DNA of 64,000 nt, taken from an uncultured Acidobacteriia bacterium. Its GTDB lineage: Bacteria > Acidobacteriota > Terriglobia > Bryobacterales > Bryobacteraceae. Location: positions 1-64,000 of the forward strand of contig CAIVPR010000182.1 of the NCBI GenBank assembly GCA_903907865.1, written 5' to 3'. Below, in pieces: positions 1 to 64,000 of this stretch. The position numbers and the translations under genes are program-made. A model generated the notes under the pieces. That model had not been told where the DNA came from and did no database searches. It worked only from the letters and a program-made list of their open reading frames with translations. Position 1 is the first letter of the stretch. Each line of letters starts with the position of its first letter.

Positions 1-497
1 CCGGGGAACTTGTAGGTCGAAAGCAGTTCGCGGACTTCCAGTTCCACCAGTTCCAGCAATTCCTCGTCGTCCACCATGTCGACCTTGTTCAGGGCGACAA
101 CGATGTACGGCACACCGACCTGGCGGGCCAGCAGGATGTGTTCGCGGGTTTGCGGCATGGGGCCGTCGGTCGCCGCAACCACCAGGATCGCGCCGTCCAT
201 CTGCGCGGCTCCGGTGATCATGTTCTTGATGTAGTCGGCGTGGCCGGGGCAGTCGACGTGCGCGTAGTGCCGGTTCGCCGTCTCGTATTCGACGTGCGAG
301 GCCGCGATCGTGATGCCGCGAGCCTTTTCTTCCGGCGCGTTGTCGATCGAGTCGAACGAACGGAACGTCGTCTTCGGATTGTGCTTGTGCAGCACTTTCG
401 TGATCGCCGCGGTCAGAGTGGTCTTCCCGTGGTCGATGTGCCCGATCGTCCCGATGTTTACGTGCGGTTTGCTGCGGTCAAATTTTTCTTTCGCCAT
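1..497 (-). CDS. tuf: Elongation factor Tu, N-terminal part (cut by window edge)
   Basis: EF-Tu carries aminoacyl-tRNA to the ribosomal A site in a GTP-dependent cycle. About 165 N-terminal residues are visible, and the gene runs off the left edge. The start ATG is at 495-497 on the minus strand and opens with [20 protein letters not shown]. The P-loop GHIDHGKTT, the G3 motif DCPGHADYI and the NKVDMV guanine-specificity motif can all be read. The gene lies 19 nt downstream of fusA, in the classical str operon order rpsL-rpsG-fusA-tuf, so it is most likely cotranscribed from the promoter upstream of rpsL. Identification is secure; only the C-terminus is out of view. Confidence 0.97.
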
Positions 498-516
498 TTG
501 CCCTGATCCTCTTCAA

Positions 517-2604
517 CTACTTGGTCTTGCCCTGCACGCGCGCCACGATCTCTTCTGCGATGTTGCGCGGCACTTCGTCATAACGGGCGAAGTGCATGGT
601 GAAACTGCCGCGCCCCTGTGTCCGCGACCGGAGCTCGGTCGCGTAGCCGAACATTTCGCTCAGCGGTACGCTTGCCTTGATCGTCTGCGTGCTGCCCATG
701 ATTTCGGTGCCCTCGAGTTGGCCGCGGCGCGAAACGAGATCGCCGTTCACCGGTCCCATGTACTCTTCGGGAACCACCACTTCCACTGCCATCACCGGTT
801 CCAACAGAACCGACTTGGCCTTGCGGCAGGCTTCCTTCACACAGATCGAACTGCAGATCTTGAACGCCATTTCCGACGAGTCGACATCGTGGTAGGCACC
901 GTCGAACACGGAAACCTTCACATCGACCATCGGGTAGCCAGCCATGATGCCGCCTTCGAGGGCTTCCACAACACCCTTTTCGATAGCCGGAATGAATTCC
1001 TTGGGGATGTTGCCACCCTTGACATCGTTGACGAACTCGAAACCCTTGTCCGGATTCGGCGACACCCGCAGCTTGGTGCGGGCGTATTGGCCCGAGCCAC
1101 CGGTCTGCTTCTTGTGGGTGTAGTCGTACTCCGCCTCGCCACGCACCGTTTCGCGGTACGCAACCTGCGGCTTGCCGACATTGGCAACCACATTGAATTC
1201 GCGCATCATGCGGTCCACGATGATTTCGAGGTGGAGCTCGCCCATCCCGGAAAGGATGGTCTGGCCCGTCTCGGGATCGGTGGCGACGCGGAAAGTGGGA
1301 TCTTCCTGTGCGAGCTTGGCGATTGCCATGCCCATCTTTTCCTGATCGGCCTTGGTCTTGGGCTCGACAGCGAGCTGGATGACCGGGGTCGGGAAGTCGA
1401 TGCGCTCAAGAATGATCGGCGCTTTTTCGTCGCAGATCGTGTCGCCGGTTGAAACTGTTTTGAGACCGACGGCGGCGCAGATGTCGCCGGCCCGGATCTC
1501 GTCAATGTCTTCCCGCTTGTTGGCGTGCATGCGCATTAGCCGACCGACGCGTTCCTTGCGGCCCTTGGCCACGTTGAAGACCGATTCGCCCGCGTTCATT
1601 TTGCCCGAGTACACCCGGAAGAACGCCAACTGTCCCGCGAACGGGTCGGTCATGATCTTGAATACAAGAGCCGAGAACGGCTCCTCGTCCGACGCTTGGC
1701 GCTCCAGCATGATGCTGGTGTCGTCCACATCGGTACCCTTGATAGCAGGCACGTCGAGCGGGGAAGGCAGGTAGTCGACAACGGCGTCGAGCATCGTCTG
1801 CACGCCCTTGTTCTTGAAGGCCGAGCCGCAGATCACCGGGAAGATGTTCATCGCGATGGTAGCCTTGCGGATACCGGCTGCGATTTCCGCTTCGGTAGGG
1901 ACTTCGCCGTTGAGGAACTTCTCCATAAGGTCGTCATCGTGTTCCGAGACGGCCTCGATCATTTTTTCGCGGTATTCCTGCGCGAGTTCCCGAAGGTCCT
2001 CGGGGATTTCCACGATGTCGAACTTGGCACCCAACGACTCATCGCGCCACAGAACGGCGTTCATTTTTACGAGATCGATAATGCCCTTGAAGTGTTCTTC
2101 AGCACCGACCGGAATCTGGATCGGCACCGGACGCGCCTTGAGACGGTCCACGATGGTCCCGACAGCGCGGTAGAAATCAGCACCGACGCGGTCCATCTTG
2201 TTGATAAAGCAAATGCGCGGGACACGATACTTGTCGCCCTGACGCCAAACTGTTTCCGACTGCGGCTGAACACCGGCGACTGCGTCGAACACTGCCACAG
2301 CGCCGTCGAGCACGCGGAGCGAACGCTCCACCTCGGCCGTGAAATCCACGTGGCCGGGTGTGTCGATGATGTTGATCTGCATGTCGCGCCAAGAACAGGT
2401 GGTCGCGGCGGAAGTGATGGTGATGCCACGCTCCTGCTCCTGCGCCATCCAGTCCATGGTCGCGGTTCCCTCGTGGACTTCGCCGATCTTGTGCGAGCGT
2501 CCGGTGTAATAGAGAATCCGTTCCGTGGTGGTGGTTTTACCGGCATCGATATGGGCTGCGATGCCGATGTTTCTCATCCGTTCGAGTGGTACAGTGCGTG
2601 CCAT
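517..2604 (-). CDS. fusA: Elongation factor G
   Basis: A GTPase that drives tRNA-mRNA translocation and, with RRF, ribosome recycling in the cytoplasm. Its 695 residues are the normal bacterial length. The N-terminus reads [20 protein letters not shown], followed by the P-loop [19 protein letters not shown], the G3 motif DTPGHVDFT and NKMDR. The C-terminal domains IV and V end in a normal basic tail. It lies 69 nt downstream of rpsG and 19 nt before tuf, all in one direction. No truncation or unusual residue is seen. It is a single canonical fusA; the window shows no sign that it is an EF-G2 paralogue. Confidence 0.98.
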
Positions 2605-2673
2605 TGTGTGGATTGAATTTGCTTACGGTCCGGTGTTTACTGCTTGATTCTTTGCTGCGTGTCTGGTCTGCTA

Positions 2674-3147
2674 CTACCAGCGGTAGTGTGCGAAGGCCTT
2701 GTTTGCTTCCGCCATGCGGTGGACGTCGTCGCGCTTCTTGATCGCCCCGCCGCGCATATTGGCCGCGTCGTTCAACTCGTTTGCCAACTTGTCCGCCATG
2801 CCCTTCTCTGCCCGACCGCGGGCATTGTTGAGGATCCAGCGGATCGCCAAACTTGTGCGGCGGTTTTGGGGAACTTCGATGGGCACTTGGTAGTTGGCAC
2901 CGCCAACGCGGCGAGTCTTGACTTCGAGCATCGGCTTGGCGTTTTCGACGGCCTTCTTGAACAACTTGATGGCTTCTTCGCCGCCACCCTTTTCTTCAAG
3001 CTTCTGCATCGACGCGTAAAAAATCTTCTGGGCGGTCTGCTTCTTGCCGTCCCACATCATCGAGCAAACGAACTTCTCCACCATCGTCGACCCGTAGATG
3101 GGGTCGGCCGCTACTTCCCGGTTGTCTGCGCCTCTGCGTCTGGGCAT
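2674..3147 (-). CDS. rpsG: 30S ribosomal protein S7
   Basis: S7 is a primary assembly protein of the 30S head that contacts 16S rRNA and the E-site tRNA. The 157 residues start [20 protein letters not shown] and end in the usual [15 protein letters not shown]. The conserved core includes the [18 protein letters not shown] helix. It lies 27 nt downstream of rpsL and upstream of fusA in the str operon. In other bacteria S7 autoregulates this operon post-transcriptionally; no specific site could be assigned here. Confidence 0.98.
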
Positions 3148-3174
3148 GTTGCGAATTTCCTCTTGGTGCTGCGA

Positions 3175-3558
3175 TTACTTGGTTGCCGCTTTCGGGCGCT
3201 TGGCACCGTACTTGGAGCGGCTCTGCTTGCGGTTGGCGACACCGGCGGTGTCGAGCGCGCCACGAACGACGTGGTAGCGAACACCGGGGAGATCCTTCAC
3301 GCGACCGCCGCGGATCAAAACAATCGAGTGTTCCTGCAGGTTGTGGCCGACGCCTGGAATGTACGTGGTCACTTCGATGCCGTTGGTCAGCCGGACGCGG
3401 GCGACCTTGCGAAGTGCCGAGTTCGGCTTCTTCGGGGTCGAGGTATACACGCGGGTGCAGACGCCACGCTTCTGCGGGCAGCTCTGAAGGGCCGGACTGG
3501 CCGTCTTCCATGCGGGCGCCTTACGCCCCTTACGCACAAGTTGATTGAATGTCGGCAC
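3175..3558 (-). CDS. rpsL: 30S ribosomal protein S12
   Basis: S12 sits at the decoding centre and is the classical target of streptomycin resistance mutations. The 127 residues start [13 protein letters not shown] and carry the conserved stretches [20 protein letters not shown] and [16 protein letters not shown]. The lysines that mutate in resistant strains are lysine here, so the sequence has the susceptible form at these sites. It is the first gene of the str operon and has a leader of about 320 nt before its ATG. Confidence 0.98.
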
Positions 3559-4042
3559 TAAAGTTCCTTGCTGAAACTGCTAAACCTGAAATTTGGTGGC
3601 CGTTGCCGCGCGTGGACTCAACGCTTCTCGGAGCCGGTACTGCACTGCGTCTGAATTTGAGTTGGTCGGAATCCGTGCATCTTGGAATTCATCCAAGTCC
3701 GGTCCGCCTAGGCTTTGACAGGTCCATGCATCCCTACAGAGCGACACCACGCTGGAAACCAGTGGAGCGTCTGTTCGGGGCCTCGGGACCTCGCTTCGGG
3801 ACGGACCTCCGACGCCGGAGATGGTAACCCGAAACAGATTAAGCTGCAGCCAATCGGTTGTTCATACAGCAAACAACCTTCCAAGTCTAGCGCGACACAG
3901 GGCCCGGTGTCAACACCCGCATGCGGAAAGTTCTCGCATGCGCCGGTTGCGGTCCCAATCCGCGCTCGACTTCATTCAGGATAGCAGATCCGTGGCGGAT
4001 CCGCTACTGGTTGATGGTGGAAATGTGATGCGGATCGGCCGA
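3559..4042. other. Intergenic leader/spacer upstream of rpsL
   Basis: This 484-bp stretch contains no convincing gene. It holds the candidate str promoter, a long untranslated leader and a small imperfect hairpin near 3680-3697 (CTTGGA/TCCAAG arms). Short open frames in it have shadow-like composition. The leader may carry translational or attenuation control of the ribosomal operon, but no known motif could be recognised. Confidence 0.5.
3884..3913 (-). promoter_or_regulatory. Sigma70-type promoter for the str operon
   Basis: Read on the minus strand, there is a perfect -35 hexamer TTGACA (3913-3908), an 18-nt spacer and a -10-like TAGACT (3889-3884). It points toward rpsL and would start transcription near 3876, giving a leader of roughly 320 nt. 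The match is visual only. It is the best candidate in this gap and correctly oriented for the ribosomal genes. Confidence 0.55.
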
Positions 4043-4351
4043 TCACGCCGCTTGGCGGGACTCTCGATTTGCCAAGGCCTCGTGCAGCACGGATTGGATG
4101 TATGTCCTGTAAGGCAAGCCACGCGCTTCCGCCTGTTTCTTGGCCAAATCCAAGTCGCTGTCCGGAATACGGACGGTTGCGTCCTCCGCCGCCCAACACT
4201 CGGCAAGCCGTTGCGCGGTTCCACGCGTCGTCGTTCCGGCCTTCATGGCAGCCAAAAGGCGACGTTGTGTCCATTCGCGGTTGTCGTCCCACCAGCGAGC
4301 CTCTTCGGCCTCGGTCTCGAAAACCGGCACCTTGCGAATTTCGTCAGTCAT
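4043..4351 (-). CDS. BrnA-like/CopG-type ribbon-helix-helix antitoxin
   Basis: This 102-residue protein is predicted to be the DNA-binding antitoxin of a type II toxin-antitoxin pair. The start is MTDEIRKVPVFETEAEEARW. The C-terminal half carries the ribbon-helix-helix signature VRIPDSDLDLAKKQAEARGL followed by PYRTYIQSVLHEAL. The N-terminal part, with its acidic EAEEARWWDDN, fits CopG-family antitoxins that partner BrnT. Its ATG overlaps the stop of the upstream toxin gene by 4 nt (ATGA), which implies translational coupling. Toxin-first order is usual for BrnTA, and such antitoxins normally autoregulate the pair with the toxin as corepressor. Confidence 0.8.
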   Translation of the reverse strand: MTDEIRKVPVFETEAEEARWWDDNREWTQRRLLAAMKAGTTTRGTAQRLAECWAAEDATVRIPDSDLDLAKKQAEARGLPYRTYIQSVLHEALANRESRQAA

Positions 4352-4644
4352 AGGCCAAATCCCCTGCCCGTCAAATACTCGACCGCCATCCATCGGTCCG
4401 CATCGTACGCTGTCACCGGTCGAATCATCCGCCGCCGGGTGGTCCACACGACAACGAGGACTCGATGCATGTCGGTGTGGCCGATGCTGCTGTAGCGCAT
4501 CTCGCCGCCCGCTTCCTCTTCCATCAGATCGTCCGGCAGATTCCGGAAGGCTTGCTCGACCTCCTTGGGTGTCACGCCATGCCGTCCAATGTGACGGATG
4601 TTCGCACCATCCCAGTCGAATGGCGGAAGGGAGTCCACGTCCAC
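4348..4644 (-). CDS. BrnT-family toxin (RelE-like fold ribonuclease)
   Basis: About 98 residues. BrnT toxins are ribonucleases with a RelE-like fold that slow translation until bound by BrnA. The core reads FDWDGANIRHIGRHGVTP, then KEVEQAFRN, and a C-terminal block VVVWTTRRRMIRPVTAYDA. This matches the family pattern of a WD..N...H.VTP.E.E start and an R-I-R-P/S-A end. The open frame extends further upstream, but the family homology begins at this point, so I chose the GTG at 4642-4644. A second GTG two codons later is equally possible. It sits just behind the oppositely oriented E1 gene. Confidence 0.78.
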   Translation of the reverse strand: MDVDSLPPFDWDGANIRHIGRHGVTPKEVEQAFRNLPDDLMEEEAGGEMRYSSIGHTDMHRVLVVVWTTRRRMIRPVTAYDADRWMAVEYLTGRGFGL

Positions 4645-4768
4645 AGTATACCCAAGGCTGGTAGAGACACCCGCGCTTCGGGACAGGGCCAGGCCGTTCG
4701 AGGACCACCAGCCCCAACCCCCATGTTCCTGAGTAACCCCGGACTTGCTATCCTCGTTGAGGGTTCCC

Positions 4769-6880
4769 ATGACGACCACATTCGCCACTCCCCACGCTAC
4801 TGAACGGCTTTCCGCCGCAAGGAGCCTGGGACTCGACCCGGAGGCATTGGTCAAAGCCTTCCGCCTGATGCGTACTTCGCGGCAGCTCGACGACCGCGAG
4901 ATCACGCTCAAGCAGCAACAGAAGATCTTCTTCCAGATCAGCGGAGCAGGCCACGAGGCGATCCAGGTCGCCGCCGGACTTGCCACCAAGCCCGGGCACG
5001 ACTGGTTTTATCCTTACTATAGGGATCGCGCGCTGTGTCTCGCGCTCGGCATGTCGCCGCTGTCGATGCTGCTGCAGGCGGTCGGTGCCGCGTCCGACCC
5101 CAGTTCCGGCGGTCGCCAGATGCCGTCCCATTGGAGCGACCCTGCCCGCAACATCGTATCCAGCTCTTCCGCAACCGGCACACAGTTCGTCCAAGCCGTC
5201 GGGTGCGCCGAGGCTCTCCGATTCCTATACCCCAACGAGGAACGCGTGGTGCTCGCCTCGTCCGGCGAAGGGGCTACCAGCGAGGGCGAGTTCTGGGAGG
5301 CGCTCAACCACGCCTGCCTCAGTCTTGCTCCCGTCATATTCCTGATCCAGGACAATGGATACGCCATCTCCACGCCCGTCGAGAAGCAGACCCCTGGCGG
5401 GTCGCTCTCGAAGCTGGTCGGCAACTTCCCCGGCCTGCTGGTCATCGAGACAGACGGCAACGACTTCATTTCCTCCTACCGGGCGATGCGCGCCGCGGTG
5501 GCCTACTGCCGCGAGGGACATGGCCCGGCCTTGGTCCACGCCCACTGCGTCCGGCCCTACTCCCACTCGCTCTCCGACGACGAGCGCCTGTACAAAACCA
5601 AGCGCGAGCGCGAAGACGAGGCCCTCCGCGATCCGCTCACCAGCTTCCCGCGCTTCCTTATAGAGGACGAGATCCTCACGGAGGCGGAGTTGGAGGGAAT
5701 CGTCCGTGAGATCCAACAGTCCGTATTCGAGGATTCGGAACTGGCCCAGAGCCGTTCGTCGCCCGATCCCTCCACCGCGCTCGTCCACCTCTATTCCGAG
5801 ACGGTCGACCCGCGTTCGGCTGTGTTCGAGTCCCAGGCAGACACGTCGGGCGAGCCCAAGACCATGGCCGACCTCATCAACACCACTCTGAAGGAGGAGA
5901 TGCGCCGCAACCAGCGCATTGTCGTCTTCGGCGAGGATGTGGCGGACTGCGGTCGCGAGGAAAACCTCCGCGAGGTGAAGGGCAAGGGCGGCGTCTTCAA
6001 GCTTACCGCCGGATTGCAGACCGAGTTCGGCAGCAAGCGTTGCTTCAACTCCCCCATCGCCGAGGCGTCCATTGTGGGCAGGGCCACGGGCATGGCCGCG
6101 GTCGGTCTGAAACCGGTGGTCGAGATCCAGTTCTTCGACTACATCTGGCCGGCGATGATGCAGATCCGGGATGAACTAGCGTCCCTGCGGTGGCGGTCGA
6201 ACGGGAGCTTCTCGGCACCGCTGGTGATCAGGGTCCCGATTGGCGGCTACCTCACAGGTGGCGCTGTGTACCACAGCCAATGCGGGGAGGTCACGTTCAC
6301 CCATATTCCCGGCTTGCGGGTGGTGTTCCCCTCCTGCGCCGACGACGCCGCAGGGCTGCTGCGCACCGCCATCCGTTGCGACGACCCGGTCCTCTTCCTT
6401 GAACACAAGAAGCTCTACCGGGAGATGTACAACCGCGCTCCAAATCCGGGGCCGGACTACACGATTCCCTTCGGCAAGGCCCGCGTCGTCAAACCCGGCC
6501 AGTCACTTACCATCGTCACCTACGGCGCGGTGGTCCAGAAGGCCTTGTTGGCGGCCCAGGAGATCGAGCGTGCCGATCCCAGCAAGTCGGTCGAGGTAAT
6601 CGACCTCCGTTCTTTGGCCCCCTACGACTGGGATGCGATTGCCGTGAGTGTCCGGAAGACCAGCCGGGTGATCGTGGCCCATGAGGACACGTTGAGCTTC
6701 GGGTATGGGGCGGAAATCGTGGCCCGGATTGCGGACGAGTTGTTCGAATACTTGGACGCGCCGGTGAAGCGGGTTGCCGCGATGGACGTATGGGTCGGCT
6801 ACCACCCGGACTTGGAGAACCGGATCCTGCCGCAGACCGAAGACCTGCGAGCGGCGATGGCTGGCTTGCTTGCCTGGTAG
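4769..6880 (+). CDS. Fused alpha/beta 2-oxoacid (branched-chain type) dehydrogenase E1
   Basis: This is the thiamine-diphosphate-dependent E1 component of a 2-oxoacid dehydrogenase complex, most like 2-oxoisovalerate dehydrogenase. It decarboxylates the keto acid and reductively acylates the lipoyl E2. Both subunits lie in one 703-residue chain. The alpha half has the TPP motif [10 protein letters not shown]...IQDNGYAIS. The beta half begins near [15 protein letters not shown] and carries [20 protein letters not shown] and [16 protein letters not shown] chose the ATG at 4769 because a TGAGG lies six nt upstream; an in-frame TTG at 4745 is weaker. No E2 or E3 gene is visible nearby. Substrate choice between branched-chain and acetoin/pyruvate cannot be settled by eye. 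Confidence 0.9.
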
Positions 6881-6883
6881 GCG

Positions 6884-7945
6884 TCACGAGTTCCGCAGCC
6901 TTTCCGACACGATCGTTACCTGCATATCCCGGACCTGGTTGACAAGCTTGGTCAGGTCGGGCGTGTGGCGGGTCACGTAGATCTGGGTGACACCCCGCGC
7001 CCTGGCGTATGCGGCTAGGGCCCTTGACGGGTCAACGCCCGGCACCGCCTGCACCTCGATCCTGAGGAGCCGACAGAAGTTGACATGATCCTCCAGTTGC
7101 GCCGCCGAGGATTCGGCGAAGGCCGCCGTGCAAGGGCAGCCCAAATAGTCGGCCACCCGGCGGCCGCGCCGGATCAACATGGCAGTCGCGGGGTGCGGGG
7201 TCAGCCACAGCATCAAGCTCTCGTGGCTGCGGGGAATGATCGCTACCGGTGTTGGGCTCTGGGGCGCTGGCGCGGGCTCGGCGGTCCGCCTTTCCTCGAT
7301 CTGGTGGGCGGTCTGGCGCATGGCCAATTCGCGCAAGGCAGAGAGGTTGGTCTCGGTGAAGAAGTTCTCCAGCGCCGCGCGCGCCTTTTCGGGCGAGTAG
7401 ACGACGCCTCGCTCCATGCGGTGGAGCAGCGCCCTCGGGGTCACGTCGACCATGACGACTTCGGCGGCTTCTCCGAGCAGCCAGTCCGGCACGGTTTCGC
7501 GGACACGGACTCCGGTCACGTGCCAAACCTGGTCGTTCAGACTCTCGATGTGCTGGATATTGAGGCTGGTCAGGACATCGATACCGGCTTCGAGGATCAG
7601 CATGACGTCCTGCCAGCGCTTGAGGCGGGTGGAGCCGGGGACGTTGGCGTGGGCGAACTCATCCACGACTGCAACCTGGGGGTTCCGGGCGATGACAGCG
7701 TCCGTGTCCATGTCCTCGAAGGCTGAGCCCCGGTGCTCCAGGCGCAGGCGCGGGACAAACTCGAGACCTTCGGTCTTGGCGATGGTCTCGACGCGGGCAT
7801 GGGGCTCGAAGTAGCCGATCACCACGTCGACGCCCCGGGCTTTCAGGTCCTGGGCCTCGGTCAGCATCTGATAGGTCTTGCCGGTTCCGGCGGCGTAGCC
7901 GAGGAAGATCTTGAGTTTGCCCTTGCTCATAGATTGACCACTCAT
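6884..7945 (-). CDS. KdpD-like sensor stub (KdpD N-terminal domain plus USP domain), second copy
   Basis: About 353 residues, with the KdpD N-terminal ATP-binding domain followed by a universal-stress-like domain. The membrane segments, GAF domain and histidine kinase of full KdpD are absent. The P-loop is GYAAGTGKTYQM and the Walker B region reads VVDEFAHANVPGSTRLKRWQD. The TSLNIQHIESLNDQV stretch is typical of KdpD. The start overlaps the previous gene by 4 nt (ATGA); an internal ATG at 7930 is an alternative. It is the last gene of the kdp operon and ends 3 nt from the convergent E1 gene. It may sense K+ limitation or a nucleotide such as cyclic di-AMP, as known for some KdpD proteins, but it cannot phosphorylate a response regulator. 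Confidence 0.85.
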   Translation of the reverse strand: MSGQSMSKGKLKIFLGYAAGTGKTYQMLTEAQDLKARGVDVVIGYFEPHARVETIAKTEGLEFVPRLRLEHRGSAFEDMDTDAVIARNPQVAVVDEFAHANVPGSTRLKRWQDVMLILEAGIDVLTSLNIQHIESLNDQVWHVTGVRVRETVPDWLLGEAAEVVMVDVTPRALLHRMERGVVYSPEKARAALENFFTETNLSALRELAMRQTAHQIEERRTAEPAPAPQSPTPVAIIPRSHESLMLWLTPHPATAMLIRRGRRVADYLGCPCTAAFAESSAAQLEDHVNFCRLLRIEVQAVPGVDPSRALAAYARARGVTQIYVTRHTPDLTKLVNQVRDMQVTIVSERLRNS

Positions 7946-8961
7946 GGATACACGACGTGCGGGAAGAGCCGCACGTCCATCCCTTCGGAGCCTTGGATCA
8001 GCCGGTCGGCCGAGCTGGTGGCCCAGAACCGCCAACGGGGCTGCCGGGTGTGACCGGCGAAGAGCTGGGTGATGCGATGCTCGCGGGCAAAGGCGATGAT
8101 GGCACCAACCGGGTCCTTCCCCTCGATGACATGGACCTCGGCACCTAGGCGACGGGCATAGTCCAGGTAACCCCGGAGGGTCTCTTCGGCGGGACGGGGC
8201 AAGTCCGGTTGACGCACGGTGACTGCGAGCATGTGACCGTGGAAGCGCTCGGCGGCGCGGGCGGCGCTCTCCAGCATCGGCCGGGCGTTGCCGCCGGGGG
8301 TGATACAGACCAGCATGCGCTCCTGGGTACCCCAGCTCTGGTGGATGTCGTGGTCGTCCAGATAGTGTTGGAGCTGGCTCTCGACAACGTCGGCGGCAAC
8401 GAGGAGCGCCAGTTCCCGGAGTTGCGAGATCTGGTCCGGCGGGAGGTTGGATCGCTCCGGCAGGATGTCGACGAGGACGATTTCGTCGGCGGTATGGATG
8501 AAGGATAGCGGGACGGAGTCGGCTGCGCGGCGACCGGTAATGCGCTCGACGGCGTCCTGGTGTTCGGCGATGTGCTGGAGGTTGAGGGCTCCAACGACGT
8601 TGATGCCCTGGCCGGTTAGGGCCAGGGCATCTTCCCAACGATGGGGGTTCGGGGAACCGGGTGGGTTCCGGTGGGCCAGTTGGTCGATGAGGCAGACCGC
8701 AGGCTGGCGGGTTGGGATTTGGTCTATGGGGACCATCTCGAGGGCTGACGCGCCGGGTAGAGACGACTGGTCGACAGAACCAGAGGTTGACGGGTAGAGG
8801 GCGACGACGATGTCCTGGCCCCGGGCTTTGCGGCGGGTGGCCTCGTCGAACATGCGGTCGGACTTGCCCGCGTTGGAGGCGTAGCCGAGGAAGATCTTGA
8901 GGCGCCCGCCCGTTTGGATCTGGCGCAGGAGAGCGTCGGGGTCTGGGCGCTTAGGGATCAT
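7942..8961 (-). CDS. KdpD-like sensor stub, first copy (Walker B changed)
   Basis: A 339-residue paralogue of the following gene with the same two-domain layout. The P-loop [12 protein letters not shown] still fits GxxxxGKS. The Walker B region reads [14 protein letters not shown], so the usual DE pair is [19 protein letters not shown] replaces the usual NIQH region. The second half is a better universal-stress domain ([20 protein letters not shown] and [17 protein letters not shown]). It overlaps kdpC by 4 nt and the second copy by 4 nt, so all three are translationally coupled. The changed Walker B residue suggests altered or lost ATP hydrolysis, possibly with division of labour between the copies. 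There is no kinase domain. Confidence 0.82.
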
Positions 8962-9521
8962 TTGCCGTCCAATGCCAAGTTTAGTTTGAGGACGTTGACC
9001 CTGGGTTCGCCAAGGAAACCGAGGTCGCGACCCTGGATACGGGAGGTGACGAGGGCCCGGACGGAACCGGGCGACATGCCCCGCGCAGCAGCCACGCGCG
9101 CGACCTGCGCGTAGGCGTTGGCGGGGGAGATGTCGGGATCGAGACCGCTGGCGGAGGTGGTGATGGCATCCGACGGGATGGGGCCGGTCGCGTGGTTTTC
9201 GTCGCGGAACTTGGCCGCGTCCTTGGTGAGGCGGTCGGACAGGGCGGAGTTGGTCGGGCCGAGGTTCGTGCCCCCTGAGTTGGCGGCGTCGTAGCCGTTC
9301 CCCGCCGCGGACGGGCGGGGATGGAAGTACTCGGGCTTGGTGAAGTTCTGGCCGATCAGTTCGGAGCCGATCACCTTGCCGTTGCTTTCGACCAAGCTGC
9401 CCGCCGCTTGGCGGTGGAACAGGGCTTGGGCGGCTCCGGTGATGGCGAGCGGGTAGAGGAGCCCGGTCAGGATGGTGAAGACGATAGTGGCGAGGATTGC
9501 CGGTTTGAGTTCGGAGAGCAT
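8958..9521 (-). CDS. kdpC: Potassium-transporting ATPase subunit C
   Basis: KdpC is a single-span subunit that stabilises the KdpFABC complex and increases ATP affinity of KdpB. The 187 residues begin [20 protein letters not shown], the membrane anchor. It has the conserved motifs [27 protein letters not shown] and [13 protein letters not shown]. The Shine-Dalgarno AAAGGAC precedes the ATG. It lies 27 nt after kdpB and overlaps the first KdpD-like gene by 4 nt. Length and motifs are normal. Confidence 0.97.
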
Positions 9522-9548
9522 GGTGGTGTCCTTTGTTTACGCCAATGT

Positions 9549-11606
9549 TTACGCCAAATGTAGGGCGGTCAGCAGTTGGTCGATCAGCCAGATTCCGGGG
9601 AAGGGCGCGACCACGCCTCCCAGTCCATATACCAACAGGTTGCGGCGGAGCAGTTCCCCGGCAGAGAGGGCGCGGTATGCGACGCCCCGCAAGGCCAGTG
9701 GCACCAACGCGATGATGATCAGGGCGTTGAAGATGACGGCGGAGAGGATGGCGCTCTCCGGCGTGTGCAGGCCCATGATGTTGAGCTTGTTCAAAGCCGG
9801 GTAGGTGACGGTGAACATCGCGGGGATGATGGCGAAGTACTTGGCCACGTCGTTGGCGATGGAGAAGGTGGTCAGCGCGCCGCGGGTGATCAGGAGTTGC
9901 TTGCCGATGGCAACAACTTCGATGAGCTTGGTCGGGTTGCTGTCGAGGTCGACCATGTTGCCGGCTTCGCGGGCGGCGACAGTGCCGGAGTTCATGGCGA
10001 GACCGACGTCTGCCTGGGCGAGCGCGGGAGCGTCGTTGGTGCCGTCGCCGGTCATGGCGACTAGGCGACCTCCGGCCTGCTCCTTGCGGATGAGGTCGAG
10101 CTTGTCTTTGGGTGTGGCTTGGGCGAGGAAGTCATCCACACCGGCCTCGGCGGCGATGGCAGCGGCAGTGAGCGGGTTGTCACCGGTGATCATCACGGTC
10201 CGGATGCCCATCTTACGGAGTTGGTCGAAACGCTCCTTCATACCGCCCTTGACGATGTCCTTGAGGTGGATGACGCCGAGGACGCGGGCGTCTTCGGAGA
10301 CGACCAGCGGAGTGCCGCCGGTGCGGGAGATGGTGTCCGAAGCGTCCTCGACGGATTGCGGGAACGTACCACCGAGAGCGATGACATGGCTGCGGATGGA
10401 GCCGGTGGCTCCCTTGCGTATCGCGCGGCCCTCGAAGTTGAGGCCGCTCATGCGGGTTTGGGCTGTGAAGGGGATGAATTCGGCCTCATGATTCGCGATC
10501 TCGCGGCCCCGCAGGTTGTATTTTTCCTTGGCGAGGACGACGATGCTGCGGCCTTCGGGGGTCTCGTCGGCCAAGCTGGAGAGCTGGGCTGCGGAGGCCA
10601 TCTCGATTTCAGTGACGCCGATAGCCGGGATGAATTCCACCGCTTGGCGGTTGCCGAGGGTGATGGTGCCGGTCTTGTCGAGAAGGAGGGTGTTGACGTC
10701 GCCCGCCGCTTCGACGGCTTTGCCGCTCATGGCGAGGACATTGTGCTGCATGACGCGGTCCATGCCGGCGATGCCGATGGCGGAGAGCAGGCCGCCGATG
10801 GTGGTCGGGATGAGGCAGACCAGCAGGGAGACGAGGACGATCACGCTGGGCACGGCTCCGGCCTTGGCTTGGAGGGCGCTGAACTGGGCGAAGGGCGCGA
10901 GAGTCATGACGGCGAACATGAAGATCAGGGTGAGGCCCGCGATCAGGATGTTGAGGGCGATCTCGTTGGGAGTCTTCTGGCGCTGGGCACCTTCGACGAG
11001 GGCGATCATGCGGTCGAGGAAGGTCTCGCCGGGGTTGGAGGTGATGCGGACCTTGATGTAGTCGGAGAGGACCTTGGTGCCGCCGGTGACTGCGCTGCGG
11101 TCGCCGCCGGATTCGCGGATGACGGGAGCGCTTTCGCCGGTGATGACGGACTCGTCGACACTGGCGATGCCTTCGATGACCTCGCCGTCACCGGGGATGA
11201 TGTCGTTGGGCTCGCAGAGGCAGACGTCGCCCTTGCGCAGGGAGGACGAGGGGACGATCTGGACCTTGCCGGCGTCGTTGAGCTTCTTGGCGTCGGAGTC
11301 GGACTTGGTCTTGCGGAGGCTGTCGGCCTGGGCCTTGCCGCGACCTTCGGCCATGGCTTCGGCGAAGTTGGCGAAGAGGACGGTGAACCAGAGCCAGGCG
11401 GCGATTTGGGCTTCGAAGAGGATTCCGTGGCCACCGGTGGCGGCGGTGCGGAGGGTGAGGAGGGTGACCAGGAGGGCACCGACCTCGACGACCAGCATGA
11501 CCGGGTTCTTGGCCAGAGTGCGGGGGTCGAGCTTCACGAAGGAGTCGAGGATGGCGCGCTTGGCCAGCGGGGGGTCGAATAGGGGGCGCGGAGTTTGGGT
11601 GGACAT
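9549..11606 (-). CDS. kdpB: Potassium-transporting P-type ATPase subunit B
   Basis: KdpB is the catalytic P-type ATPase that energises high-affinity K+ uptake through KdpA. The 685 residues include the actuator motif [14 protein letters not shown], the phosphorylation site [11 protein letters not shown] and the hinge motif [17 protein letters not shown]. There are about seven hydrophobic segments. It has an AAGGAAA ribosome site ahead of ATGTCCACC. It is separated from kdpA by 305 nt of repeat-rich sequence, which is unusual because kdpA and kdpB are normally nearly adjacent. All catalytic residues appear intact. Confidence 0.98.
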
Positions 11607-11689
11607 GGGTTTTCCTTAGTTGGTTGCGGTTCTGCGCTGGCTGGGGATGATGGTTGAGGGAGTGGGCGTGGCCTGGCTGGCGCTGCGGA

Positions 11690-11905
11690 GTGTGCGGTTA
11701 CGGCCGCCTGAAAGGCGGCTGCAGCCAAGAATGGCTGCCCCACAGCGGGCCGAGCGCGCGTCGTTCCGCCGCGTGGCCGTGTCGGCGACCCGGCCGCAGG
11801 ATGCCATCCTGCCCCACAACGGAACGGTGGTGCTGGCGCAACGGGGGGTGCGGTTACGGCTGGCTGAAAGCCCGCCGCGGCCAATATTGGCCGCCCCACA
11901 AGCTG
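11690..11905. repeat. Cluster of interspersed palindromic repeats inside the kdp operon (modules B, A, B')
   Basis: This gap between kdpA and kdpB holds three palindromic modules. Module B (11703-11737) is two adjacent hairpins: GCCGCCT/AGGCGGC around GAA, then CAGCCA/TGGCTG around AGAA. Module A (11797-11811) is CAGGATGCCATCCTG followed by CCCCACAACGG. A second B copy (11878-11893) has the perfect palindrome CGGCCAATATTGGCCG. The B copies share upstream GTGCGGTTACGG and downstream CCGCCCCAC-like flanks. Related modules recur at 13925-13975, 21715-21775 and 26060-26140. The family resembles REP-like dispersed elements. No transposase is associated here. Confidence 0.75.
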
Positions 11906-11911
11906 GGTTGG

Positions 11912-13690
11912 TCATTGGATTAGGTGCTCCACTATGGGGCCCAGGGAGAGGGCCGGGAAGTAGGTCAGGGCTCCGACGATGATCACGACTCCGGCTAGCA
12001 GGCCTACGAAGAGGGGGCCGTGGGTCGGGAAGGTTCCGGCGGAGACGGGGACTTGTTTCTTGGCGGCCAACGAGCCTGCGATGGCAAGCAGCGGGAGGAG
12101 CATCAGGAAGCGTCCTGCCAGCATGGCGATGCCGATGGTCAGGTTGTACCAAGGAGTGTTGGCGTTGAGGCCTCCGAAGGCGCTGCCGTTGTTGCCTGTG
12201 CCGCTGGCGTAGGCGTAGAGGATTTCGGACAAGCCGTGCGCTCCGGGGTTGTTGATGTTGGCGGCGGCGGGTCCGGGGGGATTCCAGTAGCCGGACTTGG
12301 CGAAGTCCACCACCGACGAGGCGGCAGCAAGGAAGAGCACGCTCGCGGCGAGAACCAACATCGCCAGCATCGCCATCTTGACCTCTTTCTGCTCGATCTT
12401 CTTGCCGAGGTATTCGGGTGTGCGGCCTACCATGAGGCCCGCGATGAAGACCGCGAGGATCGCGAACATCAGCATGCCGTAGAGGCCGGAGCCGACACCG
12501 CCGAAGACCACCTCGCCCAGTTCTATGTTGAAGAGGGGGACGAGGCCGCCCAAGGGGGTGAAGCTGTCGTGCCAGCCGTTGATGGCTCCACAACTGGCGT
12601 CCGTTGTGACGGTGGCGAAGAGGGCGGAATCGGCGATGCCGAAGCGGGTTTCCTTGCCTTCCATGTTGCCTCCGGACTGGGCACCCTGGGCCGGATCAGC
12701 CGTGGCCGACATCTCGATTCCGGCTTTGGAGAGCATCGGGGTGCCCTGCTGCTCAAAGTGGTACGCGGTGAGGACACCGCCGAACCAGAGGAGCGTCATG
12801 GTCGCGAACAAGGCCCAACCCTGCCGGGTGTCTCGGACCATCTTGCCGAAGGTGTAGGTGAGCGCTCCCGGGATCAAGAAGATCAGGAAGGTCTCGAACA
12901 TGTTGGTGAGCGGCGTGGGGTTCTCGAAGGGATGCGACGAGTTGGCGTTGAAGAAACCGCCGCCGTTGGTCCCGAGCATCTTGATGGCTTCCTGCGACGC
13001 TACCGGTCCCTGTGCGATCAGTTGCTTGGTGCCTTCCAAGGTGGTGGCCTCGGTGTACTGGCTGAGGTTCTGGATGACTCCCTGAGAGCTGAGGAAGAGA
13101 GCCGAAATGATCGAGAGGGGCAGCAGGATGTAGAGGGTGGCGCGGGTGATGTCGGCCCAGAAGTTGCCGATGGTGGAGATGCTGTGGCGCGAGAAGCCGC
13201 GGACCATGGCGATGGCGACCGCGAGTCCGGCGGCGGCCGAGAGGAAGTTGTGCATGGTCAGGCCGGCCATCTGGACGAAGTAGCTCAGGGTGGTCTCGGG
13301 CACGTAGCTTTGCCAGTTGGTGTTGCTGACGAAGCTGGTAGCCGTGTTGAAGGCCAGGTCCGGGCTGACGTTGTTCTGGCTGAACGCCCGTGGATTGAAC
13401 GGGAACCAGACTTGGAGACGCTGGAGCGCGTAGAGAACGATAGCGCTGAAGGCGCTGAAGGCGAGCAAGGCCCCTGCATAGCGGGTCCAGTGCTGCTCCT
13501 CGGGCTGGCCGGAAGCGTCGAGCTTCACCCCGCAGAGGCGGTAGAAGAGACGCTCGAACGGGCCGAGAATGGGGGAGAGGAAGTTCTTCCTGCCTTCCAT
13601 CACCGTTGCGATGAAGCTGCCCAAGGGCTTGGCGCACAGGGCGACCAAGGCGATGAAGACAGCGATTTGAAGCCAACCGTTGGGTGTCAT
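11912..13690 (-). CDS. kdpA: Potassium-transporting ATPase subunit A
   Basis: KdpA is the channel-like K+-translocating subunit, related to KtrB/TrkH. The 592 residues are hydrophobic with about ten membrane segments and start MTPNGWLQIAVFIALVALC. Pore-region motifs typical of KdpA are present: TATSFVSNTNWQSY, GTNGGGFFNANSSHPFENP and HGLSEILYAYASGTGNNGSA. The gene lies 2 nt downstream of kdpF. Its length is at the upper end for the family. Context and motifs leave little doubt. Confidence 0.98.
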   Translation of the reverse strand: MTPNGWLQIAVFIALVALCAKPLGSFIATVMEGRKNFLSPILGPFERLFYRLCGVKLDASGQPEEQHWTRYAGALLAFSAFSAIVLYALQRLQVWFPFNPRAFSQNNVSPDLAFNTATSFVSNTNWQSYVPETTLSYFVQMAGLTMHNFLSAAAGLAVAIAMVRGFSRHSISTIGNFWADITRATLYILLPLSIISALFLSSQGVIQNLSQYTEATTLEGTKQLIAQGPVASQEAIKMLGTNGGGFFNANSSHPFENPTPLTNMFETFLIFLIPGALTYTFGKMVRDTRQGWALFATMTLLWFGGVLTAYHFEQQGTPMLSKAGIEMSATADPAQGAQSGGNMEGKETRFGIADSALFATVTTDASCGAINGWHDSFTPLGGLVPLFNIELGEVVFGGVGSGLYGMLMFAILAVFIAGLMVGRTPEYLGKKIEQKEVKMAMLAMLVLAASVLFLAAASSVVDFAKSGYWNPPGPAAANINNPGAHGLSEILYAYASGTGNNGSAFGGLNANTPWYNLTIGIAMLAGRFLMLLPLLAIAGSLAAKKQVPVSAGTFPTHGPLFVGLLAGVVIIVGALTYFPALSLGPIVEHLIQ

Positions 13691-13692
13691 GG

Positions 13693-13776
13693 CTAGAATT
13701 TCTCCGGTTTCAGAAGGGCGTATAGGAGGTAGCAGCAGAGTGCGACTGCGATTACTCCGGCGATCAGATAGTCCAT
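13693..13776 (-). CDS. kdpF: KdpF small membrane subunit
   Basis: A 27-residue single-span peptide, MDYLIAGVIAVALCCYLLYA ending LLKPEKF. KdpF stabilises the KdpABC complex as a lipid-like peptide. The ending LLKPEKF is typical of KdpF. It has an AAGGAC ribosome site ahead of its ATG and stops 2 nt before kdpA starts. Confidence 0.92.
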   Translation of the reverse strand: MDYLIAGVIAVALCCYLLYALLKPEKF

Positions 13777-13786
13777 GGTTTTGTCC

Positions 13787-13870
13787 TTAGAGTTTGTCGC
13801 AGGCTTTTGTGAAGAGCCATGCGAGCGCGAAGAAGGCTGCGATTAGCAGGGTGTAGATTAGGTCGGGCAT
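13787..13870 (-). CDS. 27-residue single-span peptide upstream of kdpF
   Basis: This reads MPDLIYTLLIAAFFALAWLF ending TKACDKL: one hydrophobic helix and a short charged tail. It has the same length as KdpF and the same AAAGGACAACACC-type ribosome site, and it ends 10 nt before kdpF. From memory, a similar small frame with a KACD-type ending occurs upstream of kdpF in some other bacteria, usually unnamed. It may be a second accessory peptide of the Kdp complex. Function is unproven. Confidence 0.75.
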   Translation of the reverse strand: MPDLIYTLLIAAFFALAWLFTKACDKL

Positions 13871-13924
13871 GGTGTTGTCCTTTAGGAGCTGTTTGGGATC
13901 GGGCTGGCGCTCTCGGCGATACGG

Positions 13925-13975
13925 CTATGACCGCCTGGAAAGGCGGCCTGCAGCCAAGAATGGCTGCCCCACAAG
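13925..13975. repeat. Palindromic repeat module B
   Basis: Two consecutive hairpins: CCGCCT/AGGCGG around GGAA (13931-13946) and CAGCCA/TGGCTG around AGAA (13951-13966), followed by CCCCACAA. The second hairpin and flank are nearly identical to 11720-11743. It lies at the 3' end of the minus-strand gene 13925-14437 and supplies that gene's last codons. Confidence 0.75.
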
Positions 13976-14437
13976 GCCGGGCGTGCCCGGGTCAGTGGTG
14001 GGGACGAGGACTACGGAGTAACCGTCGCGGGTGAGGGCGTCGGCCAGGCGTTGCTCGCGGGTGCGCCAGAGGCGGCGGGGACTGGCGAGGACGACCAGCG
14101 AACGCTTGCTGATGGTGCTGCGGAGCCCCAAGTCGAACTCGCGGGTGTAGCGGATCTCGCGATGGACCGGGGTGTCCCAAGCTTCGAGGTCCAGTTCCCG
14201 CAGTTGCGCTTCGAGGAAACCGTCCGCGACGGGCGACTCGTGCAGTTGGAGCGGGAAGGGGACGACTTGGATTTTCAGCAATCGAATGGTCGAGTCGAGG
14301 CCTGTGCCGAGGCGGGTGGCAGCCGCGAAGGCGGCCTTGGCCGAGGCGAGGGAGGTGATGGGGACCACGATGTCCAGCTTTGCCGGACTCGATTGCTCCT
14401 GTTCCAAGGTGATTCCCGCACCTGTTGTTTGTGTCAT
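13925..14437 (-). CDS. Universal-stress-like hypothetical protein at the head of the kdp operon
   Basis: About 170 residues. I do not recognise the family with certainty. The alternating pattern LDIVVPITSLASAKAAFAAA near the N-terminus and SLVVLASPRRLWRTREQRL to SVVLVPTT near the C-terminus suggests an alpha/beta nucleotide-binding fold like universal stress proteins. The start MTQTTGAGITLEQ was chosen for its GGAG ribosome site; a longer start at 14476 is possible. It lies 54 nt upstream of the small kdp peptide in the same direction and is probably cotranscribed. The last ~16 codons (LVGQPFLAAGRLSRRS) are encoded by the palindromic repeat. Its frame overlaps the next gene by several hundred bases, and its residue pattern looks the more protein-like of the two. 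Confidence 0.6.
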   Translation of the reverse strand: MTQTTGAGITLEQEQSSPAKLDIVVPITSLASAKAAFAAATRLGTGLDSTIRLLKIQVVPFPLQLHESPVADGFLEAQLRELDLEAWDTPVHREIRYTREFDLGLRSTISKRSLVVLASPRRLWRTREQRLADALTRDGYSVVLVPTTDPGTPGLVGQPFLAAGRLSRRS

Positions 14438-15269
14438 TTTGTACTCCGTCCAATTGCAGGTTAGGCCCGAAGGCATTAGAAAGTCGTAAGGAGTTCGTTG
14501 GGACTTCGTGATGCGTTGCGGGTGCCGGAGTGCACATATCGGCGCAAGTTGTTGATTCGGTTGGGTGGTGCGGTGTTTCCGGGGTATTGGGTTGGGCCGG
14601 TTCGGGGGTCGGAACAGAGCCGAACAGACCCATTAGATCGTCAGGGAAAGTGCCTTCCGGGTCGGCGGGCGGGGGGATTACGGGGCGGTCGTACTTGCCC
14701 TGGTAGTAGGGGTCGGCGGGGTCTGTTTCCGGTTTGCGCGCAGGTTGCTGCTTTGCCTGGGTTGCGCGGAGGCGGAGGAGGGTGGCGAGGGCCTTGTGGA
14801 AGTCGCGGTTGTGGCGGGCGGCGTCGCGGGATAGCTGCGGGACAGCCTTCGAGGTGTCGACGAGTTCGCGGTAGCCGAGGGCGTTGCGGAAGGCTACGGG
14901 GCTGTGGTCGGGGTGGGGTTCCGGGGCGTCGGGGGCGCGCTGGGGCAGCAGGGGCGCGGGAATGGTGTTGTAGGAGTGGTCGATGAGGCGGGCTTCAAGG
15001 ACTCCCATGCGCTCGCGTCGCCAGGAGGAGGCGACCATGTCGTTGACGAGGGTTTTTTCTAGGTGGCCGACGGGTTGGAACTCGCGGTGGTAGCGGCGGG
15101 CGTGGCGGATGAATTGTTGGCGGTCTTCGCAGGCCAGGAGGACTTCGTCGGCAAGGCGGCCGTGGCGGGAGGCGTTTTGGGCGCAGATGGATTTGCCCTC
15201 GGCGGTGCGGGGGCCGGTGGATTTCTGCGCGTTTTCGCGGTTGGCGGCGAGTTGGCTTTCCGTGGGCAT
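13992..15269 (-). CDS. Conserved hypothetical protein (AANRxNAQKSTGPxTxEGK family), 3' end uncertain
   Basis: The start MPTESQLAANRENAQKSTGP, followed by RTAEGKSICAQNASRHGR, identifies a family that, from memory, is abundant and uncharacterised in Acidobacteria and Planctomycetes. A strong ribosome site GGAGG lies 7 nt upstream of the ATG at 15269, which supports this start over a longer frame from 15299. Residues 1-180 are helical and charged; a proline-rich region follows. No in-frame stop occurs until 13992, so the frame overlaps the 13925-14437 gene by about 446 nt, and the overlapping part is Arg/Pro/His-rich and shadow-like. The true protein probably ended near 14480-14560, and a stop was lost or a frameshift occurred. 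Function unknown. Confidence 0.6.
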   Translation of the reverse strand: MPTESQLAANRENAQKSTGPRTAEGKSICAQNASRHGRLADEVLLACEDRQQFIRHARRYHREFQPVGHLEKTLVNDMVASSWRRERMGVLEARLIDHSYNTIPAPLLPQRAPDAPEPHPDHSPVAFRNALGYRELVDTSKAVPQLSRDAARHNRDFHKALATLLRLRATQAKQQPARKPETDPADPYYQGKYDRPVIPPPADPEGTFPDDLMGLFGSVPTPEPAQPNTPETPHHPTESTTCADMCTPAPATHHEVPTNSLRLSNAFGPNLQLDGVQNDTNNRCGNHLGTGAIESGKAGHRGPHHLPRLGQGRLRGCHPPRHRPRLDHSIAENPSRPLPAPTARVARRGRFPRSATAGTGPRSLGHPGPSRDPLHPRVRLGAPQHHQQAFAGRPRQSPPPLAHPRATPGRRPHPRRLLRSPRPHH

Positions 15270-15441
15270 AGGGATTCCTCCGAAGGTGGAGTATGCCATG
15301 GTGGGTGGGGGAAAACGTGCTCGTTTGGCCGCAAGTTATTGATTCGGCTTGGAAAATTATTTGTGACTGGGATGGCTGGGGAGAGTGATTTTGGCGGTTC
15401 GGAGGCTACCGGAATAGACTGGGAGGAGGAGACTTCAGTTC

Positions 15442-15690
15442 ATGATGCGAGCCAGCAACAACCATGAAGCCGAGGCTGCGGCTAACGGCGAACCGATTGA
15501 GATCGCCGAGTCAGGCGGACCAATGGTGAAGGTGGTGGCTGCCGAAGACACGGCGACGCCCCGGCTGGGCTTCATGAGGGGCGAGTTTGCAGTGCCGGAC
15601 GACTTCACGGAGATTGGTCGGGTGGAAATTGACGAGATGTTCTACGGCAAGATATTTCCCGCAGCCTTGCGATTGTCGCGGCGGAGATGA
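15442..15690 (+). pseudogene. Degenerate Phd/YefM-type antitoxin remnant
   Basis: An 82-residue frame resembling prevent-host-death antitoxins. It keeps GEPIEIAESGGPMVKVVAAE, corresponding to the typical GE.v.I...GkPvarl.p segment. It also keeps the tail GFMRGEFAVPDDFTEI, corresponding to the usual GLxKGxxxVPDDFD motif. The N-terminal NxHEAK...LS.LL segment is shortened: HEA runs directly into EAAANGE, an apparent internal loss of about eight residues. The usual adjacent PIN toxin is missing, and the C-terminus after FYGK looks altered. It is most likely an orphan relic next to another defence relic. Confidence 0.55.
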
Positions 15691-15733
15691 CGGATGTTGT
15701 TGATCGTGCCGGGTTGGCTACTTCAAGCCGCAC

Positions 15734-15940
15734 TCAGTGGCAGCGATAGCGCGCGGCTAGGCCGAACAGGGACATGTTGTCCGTTACCGCGTCGTGGGGG
15801 ATGAATACGTAGGTCCATTGCTTGCCGCCGTAGGTGGCGGTGTGGTCGCTGGCACGTTTGCACCAAAGGACTGCGGCGTCGCGTTTGGCCAGGACGTGGG
15901 AGTCGGTCATTTGGTTAGCGGCCTTGGTTTCGAGCATAGA
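15734..15940 (-). pseudogene. C-terminal remnant of a type III restriction endonuclease (Res) subunit
   Basis: About 68 residues reading ETKAANQMTDSHVLAKRDAA, then VLWCKRASDHTATYGGKQW and YVFIPHDAVTDNMSLFGLAA. This matches my recollection of the extreme C-terminus of type III Res proteins: an EvKa..em...v..K..aA..WC..As......GkpW.Y.lIPhd.i..n.sl.gL pattern, which follows the nuclease domain. The helicase and most of the nuclease are gone, and no mod gene is present. The upstream part of the open frame shows no family resemblance. It is therefore a relic of a lost restriction system. Confidence 0.6.
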
Positions 15941-16074
15941 GAGACCGCGTCCAAAGCAGGTCCGCTCTGCGGGTTTCGGGCCTCGACCGACGCGCGACCG
16001 GCCCAAGAAAACATCTTTTTGGCATGTCGGGGCAGGAATTGATCGCGTTTGCGCCTAAGGGGCAGGAGACCCTT

Positions 16075-17148
16075 ATGCAACAGCGCCTATCCGTACTCGC
16101 CGCATGCCTCGTCCTGTCCGCCAGCCGGGCGGCTGCCGGGCCCATGTATACTATCACGGACCTTGGACGGACCTCGAGCCGGAACTACCCCTTCAATGCA
16201 GCGAATTCGTTGAACAACCTCGGCCAGATCGGCGGCACCGTCTTCGACGGAACACGCAACCAAGTGGCGATCTACAATCCAGACGGCACCATGACCCTAC
16301 TGGGGTCGACCGGAGATTTCGGCGGCCTCAACAACCTTGGCCAAGCTGTCTTCTACTCGGACAACAGCTACACGTCGTACCTCTACAGCGGAGGGACGGT
16401 GACCCAACTGACGGGCATCTACCGCGCAACGGCAATCAACGACTCCGGCCTGATTGTAGGCAACAGCAGCAACCAGACCGAGTTCGGAACGCCGGGGGCG
16501 TTCACAACCGTCGCCATCAACTGCAACAGCGTGGCCGCGGGCGTCAACAATTCGGGAATAGTGATTGGAACCTACGAGAACGGATGCAACCGCTACTGGT
16601 CGGGATATTGGATGGACTCCGCGCACCCCCAAAACCCGAGTTCGATCCCGCCGCTCAGCTATCCGACCGATCAAGGCAGGTACGGGGAAATCAGTTCTCC
16701 TGTTGCGATCAACAATCGAAACGAGATCGTAGGCTCGTCCGGAGTGAGCCAAGGAGTGGCGCACGCATTCCTTCTGGAACCGGGCGTAGGCCTCATCGAC
16801 TTGTGCCCGAGCTGCGGGGCCTCGGCCGCGTACGGTATCAACAATCACGGCGACATCGTCGGCCACACGACCCTCACGGCGGGGTTCCTGTACACACCGT
16901 CGCTCGGATTGCTGGATTTGAATTCCCTGGTCGATCCTAGTTGGCCGAACGATCACAACTTTATCTGGGATGGCATTGCGATCAACGACTCGGGACAAAT
17001 CCTGGCCGACGGAGCTGTGAACGGCTTCGGGACCGTATTCCTGCTCAACCCCACGGAGTCCGCTGCGCCGGAACCCTCGACATGGGCCGGTGCCCTGATG
17101 CCTTTGCTTGCCATGGCCGCGCGCCGCAAGTCTACGGCTCGCCGCTGA
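16075..17148 (+). CDS. Secreted HAF-repeat protein with PEP-CTERM-like tail
   Basis: About 357 residues with a signal peptide (MQQRLSVLAACLVLSASRAAAG). Repeated units of the type AINDSGLIVGNS, NNSGIVIGTY, INNRNEIVGSSG and INNHGDIVGHTT are typical HAF extracellular repeats, which probably form a beta-propeller. The C-terminus PEPSTWAGALMPLLAMAARR is a PEP-CTERM sorting signal: PEP, hydrophobic helix, Arg cluster. It is likely processed by an exosortase encoded elsewhere. I chose the ATG at 16075 because GGAG lies 6-9 nt upstream and the signal peptide starts there. Its 3' end overlaps the convergent kinase gene by 17 nt. Biological role unknown. Confidence 0.82.
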   Translation: MQQRLSVLAACLVLSASRAAAGPMYTITDLGRTSSRNYPFNAANSLNNLGQIGGTVFDGTRNQVAIYNPDGTMTLLGSTGDFGGLNNLGQAVFYSDNSYTSYLYSGGTVTQLTGIYRATAINDSGLIVGNSSNQTEFGTPGAFTTVAINCNSVAAGVNNSGIVIGTYENGCNRYWSGYWMDSAHPQNPSSIPPLSYPTDQGRYGEISSPVAINNRNEIVGSSGVSQGVAHAFLLEPGVGLIDLCPSCGASAAYGINNHGDIVGHTTLTAGFLYTPSLGLLDLNSLVDPSWPNDHNFIWDGIAINDSGQILADGAVNGFGTVFLLNPTESAAPEPSTWAGALMPLLAMAARRKSTARR

Positions 17149-20100
17149 GATTTTCCAGGGCGTCCGCCAATGCGGCTGCAAAAGGTACGGGGCCGCTTGC
17201 CCGCAATTCGGGGTCGTATGCCAGCCCCTGCGCCAGCACCTCGGCGACCGTCGGCGGGAAACCAGCCAGCAGCCGGCGCATGGCTTGGGAATTCCCCGCC
17301 GCGACTCCCGCGTAGCGTACGCCGGTGATCGCCTCAAAGACCACGGAGGCTAACGAATAGACGTCGCTGGCCTCCGTGGATCTGCCTTGCACCCGTTCCG
17401 GCGCCATGTAGTCGAACGAGCCCAGAACCAGCGTCGAGGTGTTGCCTCCCAACGACTCGACGGTGGCAGCCCCGAAATCCACGATCACCAGACGCTCGAC
17501 CGGCGAGAAGGCATCCGCGATCAACACGTTCTCCGGCTTCAAATCGAGATGCAGGACTCCGCACGCGTGGACCTCCGCCAGCGCGGCACCCAGTTGACGA
17601 GCCCACGCTGCGGCCTTGGAAGGTTTGATCGGACCGCGCGCCAGTACATCGCGCAAGCTGGGACCAACGATTCTGACCATCGCGATCCAGCGTATGCCAC
17701 GATCGGAAACACCGGCCCCGAGCATAGGAACTACACCGGGATGCGAAATGCGCCGGAGTGCGCCGGTTTCTTTCTCGAACCGAATCCGCTGCCACTCGGC
17801 AATCTCGCCCTCCATGCGGAGAAACTTCACAGCCGCGATGCCGCCCTTCTCACGGTCACGCGCCTCCCAGACGCTTGCGAATCCGCCCTCGCCGATCCTT
17901 CCATCGATCTCGAAGCGATTGTCGAGCACCATCCCCCGATAGTCCTCGTCCTCGTCCCGACCGAGCGGCGCTTGGAGGGCCAACTTTTCGCGCCAGTATG
18001 CCCGCTTGGCCAACCTTCGGCGGATAGCCGTCCATCCCGCGATAACGGGTCCCGCGCCCGTGATTCCTGCCAGCCAGAACCACCACGGCGGATAGGTCTC
18101 CTCAACTTGGAATTCCCACGTCGCCGCAACCTCGCCGAGTTCCGGTCCGCGCATCTCGAAGCGGTACCTGCCCGACTTAAGATCGCCGTAGGACACACGG
18201 CCCGTGGGCGATGACCGCCACGAGGTCTCGACGGGTGTCAAGCGGCACTGCAAGGCGTTGTCGCGGGGCTCGGGCGACGGCCATCGGGCGAACTCGATCT
18301 CCAAGTCACCGCCCGCCCCTTTCAATTCGGCGGTCGGAGATGGCCAGATCTCGTCCCTGCCATGCCAGCGGAACGCCGTCACGCGGGGCCTGTGACGCGC
18401 AGGTCCCGCGAACCACGCGGGATCCGGATCGACCCGGGCAACGCCCCTGTCGCCCGCCACCCAGACAAAGCCGTCAGCATCCTCCATCAAGCCGAACGGG
18501 TTGACCAGGTCGCCAGGAAGGTTGTTCACAGGGTGGAGTGCTACCCAGTCCGGGCGGTCGAGGTGCCGGCCGTCCGCGACTTGCAGGCCCTCCGGCGTCC
18601 CTCGCCAAATCCAACCCCTGCGGTCCGCTAGCATGGCATTCGAAATCGGCGGGGAATAGCCATTTTCTGCCGCGAAGTCAGTCCGATTGGCGCTCGGTCC
18701 GGTCCCTTGGACGCGACTGAACGGCAATGTGGCCCGGTAGGAAACCCAGAACTCCGGACCGGCGCTGACTGCAAGCGACCTGACCCTGGGATTCAGCAGG
18801 GCGCTTGCGGGCACTGCGGTCTTCCAAACGCCCCCGGTGTATTCCAGAATACCGTCGTCGGCACCCATCCAAAGGCGCCCGTCCGGCCCCACGGCCGGTG
18901 CCGTCGCGTACTCACCGTTCCCGGGCAGCACTTCCCTCTGGATTCCCGGCGGGTTGGAAAGAAGACGAAACAAGCCGCTCTTGGCGCCCACGTGCATCCC
19001 GCCGGCGGGGTCGGCAAAGAGTACGCGGAAATCGATCGTTCGGGGTCGGAATCCCCGCCATGCGGCTTCCAGCTCCTTGCCGCCGGACCCCAGGCGAAGG
19101 ATGCCGCGGGAGGCCAGGATGGCCCACATGGAGGCTGCTTGTCCCGGATGCACGGCCACTGCGGGAGCGCCCTCGGTGGTTCCGGGCACGGGATGCCATT
19201 CGTCGTACTGCACGTCGCGAAAGCCGCCGAACCGGAGGACACCGTTGCCGCAGGCGGCCAGCGGTCCGGCGGAGTCCTTTCCAAACGAGGAACAGCCGGT
19301 GGGAAATGTCGCTGGCCCCCATCCTACCACCCAGGAGCGCGGGGAAAGCAATGCCAAGCCGCCGCCAGGGCTGGCCTCCCAGAGGTCACCATAGGGTCCA
19401 GTGGAGAAAAAGGGGACGTCCTGGGTTCCGCCAACCGGCGGTTTGTGCCGGAGCAATTCGCCATGCTCGATCGTTGCGTACCCGGAAATGTGGATGATTC
19501 CGTCGCGCGTCCGAAGTGCGGGCCGTGTGTCCTCGGGGAAGGATGTCCTTTCAGGCCAAAGATAGGTCGTGACTTCACCGTCACGACGAACCCGTACCGT
19601 CCGTTCGCGGTTCCAAGCCCACAAGTTGCCATCGTCATCCCGCACAGCCCGCGTCCAAGGACCGTGCGCAGCTTCGGGCAGCGTTTGCCGGTCTACGCGG
19701 CCCGAGGGATCGAGCGCGCATAGATCCGGAACGCAGACGAACCAGGCGCGGCTCTGGGCATCAAGGGTCAGGCCGCCCGAGGTCCTGTCCGGAAGCGGGA
19801 CGCCTCCGTCGTTGGAGAAGAGGCGGATTTGGTTTCTGATAACCGCCGCCACGCGCGGGCCGATCATGGCAAGGTGGGAAACCGGCTCGGTCCCGATTCT
19901 CTGCAAGCGCCCTTCCGTGTAAACGAATAGGCCCGACATCCCCCCAATCCAGACCCGGCCGTCGGATGCGAGAGCGACAGCAACCACCGGAGTCGGGTCG
20001 AGGAGCCGGAAATGGTGACCGTCAAATCGATAAAGCCCGGTGTCGGAAGCAACCCAGAAGAAGCCGCGCGGATCGACGGCAGTGGAACGGGCTCTTGCGG

Positions 20101-20236
20101 GTATGCCTTCCTGGTCGAACTCCCTCACGATCTGGGACTGGCGGTCAGGATAAGCCAACCGCGGCGCGACTGCGCGCCCCGAGGCCCACGCTGCTGCGGC
20201 AATTAGAAGGAGCGGCCCAGTTTTCGACCCAGCCAC
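17132..20236 (-). CDS. Transmembrane Ser/Thr protein kinase with N-terminal beta-propeller sensor
   Basis: About 1034 residues. The N-terminal two-thirds are extracytoplasmic and carry propeller-like repeats (RGFFWVASDTGLYRFDGHHF, DGRVWIGGMSGLFVY, DGRLWMGADDGILEYTGGVW) and a Y_Y_Y-like module. One membrane span (WWFWLAGITGAGPVIAGWTA) follows. The C-terminal kinase has the glycine loop GRIGEGGFASVWEARD, VAL-type lysine in AAVKFL, catalytic loop HLDLKPENVL, VDFGAA and GSFDYMAPERVQ. All catalytic residues are present. I chose the GTG at 20236 because a signal-anchor sequence follows it; it overlaps the sigma gene by 34 nt. The coupling suggests the kinase senses a ligand and controls the adjacent ECF sigma factor. 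Confidence 0.88.
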   Translation of the reverse strand: MAGSKTGPLLLIAAAAWASGRAVAPRLAYPDRQSQIVREFDQEGIPARARSTAVDPRGFFWVASDTGLYRFDGHHFRLLDPTPVVAVALASDGRVWIGGMSGLFVYTEGRLQRIGTEPVSHLAMIGPRVAAVIRNQIRLFSNDGGVPLPDRTSGGLTLDAQSRAWFVCVPDLCALDPSGRVDRQTLPEAAHGPWTRAVRDDDGNLWAWNRERTVRVRRDGEVTTYLWPERTSFPEDTRPALRTRDGIIHISGYATIEHGELLRHKPPVGGTQDVPFFSTGPYGDLWEASPGGGLALLSPRSWVVGWGPATFPTGCSSFGKDSAGPLAACGNGVLRFGGFRDVQYDEWHPVPGTTEGAPAVAVHPGQAASMWAILASRGILRLGSGGKELEAAWRGFRPRTIDFRVLFADPAGGMHVGAKSGLFRLLSNPPGIQREVLPGNGEYATAPAVGPDGRLWMGADDGILEYTGGVWKTAVPASALLNPRVRSLAVSAGPEFWVSYRATLPFSRVQGTGPSANRTDFAAENGYSPPISNAMLADRRGWIWRGTPEGLQVADGRHLDRPDWVALHPVNNLPGDLVNPFGLMEDADGFVWVAGDRGVARVDPDPAWFAGPARHRPRVTAFRWHGRDEIWPSPTAELKGAGGDLEIEFARWPSPEPRDNALQCRLTPVETSWRSSPTGRVSYGDLKSGRYRFEMRGPELGEVAATWEFQVEETYPPWWFWLAGITGAGPVIAGWTAIRRRLAKRAYWREKLALQAPLGRDEDEDYRGMVLDNRFEIDGRIGEGGFASVWEARDREKGGIAAVKFLRMEGEIAEWQRIRFEKETGALRRISHPGVVPMLGAGVSDRGIRWIAMVRIVGPSLRDVLARGPIKPSKAAAWARQLGAALAEVHACGVLHLDLKPENVLIADAFSPVERLVIVDFGAATVESLGGNTSTLVLGSFDYMAPERVQGRSTEASDVYSLASVVFEAITGVRYAGVAAGNSQAMRRLLAGFPPTVAEVLAQGLAYDPELRASGPVPFAAALADALENLSGEP

Positions 20237-20772
20237 CGTATTGCACTCTGCCAATCGCAGCGGACCGCCTTCACAGTGGCGCCCGTTGCCGCGGCGGTTT
20301 CCGTCCAAGAGCAACCACCGTAGTAGCGAAGGCGGACCACCTGCGCGGCCCTTGTATCAATTCGCTCGAACTCCGCAAGGGCGCGATCCAACGCGACCAG
20401 ATCCTCCATGGGGTACGACCGCCCGACCGCGACTGGATGAGTTTCTCTCGGAATGGTCCGCTTGAGGGCTGACCGGCGGCGGATCTCGTCGTTCACCTGT
20501 TCGCGCATCGCTATCGAAACCAGCGCCGCGAAGTGGTTTCGGTCCGCAATCCCGCCCGTTATCGATCGGATGCGGCTCAGCCACGTATCGTGCAGGAGGT
20601 CGCCTGAATAGGACGCGTCGAAGTGCCGTTCGGTCCCGATCTGCCGTTCGGCCAAGCTGAGCAGATGCCGATAGGCCAAGGAGATGAACGAGTGTTCGGC
20701 ATCGCGGTCACCGGCTTGGGCGCGCCGGATCAACTGGGTGAGGTCAGGCAGGTCGCTCCAAGTCAGGTCCAT
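20203..20772 (-). CDS. ECF-type RNA polymerase sigma factor
   Basis: 189 residues. Region 2 includes HDTWLSRIRSITGGIADRNH followed by FAALVSIAMREQVNDEIRRR, which matches the acidobacterial ECF subgroup that resembles TIGR02999. Region 4 is AQVVRLRYYGGCSWTETAAA followed by TVKAVRCDWQSAIRWLGRKL, a helix-turn-helix. The gene overlaps the downstream propeller kinase by 34 nt. No anti-sigma gene is present. Sigma factors encoded with Ser/Thr kinases (ECF43-like systems) are known to be activated by phosphorylation, which fits this layout but is an inference here. Confidence 0.85.
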   Translation of the reverse strand: MDLTWSDLPDLTQLIRRAQAGDRDAEHSFISLAYRHLLSLAERQIGTERHFDASYSGDLLHDTWLSRIRSITGGIADRNHFAALVSIAMREQVNDEIRRRSALKRTIPRETHPVAVGRSYPMEDLVALDRALAEFERIDTRAAQVVRLRYYGGCSWTETAAATGATVKAVRCDWQSAIRWLGRKLGRSF

Positions 20773-21545
20773 GCGTGTTCTTCAGTATAGATCATTGTCA
20801 AGAGCCAGACTTGGAGAGACGCTGAAGATTCAGGGCTTTTCCCCAGGCCACGGCTCCACATGCAAGGACATCCGCCACCCACGGCACTTCCACCCGAATC
20901 CGTGTCCGCGCAGTATGTCTTGGGCGCATCCGGGACAGCCTGCTCCATCCCCTGCGCAGTTTGTCTCGCAAGTTGGTGAACAATAGAATCCACACAGTTT
21001 AGATGGAATGCCAGTCCGTCGCCTTGTGCCGGCCGCGGCGGCCGAAAGCAGTAGGATTGGCATTCCCTATTCTCCACACACGTCTCCCGCCGCTCGGCCC
21101 GCGCCAGAGGCACCCTCTCCAACCGCGATCACACCTTCGACTTCGTTTACTACTACGAAGTCCGCCACATCCGCACCTACGAGCGCGCGGTCCGATCCCT
21201 TTGCCGTTCGGGTGGCCTTTCGTCACCCCGTCGCCTGCCGTTCCTTGAGCGCGTCTAGCCTATTCCAAGTCGCTATTCAGCTTCACAATGCAGTGTTTCA
21301 CATCATCGACGTTCCGAGGCGACAGCAGCTCTTGACAGCGCTTACCATCTGAGTTTGCCGAGTTGAGCGCCGCGCGAATTGTTTAGCGAAGAGTCTGCCC
21401 CGATGGCGCAAGTCGCCTACTGAGTTCGTCCCAGAACCCATTCGCCGCGGACAAGCGCACGATTGCGTCATCCAAATCGGGCCTGAGGGCAGGGCTCGGA
21501 CGCCTTTCCCCGTCCGTCGTCCACCATCGCCTTGCGACTCAAACC

Positions 21546-21660
21546 GTGGAAAAGCGCGCCGCAGTGCTGGATGCGGCCTATCTCGCCCATCCCGAACGCT
21601 TCGTCCACCACCCGCCCCAACCACCGCCACTTCCCCGGGGAGGCTTGGGTCAATAAGCCA
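21546..21660 (+). pseudogene. IS3-family transposase C-terminal remnant
   Basis: The reading KRAAVLDAAYLAHPERFVHH followed by PPQPPPLPR is the typical C-terminal end of IS3-type OrfB transposases, normally followed by AWIN/VWIN. Here EAWVNKPP continues in the +1 frame. An extra G in the run at 21637-21640 explains the shift. No integrase core and no second end of an insertion sequence are visible. It is a decayed fragment. Confidence 0.55.
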
Positions 21661-21714
21661 CCCCCCCGGATTGTTTTTTGGGGGACGGGGCGGCCGGAGG
21701 AAGAAAAGCGCGCG

Positions 21715-21775
21715 CCTTTAGGTCGCGTGGCGGTGTCGGCGACCCCGCCGCAGGTTGGCAACCTGCCCGACACGG
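21715..21775. repeat. Palindromic repeat module A (variant stem)
   Basis: GGTGTCGGCGACC is followed by the hairpin CAGGTTG-G-CAACCTG at 21751-21765. Other copies (11797-11811, 26086-26100) read CAGGATG-C-CATCCTG. The A-to-T change in one arm is matched by a T-to-A change in the other, so pairing is preserved. Confidence 0.7.
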
Positions 21776-21834
21776 ATTGCTGGCAGCTATTGGGCTGGAT
21801 GGCAGCGTTCAGAGTGGGGCAGGTGAGGCAAAGG

Positions 21835-22455
21835 TTAGACGAGGCGGAAGTTGCCGAAGACCGGTGGGGTGGTTTTGCGGCCTTTCCATAGGGCCAGGGC
21901 CAGGGCCATGGCTAGGTCGTCGTGTTGGCCGGATTGGTCCGCTCCGAGGCGGGCGGTGCCGGTTTCGGTCCTCGTTAGGCGGATGTCGGAAAGCTCCCTT
22001 ACCAGGGAGCCGGTTTCCTTCAGCTTGGTGGGAATGCGGAGGTCGTGGCGCTCCAGGAGGACCAGGAGTTCGCCGAAGACGTCCTTCTTGGGGACGTTGT
22101 ACCAAGTGAGGCCGTTTTGCTGGCGGCTGGATTCGTGGTCTCCCGAGGTCAGACTGACTGCGGAGAGCTCGCAGCCGAGCTGGGCGTCGCGGAGCATTTC
22201 CACCACCGGGAGGCCTACGCCGGTGGCGTCGACGACGACGGCGCAGCGGCCGCGGAGGAGTGGCGAAGTGACCAGTTCGCGGACGTGGGCCACCACTTCC
22301 GGGTAGGACGTGCCCAGCGGGATGCGCTCCAGGTAGCGCACGATGGCCGGGCCGCGCTCGGTGCCTCCGTATGCGCTGCGGTATTCGACGCGCTCGACGA
22401 CGGCGATGGCTGAATTGTCGTGGCGCTGGCCGAGGTCAAGGCCTAGGTAGTGCAT
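21835..22455 (-). CDS. Terminase-like RNase H-fold nuclease domain protein
   Basis: 206 residues beginning MHYLGLDLGQRHDNSAIAVV. This matches the first strand of an RNase H-like nuclease, as in the C-terminal domain of phage large terminases (a D near the start, in GLDLGQ). A second acidic site is CAVVVDATGVGLPVVEMLRD, and a late one is ADQSGQHDDLAMALALALWK. Large terminases normally carry this domain fused after the ATPase. Here it is a separate gene overlapping the ATPase gene by 13 nt. No capsid, portal or small-terminase gene is present. It could be a domesticated or degraded prophage module, or a mobile-element nuclease. Confidence 0.7.
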   Translation of the reverse strand: MHYLGLDLGQRHDNSAIAVVERVEYRSAYGGTERGPAIVRYLERIPLGTSYPEVVAHVRELVTSPLLRGRCAVVVDATGVGLPVVEMLRDAQLGCELSAVSLTSGDHESSRQQNGLTWYNVPKKDVFGELLVLLERHDLRIPTKLKETGSLVRELSDIRLTRTETGTARLGADQSGQHDDLAMALALALWKGRKTTPPVFGNFRLV

Positions 22456-23306
22456 GGACGGACTCCTTGGGTGGGTTTTGCGTGCTTGGGTTGCAGGGGG
22501 CGGAAGTCGAAGGTGTCCTCGTCGGAATCGAGGGCCGCTTCCACCAGTTCGCTGGCGAAGATGCTGTCGGTACGGTCCATGAAGTGGCAGAGGTATTCCT
22601 GCTCGAACCAGGTGCCGAGGTTGCGGCGCTCCTCTTCGAGGAAGGCCGGGGAGATGCGCGGATTCTGGGTGGCGGGGGATTCGACGCGGAACCAGTCGGA
22701 GCCGCCGAAGGCCCAGGAGTGGTAGAAGAAGCCGCGGCGTCCCCAAGGGGTGCTCATGAGCCAGACGTCGCCACGGCCGACGGCGAGGGCGGGGCGGAGG
22801 GCTTTGTAGTGCTCGTCGGGGACGCGGGCGGCCTCGTCGACGATGAGCATGGAGACGGCGGAGAAGCCGCGGGTGGTGGCCTCGTTGCAGGGGAGGGCGA
22901 CGATGCGGGAGTTGTTGGGGAAGACGAGGGAGTCGGGGTTGACGCCGTCGCCGCGGAGGCGGAGGCCGAGCCGGTTGAGGAGGGCGCGGGCCTTGAGGAG
23001 GAGCTCGGCGGACTGGCGGCGCGAGGGTGAGGCGAAGAGGACGAGGCTGTCGGGCCGGGTGAGGCAGCGGTGGACGGAGAGGACCGCGGCGAGGGTGGAT
23101 TTGCCCCACTGGCGGGAGCAGTTGAGGATGCCGCGATTGGCACCGGAGAGGAGGACGGCGGACTGGGCGGGGTCGGGGTCGAGGCCGACGCGCCGGGAGA
23201 AGGCGAGGATGTCGGGGTTGGGGCCGGCGGTTCCTGTGCCTGGGCCTGGGCCGGGTGTGGCGGCGGCCTGGGTGGGGACGGCGTGGGTGGGGTGGTGGCG
23301 GTTCAT
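22443..23306 (-). CDS. Terminase-like large-subunit ATPase domain protein
   Basis: 287 residues, start MNRHHPTHAVPTQ. It has the terminase ATPase core: a P-loop-like ILNCSRQWGKSTLAAVLSVH, the segment SLVLFASPSRRQSAELLLKA, Walker B SMLIVDEAARVPDEHYKALR and the coupling motif VWLMSTPWGRRGFFYHSW. It stops at FRPLQPKHAKPTQGVRPCTT, just where a nuclease domain would normally begin; that domain is encoded by the next gene. The start overlaps the upstream small gene by 4 nt (ATGA). I chose this start because of that coupling; a longer in-frame start at 23351 also exists. Confidence 0.72.
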   Translation of the reverse strand: MNRHHPTHAVPTQAAATPGPGPGTGTAGPNPDILAFSRRVGLDPDPAQSAVLLSGANRGILNCSRQWGKSTLAAVLSVHRCLTRPDSLVLFASPSRRQSAELLLKARALLNRLGLRLRGDGVNPDSLVFPNNSRIVALPCNEATTRGFSAVSMLIVDEAARVPDEHYKALRPALAVGRGDVWLMSTPWGRRGFFYHSWAFGGSDWFRVESPATQNPRISPAFLEEERRNLGTWFEQEYLCHFMDRTDSIFASELVEAALDSDEDTFDFRPLQPKHAKPTQGVRPCTT

Positions 23307-23509
23307 TTTTGGGGCTCCTGGGTGTTGGGGGTGGGGGCGTCTAGTCGGCAATGCGCTCGGAGGACGGGGTCGTAGTCCTGGACTCGGGCGTAGTGGGGGT
23401 GAACGCGGCCGTAGTCGCAGGGACGGAGGGCGCGGATGTAGTCGCGGCGTAGGCGTTCGAGGAAGTGGTCGCCTACGGTGGATTCGGAGAAGTATGCAGG
23501 TGTGCTCAC
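23303..23509 (-). CDS. Small hypothetical protein heading the terminase-like operon
   Basis: 68 residues from a GTG start, rich in Tyr, Arg and His (DHFLERLRRDYIRALRPCDY, then GRVHPHYARVQDYDPVL). No family recognised. Its stop overlaps the ATPase start by 4 nt, so it is the first gene of a coupled three-gene unit. By position it could correspond to a small terminase partner, but no helix-turn-helix motif is evident and this is only a guess. Confidence 0.55.
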   Translation of the reverse strand: MSTPAYFSESTVGDHFLERLRRDYIRALRPCDYGRVHPHYARVQDYDPVLRAHCRLDAPTPNTQEPQK

Positions 23510-23696
23510 GGGTTTAGGGATAGCACGGAGGGGCGGGGGTGGCTAGGGGATTTGGGACGGGAGGGGGCGGTAAGTGGTTGATTTGATTGGTTCCAGAATA
23601 TTTTCTGCGATTGTGAATGGGGTGGAGGGGAGGGCAAAGCGCGCGGAGCACTGCATGGAAGCCGAGGCCTGCCCGGTTAGGCGGGGACGGCACGGT

Positions 23697-24629
23697 TTAT
23701 TGGCACTGGTTGAGAAAGGCGGTTCCGATTTGGGCCCGGAGGGTGGCGTCGGAGAGGGATGCCTGGCCGGTCGCGAGCAGGCCGAAGCATTCCGACAGCG
23801 TCGGGGTGTTGTCTCGGCTGCCGATGTGGGTCTGGGCGAGGTCGTCGACCAGGCTGAGGAAGACGACTCCGTAGACGATGCGGCAGAGGTCGCGCACTGA
23901 GGCGAAGAGGAGCTGGCGGTCGAGGTCGACTTGGCCTCGCTCCAAGTGGGTGAGAAGGCCCATGCCTGCCTCGGGGGGTAGGCCGAGGAAATTGCAGAGG
24001 GTGGCGAGGTCGATGTAGGGGTGGAGGGGACCGGCGCGCTCCCAGTCGACGAGCCAGACGCGGGTTCCATCCCAGAGGATATTGGCGGGGTGGAGGTCGC
24101 CGTGGCCCATGACGAGGCGGCCGTCGCGATCGAGAAGCTCGGCGGCTTGCTCGATTCGGGTTCCAAGAGGCAGGGCCCATTGCGGGAAGGCCGGTCGTTG
24201 GGACTGCGCTGCCCAAACGGTTCGGGCGAAGTCGAGGGTGCCGGTCGCGGCCATCCCGTCGATGGGGATGGATTGGAGCTTGGCGAGGACGCCAAGGAGG
24301 CTGCCGATGGCGGCGGCGCGGGTTGCGGGGTTCGAGACGGCGGCGCCGAAGGAGAAGTCGGGGATCTTGACGGAGACGGTGGCGTGGGCTGCGGCGTCGG
24401 TGTGGACGAGGCGGGGGGCGATTCCGTGGTCCGAGGCCAAGGCCTGCATGGTGCTGACCTGTTCCCACGGGCCGTAGTTGCCGCCATGGATGCGGAGGAT
24501 GTAGTCGCCCGTCTCCGTTGTCGCGGAGTAGACACTCGCACCAGATTGCCCCATGGTTAAGGGAACCGCCGCGAGGAGTGCTCCGAATTGTTCGCGCGGG
24601 AAGAACTGGTCGAGGCCATGGTCGGGCAT
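23697..24629 (-). CDS. Aminoglycoside phosphotransferase/choline-kinase-like protein
   Basis: 310 residues with the APH fold. Key motifs are the catalytic loop MGHGDLHPANILWDG (His-Gly-Asp...Asn) and the metal site WLVDWERAGPLHPYIDLA. An N-lobe nucleotide site (LTMGQSGASVYSA, then YILRIHG) is present. Such enzymes phosphorylate small alcohols or antibiotics; substrate cannot be read from sequence. Its ATG overlaps the stop of the MFS transporter gene by one base (TGATG), so the two are coupled and may act on the same compound. Confidence 0.8.
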   Translation of the reverse strand: MPDHGLDQFFPREQFGALLAAVPLTMGQSGASVYSATTETGDYILRIHGGNYGPWEQVSTMQALASDHGIAPRLVHTDAAAHATVSVKIPDFSFGAAVSNPATRAAAIGSLLGVLAKLQSIPIDGMAATGTLDFARTVWAAQSQRPAFPQWALPLGTRIEQAAELLDRDGRLVMGHGDLHPANILWDGTRVWLVDWERAGPLHPYIDLATLCNFLGLPPEAGMGLLTHLERGQVDLDRQLLFASVRDLCRIVYGVVFLSLVDDLAQTHIGSRDNTPTLSECFGLLATGQASLSDATLRAQIGTAFLNQCQ

Positions 24630-25936
24630 CAGGGCAGTTTAGCAGGTGCCGGGCGGGGGCGTCGGTGCCGGACGGCGATGGCGAGAAGTCCCGAGGCGTA
24701 GGCAGACAGGGCCATTGCCAGCAGGGCGGGCCCGAAACCGCCGGACTGGTTGGAGAGGAATCCGATGAGGTAGGGGCCGACGAAACCGCCGAGGTTGCCG
24801 AAGGAGTTGATCAAGCCGATGCTGGCGGCGGCGGCCGTGCGGCTCAGCAACGTGTTGGGCAGGGGCCAGAAACCGGGATGCGCGCTGTAGAAGCCGATGG
24901 TGGCGAGGGAGAGCATGGCCACATTGAGCCAGACATTGCCGCCGGCGAAGTAGGCGGCGGTGAGGGCGAATCCGGAAACGAGGCGGGGGATGGCGGTGTG
25001 CCACCGGCGCTCGCCGGTGCGGTCGGAACTGCGGCCCACGAGGAGCATGACGGGAATGGAGAGGAGGTAGGGGATCGCGGCCACCATGCTGACTTCGGAG
25101 ACACCGAAGGTCGAGAGGCGCTGGACCATCTTTGGCAGCCAGAGGCCGAGTCCGTAGTTGGGGGTGAGGCCGAAGAAGGAGATGGCGGCCAGGATGAGGA
25201 CGTCGCGGTGGCAGAGGGCCTTCCAAAGCGGGATGTGGGGGCCGCGGATTTCCTTTTCGCGGTCGAGTTCGGCGACAAGCCATTGTTTTTCGTCGGAAGG
25301 GAGCCAAGCGGCGTCGGCGGGCTTGTCGGTGAGGTAGTAGAGGGTGGCGATCCCGAGGATGACTGCCGGGATTCCCTCGAGAAGCAGGAGCCAGCGCCAG
25401 CCGCCGAGTCCGAGCCAATGGACTTGGAGCAGCAGGGCCGAGACCGGGGCACCCATGAGCTGGGAGGCGGGGATGGCGGCCATGAAGAGGGCGATGGCGC
25501 GTCCGCGGTCCTCGGGGCGGTACCAATGGCTGAGGTAGACGACAAGGCCGGGGAAGAAACCCGCCTCGGCGAGCCCGAGGAAGAAGCGGATCCAGTAGAA
25601 TTCGGTGGCGTTGTGGATGAGGCCGGTGGCGGAGGCGAGGAAGCCCCAGGTGATCATGATGCGGGAGATCCACTTGCGGGCGCTCCAGACCTCGACCATC
25701 ATGGTGCCGGGGACTTCGAGGAGGAAGTAGCCGATGAAGAAGACGCCGCCGCCGAAGCCAAAGACTGTGTTGCTGAAGCCGAGTTCCCGGGTCATTTGGA
25801 GACCGGCGAAACCGACGTTGACGCGGTCGAGGTAGGCGACGATGTAGAGGAGGAAGAGGAAGGGCATCAACCGGCGGTTGACGCGGCGTCGCGCGGAGTC
25901 CGGCACGGACAAGGTGCCTGGGGACAGAGTGGTCAC
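24629..25936 (-). CDS. MFS transporter, anion:cation symporter (ACS)-like
   Basis: 435 residues with twelve hydrophobic segments. The motif FLFLLYIVAYLDRVNVGFAG is characteristic of the ACS family (D-galactonate, phthalate and tartrate transporters). The loop 2-3 region and the WYRPEDRGRAIALFMAAIPA motif match the family. Substrate is likely an organic anion. It is coupled to the kinase-like gene downstream by a TGATG overlap. Confidence 0.85.
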   Translation of the reverse strand: MTTLSPGTLSVPDSARRRVNRRLMPFLFLLYIVAYLDRVNVGFAGLQMTRELGFSNTVFGFGGGVFFIGYFLLEVPGTMMVEVWSARKWISRIMITWGFLASATGLIHNATEFYWIRFFLGLAEAGFFPGLVVYLSHWYRPEDRGRAIALFMAAIPASQLMGAPVSALLLQVHWLGLGGWRWLLLLEGIPAVILGIATLYYLTDKPADAAWLPSDEKQWLVAELDREKEIRGPHIPLWKALCHRDVLILAAISFFGLTPNYGLGLWLPKMVQRLSTFGVSEVSMVAAIPYLLSIPVMLLVGRSSDRTGERRWHTAIPRLVSGFALTAAYFAGGNVWLNVAMLSLATIGFYSAHPGFWPLPNTLLSRTAAAASIGLINSFGNLGGFVGPYLIGFLSNQSGGFGPALLAMALSAYASGLLAIAVRHRRPRPAPAKLP

Positions 25937-26059
25937 TCGGAAGAGCGTATCACGGGGTGGGGGGCGATGGCTTTAGGCTGTGGGTTTATGGGTTGCGGGA
26001 GAAGAAATGCAGGCCCGGCGACGCGGAGAGAAGTCTGCGGGACACGCCCCTGGCGGGGG

Positions 26060-26140
26060 CGTTGCGGCGGTCGGCGACCGCCGCGCAGGATGCCATCCTG
26101 CCCCACAACGGCAAAACACTCCCTTGCGGTCGCGGCTCGG
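26060..26140. repeat. Palindromic repeat modules A and C in tandem
   Basis: Module A is GTCGGCGACC...CAGGATGCCATCCTG (26086-26100) followed by CCCCACAACGG, identical over about 25 nt to 11796-11822. Module C (26115-26138) is AACACTCCCTTGCGG followed by TCGCGGCTC; related copies lie at 58605-58628 and, inverted, at 58649-58672. The gap 25937-26174 holds no other feature. Confidence 0.75.
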
Positions 26141-26174
26141 CTGGCAAGAGGGCAATTTGGGGGGATCAGGCGGC

Positions 26175-29003
26175 TCAGTTGATCGGGTCGGCTTCGTAGA
26201 GGACTACTTCGTCCCAGGCGTTTGCGGCCAGGAAGTAGATCCGACCGTCGTCGCGGAGGTCCATGGCGTTGATGCGGAGGAGGTAGTCGCCGTCCGGGGT
26301 TGCGCGGAAGAAGTCCATCACTTGCCGGAAAGTCCCATTCTTCAGGAGCACCAGAGAGTTCACGCCGTTGGAGAACTGGAAGAGCACGTCGCCCTGTGTG
26401 TTGACATCCGTCACGGACAAGCTGTTGGCAACTTGGCCGTTGGGCATGATGGTGTCGACGTCGACAAGGATCTTCCAGGCCGCACCATCCCACTCGGCGA
26501 GGATGTTGCCGATGTTGTCGACCGTCAGTCCGGCCACGAGGTGCGGTCCCCCGGCCTTGATGATGGTGGGCAGGTTGGTGACGGTGTGGCGTCCGACTTT
26601 GGTACTGCCGGGTGCCGCGGCAAGGGTCCACCTGGTGCCGTCCCAGATGCAGACCGAGGGCAGCGACACATTGCGGAACCGCAGTTGCGCAATGACGCGA
26701 CCCTGGGAATCCAAGGCGAAGGTGTCGAAGCTGGAGACGATCTGCGTGCCGATGGTGGTCGCTGTGGACAGCGTCGAGGAGTAGGCGAGGATTTGCTTGG
26801 TCTGCCCGTTCGACCAGATGAAGAACCGGGAGTCACCCGCCGAGGTTGACGAGTTGAAGAGCACGTCGCCGTTGCCATTCACGTCCAACTGGCCCGGGTT
26901 GTTGATGGTGAGAGTCGCGTCGAGCTTGAGGGGAAAGGCCAGAACCAACTGCGGCGTGCCGCCCGGCACGATTTTCGCGATCCCCGCGCCGGTGATGAGC
27001 CAGATGTCGCCGTTGGGGGCCTTGCGCATGTTGTAGGTGGTGCCGTGGGACCCGCCGAACCACATGGTGTTCCCGAACAGGCGCTCACCCATGCCGAGGG
27101 TCATGTCCCAGTCGGTGCCGTTAAAGCCCGCGATGCTGCCGGAATTGCCGCCGGCCTGGGCGTGCGGGAGGCCGGTACGGTCGCCGCCGATGAGGGTGTA
27201 GAGGTTCACCGGCAGGTCGAGATTCACCATGTCGCCCGCCTGGAAGAGAACGAAAGGCGTGTTGTCCATGCGCGCCACGACGAGCGCGTTGGTATCGCCG
27301 CGGATCATGAGCACGATGCGGCCGAAGGCGTCGATGGACCCGCTTTCGACATCTTGGACGGTCTGGTCGAAGGCCTTCTTGCCGATGAGCTGGACCGGCG
27401 AGGTGGTGGTTCCCTTCCACAAGTGGATGCCGTTGCCGGTGCTGCCAAAGGGATTGGCGTATATCAGGGTGCCCTGCCCCGGACTGCGCCAGAGGATTCC
27501 GGTCTGCGAACTGATGCGCAGTTGCGACATTTTCCCGTCGGGCGCGAACGAGAGGTACCACTGGGTGTTGTCTTCGAGCAGGACGCCGACGATGGCGGTG
27601 CCGTCCTCGTCGAACCAGGTGGCGGGGGCGTAGGTTTTGCCGCCGAGGAAAGACTTCACCTTGGAGGTGTTGGTGCCGGGGGTGGCTGTGGTCGAGGTCG
27701 GGATGGGGTCGCCCACGGCGACCAGCTTCTTGCGGCCGTTGAAATCGTGGCGGTAGAAGACGCGGTTGGTGCCGTTGGTGACTCCGTAGAAGGCGGTGCC
27801 GTCGCCCGCGATGCCGAAGTCGGCGTCGATGGAGAAGCCGTTGGCGATTTCGGGCAGCGTGTCGTGAGTGTTGACTAGCATCTCGTCGACGCCGTTGGAG
27901 CCGCGGAAGAGGCCGGTGTAGGTGGGGACGTCGCCGAGGAAGTGGAACGAGGCGCGGACCATCTTCCAGCCGGTCGAGGTCATGGAGCTGCGGTTGATGT
28001 AGAGGCTGCCGACGCCCTCGGTGGAACCTAGCGGGACGTTGCCGCTGAGGAAGGAGTCCAGTTCATCCTTGGTGCCGAGGTTGATTTCGGTGCCGTTGAT
28101 GTTGGTGTCCTCGTAGCTGAGGATCTGGCCATCGTGGGTGATGGCGTGGGTGCGGAATTCGAGGGAGGTGGAGGCTCGGCCAAAACGCGGGACGCCGCCG
28201 GCACTCACCAACTGCCAAGTGCCGCCGTTCCAGTTGACCAGGGCGTTTTCGAGGCCGTCGAAGGAGGCGTTGAAGAACAGCCCGCCGTCGTCGGCCGGAT
28301 AAATCATCGTCTGCTTCGGGCGCACCCTCCAAGTAGGCCGCGTCTGTTGGAGCGTGGAGTAGAGCTTCTTGACGGTGTAGGCCTGGGGTGCTTGCGAATA
28401 GACGTTGGAGTACGCGACCCAGCGCTGCTGGAGGCCGGGGAAAGTCTCGTTGTAGTTGTACGTAGCCCAGACCCAGACGCCGCCTTCGCCGGTGGCCTTG
28501 AGGTTGCCGGAGGAATCGATGGTGCCGAGCGAGGAACCGCCTTGGCGCTGGTTGGTGAGCGACCAGGAGAAGTTCACGCCGGAGATGGGCTTGTTATCGG
28601 CGTCGTAGGCGGTGGCTTGGAACTTGCTGGTGGTGCCGACCTGCACGACCGCGACGCCGGGGGTGACTTCGAGCTTCGAAGGGATGGTCTGGAACGCCGC
28701 CTCGCCGCTGACCGAGCCCGACCTTGCCGTCGCCCGCACGGTGGCGAGGCCCTTGGCGGTGACAAGACCGGTGGTGGAAATGGTGGCGGCGGACTGGTTC
28801 AGGGACCACGTCACGGGCGCGCTGGGAATTACATTGCCGCTCGCGTCGTGTACCACGGCGGTTAGCTGCAGTGTGCGTCCGACGAGAACCTGGGACTGGT
28901 CGGCGACGATCTCGACCCACGATGCGGTCTGCGCGGTGGCGGCCGTCGTCGCCAAGAAGAGCGCCGCGAGACAAAACAAAGCCACTTTGAGGCCGACCCG
29001 CAT
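26175..29003 (-). CDS. Large secreted protein with bacterial Ig-like domain
   Basis: 942 residues. A signal peptide (MRVGLKVALFCLAALFLATT) is followed by one or two Ig-like Big_2-type domains near residues 30-190 (LQLTAVVHDASGNVIPSAPV, then TWSLNQSAATISTTGLVTAK). The rest is a long low-similarity region with repeats reminiscent of HAF or kelch-like propeller units (GVDEMLVNTHDTLPEIANGF, NGDIWLITGAGIAKIVPGG). No catalytic motif is seen. The gene overlaps the upstream DUF1501 gene by one base (TAATG) and is the last gene of a three-gene operon. It is probably an extracellular or surface protein. Function unknown. Confidence 0.72.
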   Translation of the reverse strand: MRVGLKVALFCLAALFLATTAATAQTASWVEIVADQSQVLVGRTLQLTAVVHDASGNVIPSAPVTWSLNQSAATISTTGLVTAKGLATVRATARSGSVSGEAAFQTIPSKLEVTPGVAVVQVGTTSKFQATAYDADNKPISGVNFSWSLTNQRQGGSSLGTIDSSGNLKATGEGGVWVWATYNYNETFPGLQQRWVAYSNVYSQAPQAYTVKKLYSTLQQTRPTWRVRPKQTMIYPADDGGLFFNASFDGLENALVNWNGGTWQLVSAGGVPRFGRASTSLEFRTHAITHDGQILSYEDTNINGTEINLGTKDELDSFLSGNVPLGSTEGVGSLYINRSSMTSTGWKMVRASFHFLGDVPTYTGLFRGSNGVDEMLVNTHDTLPEIANGFSIDADFGIAGDGTAFYGVTNGTNRVFYRHDFNGRKKLVAVGDPIPTSTTATPGTNTSKVKSFLGGKTYAPATWFDEDGTAIVGVLLEDNTQWYLSFAPDGKMSQLRISSQTGILWRSPGQGTLIYANPFGSTGNGIHLWKGTTTSPVQLIGKKAFDQTVQDVESGSIDAFGRIVLMIRGDTNALVVARMDNTPFVLFQAGDMVNLDLPVNLYTLIGGDRTGLPHAQAGGNSGSIAGFNGTDWDMTLGMGERLFGNTMWFGGSHGTTYNMRKAPNGDIWLITGAGIAKIVPGGTPQLVLAFPLKLDATLTINNPGQLDVNGNGDVLFNSSTSAGDSRFFIWSNGQTKQILAYSSTLSTATTIGTQIVSSFDTFALDSQGRVIAQLRFRNVSLPSVCIWDGTRWTLAAAPGSTKVGRHTVTNLPTIIKAGGPHLVAGLTVDNIGNILAEWDGAAWKILVDVDTIMPNGQVANSLSVTDVNTQGDVLFQFSNGVNSLVLLKNGTFRQVMDFFRATPDGDYLLRINAMDLRDDGRIYFLAANAWDEVVLYEADPIN

Positions 29004-30337
29004 TAGCCGAAGACCTCATCGACGGGGCGGAAGTTCAGGTCCGGGTTTGCGTTGATGTAGCTGTAGCGGCGACCGGAAGGTGTGTTGTCGATCCCCTTCG
29101 TCCAGTCGATGCCCATGGCCGAGTAGATGGTGGCTGCGATGTCGTCGGGATAGATCGGGCGTCCACCGCTCCAGCCTGGATCGACCAGCGAACTGCCATC
29201 CGCGGAGCTCTTCCCGATGGCGCGGCCGCCTTTGACGCCGCCGCCGATCATGGCGACGTTCATCACGGGGCGGTAGTGGTCGCGGCCGCCGCGGGAGTTG
29301 AGGGAGCCCGGGGTGCGTCCGAATTCGCCCATCATCACGATGAGGGTCTGGTCAAGGTCGCCGGAGGCGCGGAGATCGTCCACTAAGGCCGCGATGGCGC
29401 GGTCAAGGTCGTTGGCCAACTGGTAAATGCTGCTGGAGTTGCTCCGGTCGAACTGACCGATGTGGGTATCCCAGCCGCCATGGGTGATGCTGACGAAGGC
29501 GACGCCCATCTTGCCTTGGATGGCGTTGCGGGCGACGATGAGGGGTCGACCGATCGAGTTGGCCCCGTAGCGGCCCTCGTCGTCGGTGGAGAACTTGAAG
29601 ACGGCGTCGACTGAGGGGTTGTACATCATCGCCTTCGCGTTGGCGTAGTAGCCGGCGTAGGCGGAGACATCCACGTTGGCGGCGGTGTCGCGTAGGGGAG
29701 CGTCGAGGTCGCGGAGCAGTTGATACCGGTCCTCAAAGTGCTGCTGGCTGCTGGTTCCGAAGTAGTTGTGGGTCAGGGTGGCGATGCCGGTGCGGGTGGC
29801 GGGCGGCATCATTGGCTGGTAGGGGCCGCCGAGGAAGGTTGCGCCCTGGAGGTTCTGGTTGAACGCCATGAAAGGCGGAAGCAGGCCCTTGGACGTCCGT
29901 TCGTAGCCGACGACAGCTCCGATGTGCGGGATTTCGGCGGCCAGCGCCGGGTTTTGGGAGTGGGAAGTCTGGATGTAGAACTGGCCGCGCTCGTGGGCGG
30001 CCTCCCAGCTGGCGCAGGAGCGGATCGCCAGCAGGTCATTCGTGTGCGCGGAAAGCTTGGGCCAATAGGTCTTGGAGAGCGAGAGGCCACCCGAGTACTG
30101 GACGATGTTGGCGTCGGACGGATTCCACGGGCCGTCCTTCGGGTCCCAAGTGTCCATATGGCTGGGACCGCCGTTCATGTTGATGAAAATGCAGGTCTTG
30201 GCGGTATTCCGTGTTGCGACCCCGGTCGAAAGGACCTGGGCGTCGGCATGCGGCCGGAACAGCGTGGCGGCACCGGCACCGAAGAGGAAATGGCGTCGCG
30301 TGAACGGGGCGTGGTCTGGACAGTTTTTCCGGATCAT
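29003..30337 (-). CDS. DUF1501 secreted protein (Tat signal)
   Basis: 444 residues with a twin-arginine signal (FTRRHFLFGAGAATLF) and DUF1501 features. Typical segments are CIFINMNGGPSHMDTWDPKD, HIGAVVGYERTSKGLLPPF and VMMGEFGRTPGSLNSRGGRD. The family has an alkaline-phosphatase/sulfatase-like fold and is nearly always encoded beside a DUF1549/DUF1553 protein, as here. Biochemical activity is not established. It begins 6 nt after the DUF1549 gene and overlaps the Ig-like gene by 1 nt. Confidence 0.9.
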   Translation of the reverse strand: MIRKNCPDHAPFTRRHFLFGAGAATLFRPHADAQVLSTGVATRNTAKTCIFINMNGGPSHMDTWDPKDGPWNPSDANIVQYSGGLSLSKTYWPKLSAHTNDLLAIRSCASWEAAHERGQFYIQTSHSQNPALAAEIPHIGAVVGYERTSKGLLPPFMAFNQNLQGATFLGGPYQPMMPPATRTGIATLTHNYFGTSSQQHFEDRYQLLRDLDAPLRDTAANVDVSAYAGYYANAKAMMYNPSVDAVFKFSTDDEGRYGANSIGRPLIVARNAIQGKMGVAFVSITHGGWDTHIGQFDRSNSSSIYQLANDLDRAIAALVDDLRASGDLDQTLIVMMGEFGRTPGSLNSRGGRDHYRPVMNVAMIGGGVKGGRAIGKSSADGSSLVDPGWSGGRPIYPDDIAATIYSAMGIDWTKGIDNTPSGRRYSYINANPDLNFRPVDEVFG

Positions 30338-30343
30338 GTGGCC

Positions 30344-32242
30344 TCAGTAGTTGAACGCGAAGTCGAGCTTGTTCAGGAGCGCCCATTGAAGGTCGCTCAA
30401 CCATTGGTAGCGGGGGCCGGTGCGGCGCTGCATCACAATGTTCAATTCCGCCGCGGTCGGGTAGCGGGACAGGGTCGCGAGGAAGATTTGGGTGATGGCG
30501 TCGGTGTCGTTGGGGATCTGGGCGTCGGTCAGGTGGACGCGGTTGGTGATGCCGACGTTCGAGATCTGGGTCCCCATGGACCGGTAGACGTTGTTCGAAT
30601 CGTTCATCATGAACAGCAGGCCGAGGATGGTGGGGGACGAGGTGCGGTCGAGCGTGTACCAGTTGCCGCGCCCGAATTGCGTTAGGAAGTCGGTCACGCG
30701 GGAGTCCGAGAAAGGCTCCGTGGGATCGGGCAGCTGGTTGGCGTAGGTGGCGACGCCGGTGTTCCCGATCAGCGTCATGGGCTGTTCGGTGTGGGTGGCG
30801 GTGATCAGGGCGTCGTACATTTGCTCCGCGGACAGGCGGCGCGGCTGGTAGCGGGCGAAGTATTTCGCATAGACCGGCTGCCATTGGCCTTCATAACGAC
30901 TGGAAAGCTGGTAGGTTTCGCTGTTGACAATCTGGCGGATGAGGGGCTTGATGTGGAAGCCGCTCTGGATAAAGGAGTCAGCCAGTTGCTCCAGCAGTTG
31001 GGGGTTGGAGTTCTGGATCGGCCAATCGCCGGGCGGCGGGTTGTTGGGATCCACGCGGGCAAGGTCCCAGCCATCGGGCGGGTCCACGATGCCGTAGCCG
31101 AAGAAGTAGCTCCAGAGGTAGTTGACGGTGGCGCGGGCGAATTGACGGTCGCTGGTGATCAGGTTCGCCAGTTCGGCGCGCCAGTTGCCCGAGGAGGGGG
31201 TGGAGCCGTCTGTAAAGTAGACGGGAGTGACGACGGCGTCGACGCGGGCCGGGCGACAGCCGGGATTCGAGGGCGAGACGGAACCGGAGTACGACCCGTA
31301 GGAGCGGTCGACGACGGTGACCTGCGGGCGGTAGCCGATGGGGTCGTCACTGAGCCGGACGAACTGCATGCGGGAAAGGAACGACGACATCTTCCAGAAG
31401 TCGCTGCGCGTGCGGCGGCTTAGATAAAGGTTGATCTTTTCGAGGTGCGCGCGGCCGTTGTGGCAGGACAGGCATTCGGTTTTGTAGCCGAGGAAACCGG
31501 TGGTGACCTTTTCGGTGATGTCGTCCCAGGAATCTTGGACGGGACCGTTGAGGTCCATCCAACGGGCGAAGAACTGGGTGCCGGGAACGTCGTCGACGCG
31601 TCCGGAGGCGGTCAGGAAGCGGCGGACGAAGTAGTCGTAGGATTGGTCCTCGGCGAAGAGCTGGTGGAGGAAACCGGAGAAAACATTGCGGCCCGGGGTG
31701 GAGATGTTGTCGTGGGCGCGGGTGACCTTGAAGCGGTTGGCGAGGAAGAGCGCCATCTGGTCGGCGTAGGCCGGGGCGGCGAGCAGACTTTCGATCAGGT
31801 CGGCGCGCTTGGTGGGGCTGGGGTCGTCGATGAAGCGCTTGGCGTCGGCGGGGGACGGAATGCGGCCCGAGAGGTCGAGGTAGATGCGGCGGACGAACTC
31901 GGAGTCGTTGGTGGTAGGGGCCGGAGGGACGCCATCGGACGCCATTAGCGCGAAGACGGCCTGGTCGATGAAGCTGGTGGACTGCGCAATGCGGGAGCGG
32001 CGGTCGAACATGGCCCGCTTGCGGAGGCGCGCGGTGCGGGAGAATTCGGTGAACTGGCGGTCGAGATCGAGGCTCTGGGCAATTTCGGTGCGCAGGGCCG
32101 ACGGGTAGACCGGACAGTAGGGGTCGCTTGGCGGGGCGGCCAGCGGGTACGGGTCCGAGCCGGGATCGGAGACCGGATCCTGGGCTGTCAGGGCAAGCGC
32201 AGCCAATAGGAAGGCAAGGGTGAAGCGCTGTAGGAGGCGCAT
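30344..32242 (-). CDS. DUF1549/DUF1553 secreted protein with CxxCH motif
   Basis: 632 residues. A signal peptide (LLQRFTLAFLLAALALTAQ) is followed by DUF1549 (RRIYLDLSGRIPSPADAKRF and YDYFVRRFLTASG). A haem-type motif CLSCHNG lies at about residues 257-263. The C-terminal half is DUF1553-like (ADSFIQSGFHIKPLIRQIVN and SRYEGQWQPVYAKYFARYQP, then RRLSAEQMYDALITAT). Proteins with this layout are common in Planctomycetes and Acidobacteria, often beside DUF1501. First gene of the operon. Confidence 0.88.
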   Translation of the reverse strand: MRLLQRFTLAFLLAALALTAQDPVSDPGSDPYPLAAPPSDPYCPVYPSALRTEIAQSLDLDRQFTEFSRTARLRKRAMFDRRSRIAQSTSFIDQAVFALMASDGVPPAPTTNDSEFVRRIYLDLSGRIPSPADAKRFIDDPSPTKRADLIESLLAAPAYADQMALFLANRFKVTRAHDNISTPGRNVFSGFLHQLFAEDQSYDYFVRRFLTASGRVDDVPGTQFFARWMDLNGPVQDSWDDITEKVTTGFLGYKTECLSCHNGRAHLEKINLYLSRRTRSDFWKMSSFLSRMQFVRLSDDPIGYRPQVTVVDRSYGSYSGSVSPSNPGCRPARVDAVVTPVYFTDGSTPSSGNWRAELANLITSDRQFARATVNYLWSYFFGYGIVDPPDGWDLARVDPNNPPPGDWPIQNSNPQLLEQLADSFIQSGFHIKPLIRQIVNSETYQLSSRYEGQWQPVYAKYFARYQPRRLSAEQMYDALITATHTEQPMTLIGNTGVATYANQLPDPTEPFSDSRVTDFLTQFGRGNWYTLDRTSSPTILGLLFMMNDSNNVYRSMGTQISNVGITNRVHLTDAQIPNDTDAITQIFLATLSRYPTAAELNIVMQRRTGPRYQWLSDLQWALLNKLDFAFNY

Positions 32243-32386
32243 GGTCGATCAGGCTAATTGTACACCGAGGCGGATGGCGCTTCCCGCAGCCTGAAAGTTA
32301 CACACGGAAAAATCGCGGTCGCGAGCGTATGAGGGGCTGGATTTTTGTCCGCGATTGGAATAGAATTGGAGCCCGAAAGGATTCCC

Positions 32387-33025
32387 ATGCCCAGTATGCC
32401 CACCACGAGAAGGTTTGCCGCAGCGCTTGCGATGGCGGGAGTGTTCGCGCTCAGCGGTTGCGACAGTCCCAAGCCGGTTGAAAAGAAGGCCGAAGTGAAG
32501 AAGCCCGCGATTCCCGAGGGCGCGATCACGGCGTTGACTGCCTATTACGAGGTCTACAAGGTGGTGCGGACAACGGCACCGGACCTGCAGACCGCCAGTA
32601 TTTCCGGTGTCAAGGTCGATGGCGTGGCGTCGGGCGAGGGCAAGTACGCGCAGTGGAAGATCGTTTTCGTCTCGGCCAGCAAGCAGCAGGCCTATACCTG
32701 CCTGTATTCGACCGTGGAGCAAGGCACCAACGTCCTCCGCGGCATCAACAACCAAGGGTCGATGAAGTGGGCCGGTGCCAACCAGAACGCGGCACCGTTT
32801 TCGAATTCGGACTTCTCGGTGGATTCGGACGTGGCATTCAAAGCGGCTGCCGAAAAGGCTGCGGAGTGGCTGGACAAGAACAAGGGCAAGGAAGTGACCG
32901 AATTCGCGCTCGGAAACGCCTCCACCTTCCCGAGTCCCATGTGGTATGTGCAGTGGGGCGACAAGAAGGGCGGATACTTGGCTTACGTGAACGCGTCCAC
33001 CGGCAAGATTTATACGCGGAAGTAG
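32387..33025 (+). CDS. Putative lipoprotein
   Basis: About 212 residues. The N-terminus MPSMPTTRRFAAALAMAGVF leads to the lipobox ALSGC, and after cleavage the Cys would be lipidated; a Lys/Glu-rich linker follows. The body (SNSDFSVDSDVAFKAAAEKA and PSPMWYVQWGDKKGGYLAYV) has a PepSY-like flavour: repeated Ala-rich helix and a final strand ending NASTGKIYTRK. Family not identified with certainty. I chose the ATG at 32387 because AAAGGA lies 6-11 nt upstream; an in-frame earlier start adds residues without a signal. Its stop lies 3 nt from the convergent racemase-like gene. Confidence 0.65.
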   Translation: MPSMPTTRRFAAALAMAGVFALSGCDSPKPVEKKAEVKKPAIPEGAITALTAYYEVYKVVRTTAPDLQTASISGVKVDGVASGEGKYAQWKIVFVSASKQQAYTCLYSTVEQGTNVLRGINNQGSMKWAGANQNAAPFSNSDFSVDSDVAFKAAAEKAAEWLDKNKGKEVTEFALGNASTFPSPMWYVQWGDKKGGYLAYVNASTGKIYTRK

Positions 33026-33028
33026 GCG

Positions 33029-33688
33029 TTAGAGCTTTTCCATCTCGGAACGTGCCCGTCGGATCGCCAGTTCCGGACTGGATAGCACCGGCGGGCCTCC
33101 GGGCGGGAGGAGCGCGGCGACCCGGGCCATCGAGGCTTGGGCAAGGACGACGACATCCACCTTGGGCAGCAGGTCGGTCAAAGTTGCGATGAGGAGCCGG
33201 TCGTGTTCGGCGGTGTCGCCGGCGGAAACCGCCTCGAAGGCGCCCTTCGCGAGGGCCGGGATCAGTTCGACCTCTTTGCCCGCCTTGGCCGCAGTGTCCC
33301 GCAGCAATTCGAGGGTCGGATTCAAGGTGGTCGACAGTGTGGCGGCGACTCCGATGCGGGTGCCTAGTTCGATTGCCTTTTCGGCCATGGCTTGATCGAC
33401 CCGGAGAACCGGGAAGTCGAATTGGCGCTGGGCCAGTTCAGTCGCCTTGCCGATCGAGGAACAGGTGACAAGGACAGCGTCCGCACCGCTGTCCCTTGCG
33501 ATTCCCACAAGCGCCGCCACCCGGCGGATGGTGTTCTCAGTGAGTTCGCCTGCCGCGATGGTATTGCGGATGAGCGATTCGTCGGACATGTGGAACACTT
33601 CGATGCCGTCGAGGTGTTCCTTGACGAGCGTGGCGAAAGCGGGGATCACCACGTGGCTGGTGTGCAGGAGGGCTAGCTTGCGGGGCAT
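33029..33688 (-). CDS. Asp/Glu racemase-family protein
   Basis: 219 residues starting MPRKLALLHTSHVVIP. The two-domain Asp/Glu racemase pattern is present. The first catalytic Cys is in VLVTCSSIGKATELA. The second Cys, expected in an LGCT-like motif, is replaced in VVVLAQASMARVAALL. It is therefore probably not a classical two-base racemase. Decarboxylase or isomerase activity is possible. It starts 5 nt after the amidohydrolase gene in the same direction, so the two may process the same compound. Confidence 0.75.
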   Translation of the reverse strand: MPRKLALLHTSHVVIPAFATLVKEHLDGIEVFHMSDESLIRNTIAAGELTENTIRRVAALVGIARDSGADAVLVTCSSIGKATELAQRQFDFPVLRVDQAMAEKAIELGTRIGVAATLSTTLNPTLELLRDTAAKAGKEVELIPALAKGAFEAVSAGDTAEHDRLLIATLTDLLPKVDVVVLAQASMARVAALLPPGGPPVLSSPELAIRRARSEMEKL

Positions 33689-33693
33689 GAAGG

Positions 33694-34683
33694 CTATTTC
33701 TTCTGGTCCAAACGGAGGAACCGGGCAGCGTTGTTGTAGAGGATGTCGCGCTTCTGCTCCGGAGTCAGGTAGTCGGCAGTGTCGATGATGTTGATCGATT
33801 GCGCCATCAGGTTCGGCCACAATAATTGATCGGTCCCGAACATGACGCGATCCTCGAATCCAGCCTCCACCATCCGTTGGATGTAGCGGTTCACCTCTTT
33901 GATCGGATAGCTCCAGATCAAGCCGGCCACGTCAACATAGACATGCGAGTTGGCCTGCAGGAGCGTGAGCAGGTTGTCGATCATCGGGTAGCCCGCGTGC
34001 ATGATCCACAGCCGCAGTTTCGGGTGCCTTGCGAGGAGTTCCTCGAACAGCAGCGGATCGCCTTTGGAGCCCCTGAACTTGGGAGTACCCAGGTTGGCGC
34101 GGCCAGAGCCGCCAGTGCCCATATGCACCCCAACCGGAATGTCGAGCTCTTCGGCCAAGGCGAAATATTCGTCGACGGTCGGATCGCTCGGGGAGATGCC
34201 CTCGTACTGCAAACCGATTTCACCCATGACGCGGAAGCCACCCTTGGAGAATGCCTCGCGCAGGCGCTTGAGTTCGGCGTCTTTCTTGGGACCTGACAGG
34301 GAGTTGCGGTCGAACGCGGTTCCGGGGATCACCCGGCCCGGAGCGTCGGCCTTCCATTGGTTCACGGTCTTCTCGTCACCCATCACAACCGCAGTGACGT
34401 TCATGCGTTCCATCTCGGCCAGGACTTCCTTCTCGTACGATTCGGGGGTCTTGGCTGGCAGCAGGGGGTTGGCGCACGGGACGGGTTTCCAGCCGAAGCG
34501 GTCTTCCTTTTGCCCAGGGTCCGAGGCAAGGAAGGCGGGAGTGTTGGCGCAGGCCGGCTGCCCTCCCATGGTCATCGCCGCGTGCACATGCATGTCAATG
34601 ATCGGTTGGCGCAGGATGGCGTTTTGGGCGCAGAGCGTGTGGGCTGCTAGCGCTGCGGCTGCGGACAGGTAGGGAAATCGCAT
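33694..34683 (-). CDS. Secreted amidohydrolase (amidohydrolase-2 family)
   Basis: 329 residues. A signal peptide (MRFPYLSAAAALAAHTLCAQ) is followed by a metal-dependent TIM-barrel hydrolase. Metal motifs: IDMHVHAAMTMGG, PVGVHMGTGG, LWIMHAGYPMIDN and RVMFGTDQLLWPN. The layout matches amidohydrolase-2/ACMSD-like decarboxylases. It is encoded upstream of the racemase-like gene (5-nt gap). Its start is only 3 nt from the divergent sulfotransferase gene. Confidence 0.82.
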   Translation of the reverse strand: MRFPYLSAAAALAAHTLCAQNAILRQPIIDMHVHAAMTMGGQPACANTPAFLASDPGQKEDRFGWKPVPCANPLLPAKTPESYEKEVLAEMERMNVTAVVMGDEKTVNQWKADAPGRVIPGTAFDRNSLSGPKKDAELKRLREAFSKGGFRVMGEIGLQYEGISPSDPTVDEYFALAEELDIPVGVHMGTGGSGRANLGTPKFRGSKGDPLLFEELLARHPKLRLWIMHAGYPMIDNLLTLLQANSHVYVDVAGLIWSYPIKEVNRYIQRMVEAGFEDRVMFGTDQLLWPNLMAQSINIIDTADYLTPEQKRDILYNNAARFLRLDQKK

Positions 34684-34686
34684 GGG

Positions 34687-35364
34687 ATGATGAGGGGGCT
34701 GGCGTTGTTGATGATATCAAGCGATTTGACCGACGTGACGAAACCGGCAACCCTGCCCCCGCTTGGCGACGATGTCGTGGTCGTTTCCGGTCTTCCCCGC
34801 TCCGGCACTTCCCTGCTGATGCAGATGCTCGACGCGGGCGGCATGCAAATCCTCACCGACAACAAGCGCGAGGCCGACGAGGACAATCCCAGAGGCTATT
34901 TCGAGTTCGAGCCGGTGAAGAAGATGTTGGGGAACGATGCGAACACTGGTTGGATTGCCGGAGCCCGTGGCAAGGCGGTCAAGGTAGTCGTCCCGATTGT
35001 CGCCTCGCTTCCTATTGGGCAACGGTATCGGGTAATCTTGGTGGAACGCGACCTCGGGGAGCTCCTAGCGTCGCAGGCCAGGATGATTGCGCGGCTGGGC
35101 AGCGTAATCCCGGATTCGTCCGAACGGCGCGACCACTTGGCCCGGGAGTACGCCAGAATCATGGAGCGGACGGTAGCGATATTGGAAGCCCGGGCGGATG
35201 TCCGGCTGCTGATCGTGCGTTACGGGAGTATCTTGGCCGATCCACTTCTTGCCGCCGCGGCTATCAACGCCTTTGTCGGAGGTGCGTTGGACACAGCCAG
35301 AATGGCGGCGGTCGTCGAACCGGCGCTCCATCGCAATCGTGATCGGGACGTATTGAGCGACTGA
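34687..35364 (+). CDS. Sulfotransferase-like protein
   Basis: 225 residues. The N-terminus has the 5'-PSB loop of PAPS-dependent sulfotransferases, VVVSGLPRSGTSLLMQMLD. The 3'-phosphate region is less clear (RVILVERDLGELLASQARMI). The acceptor is unknown. Transcription is divergent from the amidohydrolase with a 3-nt gap between start codons. The methionine at 34711 is a possible shorter start, and AGGGGG lies upstream of it. Confidence 0.72.
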   Translation: MMRGLALLMISSDLTDVTKPATLPPLGDDVVVVSGLPRSGTSLLMQMLDAGGMQILTDNKREADEDNPRGYFEFEPVKKMLGNDANTGWIAGARGKAVKVVVPIVASLPIGQRYRVILVERDLGELLASQARMIARLGSVIPDSSERRDHLAREYARIMERTVAILEARADVRLLIVRYGSILADPLLAAAAINAFVGGALDTARMAAVVEPALHRNRDRDVLSD

Positions 35365-35371
35365 CAGGGAC

Positions 35372-37123
35372 TCACTCTGGCGGATCGTCGAAAAGCTCGT
35401 CCATGAAGTCGTCGAGGAATATGGCAAAGTCCCGTTTCGCGCCGTTCGCCTGGCGGAGCACTGCCACCCTCTTGCTAAATTCCTCCAACTGGCCGAGCCG
35501 CCGCATCGCCCTGCGCGCCTTGGCGAGAAAGGACATCGCGTGGCGGAACCGGTTGGCCCGGACATAGTCCTCCGCCAACCGCAGATACACCGGCGCGGCA
35601 TCTGCCGGATGTTCCTGAACCCGCATGTCCGCCATGGGATGCCACAACTTTTCCATGTACCCGCACACGTCCGCCTCGCGCCGCGCCTCATCCCATTCGC
35701 CTTCGTAGAGGAGGATTGCGATCTGGTCAGACTGGTCGCCCATCATGCTTTCCGACCACGGCCTACCCTCAAACCGTTCCCGAGTGCGCTTGAGCGACTC
35801 TAGAACTACCTCCAACACCTGGGGCCGCCATTCCGGCCAGGTTCCAGCAGCCTGCGCGCGAGCCTCGAACGTCCGGTACTGATCGAAGGTGGGGTTCCCG
35901 GCAAAAGTGGGCCACGTCAGCGCCACCGCGTCGGCATGCCGCCCGGCCCGCTCGTATTCCTCCCTCAACACGCCCCGCAACCAAGCATTCTGTCCGCTGA
36001 ATAGCTGGTACGCCCGTTCGGCCCACTCCAAGACCTCGGGGTAACGCTTGGCGGCCCGAAGCAGATCGAAGATCCTGCGACAGGTATCGACGTCGCCAAT
36101 GTGGCTGGATAGGACCCCGATATAGCGGTCGACATCGCCTGTCTTTTGCACCAGCTTTTCCAAAATGGCGAAAAGCCTGTAACGCCCCCAGGATCCGGGC
36201 TTGTAGGTCGCCTGCATGGCGTTGCCGACTTCGGCAAAGGCTGCGTCATCGTAGGCCTTGAGCCCGTCGCTGCCCAGGAGGTCCGCATATTTCGAGAGGG
36301 AGTTCGCGAAGACGCCGAAGCGGCAGCTCAATTCGAATCGCAAGAAACGCGCGCCGAGGGCAGCGGGGTCGGGCGGTGCTTCGAGGCACGCACGGTAGTG
36401 GAAGTCCTCGAGGCGCTCGCGAAGGCCGTCGATCAAGCCCTCGGTGTCGTCGATGAAGGTGCCGTAGTCGGAGAGATCGGCCAGGGCGGACTCGCACACG
36501 CCGATGACCGCCGCCGGACTGCCATCGAGCAGCATTTTTTCGATCTGGTTGACGACCAGATTCGCACCCTGCGCCCACGAGATCGCGGCCTTCCGAGGTA
36601 CCCGTCCGCGCACCGCTACGGCCTTCTTGAAGGCACCGGCGAGGACGGCGGCGGTCGCTTGGGGGCCGGTCCGGCTGGACGCGAAAAGGATCAGCTTGTC
36701 GCGGACCCGCACATCCTCGTTGGCCCATTCGAGCACCAGCTGGACGATCGCGTCCTTCTCCTCGTCCTGCAGGACTTTGGCGGCGTCCGCCAGGGTCAAC
36801 GGCTTGGGGGCACCGCGCTTGGGAACCTTTTTTGCCCCAGCTGCCAGCCAGGCGAGGGCCGTCGCGGCGCAGTGCATGCAGAACGTGCCGCTCGCGCCGG
36901 CCTCGCAGTCGCACTCGTAGTCGAGCAGTCCGTCCGCCGCAGTCAGGACGACCGACTGCCTCTGCGGGCCGCGTATGACTGCCTTGAGCGTGTCGCCGCG
37001 CTCGGTCAGTGATTCGACGTGGCCAAAAGCGGCGAAATCCGCGCCGCGCGCATAGGCCAGCGGCCCGGCCATGCGCCGCACCACCGCGTCGTTCAATATA
37101 CCCGAAAAGATGGGTTTCTCCAT
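35372..37123 (-). CDS. SWIM zinc-finger protein
   Basis: 583 residues from MEKPIFSGILNDAVVRRMAG. The SWIM motif CxC...CxH is at YECDCEAGASGTFCMHCAA, in the N-terminal quarter. The remainder is helical and repeat-like (about eight degenerate TPR or DUF6880-like helices), which suggests a scaffolding or protein-binding role. SWIM domains bind DNA or protein. I chose the start at 37123 because GGGGGAAAG lies upstream; the longer frame to 37207 lacks domain sequence. The gene ends 7 nt from the convergent sulfotransferase gene. Confidence 0.75.
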   Translation of the reverse strand: MEKPIFSGILNDAVVRRMAGPLAYARGADFAAFGHVESLTERGDTLKAVIRGPQRQSVVLTAADGLLDYECDCEAGASGTFCMHCAATALAWLAAGAKKVPKRGAPKPLTLADAAKVLQDEEKDAIVQLVLEWANEDVRVRDKLILFASSRTGPQATAAVLAGAFKKAVAVRGRVPRKAAISWAQGANLVVNQIEKMLLDGSPAAVIGVCESALADLSDYGTFIDDTEGLIDGLRERLEDFHYRACLEAPPDPAALGARFLRFELSCRFGVFANSLSKYADLLGSDGLKAYDDAAFAEVGNAMQATYKPGSWGRYRLFAILEKLVQKTGDVDRYIGVLSSHIGDVDTCRRIFDLLRAAKRYPEVLEWAERAYQLFSGQNAWLRGVLREEYERAGRHADAVALTWPTFAGNPTFDQYRTFEARAQAAGTWPEWRPQVLEVVLESLKRTRERFEGRPWSESMMGDQSDQIAILLYEGEWDEARREADVCGYMEKLWHPMADMRVQEHPADAAPVYLRLAEDYVRANRFRHAMSFLAKARRAMRRLGQLEEFSKRVAVLRQANGAKRDFAIFLDDFMDELFDDPPE

Positions 37124-37205
37124 GACACTTTCCCCCTGTGGCCCCGCCCCCGCGAACTTCCATTCTCGTTCATTCGGGTTTCGCGGATTGTGATAGGCTG
37201 ACGGC

Positions 37206-38153
37206 ATGCCGAAGGTTGTCCGGATCGGAATTGTGGTGGCATGGATTCAGGCCGCGTTGGGCGTGGTTGCGGTCGCCACCGGCGAGCCGGCACTCATTCC
37301 CCTGTGTGTGCTGATGGTCGTGGCAGCTATTGGAATCCAGCGCGGAAACGCGAGCACGGCCTTCGGGTATGCTCTGTTTCAAGGCGCACAGGTGGCGGTT
37401 TCCGCTATCGTCGTGAGCCGTGCCGCGGGTGGGCTGGCGGCTGCGCAAGTAGCCAGCATCGGCATTGCCCTCGCCGTTGGCATTTTGTTTGTTGCCGTGG
37501 GACTTTCGCTCGACGGGCGAGACGGCGTAACGCGGGGTATGCTGCCATGGCTGCTGGCATCGGGGTGTCTAGTCGGGAGTTTCGCCTGTTTTGAGCCATT
37601 TGCCATTCCGACGGGTGCCATGGAGGATACGATCCTGATCGGCGACAAGATCCTCGTGCAGCTTTTTCCCCGACCCTCGGTCCAGCGCTTCGACATTGTG
37701 GTGATTCGGTACCCAATCGATCACCGGCAGACCTTCGTCAAGCGGGTTGTCGGATTGCCCGGCGACCGGCTCAAACTGGTCAACAAGCAGCTTGTCCTCA
37801 ACGGGAAGGCGCTCACGGAGCCGTACGCGCTGCACAAGCTGGAATACCTCGACTCCTACCGGGACAACTTCCCATCCGACCCGAACACGCCGCTGTTCCC
37901 GCCCGCCGTGGAGATGTTGGACAAGAATGTGGCGAACGGCGAGGTCGTGGTGCCCCAGGGCAAGTACTTTGTGCTCGGCGACAACCGCGATCAGTCCCTC
38001 GACAGCCGCTACTGGGGATTCGTGTCGGAGGTGGAGTTGATTGGAAAGCCTGTGCTGGTCTACGGTTCGCGGGACCGTTCCACGGATGATCTCGTGAGCG
38101 GGACGCTGTCCTTTGGCCGTGTCCGGTGGAGTCGAATCTTCAAACGGCTGTAG
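37206..38153 (+). CDS. Signal peptidase I-like (S26) protein with changed nucleophile box
   Basis: 315 residues. The N-terminal ~130 residues contain four or so hydrophobic segments. The peptidase domain follows: box B reads FAIPTGAMEDTILIGDKILV, box D RQTFVKRVVGLPGDRL (catalytic Lys present), and box E GDNRDQSLDSRYWGF. The family normally has Ser in box B at the position that is Ala here (P-T-G-A-M). If aligned correctly, the nucleophile is missing and the enzyme may be inactive or use another residue. No other lepB is in the window. Membrane-anchored. Confidence 0.75.
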   Translation: MPKVVRIGIVVAWIQAALGVVAVATGEPALIPLCVLMVVAAIGIQRGNASTAFGYALFQGAQVAVSAIVVSRAAGGLAAAQVASIGIALAVGILFVAVGLSLDGRDGVTRGMLPWLLASGCLVGSFACFEPFAIPTGAMEDTILIGDKILVQLFPRPSVQRFDIVVIRYPIDHRQTFVKRVVGLPGDRLKLVNKQLVLNGKALTEPYALHKLEYLDSYRDNFPSDPNTPLFPPAVEMLDKNVANGEVVVPQGKYFVLGDNRDQSLDSRYWGFVSEVELIGKPVLVYGSRDRSTDDLVSGTLSFGRVRWSRIFKRL

Positions 38154-38202
38154 GGGGCAACTATTTCACGCCGCCCCCAGCGCGGTATCCTGATTCGAGT
38201 AG

Positions 38203-40062
38203 ATGCCCCAAACCCGCCCCGTCCCGCCGGGCACGTCCTCAGCGCGAACAAGCGCCGAAAACCCTTTCTACCGCCACGGCCAGAAGGTCGTACTATTCTT
38301 CGCCTTCCTTATCTGCTTTACCTCCATCCTGACGCCTCCCCGGCTAATGGACGACCTCGACGCGGGCCAAGGTGACATCGCGCGCGGCATCCTCCGCACC
38401 GGCGACTGGGTCACGCCGTACCTCGACGGGGTCAAGTTCCTTGACAAGTCGCCGCCGCTTTACTGGATGATCGCCGTCTCCTTCAAAGTCTTCGGCGACC
38501 ACGACTGGGCGGCGCGCATCCCCCAGCAACTCTTCGCATTCCTCTTAACTGTGGTGGCGTACCGGATGGCGCTTTGGGGCCTCGGGCAACGGGCGGCGCT
38601 GTATTCGGGACTGGTGATGGCGACGTCGCTGGGGCTCTGGATGTTCACGCGCGTCAACATCCCGGACATCCTGGTCAGCGTCGCCATCGGCTTTGCGCTC
38701 TGGTTCTTCCTGCGCTCGCAGGAGGAGGAGCGCGCACAGTCCAAACGCTGGGCCCTCGCGATGTGGGCGGCAGCGGGCATGGCAGTCTTCTTCAAGGGCC
38801 TGATCGGGGCCGTGCTGCCTACCGGCGTCAGCCTCCTCTACTTCCTGATTTCCGGCTCCTGGAAGAGCAAGGAAGCGTGGGCGCGGCTGAGGATCGGCGC
38901 CGGGCTGCTGGTTTTCCTCGCCGTGGCGCTGCCTTGGCACATCCTCGCGATCCTCGCCAACCCGCCGTACTTCGACTTCACAATGCGCAGCGTCCCAGGC
39001 GTGTACCGCGGGTTCTTCTGGTTCTACATCATCAACGAACATGTCCTGCGCTTCCTGAACCTGCGCTATCCGCACGACTACGACACCGTTCCGCCGCCCG
39101 TCCTTTGGGCGCAGCACCTGATCTGGTTCTGCCCCTGGAGCGTGTTCCTGGGGCGCGCCGCGAGGCTGCCGTTCCGTCCGGTGGACCGCGCTTCGCGGCT
39201 GCACCTGCTGTGCGTGTGCTGGATCGTGGTGATCCTCGGCTTTTTCTCGCTCTCGACGACGCAGGAGTACTACACGATGCCCTCCTATCCAGCGTTTGCG
39301 GTACTTATCGGAAGCGCGATTGCGGGTACCCGGTCGTGGAAGTGGGAGTTGCGGATTGTCGGGACATTGGCTGCGGCCGCGTTCGCCGCCATCGCCGGGT
39401 TGTTGTGGGCCAGCCGCGCGTATCCGACTCCGGGTGACATATCTACCGCGCTTGGCCACTTCTCGCAGGACACGTATATGTTGTCGCTCGGCCACATGGG
39501 CGATCTGACGGTGCGCTCATTCGCCTATTTGAGGTTGCCTTTGGTGGTGGCGGGAGTCGCGACCCTGTTGGGCGCGCTGGGCTGCTGGGTGTTCCAGGGA
39601 CGCCGCGGCATCCTGCTGATCGCCGCCATGATGGCTCTATTTTTTCAGGCTGCGCGGCTGGCGCTGATCGCCTTCGATCCCTATTTAAGTTCCTACCCGC
39701 TGGCCGAGGCAATCAACGCCGCACCTCCCGGCGGCTTGATTCTTGACGACCCCTACCACGAATTTTCGTCGCTGAGCTTCTACACCCACAAGGCCCCCCT
39801 CATGCTGAACGGGAGGGTGAACAACCTCGAATACGGGTCGTACGCGCCCGGCGCGGCGAACGTGTTCATCGGCGACCAGCGCTTCCTGGAACTATGGAAC
39901 GGGCCGCAGCGATGGTATGTCGCGTCTGAGGACTTCTGGGAGGAAAACCCGCGCATGCCGGCACAGAACCACAAGCCCGAACGGCTGAAAGCCTTGGTCG
40001 GGGCGGCGGGATTGCATGTTTTGGCACACGCCGGCGGCAAGACCGTGTTCTACAACCACTGA
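38203..40062 (+). CDS. ArnT-like membrane glycosyltransferase (PMT/GT83 type)
   Basis: 619 residues with about twelve membrane spans. The first periplasmic loop has the catalytic acidic pair MDDLDAGQGDIARGILRTGD and the KSPPLYWMIA motif typical of ArnT and related polyprenyl-phosphate sugar transferases. It transfers a sugar from a lipid carrier to an envelope acceptor. The acceptor cannot be deduced. It begins 49 nt after the signal-peptidase-like gene in the same direction. Confidence 0.82.
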   Translation: MPQTRPVPPGTSSARTSAENPFYRHGQKVVLFFAFLICFTSILTPPRLMDDLDAGQGDIARGILRTGDWVTPYLDGVKFLDKSPPLYWMIAVSFKVFGDHDWAARIPQQLFAFLLTVVAYRMALWGLGQRAALYSGLVMATSLGLWMFTRVNIPDILVSVAIGFALWFFLRSQEEERAQSKRWALAMWAAAGMAVFFKGLIGAVLPTGVSLLYFLISGSWKSKEAWARLRIGAGLLVFLAVALPWHILAILANPPYFDFTMRSVPGVYRGFFWFYIINEHVLRFLNLRYPHDYDTVPPPVLWAQHLIWFCPWSVFLGRAARLPFRPVDRASRLHLLCVCWIVVILGFFSLSTTQEYYTMPSYPAFAVLIGSAIAGTRSWKWELRIVGTLAAAAFAAIAGLLWASRAYPTPGDISTALGHFSQDTYMLSLGHMGDLTVRSFAYLRLPLVVAGVATLLGALGCWVFQGRRGILLIAAMMALFFQAARLALIAFDPYLSSYPLAEAINAAPPGGLILDDPYHEFSSLSFYTHKAPLMLNGRVNNLEYGSYAPGAANVFIGDQRFLELWNGPQRWYVASEDFWEENPRMPAQNHKPERLKALVGAAGLHVLAHAGGKTVFYNH

Positions 40063-40121
40063 GTCGGCACTGGCGTCGCCAGAGATAGCCCGAATCGGAC
40101 CGATTCATAATTTCATCACGC

Positions 40122-40132
40122 GAGTGTCACTC
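40122..40132. promoter_or_regulatory. Short inverted repeat upstream of the aspartyl-protease-like gene
   Basis: GAGTG-T-CACTC is a perfect 5-bp inverted repeat at 40122-40132, about 30 nt upstream of the ATG at 40161. TATAGT at 40141-40146 could serve as a -10. A repressor or activator site is possible, but the element is short and could be chance. Confidence 0.2.
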
Positions 40133-40160
40133 ATTTGTAATATAGTGATGTCGATAGGCG

Positions 40161-41576
40161 ATGTCACTGACTTGCGTTCGGAGATCGGCGATTCTGGCTG
40201 GCATGCTGGCCATTGCGGTCGCGGTCTGCCCGGCCCAACAGCTTGACGATCGGGCCGCAGTCCGGAAACAGCTCCAATTCGGAAAACTGGACGAGGCAGA
40301 GCGGCTGGTCCAACCCGGTGTGGGCCGTTGCGAGCCGTGGGCGTTGGCGATGGAAGGAGAAATCCGATTCCGCCGTGCCGACTTCGAAGGTGCCGCCGCA
40401 GCCTACAACGCCGCCATCCAACGGGACGACCACCTCGCCCGAGCGTATTGGGGGCTGGGCCGAATCGAGCTCATCCAGTTCCACCGTAGCAACGCCCGGA
40501 CCTTGATGGCACGTGCGTACGGGCTCGACCCTCGCGACCCAGACATCATCCGCAGCTACGCGGAGTTCGCCACCGACCCTCGGAGCCGCGAAACGCTGCT
40601 CCGCAACGTCGTCGCGCTCACCCGCAACGACGACAGCCCCGCCGCCGCCGCAGCGTTGAACCAACTCGCCATGGAACGCCGCCTGCAGGGGAATCCCCGT
40701 GGACGCGTGGCGACCGGCTACCGAGACTATGCGATTCCGCTGAAGCCCTACCAGCCGCACGGCATGCTCCCGGCAGGCTTGCTGGCACCGGTAGAAATCA
40801 ACGGGGGCAAGCCCCTCTGGCTGGTTCTGGACAGCGGCGGCACGGGCATCATGATCGGTGCGAAAGCCGCACGGAAGCTGGGACTGGAAATGTTTTCCGA
40901 GACACGGATCAGCGGCGTTGGCGGCAGCGTGGTCGGAGGTGCCGTCACGGTGGCGAAATCGGTTCAAGTAGGCGACCTGGTGCTCGAAAACTGCGCGGTC
41001 GATGTCACTCCGGAATCACTGGCCCAGGGTGCCGACGGCGTCATCGGCATGGATGTCTTCGAGGCCTTCCGAATCCGGTTGGACTCCAAGGCGCGCCTTC
41101 TGCATTTGGTTCCATTTGAAACCATGCCGACCGAAGATAGCCATCCCAACCGCTGGATCTCGTTCGACCGCTCCGCGGAAGCCTCCCCTCCCACCCAAGC
41201 CTACGGATTCCGGCACTTCCTGCTGCTCAAGGCACGTGTGCAAGGCGGCAAGACCGGGCTGTTCCTTGTGGACACGGGCTCCGCCGTGACGTCGCTGGCC
41301 AAGGGAGTTGCCAGCCCCACAATGGGAATTCCGGCGGACATGGCGCTGAGCGGCGCGGGTGGAGCGGTGTCCGGCGTGTTCCGGATCTCGCCCATCGTGG
41401 TGGAAGTGGCAGGCCGCGTCGTGGGCGATGGTGACCCGGTCGTGATGGATTTGGACGAAATCAGCCGCCGTCAGGGCGTGCAGATTTCGGGGATCCTCGG
41501 CTACTCCGTGTTGCGAAAGTCCACGGTAACGTTCAACTACCGTGACGGACTGGTCGAACTGGGCGACGGGCGGTAG
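40161..41576 (+). CDS. Secreted TPR protein with two retropepsin-like aspartyl protease half-domains
   Basis: 471 residues. A signal peptide (ILAGMLAIAVAVCPAQQ) is followed by TPR-like helices up to about residue 180 (FEGAAAAYNAAIQRDDHLAR, then AYWGLGRIELIQFHRSNART). Two retropepsin-like units come next: LWLVLDSGGTGIMIGAKAA and GLFLVDTGSAVTSLAKGV. Each carries one catalytic Asp (DSG, DTG), so the chain may form its own dimer. Each unit ends with a flap-like GGxVxG element (GVGGSVVGGAVT and GAGGAVSGVFRIS). Found in a periplasmic or surface context; substrate unknown. Confidence 0.72.
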   Translation: MSLTCVRRSAILAGMLAIAVAVCPAQQLDDRAAVRKQLQFGKLDEAERLVQPGVGRCEPWALAMEGEIRFRRADFEGAAAAYNAAIQRDDHLARAYWGLGRIELIQFHRSNARTLMARAYGLDPRDPDIIRSYAEFATDPRSRETLLRNVVALTRNDDSPAAAAALNQLAMERRLQGNPRGRVATGYRDYAIPLKPYQPHGMLPAGLLAPVEINGGKPLWLVLDSGGTGIMIGAKAARKLGLEMFSETRISGVGGSVVGGAVTVAKSVQVGDLVLENCAVDVTPESLAQGADGVIGMDVFEAFRIRLDSKARLLHLVPFETMPTEDSHPNRWISFDRSAEASPPTQAYGFRHFLLLKARVQGGKTGLFLVDTGSAVTSLAKGVASPTMGIPADMALSGAGGAVSGVFRISPIVVEVAGRVVGDGDPVVMDLDEISRRQGVQISGILGYSVLRKSTVTFNYRDGLVELGDGR

Positions 41577-41582
41577 AGTCGA

Positions 41583-44525
41583 CTACGCCCGCAGGAAGTG
41601 GCCCGTGTGGGAGCCTTTGATCGCCTCGATGTCTTCGGGCGTGCCTTCGCCAACAACACGACCTCCGGCGGCACCGCCTTCGGGGCCCATGTCGATGATC
41701 CAGTCGGCGGCCCGGATCACATCAAGGTTGTGCTCAATCACCAGCAGCGACCCGCCGTTGTCGATCAGCCGCTCAAAGGCCAACAGAAGCTTGTTGATGT
41801 CGTCGAAATGGAGGCCTGTGGTCGGCTCGTCGCAGATGAACAGCGTGCCCGCATTCGAGGCCTGCGCCAGGTGCGCGGCCAGCTTCACGCGCTGGGCCTC
41901 GCCGCCGGACAGCGTGGTGGCGGACTGCCCGAGGCGCAGGTAGCCGAGTCCGACCTCGTCCAAGAGCTTGAGTTTTGTCACCAAGCGCGGAGTGTCGTGG
42001 AAGAACCCTATCGCTTCGCGGGTGGTCAGGGCGAGAACTTCGTGGATGTTCAGCCCCTTGTACTTGATTTCGAGGATGCTGCTCTTGAAGCGGGTGCCGC
42101 GGCACTCGTCGCAGATCAGTTCCACGTCCGCAAGGAACTGCATTTCGACGGTGACGGTGCCGTCGCCCTGGCAGGTTTCGCAACGGCCGCCGGGCACGTT
42201 GAACGAGAAGTGGCCAGCCGAGTAGCCGCGCTTTTCCGCCTCGCGCGTTGCTGAAAACAGGCCGCGGATGATGTCGAAGGCCTTCACATAGGTGACCGGG
42301 TTGGAGCGGGGCGTGCGACCGATGGGCGTTTGGTCGATCATCACGACGTCGTGGATCATGTCCGCACCCTCGACTTTGGCGCAGGTCATGCGGGGACCAT
42401 CGGGCAATGCGGAATCATCCGATTCTTCCGGTACGTCGCCGGTGGGGGACTGGAGTCGCGCCTGAAGCGAGCGGTAGATGACGTCGTGGACCAAGGTCGA
42501 CTTCCCCGACCCCGAGACGCCGGTCACGACCACAAGCAGGCCGAGGGGAATCGAAATGTCGACCCCCTTCAGGTTGTGCAGATAGGCGCCGAAAAATCTG
42601 AGGGACTTCCGCGGGTCCGGCGTGCGGCGGTGCTTACGGCGGACCACCTGTAGTTCGCCGCGTAGGTACTTCCCGGTAAGCGAGGTGTTGGCCGGAGCGA
42701 TGAGACCCGCGTAGTCCCCCTCGAAAATGATCCGGCCACCGTGCTCGCCGGCACCGGGGCCAAGGTCGATGATGTGGTCGGCCGCGCGCATCACGTCGGG
42801 ATCGTGCTCGACCACGATGATGGTGTTGCCGATGTCACGCAGCTCGGCAAGGATTTGGAGCAAGCGCGCGGTGTCTCGGGGGTGGAGGCCGATGGAGGGC
42901 TCGTCGAGGACGTAGCAGGCACCTACGAGGCGGGAGCCGAGGCAAGTCGCGAGCTGGATGCGCTGCGCCTCGCCTCCGGACAGGGTGGCGGAAAGGCGGT
43001 CGAGGGTGAGGTATTCGAGACCGACGTCGTTGAGGAACTTCAGGCGCTGCTGGATCTCGACGAGGATCTTGCCCGCGATGCCGGACTCCTCGGGGGTCAG
43101 TTCGAGGGTATCGAAGAAGCGATGGGCCTCGGCGATGTTCAGGCGGACGGCCTCGGCCACGGTCTTGCCGCCAACGCGGATGTTCAGCGCCTCCTTGCGC
43201 AGGCGGGAACCCTCGCAATCGGGGCAACGCGCGTAACCGCGGTAGCGCGCCAGCAGGACCCGGACGTGGACCTTGTATTTCTTGGTTTCGAGGTAGGCGA
43301 AGAACTGCCGGATGCCCTCCACCTTCTTATTGCCGATCTTGCCACCTTCGAGGACCAGCTTCCGCTCCTCGTCGGTGAGGTCTGAGAAGGGGACATTGAA
43401 GCGGACTTTGTCGCCAACCTGCTTGCGGAAATCGGCCAGCCACTCGACGCCTGCGGCCCGGGTCCAGGGGTCGACGGCTCCACCATTGATGGAGAGGCCG
43501 GGGTTGGCGACGATGAGGTCGGGCGCGTAGTCGATGACGTTGCCGAAGCCCTGGCAGCGGTGGCAGGCACCGGCGGGGCTGTTGAAGCTGAATAGGATGG
43601 GCTCGGGTTCGCGGAACTCTATGTTGTCGTACTTGCAGATGAAGCGTTCGCTGAAGAGGACGCGCTGGGCAGTTTTCGCGTCCTCGAAGACGGCCTCGCC
43701 CGATTCGCGGTAGCAGGCTTCGACGGTGTCAACGATGCGCTGGTGCAGGTTTTCAGTGATCGCGATGCGGTCGACAAGGATGTCGACAGGGGAGTTCCAG
43801 TCGATGTCGAGGAGCGATTCGGGGGTGGAGAACTCAAAAACAGTCCCGTTTTGGCGGAGGCGGGTGTAGCCCTTGGCGCGGAGTTCGGCGAGGCGGTCCT
43901 TGGGGATTTCGCCAGGAGTGTGCTTGACCGGGAAGAGCACGAGGTATCGGGTGCCCACCGGTTGGGCGAGCATCTCGCGGGCGACCTGGTCGACCGTATC
44001 CTTAAGGACCAGGCGACCGCAGATGGGGCAATAGGTCCGACCGGCGCGGGCCCAGAGAAGGCGCATGAAGTCGTAGATCTCGGTGGAGGTCGCGACGGTT
44101 GAGCGCGGGTTGCGGGTGGTGTTCTTCTGCCGGATGGCGATGCCGGGGGCAATGCCCTCGATGTCGTCGACCGCGGGCTTCTCCATGCGTTCGAGGAACT
44201 GGCGGGCGTAGGCAGAGAGCGATTCGACGTAGCGGCGCTGACCCTCGGCGTAGATGGTATCGAAGGCGAGGGAGGACTTGCCGGAGCCGGAGACCCCGGT
44301 GACGACCGTAAGTTTGAAGTGGGGGATGGAGACGGTGAGGTTCTTGAGGTTGTGGAGGCGGGCTCCACGGACCAGAATCTCGCCGTCAGAATCTTCACCG
44401 CCGCCTACGGAAGGCGCGGCTGAGTCGGCACCCGACCCCACAATCGAATGCGACCGGGGGTCAGTGAGCTGCGATTCGAGGGTCGCGTTTGGCTGCTCGG
44501 GCGCTTGATGGGTGGTATCGGCCAA
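41583..44525 (-). CDS. uvrA: Excinuclease ABC subunit A
   Basis: UvrA recognises DNA damage in nucleotide-excision repair as a dimeric ABC-type ATPase. 980 residues, with an N-terminal extension of about 45 residues before the conserved [16 protein letters not shown]. Both ATPase modules are intact: [20 protein letters not shown] and [18 protein letters not shown], signature motifs [17 protein letters not shown] and [17 protein letters not shown]. Zinc sites [15 protein letters not shown] and [17 protein letters not shown] are present. Start choice is tentative because of the extension. It is convergent with the aspartyl-protease-like gene. Confidence 0.97.
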
Positions 44526-44593
44526 GGTTGTGGGGATTGCCCCAGTTTAGCAATCCCTCGGGATCGATGCTTGCCACGCGGCGGGGCCCGTCC

Positions 44594-45775
44594 CTATTCC
44601 GGGGTCAGCTTGTCGATAACACCGCTCAGGATCACGTGGTACGCAACAAACCCGACGATCACGCAGATGACGAAGATCAAGACGACCACCCAGACGACCT
44701 TCAGGTGTTTGGCGCGACCGGAACCAAAGGCACGGTGGTGCTTGCGGCGGGGACCTGCATCGAAGCTGTCCTGATCCGGGCCGAAAAGACTAGCACCTGG
44801 ATTCTTCGAGAACTCCAGATCCTCTTCACTGTCCAAGATGTCGCCCAACTTGGTGCCGGCCGGCGGGGGCGGAGGCGGGTCGGTCCTTCGGCGGCGTCGA
44901 GCGGTGACGGGTTCCTCCGAGATTGAGGCGTCGAGCGCCTGCAAACGCTCGAACAAGGTATTGCCTCGACTGGACGAGGACGTTGAGCTATCGGGAGCGC
45001 TCTTGGCCGGACCGGCCTGGGTGCTGGTCTTGGTGCCGGAGGTGTCGCGGGCTTTGCGCGCAGTGCCGGGATCCTGATCGGCCCGATCCGGATGCAATGC
45101 TTGCGCAATGCGATCCCGGAGCGTTGCGCGGCGTCGGGGACGGGGAGGCACGCGGCGGTCCTGGCCTTTACCGATACTGGAGACACGGTCGGTAGTGGAG
45201 GTCAGCCGTTCATGCAAGGGGCGGAAGACTTCGTCGAGCTTTTCGGCAAAGCCTTCGTCCGGGTCGACGCCGTCGTCGTCGGCATCAAAGTCCGCCTCTT
45301 GGGCGCGCTGTGAACCGGACTGGCCGGGCTCACCGGAGGGATCGGCACGCTGGGTTTCATCCACCGGCCTTCCGGTAAGCTGCGGGGAGAAGTATCGGCC
45401 ACCGTCGAGCACGTGGTGGATCGCCGCGACGAGGTGTTTGGCCGGCCCTGTGCGGAGGACATAACCATCGCCGCCGGCGCGCACCGCATCCTTCACCGTG
45501 GCCTCGTCCGTGGAAACCGCCATGACGATGATCTTGGTTTGCGGAGCCTCGGCACGTATGCCGCGTACCAATTGGGTCCCATAGATGGTCGGCAGATTCA
45601 GGTCGAGGACGACCAAGTCGGGGCGTTGACGCCGAACCTCCAGCAACGCGGTTTCCCCATCGCCGACGCTGCCAACAAGGCGAAAGCCGCCCTCCCGACT
45701 CAAGATCGTCGAGAGGCCCTCCCGGCGCATCTGGTCGGCATCCGCCAGCAGGATTGTAACCTGTGTACTGGGCAT
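44594..45775 (-). CDS. Membrane-anchored response-regulator receiver protein
   Basis: 393 residues. The N-terminal 120 residues are a receiver domain (ILLADADQMRREGLSTILS, phospho-acceptor D58 in LVVLDLNLP, GYVLRTGP at the usual GY.LK site). The conserved Lys is Arg. A long Ser/Pro/Arg-rich low-complexity linker follows, and the protein ends with one hydrophobic span (VVWVVVLIFVICVIVGFVAY) near the C-terminus. No DNA-binding or enzymatic output domain is present. It may be an anchored phosphate sink or signalling scaffold. No histidine kinase is encoded nearby. It lies 68 nt downstream of uvrA's start, same strand. Confidence 0.75.
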   Translation of the reverse strand: MPSTQVTILLADADQMRREGLSTILSREGGFRLVGSVGDGETALLEVRRQRPDLVVLDLNLPTIYGTQLVRGIRAEAPQTKIIVMAVSTDEATVKDAVRAGGDGYVLRTGPAKHLVAAIHHVLDGGRYFSPQLTGRPVDETQRADPSGEPGQSGSQRAQEADFDADDDGVDPDEGFAEKLDEVFRPLHERLTSTTDRVSSIGKGQDRRVPPRPRRRATLRDRIAQALHPDRADQDPGTARKARDTSGTKTSTQAGPAKSAPDSSTSSSSRGNTLFERLQALDASISEEPVTARRRRRTDPPPPPPAGTKLGDILDSEEDLEFSKNPGASLFGPDQDSFDAGPRRKHHRAFGSGRAKHLKVVWVVVLIFVICVIVGFVAYHVILSGVIDKLTPE

Positions 45776-45870
45776 CCTAGGAACGTGCGTGTACGTTCTC
45801 TGTCATAGTACCCCAGCAGCTCGTACCAGAACCGCAGGACGAGGCCAGAATCGGGTATTATGGGTACTAC

Positions 45871-46692
45871 GTGATCCGTCTTTTCCGCGGTCTTTCCCTG
45901 CCTATCCTCGCCCTGGCTTTCGCTGGCTGGTGCGTGGCCGACGACGTGGAGGATGCGTGGAAGAACATGGTTATGCAGGCCCTCTACGCCGCGGGGTCCA
46001 ATGACTACGCGCGCGCGGAGCAATTGCTGGTCAAGGCCCTGCACGAGGCGGAGCGGTTCGGCCCTTCCGACCCCCGGGTGGGCAGCACCCTCAACAGCCT
46101 CGGCTTGGTCTACCGTTCGCAACGGAAGTTTGGGCCCGCCGCTACTTCGTTCCAAAGATCGCTCGCGATTTTGGAAGAAGCATACGGGGCCGAAAGCTTG
46201 GATGTTGCCAATATCAACTACAACATCGGCTCCACGCTGGTCGACGATGGCAAATACGGTCAGGCGCTCCAGTTCCTTCAAAAGAGCATGGACCTCTACA
46301 CGCGGATATTGGGAGGCCAGAGCCTCAAGACGGCGGCTGCGGTCTGCGGGATCGGCGAGTCACACAGGGGCCTCAAGGCGTGGGGCGAGGCCGAAAAGAA
46401 TCTGAAACGCTGCGCTGAGATCCGCGAGGCGGACGGTGGAATCGTCAACAAGGAATTCGGGGACGCGATGAGCAGCCTGGCGGTTGTCTACCAGCAGGAG
46501 GGGAAATCCGCGCAGGCCGATTCCACCTACAAGCTGGCGGAAGGGATCCGGGAAAAAACTTACGGCATCATGAGCCAGGAGCTAGCCGACACGCTTGAGG
46601 CTCACGCCTCGCTGTTGAAGCAGTTGGGGCGCGAGAAGGATGCCGAGCGCAACATGTCGCTGGTCAACGCGATCCGGCGGCGACGGAAGTAG
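45871..46692 (+). CDS. Secreted tetratricopeptide-repeat protein
   Basis: 273 residues with a signal sequence and about five kinesin-light-chain-type TPR units (NDYARAEQLLVKALHEAERF, VGSTLNSLGLVYRSQRKFGP, LDVANINYNIGSTLVDDGKY and others). TPR units bind partner proteins; no enzyme motif is seen. Divergent from the response-regulator gene. Confidence 0.72.
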   Translation: MIRLFRGLSLPILALAFAGWCVADDVEDAWKNMVMQALYAAGSNDYARAEQLLVKALHEAERFGPSDPRVGSTLNSLGLVYRSQRKFGPAATSFQRSLAILEEAYGAESLDVANINYNIGSTLVDDGKYGQALQFLQKSMDLYTRILGGQSLKTAAAVCGIGESHRGLKAWGEAEKNLKRCAEIREADGGIVNKEFGDAMSSLAVVYQQEGKSAQADSTYKLAEGIREKTYGIMSQELADTLEAHASLLKQLGREKDAERNMSLVNAIRRRRK

Positions 46693-46710
46693 CCCTTCCG
46701 GGCGACCCGC

Positions 46711-46757
46711 CCCGATACAACCACCCCCGATATAACCACCCAAAATGTAACCAAGCC
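46711..46757. repeat. Three degenerate tandem repeats of about 15 nt
   Basis: CCCCGATACAACCAC, CCCCGATATAACCAC and AAAATGTAACCAAG follow one another between the TPR and VWFA-related genes. Each carries an (A/T)ACAACCA-like core. Too short to assign a function; could be a binding-site array. Confidence 0.4.
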
Positions 46758-46780
46758 GACGCGGGCCGCATCGATTCATC

Positions 46781-47926
46781 GTGCTCCAGCCATCGCCAAT
46801 TTCCACGCCCGGCAGGCGTGATTTCCTGTTCCAGTTCGCAGGTTTTTGCGCGGGTGCCTCGGCGCTGTCGGCGCAGGAGCCGGGCGCGACGTTTTCGTCC
46901 GACGTGCGCGTAGTCCAGGTACTGGCAAACGTGCGGGACAAAAAGGGCAAGGTGGTCACGGCGCTGGGCCAAGACGACTTCACCATCAGCGAGGATGGGC
47001 GTCCGCAGAAAATCAGCTATTTTTCGCACGAGACGGACCTTCCCCTCACGCTCGGGCTGCTGGTGGACACCAGCCTTAGCCAGCGGCGGGTCTTGGGCGA
47101 CGAGCGGTCGGCCAGCTTCCGGTTTCTGGACAAGGTGTTGCGGGCGGGCAAGGACAAGACCTTCGTCATCCACTTCGATTTCGAGACCGAGTTGCTGCAG
47201 GATCTGACCGACTCGCGTGTGGCGTTGCAGAAGGCTCTCGACCAGTTGCAGACGCCGCCGATGCAGGCCGGCCGTGGTGGCGGCGGACAGCGGGGGAACC
47301 AGGGCGGCGGCTATCCGGGTGGCGGTGGCGGGGGGTATCCGGGAGGCGGTGGCGGGGGAATTGGGTTTCCCGGCGGGATGGGCGGCGGTCGGCGACGTGG
47401 CGGCTATCCCGGAGGAGGCGGCGGACGCGGCCAAGCGCCGCCCAGGCAGGGCGCGGGCGGAGGCACGGTGCTTTATGACGCGGTCTATTTGGCATCGAAC
47501 GAAATCATGCGCCCGGAGACAGGCAGGAAGGCGCTGATCCTGCTCACTGACGGCGACGACCACGGCAGCCGCATTTTCCTCAACGACGCGATTGAATCGG
47601 CGCAGCGGTCGGACTGCATTGTGTACTCGATCCTGTTCGCCGACGAGCAGGCGGGGCGGCAGAACAACGGCAAGAGGGTGTTGGAGCAGATGTCGCGCGA
47701 AACCGGCGGAGCGTTTTTCGAGGTTTCGAAGAAGATGGGCATCGATGCCATCTACGAGCGGCTGCAGGAGGAGTTGCGCAGCCAGTACAACATCGGCTAC
47801 AACTCCGACGCCCAAGCGAATGCGACCGCCTACCGGACGATCAAAGTGGCCGTGCGGCAAGCGGGCATGACGGTACAGGCGCGCGAAGGGTACTACCCGT
47901 CGAACCCGAACGCGACGCCAAAATAG
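46781..47926 (+). CDS. VWFA-related acidobacterial-type protein with glycine-rich insert
   Basis: 381 residues from a GTG start. A twin-arginine-like signal (GRRDFLFQFAGFCAGASALS) precedes a VWFA-like domain of the type common in Acidobacteria (VVQVLANVRDKKGKVVTALG, QDDFTISEDGRPQKISYF, TLGLLVDTSLSQRRVLGDER and ALILLTDGDDHGSRI). The MIDAS-like DTSLS is present. A Gly/Pro/Arg-rich insert (about residues 161-228) splits the domain. The function of this family is unknown; it may bind ligands or take part in surface assembly. Confidence 0.82.
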   Translation: MLQPSPISTPGRRDFLFQFAGFCAGASALSAQEPGATFSSDVRVVQVLANVRDKKGKVVTALGQDDFTISEDGRPQKISYFSHETDLPLTLGLLVDTSLSQRRVLGDERSASFRFLDKVLRAGKDKTFVIHFDFETELLQDLTDSRVALQKALDQLQTPPMQAGRGGGGQRGNQGGGYPGGGGGGYPGGGGGGIGFPGGMGGGRRRGGYPGGGGGRGQAPPRQGAGGGTVLYDAVYLASNEIMRPETGRKALILLTDGDDHGSRIFLNDAIESAQRSDCIVYSILFADEQAGRQNNGKRVLEQMSRETGGAFFEVSKKMGIDAIYERLQEELRSQYNIGYNSDAQANATAYRTIKVAVRQAGMTVQAREGYYPSNPNATPK

Positions 47927-48038
47927 CGTCCGCCCGTGCGTTACAGACCGGTTGACGTTTCTTTGCGGTCGATTCATCGACTGGAGGGTAACTTCAGAGC
48001 CCCGCGCGGCATCGAAAAGAAACCGGGTCTGAATCAGC

Positions 48039-48827
48039 ATGAAAAAGCAATTCTACTTAGCCATTGGAGTGTTCTGCGCCGGATCGTTCGCGCTCGCGCA
48101 GGAGCCGGAGTCCACGGACCGGACAGCGGCCGCGCAGAGCGAGGCGACGGCTCCAGCGGCGCCCGCAGTCAATCCGGCAACTCCGGCGGTTGGCACTCCC
48201 ACCGCGCCCGCGGCCGACAAGCGGGCTTATGGCGTACTGCCAAACTACCGCACCGCGGAGTTGGGTACCATCTACGCGCCGATCACGGTCGGTCAGAAGT
48301 TCACCATTGCGCGGAAGGACAGTCTGGACTGGCCATCGTACATGACCGCCAGCATGTTCGCCGGGATCTCCCAGTTGAACAACAGCAACCCGTCTTTCGG
48401 GCAGGGTTTGGAGGGATACGCCAAGCGCTATGGCAGCTCGGCGATCGACCAGGTGGTGGGCAATTTCCTCACGGAAGCCATCCTGCCCAGCGCCTTCCAC
48501 CAGGATCCGCGCTACTTCCGCAAGGGCCACGGGTCGACGGTTTCGCGGATCGGGTACGCGATCTCGCGGTCGGCCATCTCGAAGAGCGACAACGGGAAGT
48601 GGGGTTTCAATGTGTCGGAATTCCTCGGCAACGGGATGGTGGCCTCACTTGGCAACCTGTACTACAAGGACGACCGTGGCTTCAGCCCGACCATGCAGCG
48701 CATGTTCTCGCAGATCCTGACGGACTCCCTGTCCCAGTGCCTGAAGGAGTATTGGCCGGACGCCAAGGCGTACCTGCAACGGCGCAAGGCCCGCAAGGAA
48801 GCGGCCAAGACAGCTGCCGGAATGTAG
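48039..48827 (+). CDS. Conserved acidobacterial secreted hypothetical protein
   Basis: 262 residues with a signal peptide (MKKQFYLAIGVFCAGSFALA) and an Ala/Pro-rich linker. The conserved block is YGVLPNYRTAE, then ARKDSLDWPSYMTASMFAGI and DQVVGNFLTEAILPSAFHQD. This resembles a family I have seen mainly in Acidobacteria and cannot name. It may be an outer-membrane or envelope protein. It lies 112 nt downstream of the VWFA gene in the same direction. Confidence 0.6.
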   Translation: MKKQFYLAIGVFCAGSFALAQEPESTDRTAAAQSEATAPAAPAVNPATPAVGTPTAPAADKRAYGVLPNYRTAELGTIYAPITVGQKFTIARKDSLDWPSYMTASMFAGISQLNNSNPSFGQGLEGYAKRYGSSAIDQVVGNFLTEAILPSAFHQDPRYFRKGHGSTVSRIGYAISRSAISKSDNGKWGFNVSEFLGNGMVASLGNLYYKDDRGFSPTMQRMFSQILTDSLSQCLKEYWPDAKAYLQRRKARKEAAKTAAGM

Positions 48828-48874
48828 TCCGGTGGGTGCTGGCCACGGTACCCCGACCAAGGTACCATAAATGA

Positions 48875-50212
<1,338 letters not shown>

Positions 50213-50232
50213 GCAAGCGACCGTCTGACATC

Positions 50233-50790
50233 TTAGAAATCGCTGGCCAGAAGCTCCGAGACCGGCACCGAGAATCCCGGCAACAGCGGGGTCTCGAGTG
50301 CTTGGTCTCCCCGGAGCAAGCCAATGGTCGACTGCCTGCGGATGAAGATCTCGGTGGTTGCGGTGTCCACTACCCAGACTTCCTGAGTTCCAGCGGCAAT
50401 GTATTCCAGAACTTTCTTGTTGACGTCCATCGCGGTTTCGGAGGGCGACAGGATCTCCACCGCGATGTCTGGGGCAAAGGGGACCGGAACCCGATTCGGA
50501 TCAATGGTCGTTGCCTGCACCCCAAGGAAGATCGACAGATCCGGCCGGCGGACGACACTGGTCGCAATTTGGCAATCAACCTCTGCTATCGTCCTGCCGA
50601 TTCGATTCCGGCGTAGATACGCGCGAATGAGGGATTCCAATCTGCCACGGATTTCGCCGTGCATCGGGGTGCCGCTGGGCATCGGGACCAGTTCTCCTTC
50701 CACCAGCTCATAGTCTTCCGTCTCGCCCGTGGCCATGCGGGCGAACTCGTCGACGGTCATCAGTGTGGCGGTCGCCATATGATCCATCAT
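50233..50790 (-). CDS. Uma2-family putative endonuclease (DUF820)
   Basis: About 186 residues. Restriction-enzyme-like (PD-(D/E)XK) fold common in cyanobacteria and Acidobacteria, often multicopy. Conserved: LVEGELVPMPSG, RRPDLSIFLG, FAPDIAVEILSPSE and GTQEVWVVD. Start uncertain among methionines at 50790, 50787 and 50778. Substrate and biological role remain unknown; it is probably mobile. It is convergent with argG. Confidence 0.8.
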   Translation of the reverse strand: MMDHMATATLMTVDEFARMATGETEDYELVEGELVPMPSGTPMHGEIRGRLESLIRAYLRRNRIGRTIAEVDCQIATSVVRRPDLSIFLGVQATTIDPNRVPVPFAPDIAVEILSPSETAMDVNKKVLEYIAAGTQEVWVVDTATTEIFIRRQSTIGLLRGDQALETPLLPGFSVPVSELLASDF

Positions 50791-51370
50791 GCCATGAATT
50801 CCGGTCCGTGCGCGCCGACGATGCAGGCCCTGGCCACACCGCACTTGCCGACGACGGGATGTTGCGGGAGATCATGCCGGAGCTGAACCGCATTTGCGGC
50901 ACGGGCCCAGCAGACGTGGCCGACTCTCCCGCCCGGACTTGATCAACGAGTTTTGGGTCCGCAAGCCTAGCGGGAAGGCCGTCGTGATCGAGAACCGGTA
51001 ACGCTTCTAGGCCCTTGCCGGCTCGACCATGCGGCAAGCCTTGGTCGACCGCGCCGAAAACGCCTTGCGCACAGACAGGGTGGCGTGACACCACGGTTCT
51101 ACCCGTAGGAAAGGGTCGGGGCGCCGGTGGCAAAGACTTCGAAACCCTCATCCACGGCAGCTCTCAACAGCGCCCCATTCTTGAGCCCCGCCCATCCCTT
51201 GAATCTGAGCGTGAATGGTTCCCCGAATAGTTAAGCTAACCTCCAACCGCCACTTCCCCCCCGTTCCGCCGGCTTGCAGCCACGGCCCGGACATCTCAGT
51301 TCGCCCCTGCCCTGAACCCGGTGCCGAGCACCCGCACCCTTGGCGTGCGCATTGCCCGCTCCCCCCCACC
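50791..51370. other. Gene-poor spacer
   Basis: Nearly 600 bp without a recognisable gene. The frame RADDAGPGHTALADD... on the plus strand and several proline-rich frames have shadow-like composition and many stops. The sequence may hold decayed genes, but nothing could be identified. Confidence 0.5.
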
Positions 51371-51560
51371 TACCCGCGGGGGAAGAGCGCATTCTCAAGC
51401 CTTAGGAGACGGACCTCTCGCTCGCCAAGCGCCATCATTGAAAGATTCTGCATCTTCCACACTACCGCCGGAAGCTCCCGCGCGACCGTGAGCGCCAATA
51501 ATGACCAGTCCGGTTCGCCGCTCTTGAAGGAGAGCAGGATCTGCGATGCGTTTCGGGCAT
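51371..51560 (-). pseudogene. Displaced C-terminus of the AbiEii-like toxin (frameshift)
   Basis: In a shifted frame, downstream of the toxin's reading frame, the sequence reads ILLSFKSGEPDWSLLALTVA, then RELPAVVWKMQNLSMM. This is the expected C-terminus of AbiEii/DUF1814 toxins. The toxin's own frame instead gives an Arg/Ser-rich tail after GMPETHR. The change in frame lies near 51545-51560. The second frame stops at 51371-51373. Confidence 0.6.
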
Positions 51561-52292
51561 GCCACCGACCATCTCGGCAACCAGTCGCTCCCTCGTGGCA
51601 ACAAGGTCGGCCAATGCGACAGGGGTGGCCGTCATGCCTTCAAAACCTCGCGTGAATTCGTCCGTGAGCGACTTGAATCCGGGCTTGAGGATTTCGGCCA
51701 TCGGCCGGTTGTGGCTGAGCAGGTAGACGACGAATGCCTGTCGAAGAGCGTCGTCGATGCCCTCATTGGCCAAGAGCAGTCTGACGTCAAAGAGATCGCG
51801 GGGATGCTGCCGATCCAGCGCCGCAACGATCTTCCCGGCATAGAGGTCAGCGCAGGATACGAGCCGCATTTCTGCAAATCCGAAGGCGGCCTCGACTGAC
51901 GGTGAAACCCTCCGGATCTCGGAGTCGAACACCGTGCCGCGCAGAACGGGCGTCACCTCGATCTTGATCTGCGCCCCCGCATGTCGGACGACAAGCTTGA
52001 CCACCGCCCCTTCCGACTGCACTTCGGCGATGCTCGTAGTCGACCTTCCAAACGCACTGTAAATTCTGCCCGCGATTCGCATCATGGCCCCGTTAATAGC
52101 GGCTAGCGATTCCGCCCGCGGCCGCAGCGGCAAGTAAACGAGATCAATGTCAACCGACAGGCGCGGCAGATCGCGGATGAAGAGATTGATGGCAGTTCCT
52201 CCCTTCAGTGCAAAACAATCCTCCTGTCCGATGTGGGGCAGTGCTCTTAGCAAGAGCCCGACTTGACGCTTGTATCTTTCGGCAAACGCCAT
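51462..52292 (-). CDS. AbiEii/AbiGii-type nucleotidyltransferase toxin, frameshifted C-terminus
   Basis: About 276 residues. AbiEii toxins are nucleotidyltransferases of the type IV abortive-infection TA system. The family core is present: CFALKGGTAINLFIRDLPRL, SVDIDLVYLPLRPRAES and the segment RLVSCADLYAGKIVAALDRQ, with the RDLFDVRLLLANEG motif. The GS and DxD motifs (KGGTAIN and VDIDLV) are intact. The expected C-terminus is in another frame (see 51371-51560), so the protein ends in an aberrant RSCSPSRAANRTG... tail. Start MAFAERYKRQ was chosen because its ATG overlaps the antitoxin stop (TGATG). Confidence 0.8.
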   Translation of the reverse strand: MAFAERYKRQVGLLLRALPHIGQEDCFALKGGTAINLFIRDLPRLSVDIDLVYLPLRPRAESLAAINGAMMRIAGRIYSAFGRSTTSIAEVQSEGAVVKLVVRHAGAQIKIEVTPVLRGTVFDSEIRRVSPSVEAAFGFAEMRLVSCADLYAGKIVAALDRQHPRDLFDVRLLLANEGIDDALRQAFVVYLLSHNRPMAEILKPGFKSLTDEFTRGFEGMTATPVALADLVATRERLVAEMVGGMPETHRRSCSPSRAANRTGHYWRSRSRGSFRR

Positions 52293-53122
52293 CAAAGATC
52301 CTCCGGCACGGTGATCTGGTGGGCAGTATCGAACCTGCCACCGCGCACGATCATCCGTTTGCCTTTTCCAATGCCGATGAGAGATCTGTTGATGTGCTTC
52401 AGCCACGCATGCTGGTGCCGGTCCGCAAAGAAGAAGAACAGGCGCTTTACCTTGACGCTGCGACAGTCGAGCAGCAGGTTCTCCAAGCGTCGCGGACTGA
52501 GGTTTGCCAAGCCTTCAACCACCATGTCCACCTCATGAAAACTGTCGCCATTGGGCAGTTCACCGAGCAGTTCGAGCAACGCCCGCTCGGCGGAGGAATG
52601 GACGAGAGAGCTGCCCTCCCACGATTGGGAAGCCAACCCGCCTTCGCGCGTGTGTTCTCGGAAACCCGATTGGGGCGTCGATGCATCGGGCGGCAATGTC
52701 TTGGTGACTCCGGCAGGGTGGGCGAAGAGCCTCTGGCTGTTGCGATAGGCGAACTCGATGCCAAGGGGCAGCTTGTCAAGCCATCTCGGAGGCGACTGGG
52801 GGCCGTACAGATAAACTCTGGATGTCTCGGCCATCGGCACGAAGTGCGCGAAGCCCTGCAACTGGAGGGCGGAGCGCCCTCCGATGATCAGATCCTTCTC
52901 GAGCAACGTCTGAAGCGATACCACGACTTGCTGCCAGGTCAGCGGACTTTGGCCGCGGCGATAAACCAGCCCCGCCGGATGCTTCAACCACCCAGCCGTG
53001 ACGTACTGGCTGCGCAACGACGTGGAATAATCGTGACTGTTCATCCATGCCGAGTCGGCGAGCAGCCCCTCGGGGAGGAGCCTCTCTAGGCGGTTCAATT
53101 TTCCTCGATTTGACTCAGTCAT
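52292..53122 (-). CDS. AbiEi-type antitoxin
   Basis: 276 residues. AbiEi antitoxins have an N-terminal winged-helix DNA-binding domain and a C-terminal domain that counteracts AbiEii; they also autorepress. The N-terminal region (LERLLPEGLLADSAWMNSHD, then YSTSLRSQYVTAGWLKHPAG) and the GGRSALQLQGFAHFVPM segment fit the family. The C-terminal region ends NRSLIGIGKGKRMIVRGGRF. It is immediately upstream of the toxin with a one-base overlap (TGATG). Looks intact, unlike the toxin. Confidence 0.75.
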   Translation of the reverse strand: MTESNRGKLNRLERLLPEGLLADSAWMNSHDYSTSLRSQYVTAGWLKHPAGLVYRRGQSPLTWQQVVVSLQTLLEKDLIIGGRSALQLQGFAHFVPMAETSRVYLYGPQSPPRWLDKLPLGIEFAYRNSQRLFAHPAGVTKTLPPDASTPQSGFREHTREGGLASQSWEGSSLVHSSAERALLELLGELPNGDSFHEVDMVVEGLANLSPRRLENLLLDCRSVKVKRLFFFFADRHQHAWLKHINRSLIGIGKGKRMIVRGGRFDTAHQITVPEDL

Positions 53123-53227
53123 ACTAAGTAAAATAGCATCACCTCAAACTTCTGCCCGGCTCAGAAGATCGCTCGACTGCTCTGATTCGTGGCGCCGTCG
53201 TCATGCGCAAGCCGCTTAGTTTTTCGC

Positions 53228-53713
53228 ACGGAACCTCTCCGGTGCCCCGGGCGACATCGTCGGCTGGGGTTTCACTCTCTTCAACGACACCGACGACCTG
53301 GTCGTGACGGGCTCGGACTACATCTCTGGAACCCAAGTTGGCACCTATTCGGATTTCATCAGTCCCAGCAGTTCATGGTGATCGGCCCTTCCCCCGAGGC
53401 CGAGACATGGACCCAAGCCTTCGACGCGACCGCCAAGACCGGCGTCGGCCAGTACACGGTCAGTTCAACAGCCGTAATCGGGGCACACTCCTATGGCACC
53501 GTCTCGCTGACCTACGATCTATACAGCGTGGATCCCAACGACCCATCCTTCGACCCGGGCATCGACACCGTCTCAAGCGGCAACACAATCACTGCGAACG
53601 CCTCCATAGACGTCACATCAGTCAGTACCAACACCCCGGAACCCGCCCTCGCCCCGCTCCTCGGCCTGACCTGCCTCGCGTGCGCCCACCGGTCACGACG
53701 CTCGCACAAATAG
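53228..53713 (+). pseudogene. Broken PEP-CTERM protein gene
   Basis: Two frames carry one protein. The first reads NLSGAPGDIVGWGFTLFNDT and SGTQVGTYSDFISPS, begins right after a TAG (53217-53219) and ends at a TGA (53379-53381). The second continues QQFMVIGPSPEAETWTQAFD, then VSLTYDLYSVDPNDPSFDPG, and ends in a PEP-CTERM tail (TPEPALAPLLGLTCLACAHR). The frames join near 53355-53380, implying a frameshift, and the signal peptide is missing. An inactive remnant is the simplest reading. Confidence 0.6.
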
Positions 53714-53895
53714 TCCCCAGCAGCGGCCAGCTTTGTCGATTCAACAGCTTACGGCGCTCCCGCCCCCCGCTTCGACCTCAAGATAGGGCAGCTTTCGCAG
53801 GCTCCATGGGTTACAATCTGGAACCGTGAGACACCCCTATGCAAATCGCGCTGGACAGAATGACGGGTCGTGCCTCGCGACCTATTTTGGAAAAA

Positions 53896-54085
53896 CACCA
53901 AACGAACCCGAGCCCCAATTCTCAGGTTCCGCGATCCACCGATTTGCCAAACGAACCCGACCAGCACGCGTCAGGGTCTATCGACACGAAAATCAAATTT
54001 TGCCGAACGAACCCGGGAACGCATCACCTCTCCAAACAGCCATCCCCCAAGTTTTCGTTTTTGCCGAACGAACCCGAGACCCCGC
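53896..54085. repeat. Four short direct repeats (TTTGCCGAACGAACCCGAG-like)
   Basis: AACGAACCCG occurs at 53901, 53950, 54006 and 54067. Each copy follows a GCCG/GCCA- or CACCA-like lead; the third and fourth extend to TTTTGCCGAACGAACCCG. Spacing is 49, 56 and 61 nt, and the sequences between copies are unrelated. It lies in the 350-nt gap before the M16 operon. From memory, similar iterated short elements occur in intergenic regions of Acidobacteria and Planctomycetes. It does not fit CRISPR because the repeats are short and variably spaced. Confidence 0.6.
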
Positions 54086-54166
54086 CCCAACCCGACAACC
54101 ACCGGAACCCCGCCCCAACACTTCCCGTCATTCAACTTGGTAGAGTCAAGGTTTGTGGAGGATCGT

Positions 54167-55696
54167 TTGAATATTCGCAGTACAACCAGATGGAGAGGCG
54201 CGTTTGCGGCGTTGGCGCTAGCCGCCGGCCTCCAGGCACAGGACCTGAAGCAGTTCGAAAAGCGCGTCACCGAGTTCGACCTCGCCAACGGCCTGCACTT
54301 CATCGTGCTGGAACGGCACGAGGCCCCCGTGGTTTCATTCCACACCTACGTCAACGCCGGGTCGGTGGACGACCCCAAGGGCAAGACCGGAATCGCCCAC
54401 ATGTTCGAACACATGGCGTTCAAGGGGACCGACCTGATCGGCACCACCGACGCCGCGGCGGAGAAAAAGGCGCTGGCGGCGGTCGAGGCGGCCTACGACG
54501 CCCTCGACGTCGAGAAGATCAAGGGCAAGCGCGCCGATAAGGCCGCCATCGCCAAGCTGCAAGGAGCCCTCGACGCAGCCATCGAGAAAGCGGGCACCTA
54601 CGTCGTACCCAACAAGTACCCGCAGATCATCGACGAGAACGGCGGCGTCGGCATGAACGCCGGCACCGGCGAGGACTCCACCACCTACTTCTATAACTTC
54701 CCGGCCAACCGCGTGGAACTGTGGTTTTACTTGGAATCGTCCCGTTTCCTCCACCCCGTCCTCCGCGAGTTCTACAAGGAGCGCAGCGTGGTCCGCGAGG
54801 AACGCCGCCTGCGCACCGAGTCCGACCCCCAAGGCAAGCTGGTGGAGCAACTCGCGGCGACCGCGATGATCGCCCATCCCTACCACGTTCCGCCGGTGGG
54901 CTGGGCGAGCGACATTGAGAATCTGCGGACCGACGACGCCCGCCAGTTCTTCGAAAAGTACTATGCGCCAGGCAATATGACGATCTCCATCGTCGGCGAT
55001 GTCGATCCCGCCCGCATGAAGGCGCTCGCCGAGGCCTATTTTGGGCGCATGGCGAAGAGGCCTGTGCCCGGACCCATCGTCTCGGTGGAACCGGCGCAGG
55101 AAGGCGAACGCCGGGTGTCGATCGAATCCCCGACGCAGCCCGTCGAATTCATCGCCTACCATCGGCCCAACCAGAACGACAGGGACGACCCGGTGTTCGA
55201 CGTCGCGGCCTCTCTGCTTTCAGGAGGTCGCACCAGCATCCTCTATAAGGACATGGTGCGAGACAAGCGCATCGCGCTGGCTGCGCAAGCCGACGCCACG
55301 TTCCCCGGCGGCAAGTACCCCGGGCTCTTCCTCTTCGTGCTGGTCCCCGCCCAAGGCCACACCTTGGCCGAGAACGAGAAGGAACTTGACACCATGCTCG
55401 CCAAGTTTTCGAGCGAGCCGATCGACGAAGCGGCTCTGGCACGCGTCAAAACCAAGACGCGGGCGGGTGTGATCCAACAATTGGACAGCAACCAGGGGCT
55501 AGCCCAGTTGCTCGCCTATTACCACGTCAACTACGGCAACTGGAGGGTTCTGTTCACCGGCCTGGAGGACATCGACAAGGTGACCGCGGCCGACGTCCAA
55601 CGCGTGGCCAAGCAATACTTCGCGCCACGCAACCGCACCGTGGCATACACCTACCAACCGGCCGAAAAAGAGACCAAGCAGGGGGATTCGAAGTGA
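54167..55696 (+). CDS. M16 zinc metallopeptidase, catalytic subunit
   Basis: 509 residues. M16 peptidases degrade peptides in a clamshell chamber; two homologous domains are needed. The inverted zinc motif HxxEH is present in GIAHMFEHMAFKG, with the downstream Glu region (EDSTTYFYNFPANRVELWFY). A signal peptide (RGAFAALALAAGLQAQ) places it in the periplasm. The start is a TTG at 54167: GGAGG lies 5 nt upstream and no ATG is available. It overlaps the second M16 gene by 4 nt (GTGA). An insertion of about 50 residues follows HxxEH (DAAAEKKALAAVEAAYDALD). Confidence 0.85.
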   Translation: MNIRSTTRWRGAFAALALAAGLQAQDLKQFEKRVTEFDLANGLHFIVLERHEAPVVSFHTYVNAGSVDDPKGKTGIAHMFEHMAFKGTDLIGTTDAAAEKKALAAVEAAYDALDVEKIKGKRADKAAIAKLQGALDAAIEKAGTYVVPNKYPQIIDENGGVGMNAGTGEDSTTYFYNFPANRVELWFYLESSRFLHPVLREFYKERSVVREERRLRTESDPQGKLVEQLAATAMIAHPYHVPPVGWASDIENLRTDDARQFFEKYYAPGNMTISIVGDVDPARMKALAEAYFGRMAKRPVPGPIVSVEPAQEGERRVSIESPTQPVEFIAYHRPNQNDRDDPVFDVAASLLSGGRTSILYKDMVRDKRIALAAQADATFPGGKYPGLFLFVLVPAQGHTLAENEKELDTMLAKFSSEPIDEAALARVKTKTRAGVIQQLDSNQGLAQLLAYYHVNYGNWRVLFTGLEDIDKVTAADVQRVAKQYFAPRNRTVAYTYQPAEKETKQGDSK

Positions 55697-57795
55697 GAAA
55701 ACTAGCAATAGCTGCATTCCTGCCCCTGTTGGCATTTGGACAGACGAAGGTGGCCCCGGCCACCACATGGAACTCGATCAAGTTCCCCAAGCTGCGCGAC
55801 GTGCAGATCCCGAAGGTCGAGGAGGCAACCCTCCCTAACGGCATGAAGGTCTACCTGCTTGAGAACCACGAACTGCCGACGGTCCGTGGCACACTCCTAG
55901 TGCGCACCGGCAACCTCTTCGACCCGAAGGACAAGGTCGGCCTCGCGACCATCGCGGGCTCCACGCTCCGCAGCGGCGGCACGACAGAGAAGCCGGGCGA
56001 CCAAATCGACGAGCAACTCGAGAACATCGCCGCCTCCGTGGAAAGCAGCATCGGCGAGAGCAACGGCTCGGTGCGCTTCAACACCCTCAAGGAGCGCGTC
56101 GACGAAGTTTTGCAGGTCTTCCACGATGTGATCACCAAGCCTGGCTTCCGCCAAGACCGCATCGACCTCCTCAAGACCCAGATGCGCAGCGGCATCTCCC
56201 GCCGCAATGACGAACCGCATGCCATTTCGCAGCGCGAGTTCGCCGATATCGTCTACGGCCGCGACAACCCCTACGGCTGGCGGATGGAGTACGAGAACAT
56301 CGACAATATCCAGCGCGACGATATCGTTGCGTTCTACAAGCGCTACTACTTTCCGGCAAACGTCATCCTGTCCGTGCAGGGCGATTTCAACTCGGCGGAG
56401 ATGAAGGCCAAGCTGGAGAAGCTGTTCGCCGATTGGACCGCGACCCAGCCGCCGGTTCCCGCCTTCCCGAAGGTTGCCAACACGCCCAAGCCGGGCATCT
56501 ACGTGGCAACCCGCGAGGATGTCAACCAGACCAACTTCGCCCTCGGGCAGTTTGGGGGCTTGCTCAACGACAAGGATGCTCCGGCGCTCGAAGTCATGGC
56601 CGACATCCTCGGCGGCGGCTTCTCCAGCCGCCTCTTCCAGAAGGTCCGCACGAAGTTGGGCTATGCCTACGACGTGAGCGCCAATTGGGGTGCCGGATTC
56701 GACCATCAAGGATTGTTCGAGATCGCGGGCAGCACGAAATCGGAAAGCACGGCGGACACCCTGAAGGCCATTGACCAGGAAGTTCGCCGCATCCGCGAGA
56801 CACCCGTCACGGCCGAAGAACTGGAATCGGCGCGCCAGAAGGTGGAAAACAGCTTCGTGTTCAACTTCGACACGCCGTCGAAGACCTTGGGCAGACTGCT
56901 GACCTACCGCTACTACGGCTATCCCGACGATTTCATCTTCAGCTACCAGAAGGCCGTATCGTCGGTGACCCGCGAGGACATCCAGCGTGTGGCACAGAAG
57001 TATTTGGATCCTGGCAAGTTCGTGATCGTGGCGACCGGGAATCCCAAGGAATTCGGCAAGCCCTTGTCGTCGCTCGACATGCCAGTTTCCGAAATCGACC
57101 TGACGATCCCGCAGCCGAAATCGAAGAAGCCTGCCGCGGCGGTCGACGGGGCGAGTATGGCACGCGGCAAGGCGCTGCTGGCCAAGGCGGCGGAAGCCGC
57201 GGGCGGCGCGGCCAAGTTGGCGGCGGTTAAGGATTTCACGCAGACCGGCACCATCCAGCTGGACCAGACGGCGGGAGGACTCAAGGTGACGCAGAACGAG
57301 CAATGGGTCGCCCCTTCGCATTTCCGGCAGGAGAACGTGCTGCCGTTTGGCAAGGTGTCCACTTATTCGGATGGCAAGACCGGTTGGTCGTCCACGCCGC
57401 AAGGGTTGACCGCCCTGCCACCAGCCCAAGCCAACCAGATCGCGTTTGAGGCCTTCAAGAATTGGTTCTCCCTGCTGACAAGCGGCGGGAACGCCGACCG
57501 CACGGTGAACGATACGGGCGGCGGCAAGGTTGAGATAGCCGACAAGGCTGGCCATTCAGTCACGGTGACATTTGACGCCGCCAGCGGTCTTCCTGCAACG
57601 CTCGCCTACGCGGCTCCAGGGAACCCGAACGGGTCGGTGGAAGAGGTTTACGCCGATTGGCAGGATGCAGGCGGCGTGAAGTTACCCCGCAAAGTCACGA
57701 TGAACCAAGGCGGGAAGCACTTCGCGGATGTCACCGTGACGTCGGCGGCGGTGAACACGGGCTTGACGCTGGAGCAGATCTCAAAAAAGCCATGA
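55693..57795 (+). CDS. M16 peptidase partner subunit lacking HxxEH, with C-terminal extra domain
   Basis: 700 residues from a GTG start. The signal peptide (KLAIAAFLPLLAFG) is followed by an M16 domain where the zinc-binding HxxEH is replaced by GLATIAGSTLRS. The C-terminal M16 half keeps the R/Y substrate-binding pair (VRTKLGYAYDVSANWGAGFD). This is the pattern of heterodimeric M16 enzymes in which one subunit is catalytic and the other supplies substrate binding. Residues from about 490 on form an extra domain (KAAEAAGGAAKLAAVKDFTQ and QWVAPSHFRQENVLPFGKVS) resembling lipoprotein-sorting folds. The next gene is translationally coupled. Confidence 0.85.
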   Translation: MRKLAIAAFLPLLAFGQTKVAPATTWNSIKFPKLRDVQIPKVEEATLPNGMKVYLLENHELPTVRGTLLVRTGNLFDPKDKVGLATIAGSTLRSGGTTEKPGDQIDEQLENIAASVESSIGESNGSVRFNTLKERVDEVLQVFHDVITKPGFRQDRIDLLKTQMRSGISRRNDEPHAISQREFADIVYGRDNPYGWRMEYENIDNIQRDDIVAFYKRYYFPANVILSVQGDFNSAEMKAKLEKLFADWTATQPPVPAFPKVANTPKPGIYVATREDVNQTNFALGQFGGLLNDKDAPALEVMADILGGGFSSRLFQKVRTKLGYAYDVSANWGAGFDHQGLFEIAGSTKSESTADTLKAIDQEVRRIRETPVTAEELESARQKVENSFVFNFDTPSKTLGRLLTYRYYGYPDDFIFSYQKAVSSVTREDIQRVAQKYLDPGKFVIVATGNPKEFGKPLSSLDMPVSEIDLTIPQPKSKKPAAAVDGASMARGKALLAKAAEAAGGAAKLAAVKDFTQTGTIQLDQTAGGLKVTQNEQWVAPSHFRQENVLPFGKVSTYSDGKTGWSSTPQGLTALPPAQANQIAFEAFKNWFSLLTSGGNADRTVNDTGGGKVEIADKAGHSVTVTFDAASGLPATLAYAAPGNPNGSVEEVYADWQDAGGVKLPRKVTMNQGGKHFADVTVTSAAVNTGLTLEQISKKP

Positions 57796-58586
57796 GCGGC
57801 GTGACGAGACGGCTATTCTTGGGGACGGTGGCGTCCGGGCTCTTGCATGCCGCGACGCCGTCCACCACGCGGGCGAAGGAGGTCGTCGCCAAGACCATCC
57901 ACGCACTGGGCGGCGACGGCTTCCGGCAAATGATGACCCGGACCGAGACCGGACGCGCCTATTCGTTCTACCGGGAGCAGATCACGGGGCTATCGTACGC
58001 CCGAATCCACACCAAGTACCTGTCGCACTCCGAGGCACCCATACGGATGGTGCAGCGGCAGTCGTTCGGCAAGGGCGGCAAGGAAGACACCGCCTTACTG
58101 GTGACGGAGAAGGAAATCTGGAATCTGTCGTACAAGGGTGCCAAGGCGATGGCCTCAGAAAAAGCCGCGCAATTCCGCGAGAGCCAGTTCCACGACATCT
58201 TCTATATCCTGCGGATGCGGTTGGAGGAGCCAAATTTCGTTACCGAGCACCACGGACAGGATGTGGTGGAAAACCAGCCTGTGGAGCACCTGGAGTTCAT
58301 CGATGGCGAGAACCGCAGCGTGAGTGTGTGGATCCATTCGAGTACGCTGTTGCCGGTGAAGCAGGCGTTCAAGCGTTGGGACCCAGCGATCAACGACCGT
58401 CGCGAAGAGGTCACGCGCTACACCAAGTACCGTGAATGCGGCAACGGCGTGATGTGGCCGCACGACGTCCAGCGCGAGCGGGACAAGGAAAAGATCTACG
58501 AGATGTACGCCGAAAAGGTCGTGGTCGGAGCCTCCCTGCCTGACTCGATGTTTGAACTGCCCCCTTTGGCCACTATCTTGAAGTAG
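57792..58586 (+). CDS. Secreted outer-membrane-lipoprotein-sorting-like protein
   Basis: 264 residues starting MSGVTRRLFLGTVASGLLHA, a twin-arginine-like signal. The body resembles the LolA/LolB-like or DUF4292-type fold seen in acidobacterial secreted proteins (FRQMMTRTETGRAYSFYREQ, EKEIWNLSYKGAKAMASEKA and GENRSVSVWIHSSTLLPVKQ). The ATG overlaps the stop of the M16 partner gene (ATGA). It resembles the C-terminal extra domain of that partner, so the two may act together. Function unknown. Confidence 0.72.
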   Translation: MSGVTRRLFLGTVASGLLHAATPSTTRAKEVVAKTIHALGGDGFRQMMTRTETGRAYSFYREQITGLSYARIHTKYLSHSEAPIRMVQRQSFGKGGKEDTALLVTEKEIWNLSYKGAKAMASEKAAQFRESQFHDIFYILRMRLEEPNFVTEHHGQDVVENQPVEHLEFIDGENRSVSVWIHSSTLLPVKQAFKRWDPAINDRREEVTRYTKYRECGNGVMWPHDVQRERDKEKIYEMYAEKVVVGASLPDSMFELPPLATILK

Positions 58587-58604
58587 GCCATTTTTCCCGA
58601 AAAG

Positions 58605-58672
58605 AACGCTCCCTCGCGGTCGCGGCTCTGCCGAATCAACCTGTTACCGAGCCACGCCCGCAAGGGAGTGTT
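58605..58672. repeat. Inverted pair of repeat module C
   Basis: AACGCTCCCTCGCGG-TCGCGGCTC at 58605-58628 is followed after 20 nt by its near-complement at 58649-58672, which reads AACACTCCCTTGCGG-GCGTGGCTC on the other strand. The two can form a stem of about 24 nt. A single copy is at 26115-26138. The rest of the 58587-58945 gap holds no gene; a perfect TTGACA at 58815-58820 lacks a good -10. Confidence 0.7.
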
Positions 58673-58945
58673 GGTTCGAGCCACGCGCAGGCTGTTCACC
58701 CAACGGGTGACTCTGTTTTCCTCTGAGGCGCTACCCACTGCCGTCTCTAGGTTATTCGATTCCCCTCCGAGGCGAGTGTCCACCCCATGTCACGGGCGAT
58801 TGGCCACACAAAGCTTGACAACGATTCCGTTCCGCGCTAGCGGTGTGCTACTCTGATCAAATCGCGGTGCCGGGTCAGCACGCGGGGCGCAACGCCGTCG
58901 CTTCAGGAATACTACTCAGTTCACAGATTTGGGAGGACAGAAGGC

Positions 58946-61849
58946 ATGTTTAGATCCAAGGGAGCCCGACTATCGGCTCTCGTCTTGTTGGCGTCGGGGG
59001 TGTCCGCATGGGCGCAGACCCTGACCACCGGTGACCTCCACGGTCGCATCACGGACGCGTCGGGTGCGGTGATCCCCAACGCGAAGATCGAATTGAAGAG
59101 CGCCAAGACGGGTGAAGCGCGAACCGCAACCACCTCTGGCGAAGGCGAGTACAGGTTCTCCCTACTGACGCCGGGCGACTATGGTGTCACCGCGTCGTTC
59201 TCGGGATTGAAGCCGGCTACCGCCAAGGCAAGCATCCCCGTGGCGCAGACGGTCGACTTGAATTTCGTCCTCTCGGTGGAAGGCACCAAGGAAACCATCG
59301 AAGTGACCGCCGCGGCAGCCGTCCTGCAAACCGAGGACGCCAACTTGGCCCGCTCCTTCAACACTCAGTTGATTGAAGACCTCCCGATGGCGGGCGGCGA
59401 CCTCACGACGCTCGCGATGACCATTCCCGGTGTCCGCGTCAACGTCAAGGGCGGCAGCGGCAACATGAACGCCAACGGCGTGCCCGGCTCGTCCATGCAG
59501 TTCACGCTGAACGGCGCGGATGTGATGGACCCCTACAACAACCTCAACAACTCCGGTGCCAGCAACAATCTGCTGGGCGCGAACGAGGTTGCGGACGTCT
59601 CGGTTATCCTGAACGCCTTCAGCCCGCAGTACGGGCGCATGGCCGGCGGACAGGAGAACATCGTCGGCAAAAGCGGCGGCAACGGCTTCCACGGCAACGC
59701 CAGCTACAACTTCAACAGCCAGCTGTTCAACGCCCGCGACTACTTCGTGACGCTCGCCGGCAATCCGAAGACGCGTTCCGACGCCCACCAGTATGCCGGC
59801 CTCGTGAGCGGCCCAATCATCAAGAACAAGCTGTTCTTCCTGTTTGACACCGAGGGTCTCCGCTACGTTCTGCCCTCCACCAGCACGATCACGCTGCCCT
59901 CGCCCCAATTGCTCAACTTCGCGTTGGCGCACGTGCCGCAAGCGGATTTGACGCTCTACCAAGACGCGGCGAACCTCTACAAGAACGCCCCGGGAGTGGC
60001 GCGCGCCGTGCCGATCACGAACGGCAGCGGACCCTTCCAGGATTCCCGCGGCAAGCTCGGATGCCAGTCGAACGGCACATTTTCCGGCACCCCGGACGGC
60101 AACGGCGGCACGTTCGGCGTCACCACCCCCTGCGGCGTGGTCTTCGTCAGCGGCAACAACCAACTGAACACCGAGGCGCTCTACACCGTCCGCGGCGATT
60201 ACAACATCAACGACAAACAGAAGCTGAACGCGCGCTTCAACATGGACCGTGGCGTGCAGGCCACCGGCACCAGTCCCATCGCCCCGGCCTTCAACTCGGT
60301 CAGCACCCAGCCCCAGTACGCGGGCCAGCTCAACCACACTTGGGTCATCTCCCCGACCCTTGTGAACAACTTCATCGGCTCGGGCAGCTGGTACTCGGCA
60401 ATCTTCGGTGTCGCGGACTTCTCCAAGGTCCAGGCCCTGATGCCGGAACGGTTCACGTTCGGCGACGGCGGCTCGAACTCCGGCGGCTTCACGGGCGTCG
60501 GGTCGGGCGGCGGCCAGGGCACGGCGGGCTTCCCCAACGGCCGCAACGTGGGCCAGATGCAGTTGGTTGACGACGTCTCCTGGTCGCATGGCAGCCACAC
60601 CATCAAGGCCGGCACGAACTACCGCTTCAACAAGGTGACGGCCACGAACCTGTCGAGCGGCGCGTATGCGGGCACCTACAGCTTCAGCGACTTGGCCGAT
60701 TTCGCCTACGGCAAGGTCAACAGCACAGGCAAGGGCAGTTCGTTCTCGCAGAGCTTCCCGATCCTCGGAGCGGCCCACATCCGGGCCTATTCGTTGAACT
60801 TCTACACCATGGACGAATGGTCCATCAAGTCGAACCTGAAGCTCACGTACGGCATGCGTTTCGAGCGCGACGGCAACCCGGTTTGCCTCGACAACTGTTT
60901 CGCCCGCACCAATGTCCAGTTCGGCACTTCTGGCTACAAGGGCGGCGCGGACATTCCGTACAACTCGACCATCGTGACCGGTCTGCGCAAGGCTTATGGT
61001 GGACTCGAAGCGATGATCTACGAACCCCGCGTGGGCATTGCCTGGTCCCCGTTCGGAGCTGGCAAGACAGTCATCCGCGGCGGCCTCGGCCTTTTCGCGA
61101 ACCTGTTCTCGGTTTCGGTGGCCAACAACATCGACACCAACGCCCCCTCCGTGTTCACTCCGACGGTGACGACGGGTACGGTGGGCCAGATCAACGATGC
61201 CAACAGCGCGCTGTCGGTAGCCTACTCCTCCGCCGGCGCCTTCCGCAACGGCTTCGCCAAGGGATTCACGTTGGCGCAGTTGCAAGCGGGTCTGCCGACC
61301 GGCGCAACCTTCGCCAAGCCGGGCTTCTATTCGCCGCCCGACAACTTCGTGGCCCCCAAGAGCATGCAGTGGAATTTCGAAATCGAGCAGCCCTTCGGCA
61401 GCCACGATGTGCTTTCGGCCACCTATACCGGCAACCACGGCTACAACCAGGCGCTGAGCAACGCCAACGCCAACGCCTTCATCGCACCTACCAGCGTCTA
61501 TGCCTCCACCGGTTTCGCCGGTCTGCCGCTGGCCGCTCCGGACCCGCGCTTCCTGACGGTCACGCAGGTCTTGACTGCGGGACACTCCAACTACAACGCG
61601 GCCATTGTGGCCTTGCGCCACTCCATGAGCCACGGTTTCCAAGCCCAGGTTGGCTACACATGGAGCCACGCGCTGGGTAATGTCTCGGTCTACGACGCCT
61701 CGCGTATCAACATGGGCTACGGCCCGCTCGGCTTCGACACCCGGCACATGGTGACAGGCGATTTGGTCTGGACTTCGCCCAAGTACAAGAACCCGATTGC
61801 CTACTGGTTGGGCAGCAACTGGACCGTCGGCACCAAGCTGTACGCCTAG
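58946..61849 (+). CDS. TonB-dependent receptor (Oar-like), ended early by an in-frame TAG
   Basis: 967 residues to the TAG. It is an outer-membrane receptor of the acidobacterial Oar/TonB type for large substrates. The signal peptide (SALVLLASGVSAWAQ) is followed by a carboxypeptidase-regulatory domain (GDLHGRITDASGAVIPNAKI) and a plug (ARSFNTQLIEDLPMAGGDLT). A beta-barrel region fills the rest. The TAG at 61847-61849 falls within the barrel, in the context KLYA*SGSPFSATN. Homologues usually have an aromatic residue there (Y/F-TG-PFS pattern). The same frame continues for 160 codons to a normal TF end, so the full gene would have 1127 sense codons apart from the stop. Confidence 0.88.
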   Translation: MFRSKGARLSALVLLASGVSAWAQTLTTGDLHGRITDASGAVIPNAKIELKSAKTGEARTATTSGEGEYRFSLLTPGDYGVTASFSGLKPATAKASIPVAQTVDLNFVLSVEGTKETIEVTAAAAVLQTEDANLARSFNTQLIEDLPMAGGDLTTLAMTIPGVRVNVKGGSGNMNANGVPGSSMQFTLNGADVMDPYNNLNNSGASNNLLGANEVADVSVILNAFSPQYGRMAGGQENIVGKSGGNGFHGNASYNFNSQLFNARDYFVTLAGNPKTRSDAHQYAGLVSGPIIKNKLFFLFDTEGLRYVLPSTSTITLPSPQLLNFALAHVPQADLTLYQDAANLYKNAPGVARAVPITNGSGPFQDSRGKLGCQSNGTFSGTPDGNGGTFGVTTPCGVVFVSGNNQLNTEALYTVRGDYNINDKQKLNARFNMDRGVQATGTSPIAPAFNSVSTQPQYAGQLNHTWVISPTLVNNFIGSGSWYSAIFGVADFSKVQALMPERFTFGDGGSNSGGFTGVGSGGGQGTAGFPNGRNVGQMQLVDDVSWSHGSHTIKAGTNYRFNKVTATNLSSGAYAGTYSFSDLADFAYGKVNSTGKGSSFSQSFPILGAAHIRAYSLNFYTMDEWSIKSNLKLTYGMRFERDGNPVCLDNCFARTNVQFGTSGYKGGADIPYNSTIVTGLRKAYGGLEAMIYEPRVGIAWSPFGAGKTVIRGGLGLFANLFSVSVANNIDTNAPSVFTPTVTTGTVGQINDANSALSVAYSSAGAFRNGFAKGFTLAQLQAGLPTGATFAKPGFYSPPDNFVAPKSMQWNFEIEQPFGSHDVLSATYTGNHGYNQALSNANANAFIAPTSVYASTGFAGLPLAAPDPRFLTVTQVLTAGHSNYNAAIVALRHSMSHGFQAQVGYTWSHALGNVSVYDASRINMGYGPLGFDTRHMVTGDLVWTSPKYKNPIAYWLGSNWTVGTKLYA

Positions 61850-62329
61850 TCCGGGTCTCCGTTCTCGGCTACCAACACCGCCATGGCGGCTCGCGTCAAC
61901 TCGGGCGGCGGCGTCGGCAATACTTTCCTTGCCGACCTGATCGACCCCTCCGCTTTCAGCGCCAACTGCGGACGCAGCGTCACAGGGACCACCCCCTGCA
62001 TCACTGCGGCGCAATTCGCCACCTCGACGACACAGAAGGACTTCGGCAACACGGCTCCCGACATGTATCGCGGTGCCGGATACTTCAACATCGACACCAA
62101 CTTCACCAAGAACATCCAGCTGAGGGAGAAGATGCGGTTCTCCTTGGGCTTCCAGTTCTACAACGTGCTCAACCACCCGAACTTCGCCAACCCGAGCGGC
62201 AGCGTCACTTCGAGCGCCCTCGGCTTCATCAGCGCCACCGTTGTTCCTCCGACCAGCATCTACGGATCGTTCCAGAGCGGAACGGTTTCGGGACGCGTCG
62301 GCGTGGTCAGCGGCCGGTTCACCTTCTAA
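61850..62329 (+). pseudogene. C-terminal end of the interrupted TonB-dependent receptor
   Basis: In the same frame as the upstream receptor, after the TAG, the sequence continues SGSPFSATNTAMAARVNSGG, then FNIDTNFTKNIQLREKMRFS and LGFQFYNVLNHPNFANPSGS, and ends GRVGVVSGRFTF. This is the typical last strands of an acidobacterial TonB receptor, whose final aromatic residue is needed for outer-membrane insertion. It has no start codon or ribosome site of its own, so it probably forms only through read-through. Confidence 0.85.
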
Positions 62330-62358
62330 ACCAGTACGCCTAACAGACTGCGGGCCAC

Positions 62359-63750
62359 GTGTGCGAAACTGCATGCGTGGCCCGTTTTCGTTTTGCACTC
62401 CCGATCATCGCGGCATCTAGCTGCCTGGCGCAGACCGGCGTCTTGAACCTCTCCCGAGATCTGTTCAACAAGGGGATCGCGGCCACCAACCTGGCACCGA
62501 ACACCCCGACCCTCGACGCCCGTCCGTTGGTGGAAGCCGCCGTCGCGTGGGCGGCGAACAATCGGATCAGCACCATCGTGGCGGACACGGGGTCGTACTA
62601 TTTCCTGACCCAGCACAGCCCCAACCAGCACGTGCTGGTCCCGGCCGCGAACTACCTCACCATCGATTTCCAGAACTCCAACCTCTACTTCGCCAAGTCC
62701 AACACGGCGGCCATCGAGTGCCAGTCCTGCGTCGGGGTGACGTTCCAGAACTTCACGGTCGATTACCAGCAGTTGCCGTTCACCCAGGCCACCATCACGG
62801 CTGTGGACGCGGCAAGTGGCAAGCTCACGTACCAAGCGCTGCCGGGGTGGCAGTCCCCCGCCGACTTCGGCGCGACGCGCGCTCCCGACGGCAGCGACGT
62901 GATCCGCATGTTCGTCTTCCGCAACGGCGCTCCGCTGTCGCAGGTCGGTCGGCTGGTGGCGGCAAGGCCCGGGTCCGGCAGCACGATCACGGTGACCAAC
63001 ACGACGGACCCGTGGGCCTCCGCCGCCAGCCTCGCCGCGATCCAGGCGGGCGACACCTTGGTCTTCACCGACTGCGGCGGACCGGCGGCAATCAACGTCA
63101 CCAGCGGCCAGCGGGTCTACATCAAGAATGTCTCGGTCTACGCGGCGGGCGGAACCGCCGTGCAATTCGCCCGCACGTCCGGCGTGATTGCCGACCACCT
63201 GCAGGTCATCCCCCGCCCTGGCACGTCGCGGCTGATTTCCGCCAACGGGCGCGGCATCGTGAGCACCTATGCGCTCGCCGGGAACAGCCTGACCAACAAC
63301 ACGGTACGACGCACTTGCGATGACGCAGTTTCGTTGACCACGGCGTGGATCGCGACCACCGTCCAAGTGGCGGGCACGAACATCACGGTGAACCGCCGCG
63401 CCGATTCGCCGATTGCCAATGCGTCGATCTCCTTCATCAACCCCTCGGATGCGTCGGTCGTGACCAGCGCCAACGTGGTCTCACAGAATCCGTTGCCCGC
63501 TTCGCAGACCTACACGGACGGGGAGACCATCACCTTGACGCTCGACAAGGCCGTGAGCGGCGTCGCGGCGGGCATGGGAGTGGTTGACAACGATTCGGCC
63601 AAGCGGGGCAACGGATCGTCCGTCTCCGGCAATCTGGCGCAGCAAATAGTCTTCGGAAGCGGCGTGGTGCTGGCGGGGGTGCAGAATGTACAGGTCCACG
63701 ACAACCTCGTCCAACAGACGGCGAACGCGGGAATCCTGGTGCGGCAGTGA
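62359..63750 (+). CDS. Secreted right-handed beta-helix protein, ended early by an in-frame TGA
   Basis: 463 residues to the TGA. A signal peptide (FRFALPIIAASSCLAQ) precedes a parallel beta-helix fold (VGVTFQNFTVDYQQLPF, then NSLTNNTVRRTCDDAVSLTT, and VLAGVQNVQVHDNLVQQTAN). Such proteins are often polysaccharide lyases or hydrolases, but no catalytic set is obvious. The TGA at 63748-63750 follows AGILVRQ, and the frame continues with beta-helix sequence to the window edge. It lies 30 nt downstream of the receptor and may be cotranscribed with it. Confidence 0.75.
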   Translation: MCETACVARFRFALPIIAASSCLAQTGVLNLSRDLFNKGIAATNLAPNTPTLDARPLVEAAVAWAANNRISTIVADTGSYYFLTQHSPNQHVLVPAANYLTIDFQNSNLYFAKSNTAAIECQSCVGVTFQNFTVDYQQLPFTQATITAVDAASGKLTYQALPGWQSPADFGATRAPDGSDVIRMFVFRNGAPLSQVGRLVAARPGSGSTITVTNTTDPWASAASLAAIQAGDTLVFTDCGGPAAINVTSGQRVYIKNVSVYAAGGTAVQFARTSGVIADHLQVIPRPGTSRLISANGRGIVSTYALAGNSLTNNTVRRTCDDAVSLTTAWIATTVQVAGTNITVNRRADSPIANASISFINPSDASVVTSANVVSQNPLPASQTYTDGETITLTLDKAVSGVAAGMGVVDNDSAKRGNGSSVSGNLAQQIVFGSGVVLAGVQNVQVHDNLVQQTANAGILVRQ

Positions 63751-64000
63751 TCTGGAACCTCGCCCGATCCGGCTGCGCCCGACTGGAACACGGGTCCGAC
63801 CACGGACATCACAATCAGAAACAACGCGGTAGACGGCGCAATCGCGTACGGCAATCCGTCGGCGGGGCCGATTTCGGCTGCGGCAGGGATCCGCGCGGTA
63901 TCGGCAACGGCCTCGGGGAGCCAAGTGACAACGAGGCCGCACTCGATCTTCTCGGTGGCGGGCAACCGCGTCGCCAACTCGCCGCGGACCGGCATCCGAC
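63751..64000 (+). pseudogene. Continuation of the beta-helix protein after the in-frame TGA (cut by window edge)
   Basis: In the same frame as the preceding gene, this reads SGTSPDPAAPDWNTGPTTDI, then TIRNNAVDGAIAYGNPSAGP and SIFSVAGNRVANSPRTGIR. The iterated N-x-V pattern matches the preceding beta-helix turns. The original gene therefore continued beyond 63750. It runs off the right edge of the window. Confidence 0.8.

Follow-up and report, generated by a model that had tools for sequence, protein, structure and literature searches.

REP elements are tiny non-coding mobile DNAs that are thought to be spread by RAYT, a single-strand transposase. The GTAG/GTGG-tagged REPs with their RAYTs (Nunvar 2010, PMC2817692; Di Nocera 2013, PMC3733652; TnpA-REP, 4er8) are, in the passages that describe them, high-copy, intergenic hairpins with a GT[AG]G foot, inverted REPs flank the RAYT gene and each RAYT has one REP type; paired changes that preserve the palindrome are also noted there (PMC2817692). 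The repeats considered here, modules A and B, resemble them in all these respects, but their units consist of two or three adjacent hairpins and their copies lie head-to-tail, unlike most REP dimers, which are mainly inverted. A and B come from what is probably a soil acidobacterium, whose phylum lies outside the list for GTAG repeats in PMC3733652 (Proteobacteria, Cyanobacteria, Chloroflexi and PVC). The TIRYT/TIRtrons of the same paper do include Acidobacteria, being named from four acidobacterial species, and like A and B they combine a RAYT-like gene with flanking inverted repeats, some of them double palindromes. That paper, however, describes most of these flanks as having no relation to GTAG repeats and their families as moderately abundant at most, whereas the A/B flanks carry a GTGG/GTAG foot and their families number at least 95 and at least 150 copies, a contrast of descriptions rather than of sequences. 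Class 3 TnpA-Y1, as in Solibacter usitatus, whose lineage is presumably related to the A/B host, likewise pairs a Y1 transposase with high-copy hairpins (about 600 in S. usitatus), but its foot is given as CnGA in the relevant part of PMC6006769, and that of A and B is GT[AG]G.

An earlier note on the window, the whole stretch of 64,000 nucleotides that was analysed, had taken A and B for modules of one dispersed family resembling the structured elements of REP/RAYT systems. We consider, with a probability of about 0.9, that they are two REP families, non-autonomous repeats that would be spread by RAYT, an HUH/Y1 single-strand transposase. The likeness to REP/RAYT is thus borne out, by copy number, covariation, a RAYT gene with B flanks and an A-flanked RAYT in genome G015 of the same genus. 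The repeats themselves also stand, but not the single family: A and B make better sense as separate REP families, each linked to a RAYT lineage of its own, whose copies often adjoin as a B-A composite.

Copies in the window and across the genome

Module A, at 11.74, 21.70 and 26.03 kb, consists of three adjacent hairpins followed by the tag CCCCACA, and module B, at 11.69, 11.85 and 13.92 kb, of two followed by the same tag (Table 1). The palindromes with paired stem changes reported in the earlier note are present in both modules: the A stem GCAGGATG.CATCCTGC (11796-11812 and 26085-26101) has the alternative GCAGGTTG.CAACCTGC at 21750-21766, and the B stem GCAGCCA/TGGCTGC (11721-11738 and 13950-13967) the alternative GCGGCCA/TGGCCGC at 11877-11894. 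Of the flanks said to be shared at 11.7, 13.9, 21.7 and 26.1 kb, GTCGGCGACC belongs to a second hairpin and is confined to the module A copies (11.7, 21.7 and 26.1 kb); it is absent at 13.9 kb, which is a B copy. A further correction is that the 21.7 kb copy ends in CCCGACA instead of CCCCACA. The first B copy is the top match of its own genome to the B model R2 and folds into two hairpins (z -5.79), and the AATATT-loop subtype of the second is found again at the RAYT gene. Four copies, all three of B and the A copy at 26.1 kb, had fold energies well below those of shuffles (z -3.05 to -5.79), while on the + strand the energies of the A copies at 11.7 kb (z -1.40; - strand, z -2.42) and 21.7 kb (z -1.63) were not clearly so. 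No Rfam family scored above its gathering score in positions 11500-26500.

Table 1. Repeat copies and neighbouring genes in the window
Feature	Position	Strand	Details
Module B copy 1 (REP type B)	11692..11747	+	two adjacent hairpins; tag CCCCACA 11738-11744; model R2 80.3 bits, E 5.1e-23
Module A copy 1 (REP type A)	11744..11823	+	three adjacent hairpins; tag CCCCACA 11812-11818; model R1 81.2 bits
Module B copy 2	11848..11903	+	AATATT-loop subtype; tag 11894-11900; R2 74.8 bits
Module B copy 3	13919..13976	+	tag 13967-13973; R2 67.7 bits; inserted at 3' end of gene before kdpA
Module A copy 2	21698..21777	+	tag altered to CCCGACA (21766-21772); R1 82.3 bits
Module A copy 3	26032..26112	+	second hairpin perfect; tag 26101-26107; R1 78.9 bits; fold z -4.55
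P-type ATPase subunit, presumably kdpB by position	9549..11606	-	Pfam E1-E2_ATPase, E 1.4e-31; other side of the array
kdpA-kdpB gap	11607..11911		305 nt; holds the B-A-B array; compared with same-genus loci
kdpA	11912..13690	-	Pfam KdpA, E 2.3e-240; adjoins the B-A-B array
Gene before kdpA	13925..14476	-	last ~17 codons, including the stop, lie in a B copy

The genome scan and copy-number mapping that had been proposed gave at least 95 distinct A copies and at least 150 B copies. For A, 101 R1 matches at E<=0.001 were reduced by three 38-nt opposite-strand echoes and three overlapping B hits; for B, 150 of 150 scored R2 candidates matched, and since only 150 candidates were scored, both counts are lower bounds. 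The similarity of the modules across the genome is beyond chance, GCAGNNTGNCANNCTGCCCCACA with at most two mismatches having 89 matches in the 7.5 Mb genome versus 1 for its reversed control. Few hits (A, 5 of 98; B, 16 of 150) lay more than half inside a gene predicted by our home-made gene finder, versus 74% of random positions; such a high-copy, mainly intergenic occurrence is a membership feature of REP elements.

Two sites around the potassium-pump operon are insertions, occupied here and empty in relatives, and offer clean occupied-versus-empty comparisons. Because the kdpA-kdpB gap measures 3-29 nt at 15 of 15 loci in 14 other same-genus genomes, the B-A-B array that lengthens it here is an insertion. 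The B site at 13.9 kb is empty in G015 and G018, and the B copy has given the gene preceding kdpA a new end; in G015 this gene ends ...GYSVVLIPC*. At 26.1 kb the neighbouring MFS gene shares 47-56% identity with its best relatives, and no certain orthologous site for such a comparison was found.

Pairing, foot and layout

A change in one arm of a stem is compensated in the other: when the variable positions were left free in both arms, 64 of the 65 exact sites proved to pair, and all four base pairs occur among them. On MAFFT alignments fitted without the structure, the covariation score was 0.240 for A (shuffled mean 0.069; slid partners at most 0.059) and 0.294 for B (shuffled mean 0.101; slid partners at most 0.081), and 0 of 500 shuffles scored as high for either module. 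One covariation measure, the number of further pair types, gave no excess over shuffles for A (10 versus 10.6, with 435 of 500 shuffles as high) or for B (13 versus 11.0, with 55 of 500 as high). Chance similarity without covariation, named in the earlier note as the outcome that would speak against it, is not what we found, copies being many and covariation strong. We take the paired changes to have arisen because it is the hairpin shape that is kept, rather than the exact stem sequence.

Adjoining the last hairpin, and read on the strand opposite to that of the earlier note, is the 5' foot expected of a REP. By the foot definition given in PMC6006769 in its passage on the subject, GTGG or GTAG is present in 230 of 245 copies (184 GTGG, 46 GTAG, 15 without), a count that is partly built in because models and pattern include the tag, with ~12% expected by chance. 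Close neighbour pairs are head-to-tail in 57 of 61 cases and inverted in 4, so that the A/B copies do not form the mainly inverted dimers of a BIME/REPIN. This layout lowers the claim of a REPIN and not that of a REP, inverted dimers being typical rather than strictly defining. B and A often sit together as a head-to-tail B-A composite, which may spread as one.

RAYT genes and their REP types

The search for a RAYT elsewhere, also advised in the earlier note, found one in the same genome. This single gene, RAYT-B (184 aa), is intact and lies between two inverted B copies with tags pointing outward (70.5 and 64.0 bits), one of which contains its stop codon; an A-type RAYT was not found in the assembly. 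G015 has two RAYTs, one with B on both sides (C173; 75.1 and 72.7 bits) and one with A on both sides (C167; 90.2 and 48.2 bits), the A copies in direct orientation, which counts against the REP/RAYT reading. RAYT-B and both G015 genes are each flanked by their own REP family.

Both RAYT proteins exceed the Pfam Y1_Tnp cut-off (27.0 and 37.2 bits; cut-off 23), and HVH and YIE, the HUH motif and single catalytic Y1 tyrosine, align in 5/5 RAYTs. In a PDB profile search the best match was 4er8 TnpA-REP (E 1.6e-7), above six other transposase-named chains. Going by the residue roles stated in the pertinent part of PMC6006769, W94, Q95, R104 and the catalytic Y115 of 4er8 are kept in 5/5 aligned RAYTs and N119 in 4/5, while E100 is D in 5/5. 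Judged by protein models, the RAYTs are closer to TnpA-REP than to IS200 TnpA (NF047646, 72.5 and 75.5 bits, versus NF033573, 19.6 and 30, for two RAYTs). Both nevertheless fall below the NCBI REP_Tyr_transpos cut-off (72.5 and 75.5 bits; cut-off 80), so they are divergent by that measure and would receive no automatic naming. Two IS200-type genes (C159 and C53) were dismissed as candidate drivers: the 3.2-3.4 kb around each showed no A or B copy, and within 10 kb of either there is no A match and none of the matches listed for B. The one of the two that was scanned (L001) scored far higher with NF033573 than with NF047646.

REP type tracks RAYT phylogeny. In a tree of 27 rows, 13 of them typed, a single change suffices to separate the 7 A-type from the 6 B-type rows (branch support 76/87), and 2 and 0 of 500 shuffles were as low as observed. 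The tree omits L263/L308 and L292, each with an internal stop, L280 (no intact ORF found), loci that duplicate a gene, and a number of weak or distant matches (L274, L276, L279, L282-L288); L293, with an early stop in frame, entered only with the portion before the stop. Among 39 relatives, uncorrected for kinship, at least five REP copies occur in 16 of 20 with a RAYT (E<=1e-25) versus 2 of 19 without (Fisher p 1.7e-5). Counting against the association are G018 (53 B and 11 A matches, no RAYT match), G023 (33 B matches, only a weak RAYT match) and G004, G011, G012 and G029, with RAYT matches but fewer than three copies by either model. An exact 23-mer was also present in MAGs titled Verrucomicrobia, Akkermansiaceae, Armatimonadota and Deltaproteobacteria (among the 80 listed of at least 109 stretches). 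The contig titled Verrucomicrobia (L220) matches one of G015 with 100% identity along 2680 nt and hence is probably misbinned, and the other three genomes have 0 or 1 model match each; we do not claim spread beyond the phylum.

Competing explanations and proposed mechanism

A question arising from these observations is "Could forces other than a RAYT have shaped the repeats?" Did mutation, rather than selection on pairing, produce the paired stem changes, through template switching within the palindrome or repair of one arm from the other? Of the 65 exact sites 48 have C as their centre base and 17 have G, and the C- and G-centred forms of a given stem are reverse complements of each other, which is what inversion or arm-templated repair would produce. 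Some positions, however, stay imperfect at fixed places, such as columns 39/50 of the second A hairpin, unpaired in 14 of 28 rows, and repair therefore does not perfect all arms. The data fit selection and mutation alike, and we regard a mutational origin of the pairing as conceivable but rather unlikely. Additionally, does the host keep the repeats as transcription terminators or mRNA-stabilising hairpins, their spread being secondary? Such roles are ascribed to REPs elsewhere in passages of PMC3733652 and PMC6006769, and they would suit copies that lie mostly between predicted genes, the good folding of most window copies and the one array inside an operon. Yet gene orientations at A (49 co-directional, 14 convergent, 14 divergent) and B (65, 24, 21) resemble those of all gaps of at least 60 nt in the same stretches, with occupied ones counted too (109, 35, 37), the kdpA-kdpB site is empty at every other locus found, and a host role leaves both the RAYT flanks and the RAYT-type tree unexplained, making it improbable as the main cause. 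Repeats so short, non-coding and dispersed might also suggest MITEs derived from a conventional DDE insertion sequence. We find this very hard to credit, because terminal inverted repeats spanning the unit are absent from both modules, which instead line up separate hairpins with a tag on one side, and the copies flank HUH/Y1 RAYT genes.

If A and B are REPs spread by RAYT, their movement may be pictured by analogy with E. coli TnpA-REP and IS200/IS605. The element would become single-stranded, for instance on the lagging strand, whereupon its foot-proximal hairpin would fold; RAYT would recognise this hairpin together with GT[AG]G and cut with its tyrosine, and the cut REP strand would be joined elsewhere. 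Because no A-type RAYT was found in the assembly, its A copies could be relics of a lost RAYT or could have been moved by the B-type enzyme via the shared foot. A tentative extension, which we think more apt to prove wrong than right, is that the mobile unit is the head-to-tail B-A composite with its conserved spacer, a single cassette whose RAYT would read no more than the shared GTGG foot and the adjoining hairpin, so that the orphan REP family A would survive and multiply on another family's transposase.

Our study places two RAYT/REP pairs in one genus, with one genome holding both enzymes. In the genome of the window A is abundant and an A-type enzyme was not found; this contrast offers a natural test of cross-mobilisation. 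REPs with a foot and their matching RAYTs are also placed in what is probably the Acidobacteriota, where the relevant passages of PMC3733652 and PMC6006769 name TIR-flanked and class 3 genes.

Repeat copies in the window and across the genome

Six repeat copies, all in + orientation, lie at four sites in the window (see table). Module A consists of three adjacent hairpins followed by the tag CCCCACA (~80 nt by model) and module B of two hairpins with the same tag (~56 nt). The paired stem changes that the earlier note had described in both modules are indeed present in the sequence, but its claim of flanks shared at 11.7, 13.9, 21.7 and 26.1 kb needs correction, as GTCGGCGACC is restricted to A and the 21.7 kb copy reads CCCGACA. 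The stability of single copies is uneven (fold z-scores -1.40 to -5.79).

Repeat features in the window and loci with the longer A form
Feature	Location	Strand	Remarks
Module A copy	11744-11823	+	model R1
Module A copy	21698-21777	+	model R1; CCCGACA in place of CCCCACA
Module A copy	26032-26112	+	model R1
Module B copy	11692-11747	+	model R2
Module B copy	11848-11903	+	model R2
Module B copy	13919-13976	+	model R2
CTCCCTYGCGGTCGCGGCTC lone half	26113-26140		beside 26.1 kb A copy
CTCCCTYGCGGTCGCGGCTC pair	58605-58672		58.6 kb
Longer A form	L041, L042, L047, L054, L081, L113, L146, L149 (own genome); L289

Copy-number mapping in the 7.5-Mb assembly gave 101 matches to model R1 at E≤0.001, representing at least 95 distinct A copies, while model R2 matched 150 of 150 scored candidates, giving at least 150 B copies; both censuses are lower bounds, with 150 candidates scored per search. 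According to a home-made hexamer gene finder, only 5/98 A and 16/150 B hits lie more than half within predicted genes, versus 74% when positions are drawn at random from the same stretches. Where successive copies are ≤250 nt apart, 57/61 are arranged head-to-tail and four inverted, an unusual layout for REP copies. There are 23 same-strand B-A pairs in which the A match starts ≤120 nt from the B match, with identical spacing in nine. We also observed a longer A form (~142-144 nt), in which additional sequence lies between the first and last hairpins. A third, separate family, CTCCCTYGCGGTCGCGGCTC, has 313 sites in the genome (≤2 mismatches) versus none for a reversed control, and forms an inverted pair with a ~20-nt centre in eight of 17 distinct places read.

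Two sites in the window are occupied by insertions. The kdpA-kdpB gap, which holds the B-A-B array at 11.69, 11.74 and 11.85 kb, is 305 nt long here versus 3-29 nt at every one of the 15 other loci found in 14 same-genus genomes, the kdpA end being less surely placed at four of these (L322-L325); kdpA had no match in four further genomes. The gene before kdpA ends ...CCC TGT TGA in the relatives G015 and G018 (in G015, ...GYSVVLIPC and stop). In the window's genome a B copy lies at that end point and the reading frame continues into it, so ~17 codons of this gene, stop included, are in the repeat. Overlapping this gene in another frame is a 435-aa open frame (13992-15299), the second half of which is probably a chance extension.

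Pairing in the hairpin stems

The compensatory changes claimed from the window were borne out by a genome scan and by covariation. With variable positions left open and ≤2 mismatches allowed, the last A hairpin plus tag matched 89 times in 7.5 Mb, versus once for the reversed pattern. At the 65 exact sites the sixth stem position, open on both sides, pairs in all but one (T-A 37, A-T 20, C-G 6, G-C 1, unpaired A-A 1). Searching the fetched stretches with part of the right arm plus tag held fixed and the left arm free gave 80 sites, of which 79 pair at the sixth position (44, 22, 8 and 5 by pair) and 64 along all eight; because these stretches were model-chosen, the whole-genome search is the cleaner test.

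On structure-independent MAFFT alignments, A (28 rows) scored 0.240 for covariation, with a mean of 0.069 over shuffles and ≤0.059 for slid partners, and B (22 rows) scored 0.294, with 0.101 and ≤0.081, respectively; none of 500 shuffles matched either. Further pair types counted on the alignments did not exceed shuffles (as high in 435/500 for A and 55/500 for B). Covariation cells are not independent events because the A rows form a few subfamilies. Palindrome-keeping REP variants are already known: PMC2817692 describes palindromes preserved among variants and suggests that complementary mutations were selected.

RAYT genes and their repeats

Is there a REP-associated transposase (RAYT) elsewhere in the genome, as a REP/RAYT family would predict? 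A Y1_Tnp search found three genes, one RAYT-like (contig C88, 184 aa; RAYT-B) and two IS200-like, and a protein-level scan covered two of the three. RAYT-B is bracketed by two B copies in inverted orientation, their tags pointing outward, and its stop codon falls inside the 3′ copy. A five-RAYT profile had TnpA-REP (4er8) as top match (E 1.6e-7); the NCBI RAYT model gave two RAYTs 72.5 and 75.5 bits, below its cut-off of 80, and the IS200 model far less (19.6 and 30). The IS200-like tnpA genes at L001 (C159) and L002 (C53) are closely similar by eye, that on C53 being matched in two pieces with an internal stretch absent.

G015, of the same genus, has two RAYTs. One, 63% identical, is flanked on each side by B copies resembling that at 11.69 kb; the other, 53% identical, is followed by a full A copy and preceded by the longer, insert-bearing A form. 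The window's own assembly yielded no A-type RAYT. Typing loci by the better-scoring model beside the gene, with weak scores at several (e.g., L301, 31.3 vs 18.4 bits), we found one change between types on a 27-row RAYT tree with seven A-type and six B-type rows (support 76/87); two and none of 500 shuffles did as well. Counting the window's own genome, 29 of 61 genomes have RAYT matches. At least five copies by either model were present in 16/20 relatives with a RAYT (E≤1e-25) vs 2/19 without (39 relatives; Fisher p 1.7e-5, uncorrected for kinship), and p stayed <0.001 under all six cut-off combinations tried. Among the matches listed in other records, those named are mostly Bryobacterales/Bryobacteraceae MAGs, and the window's genome is probably from the Acidobacteriota. 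L220, a contig bearing two A copies under the title Verrucomicrobia, is probably misbinned, because a G015 contig matches it at 100% identity over 2680 nt.

The foot and the putative mechanism

Read on the opposite strand, 230/245 copies have a foot beside the last hairpin (GTGG 184, GTAG 46; 15 without), with ~12% expected by chance and models that themselves include the tag. GTGG/GTAG is the REP foot given in PMC6006769; class 3, whose hosts there include Acidobacteria, has a different foot. Searching for RAYT together with Acidobacteria returned only PMC3733652 and PMC6006769, most subscription papers lying outside the search, and for Bryobacter no such palindromic repeats appeared in the titles or abstract openings found.

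By analogy with E. coli TnpA-REP, from which we infer the enzymology, a RAYT here would work on single-stranded DNA, recognising hairpin plus foot. The anatomy of the A and B repeats fits such action, and the REP/RAYT reading first proposed from the window is supported. The A copies in this genome may be either a relic or served by RAYT-B.
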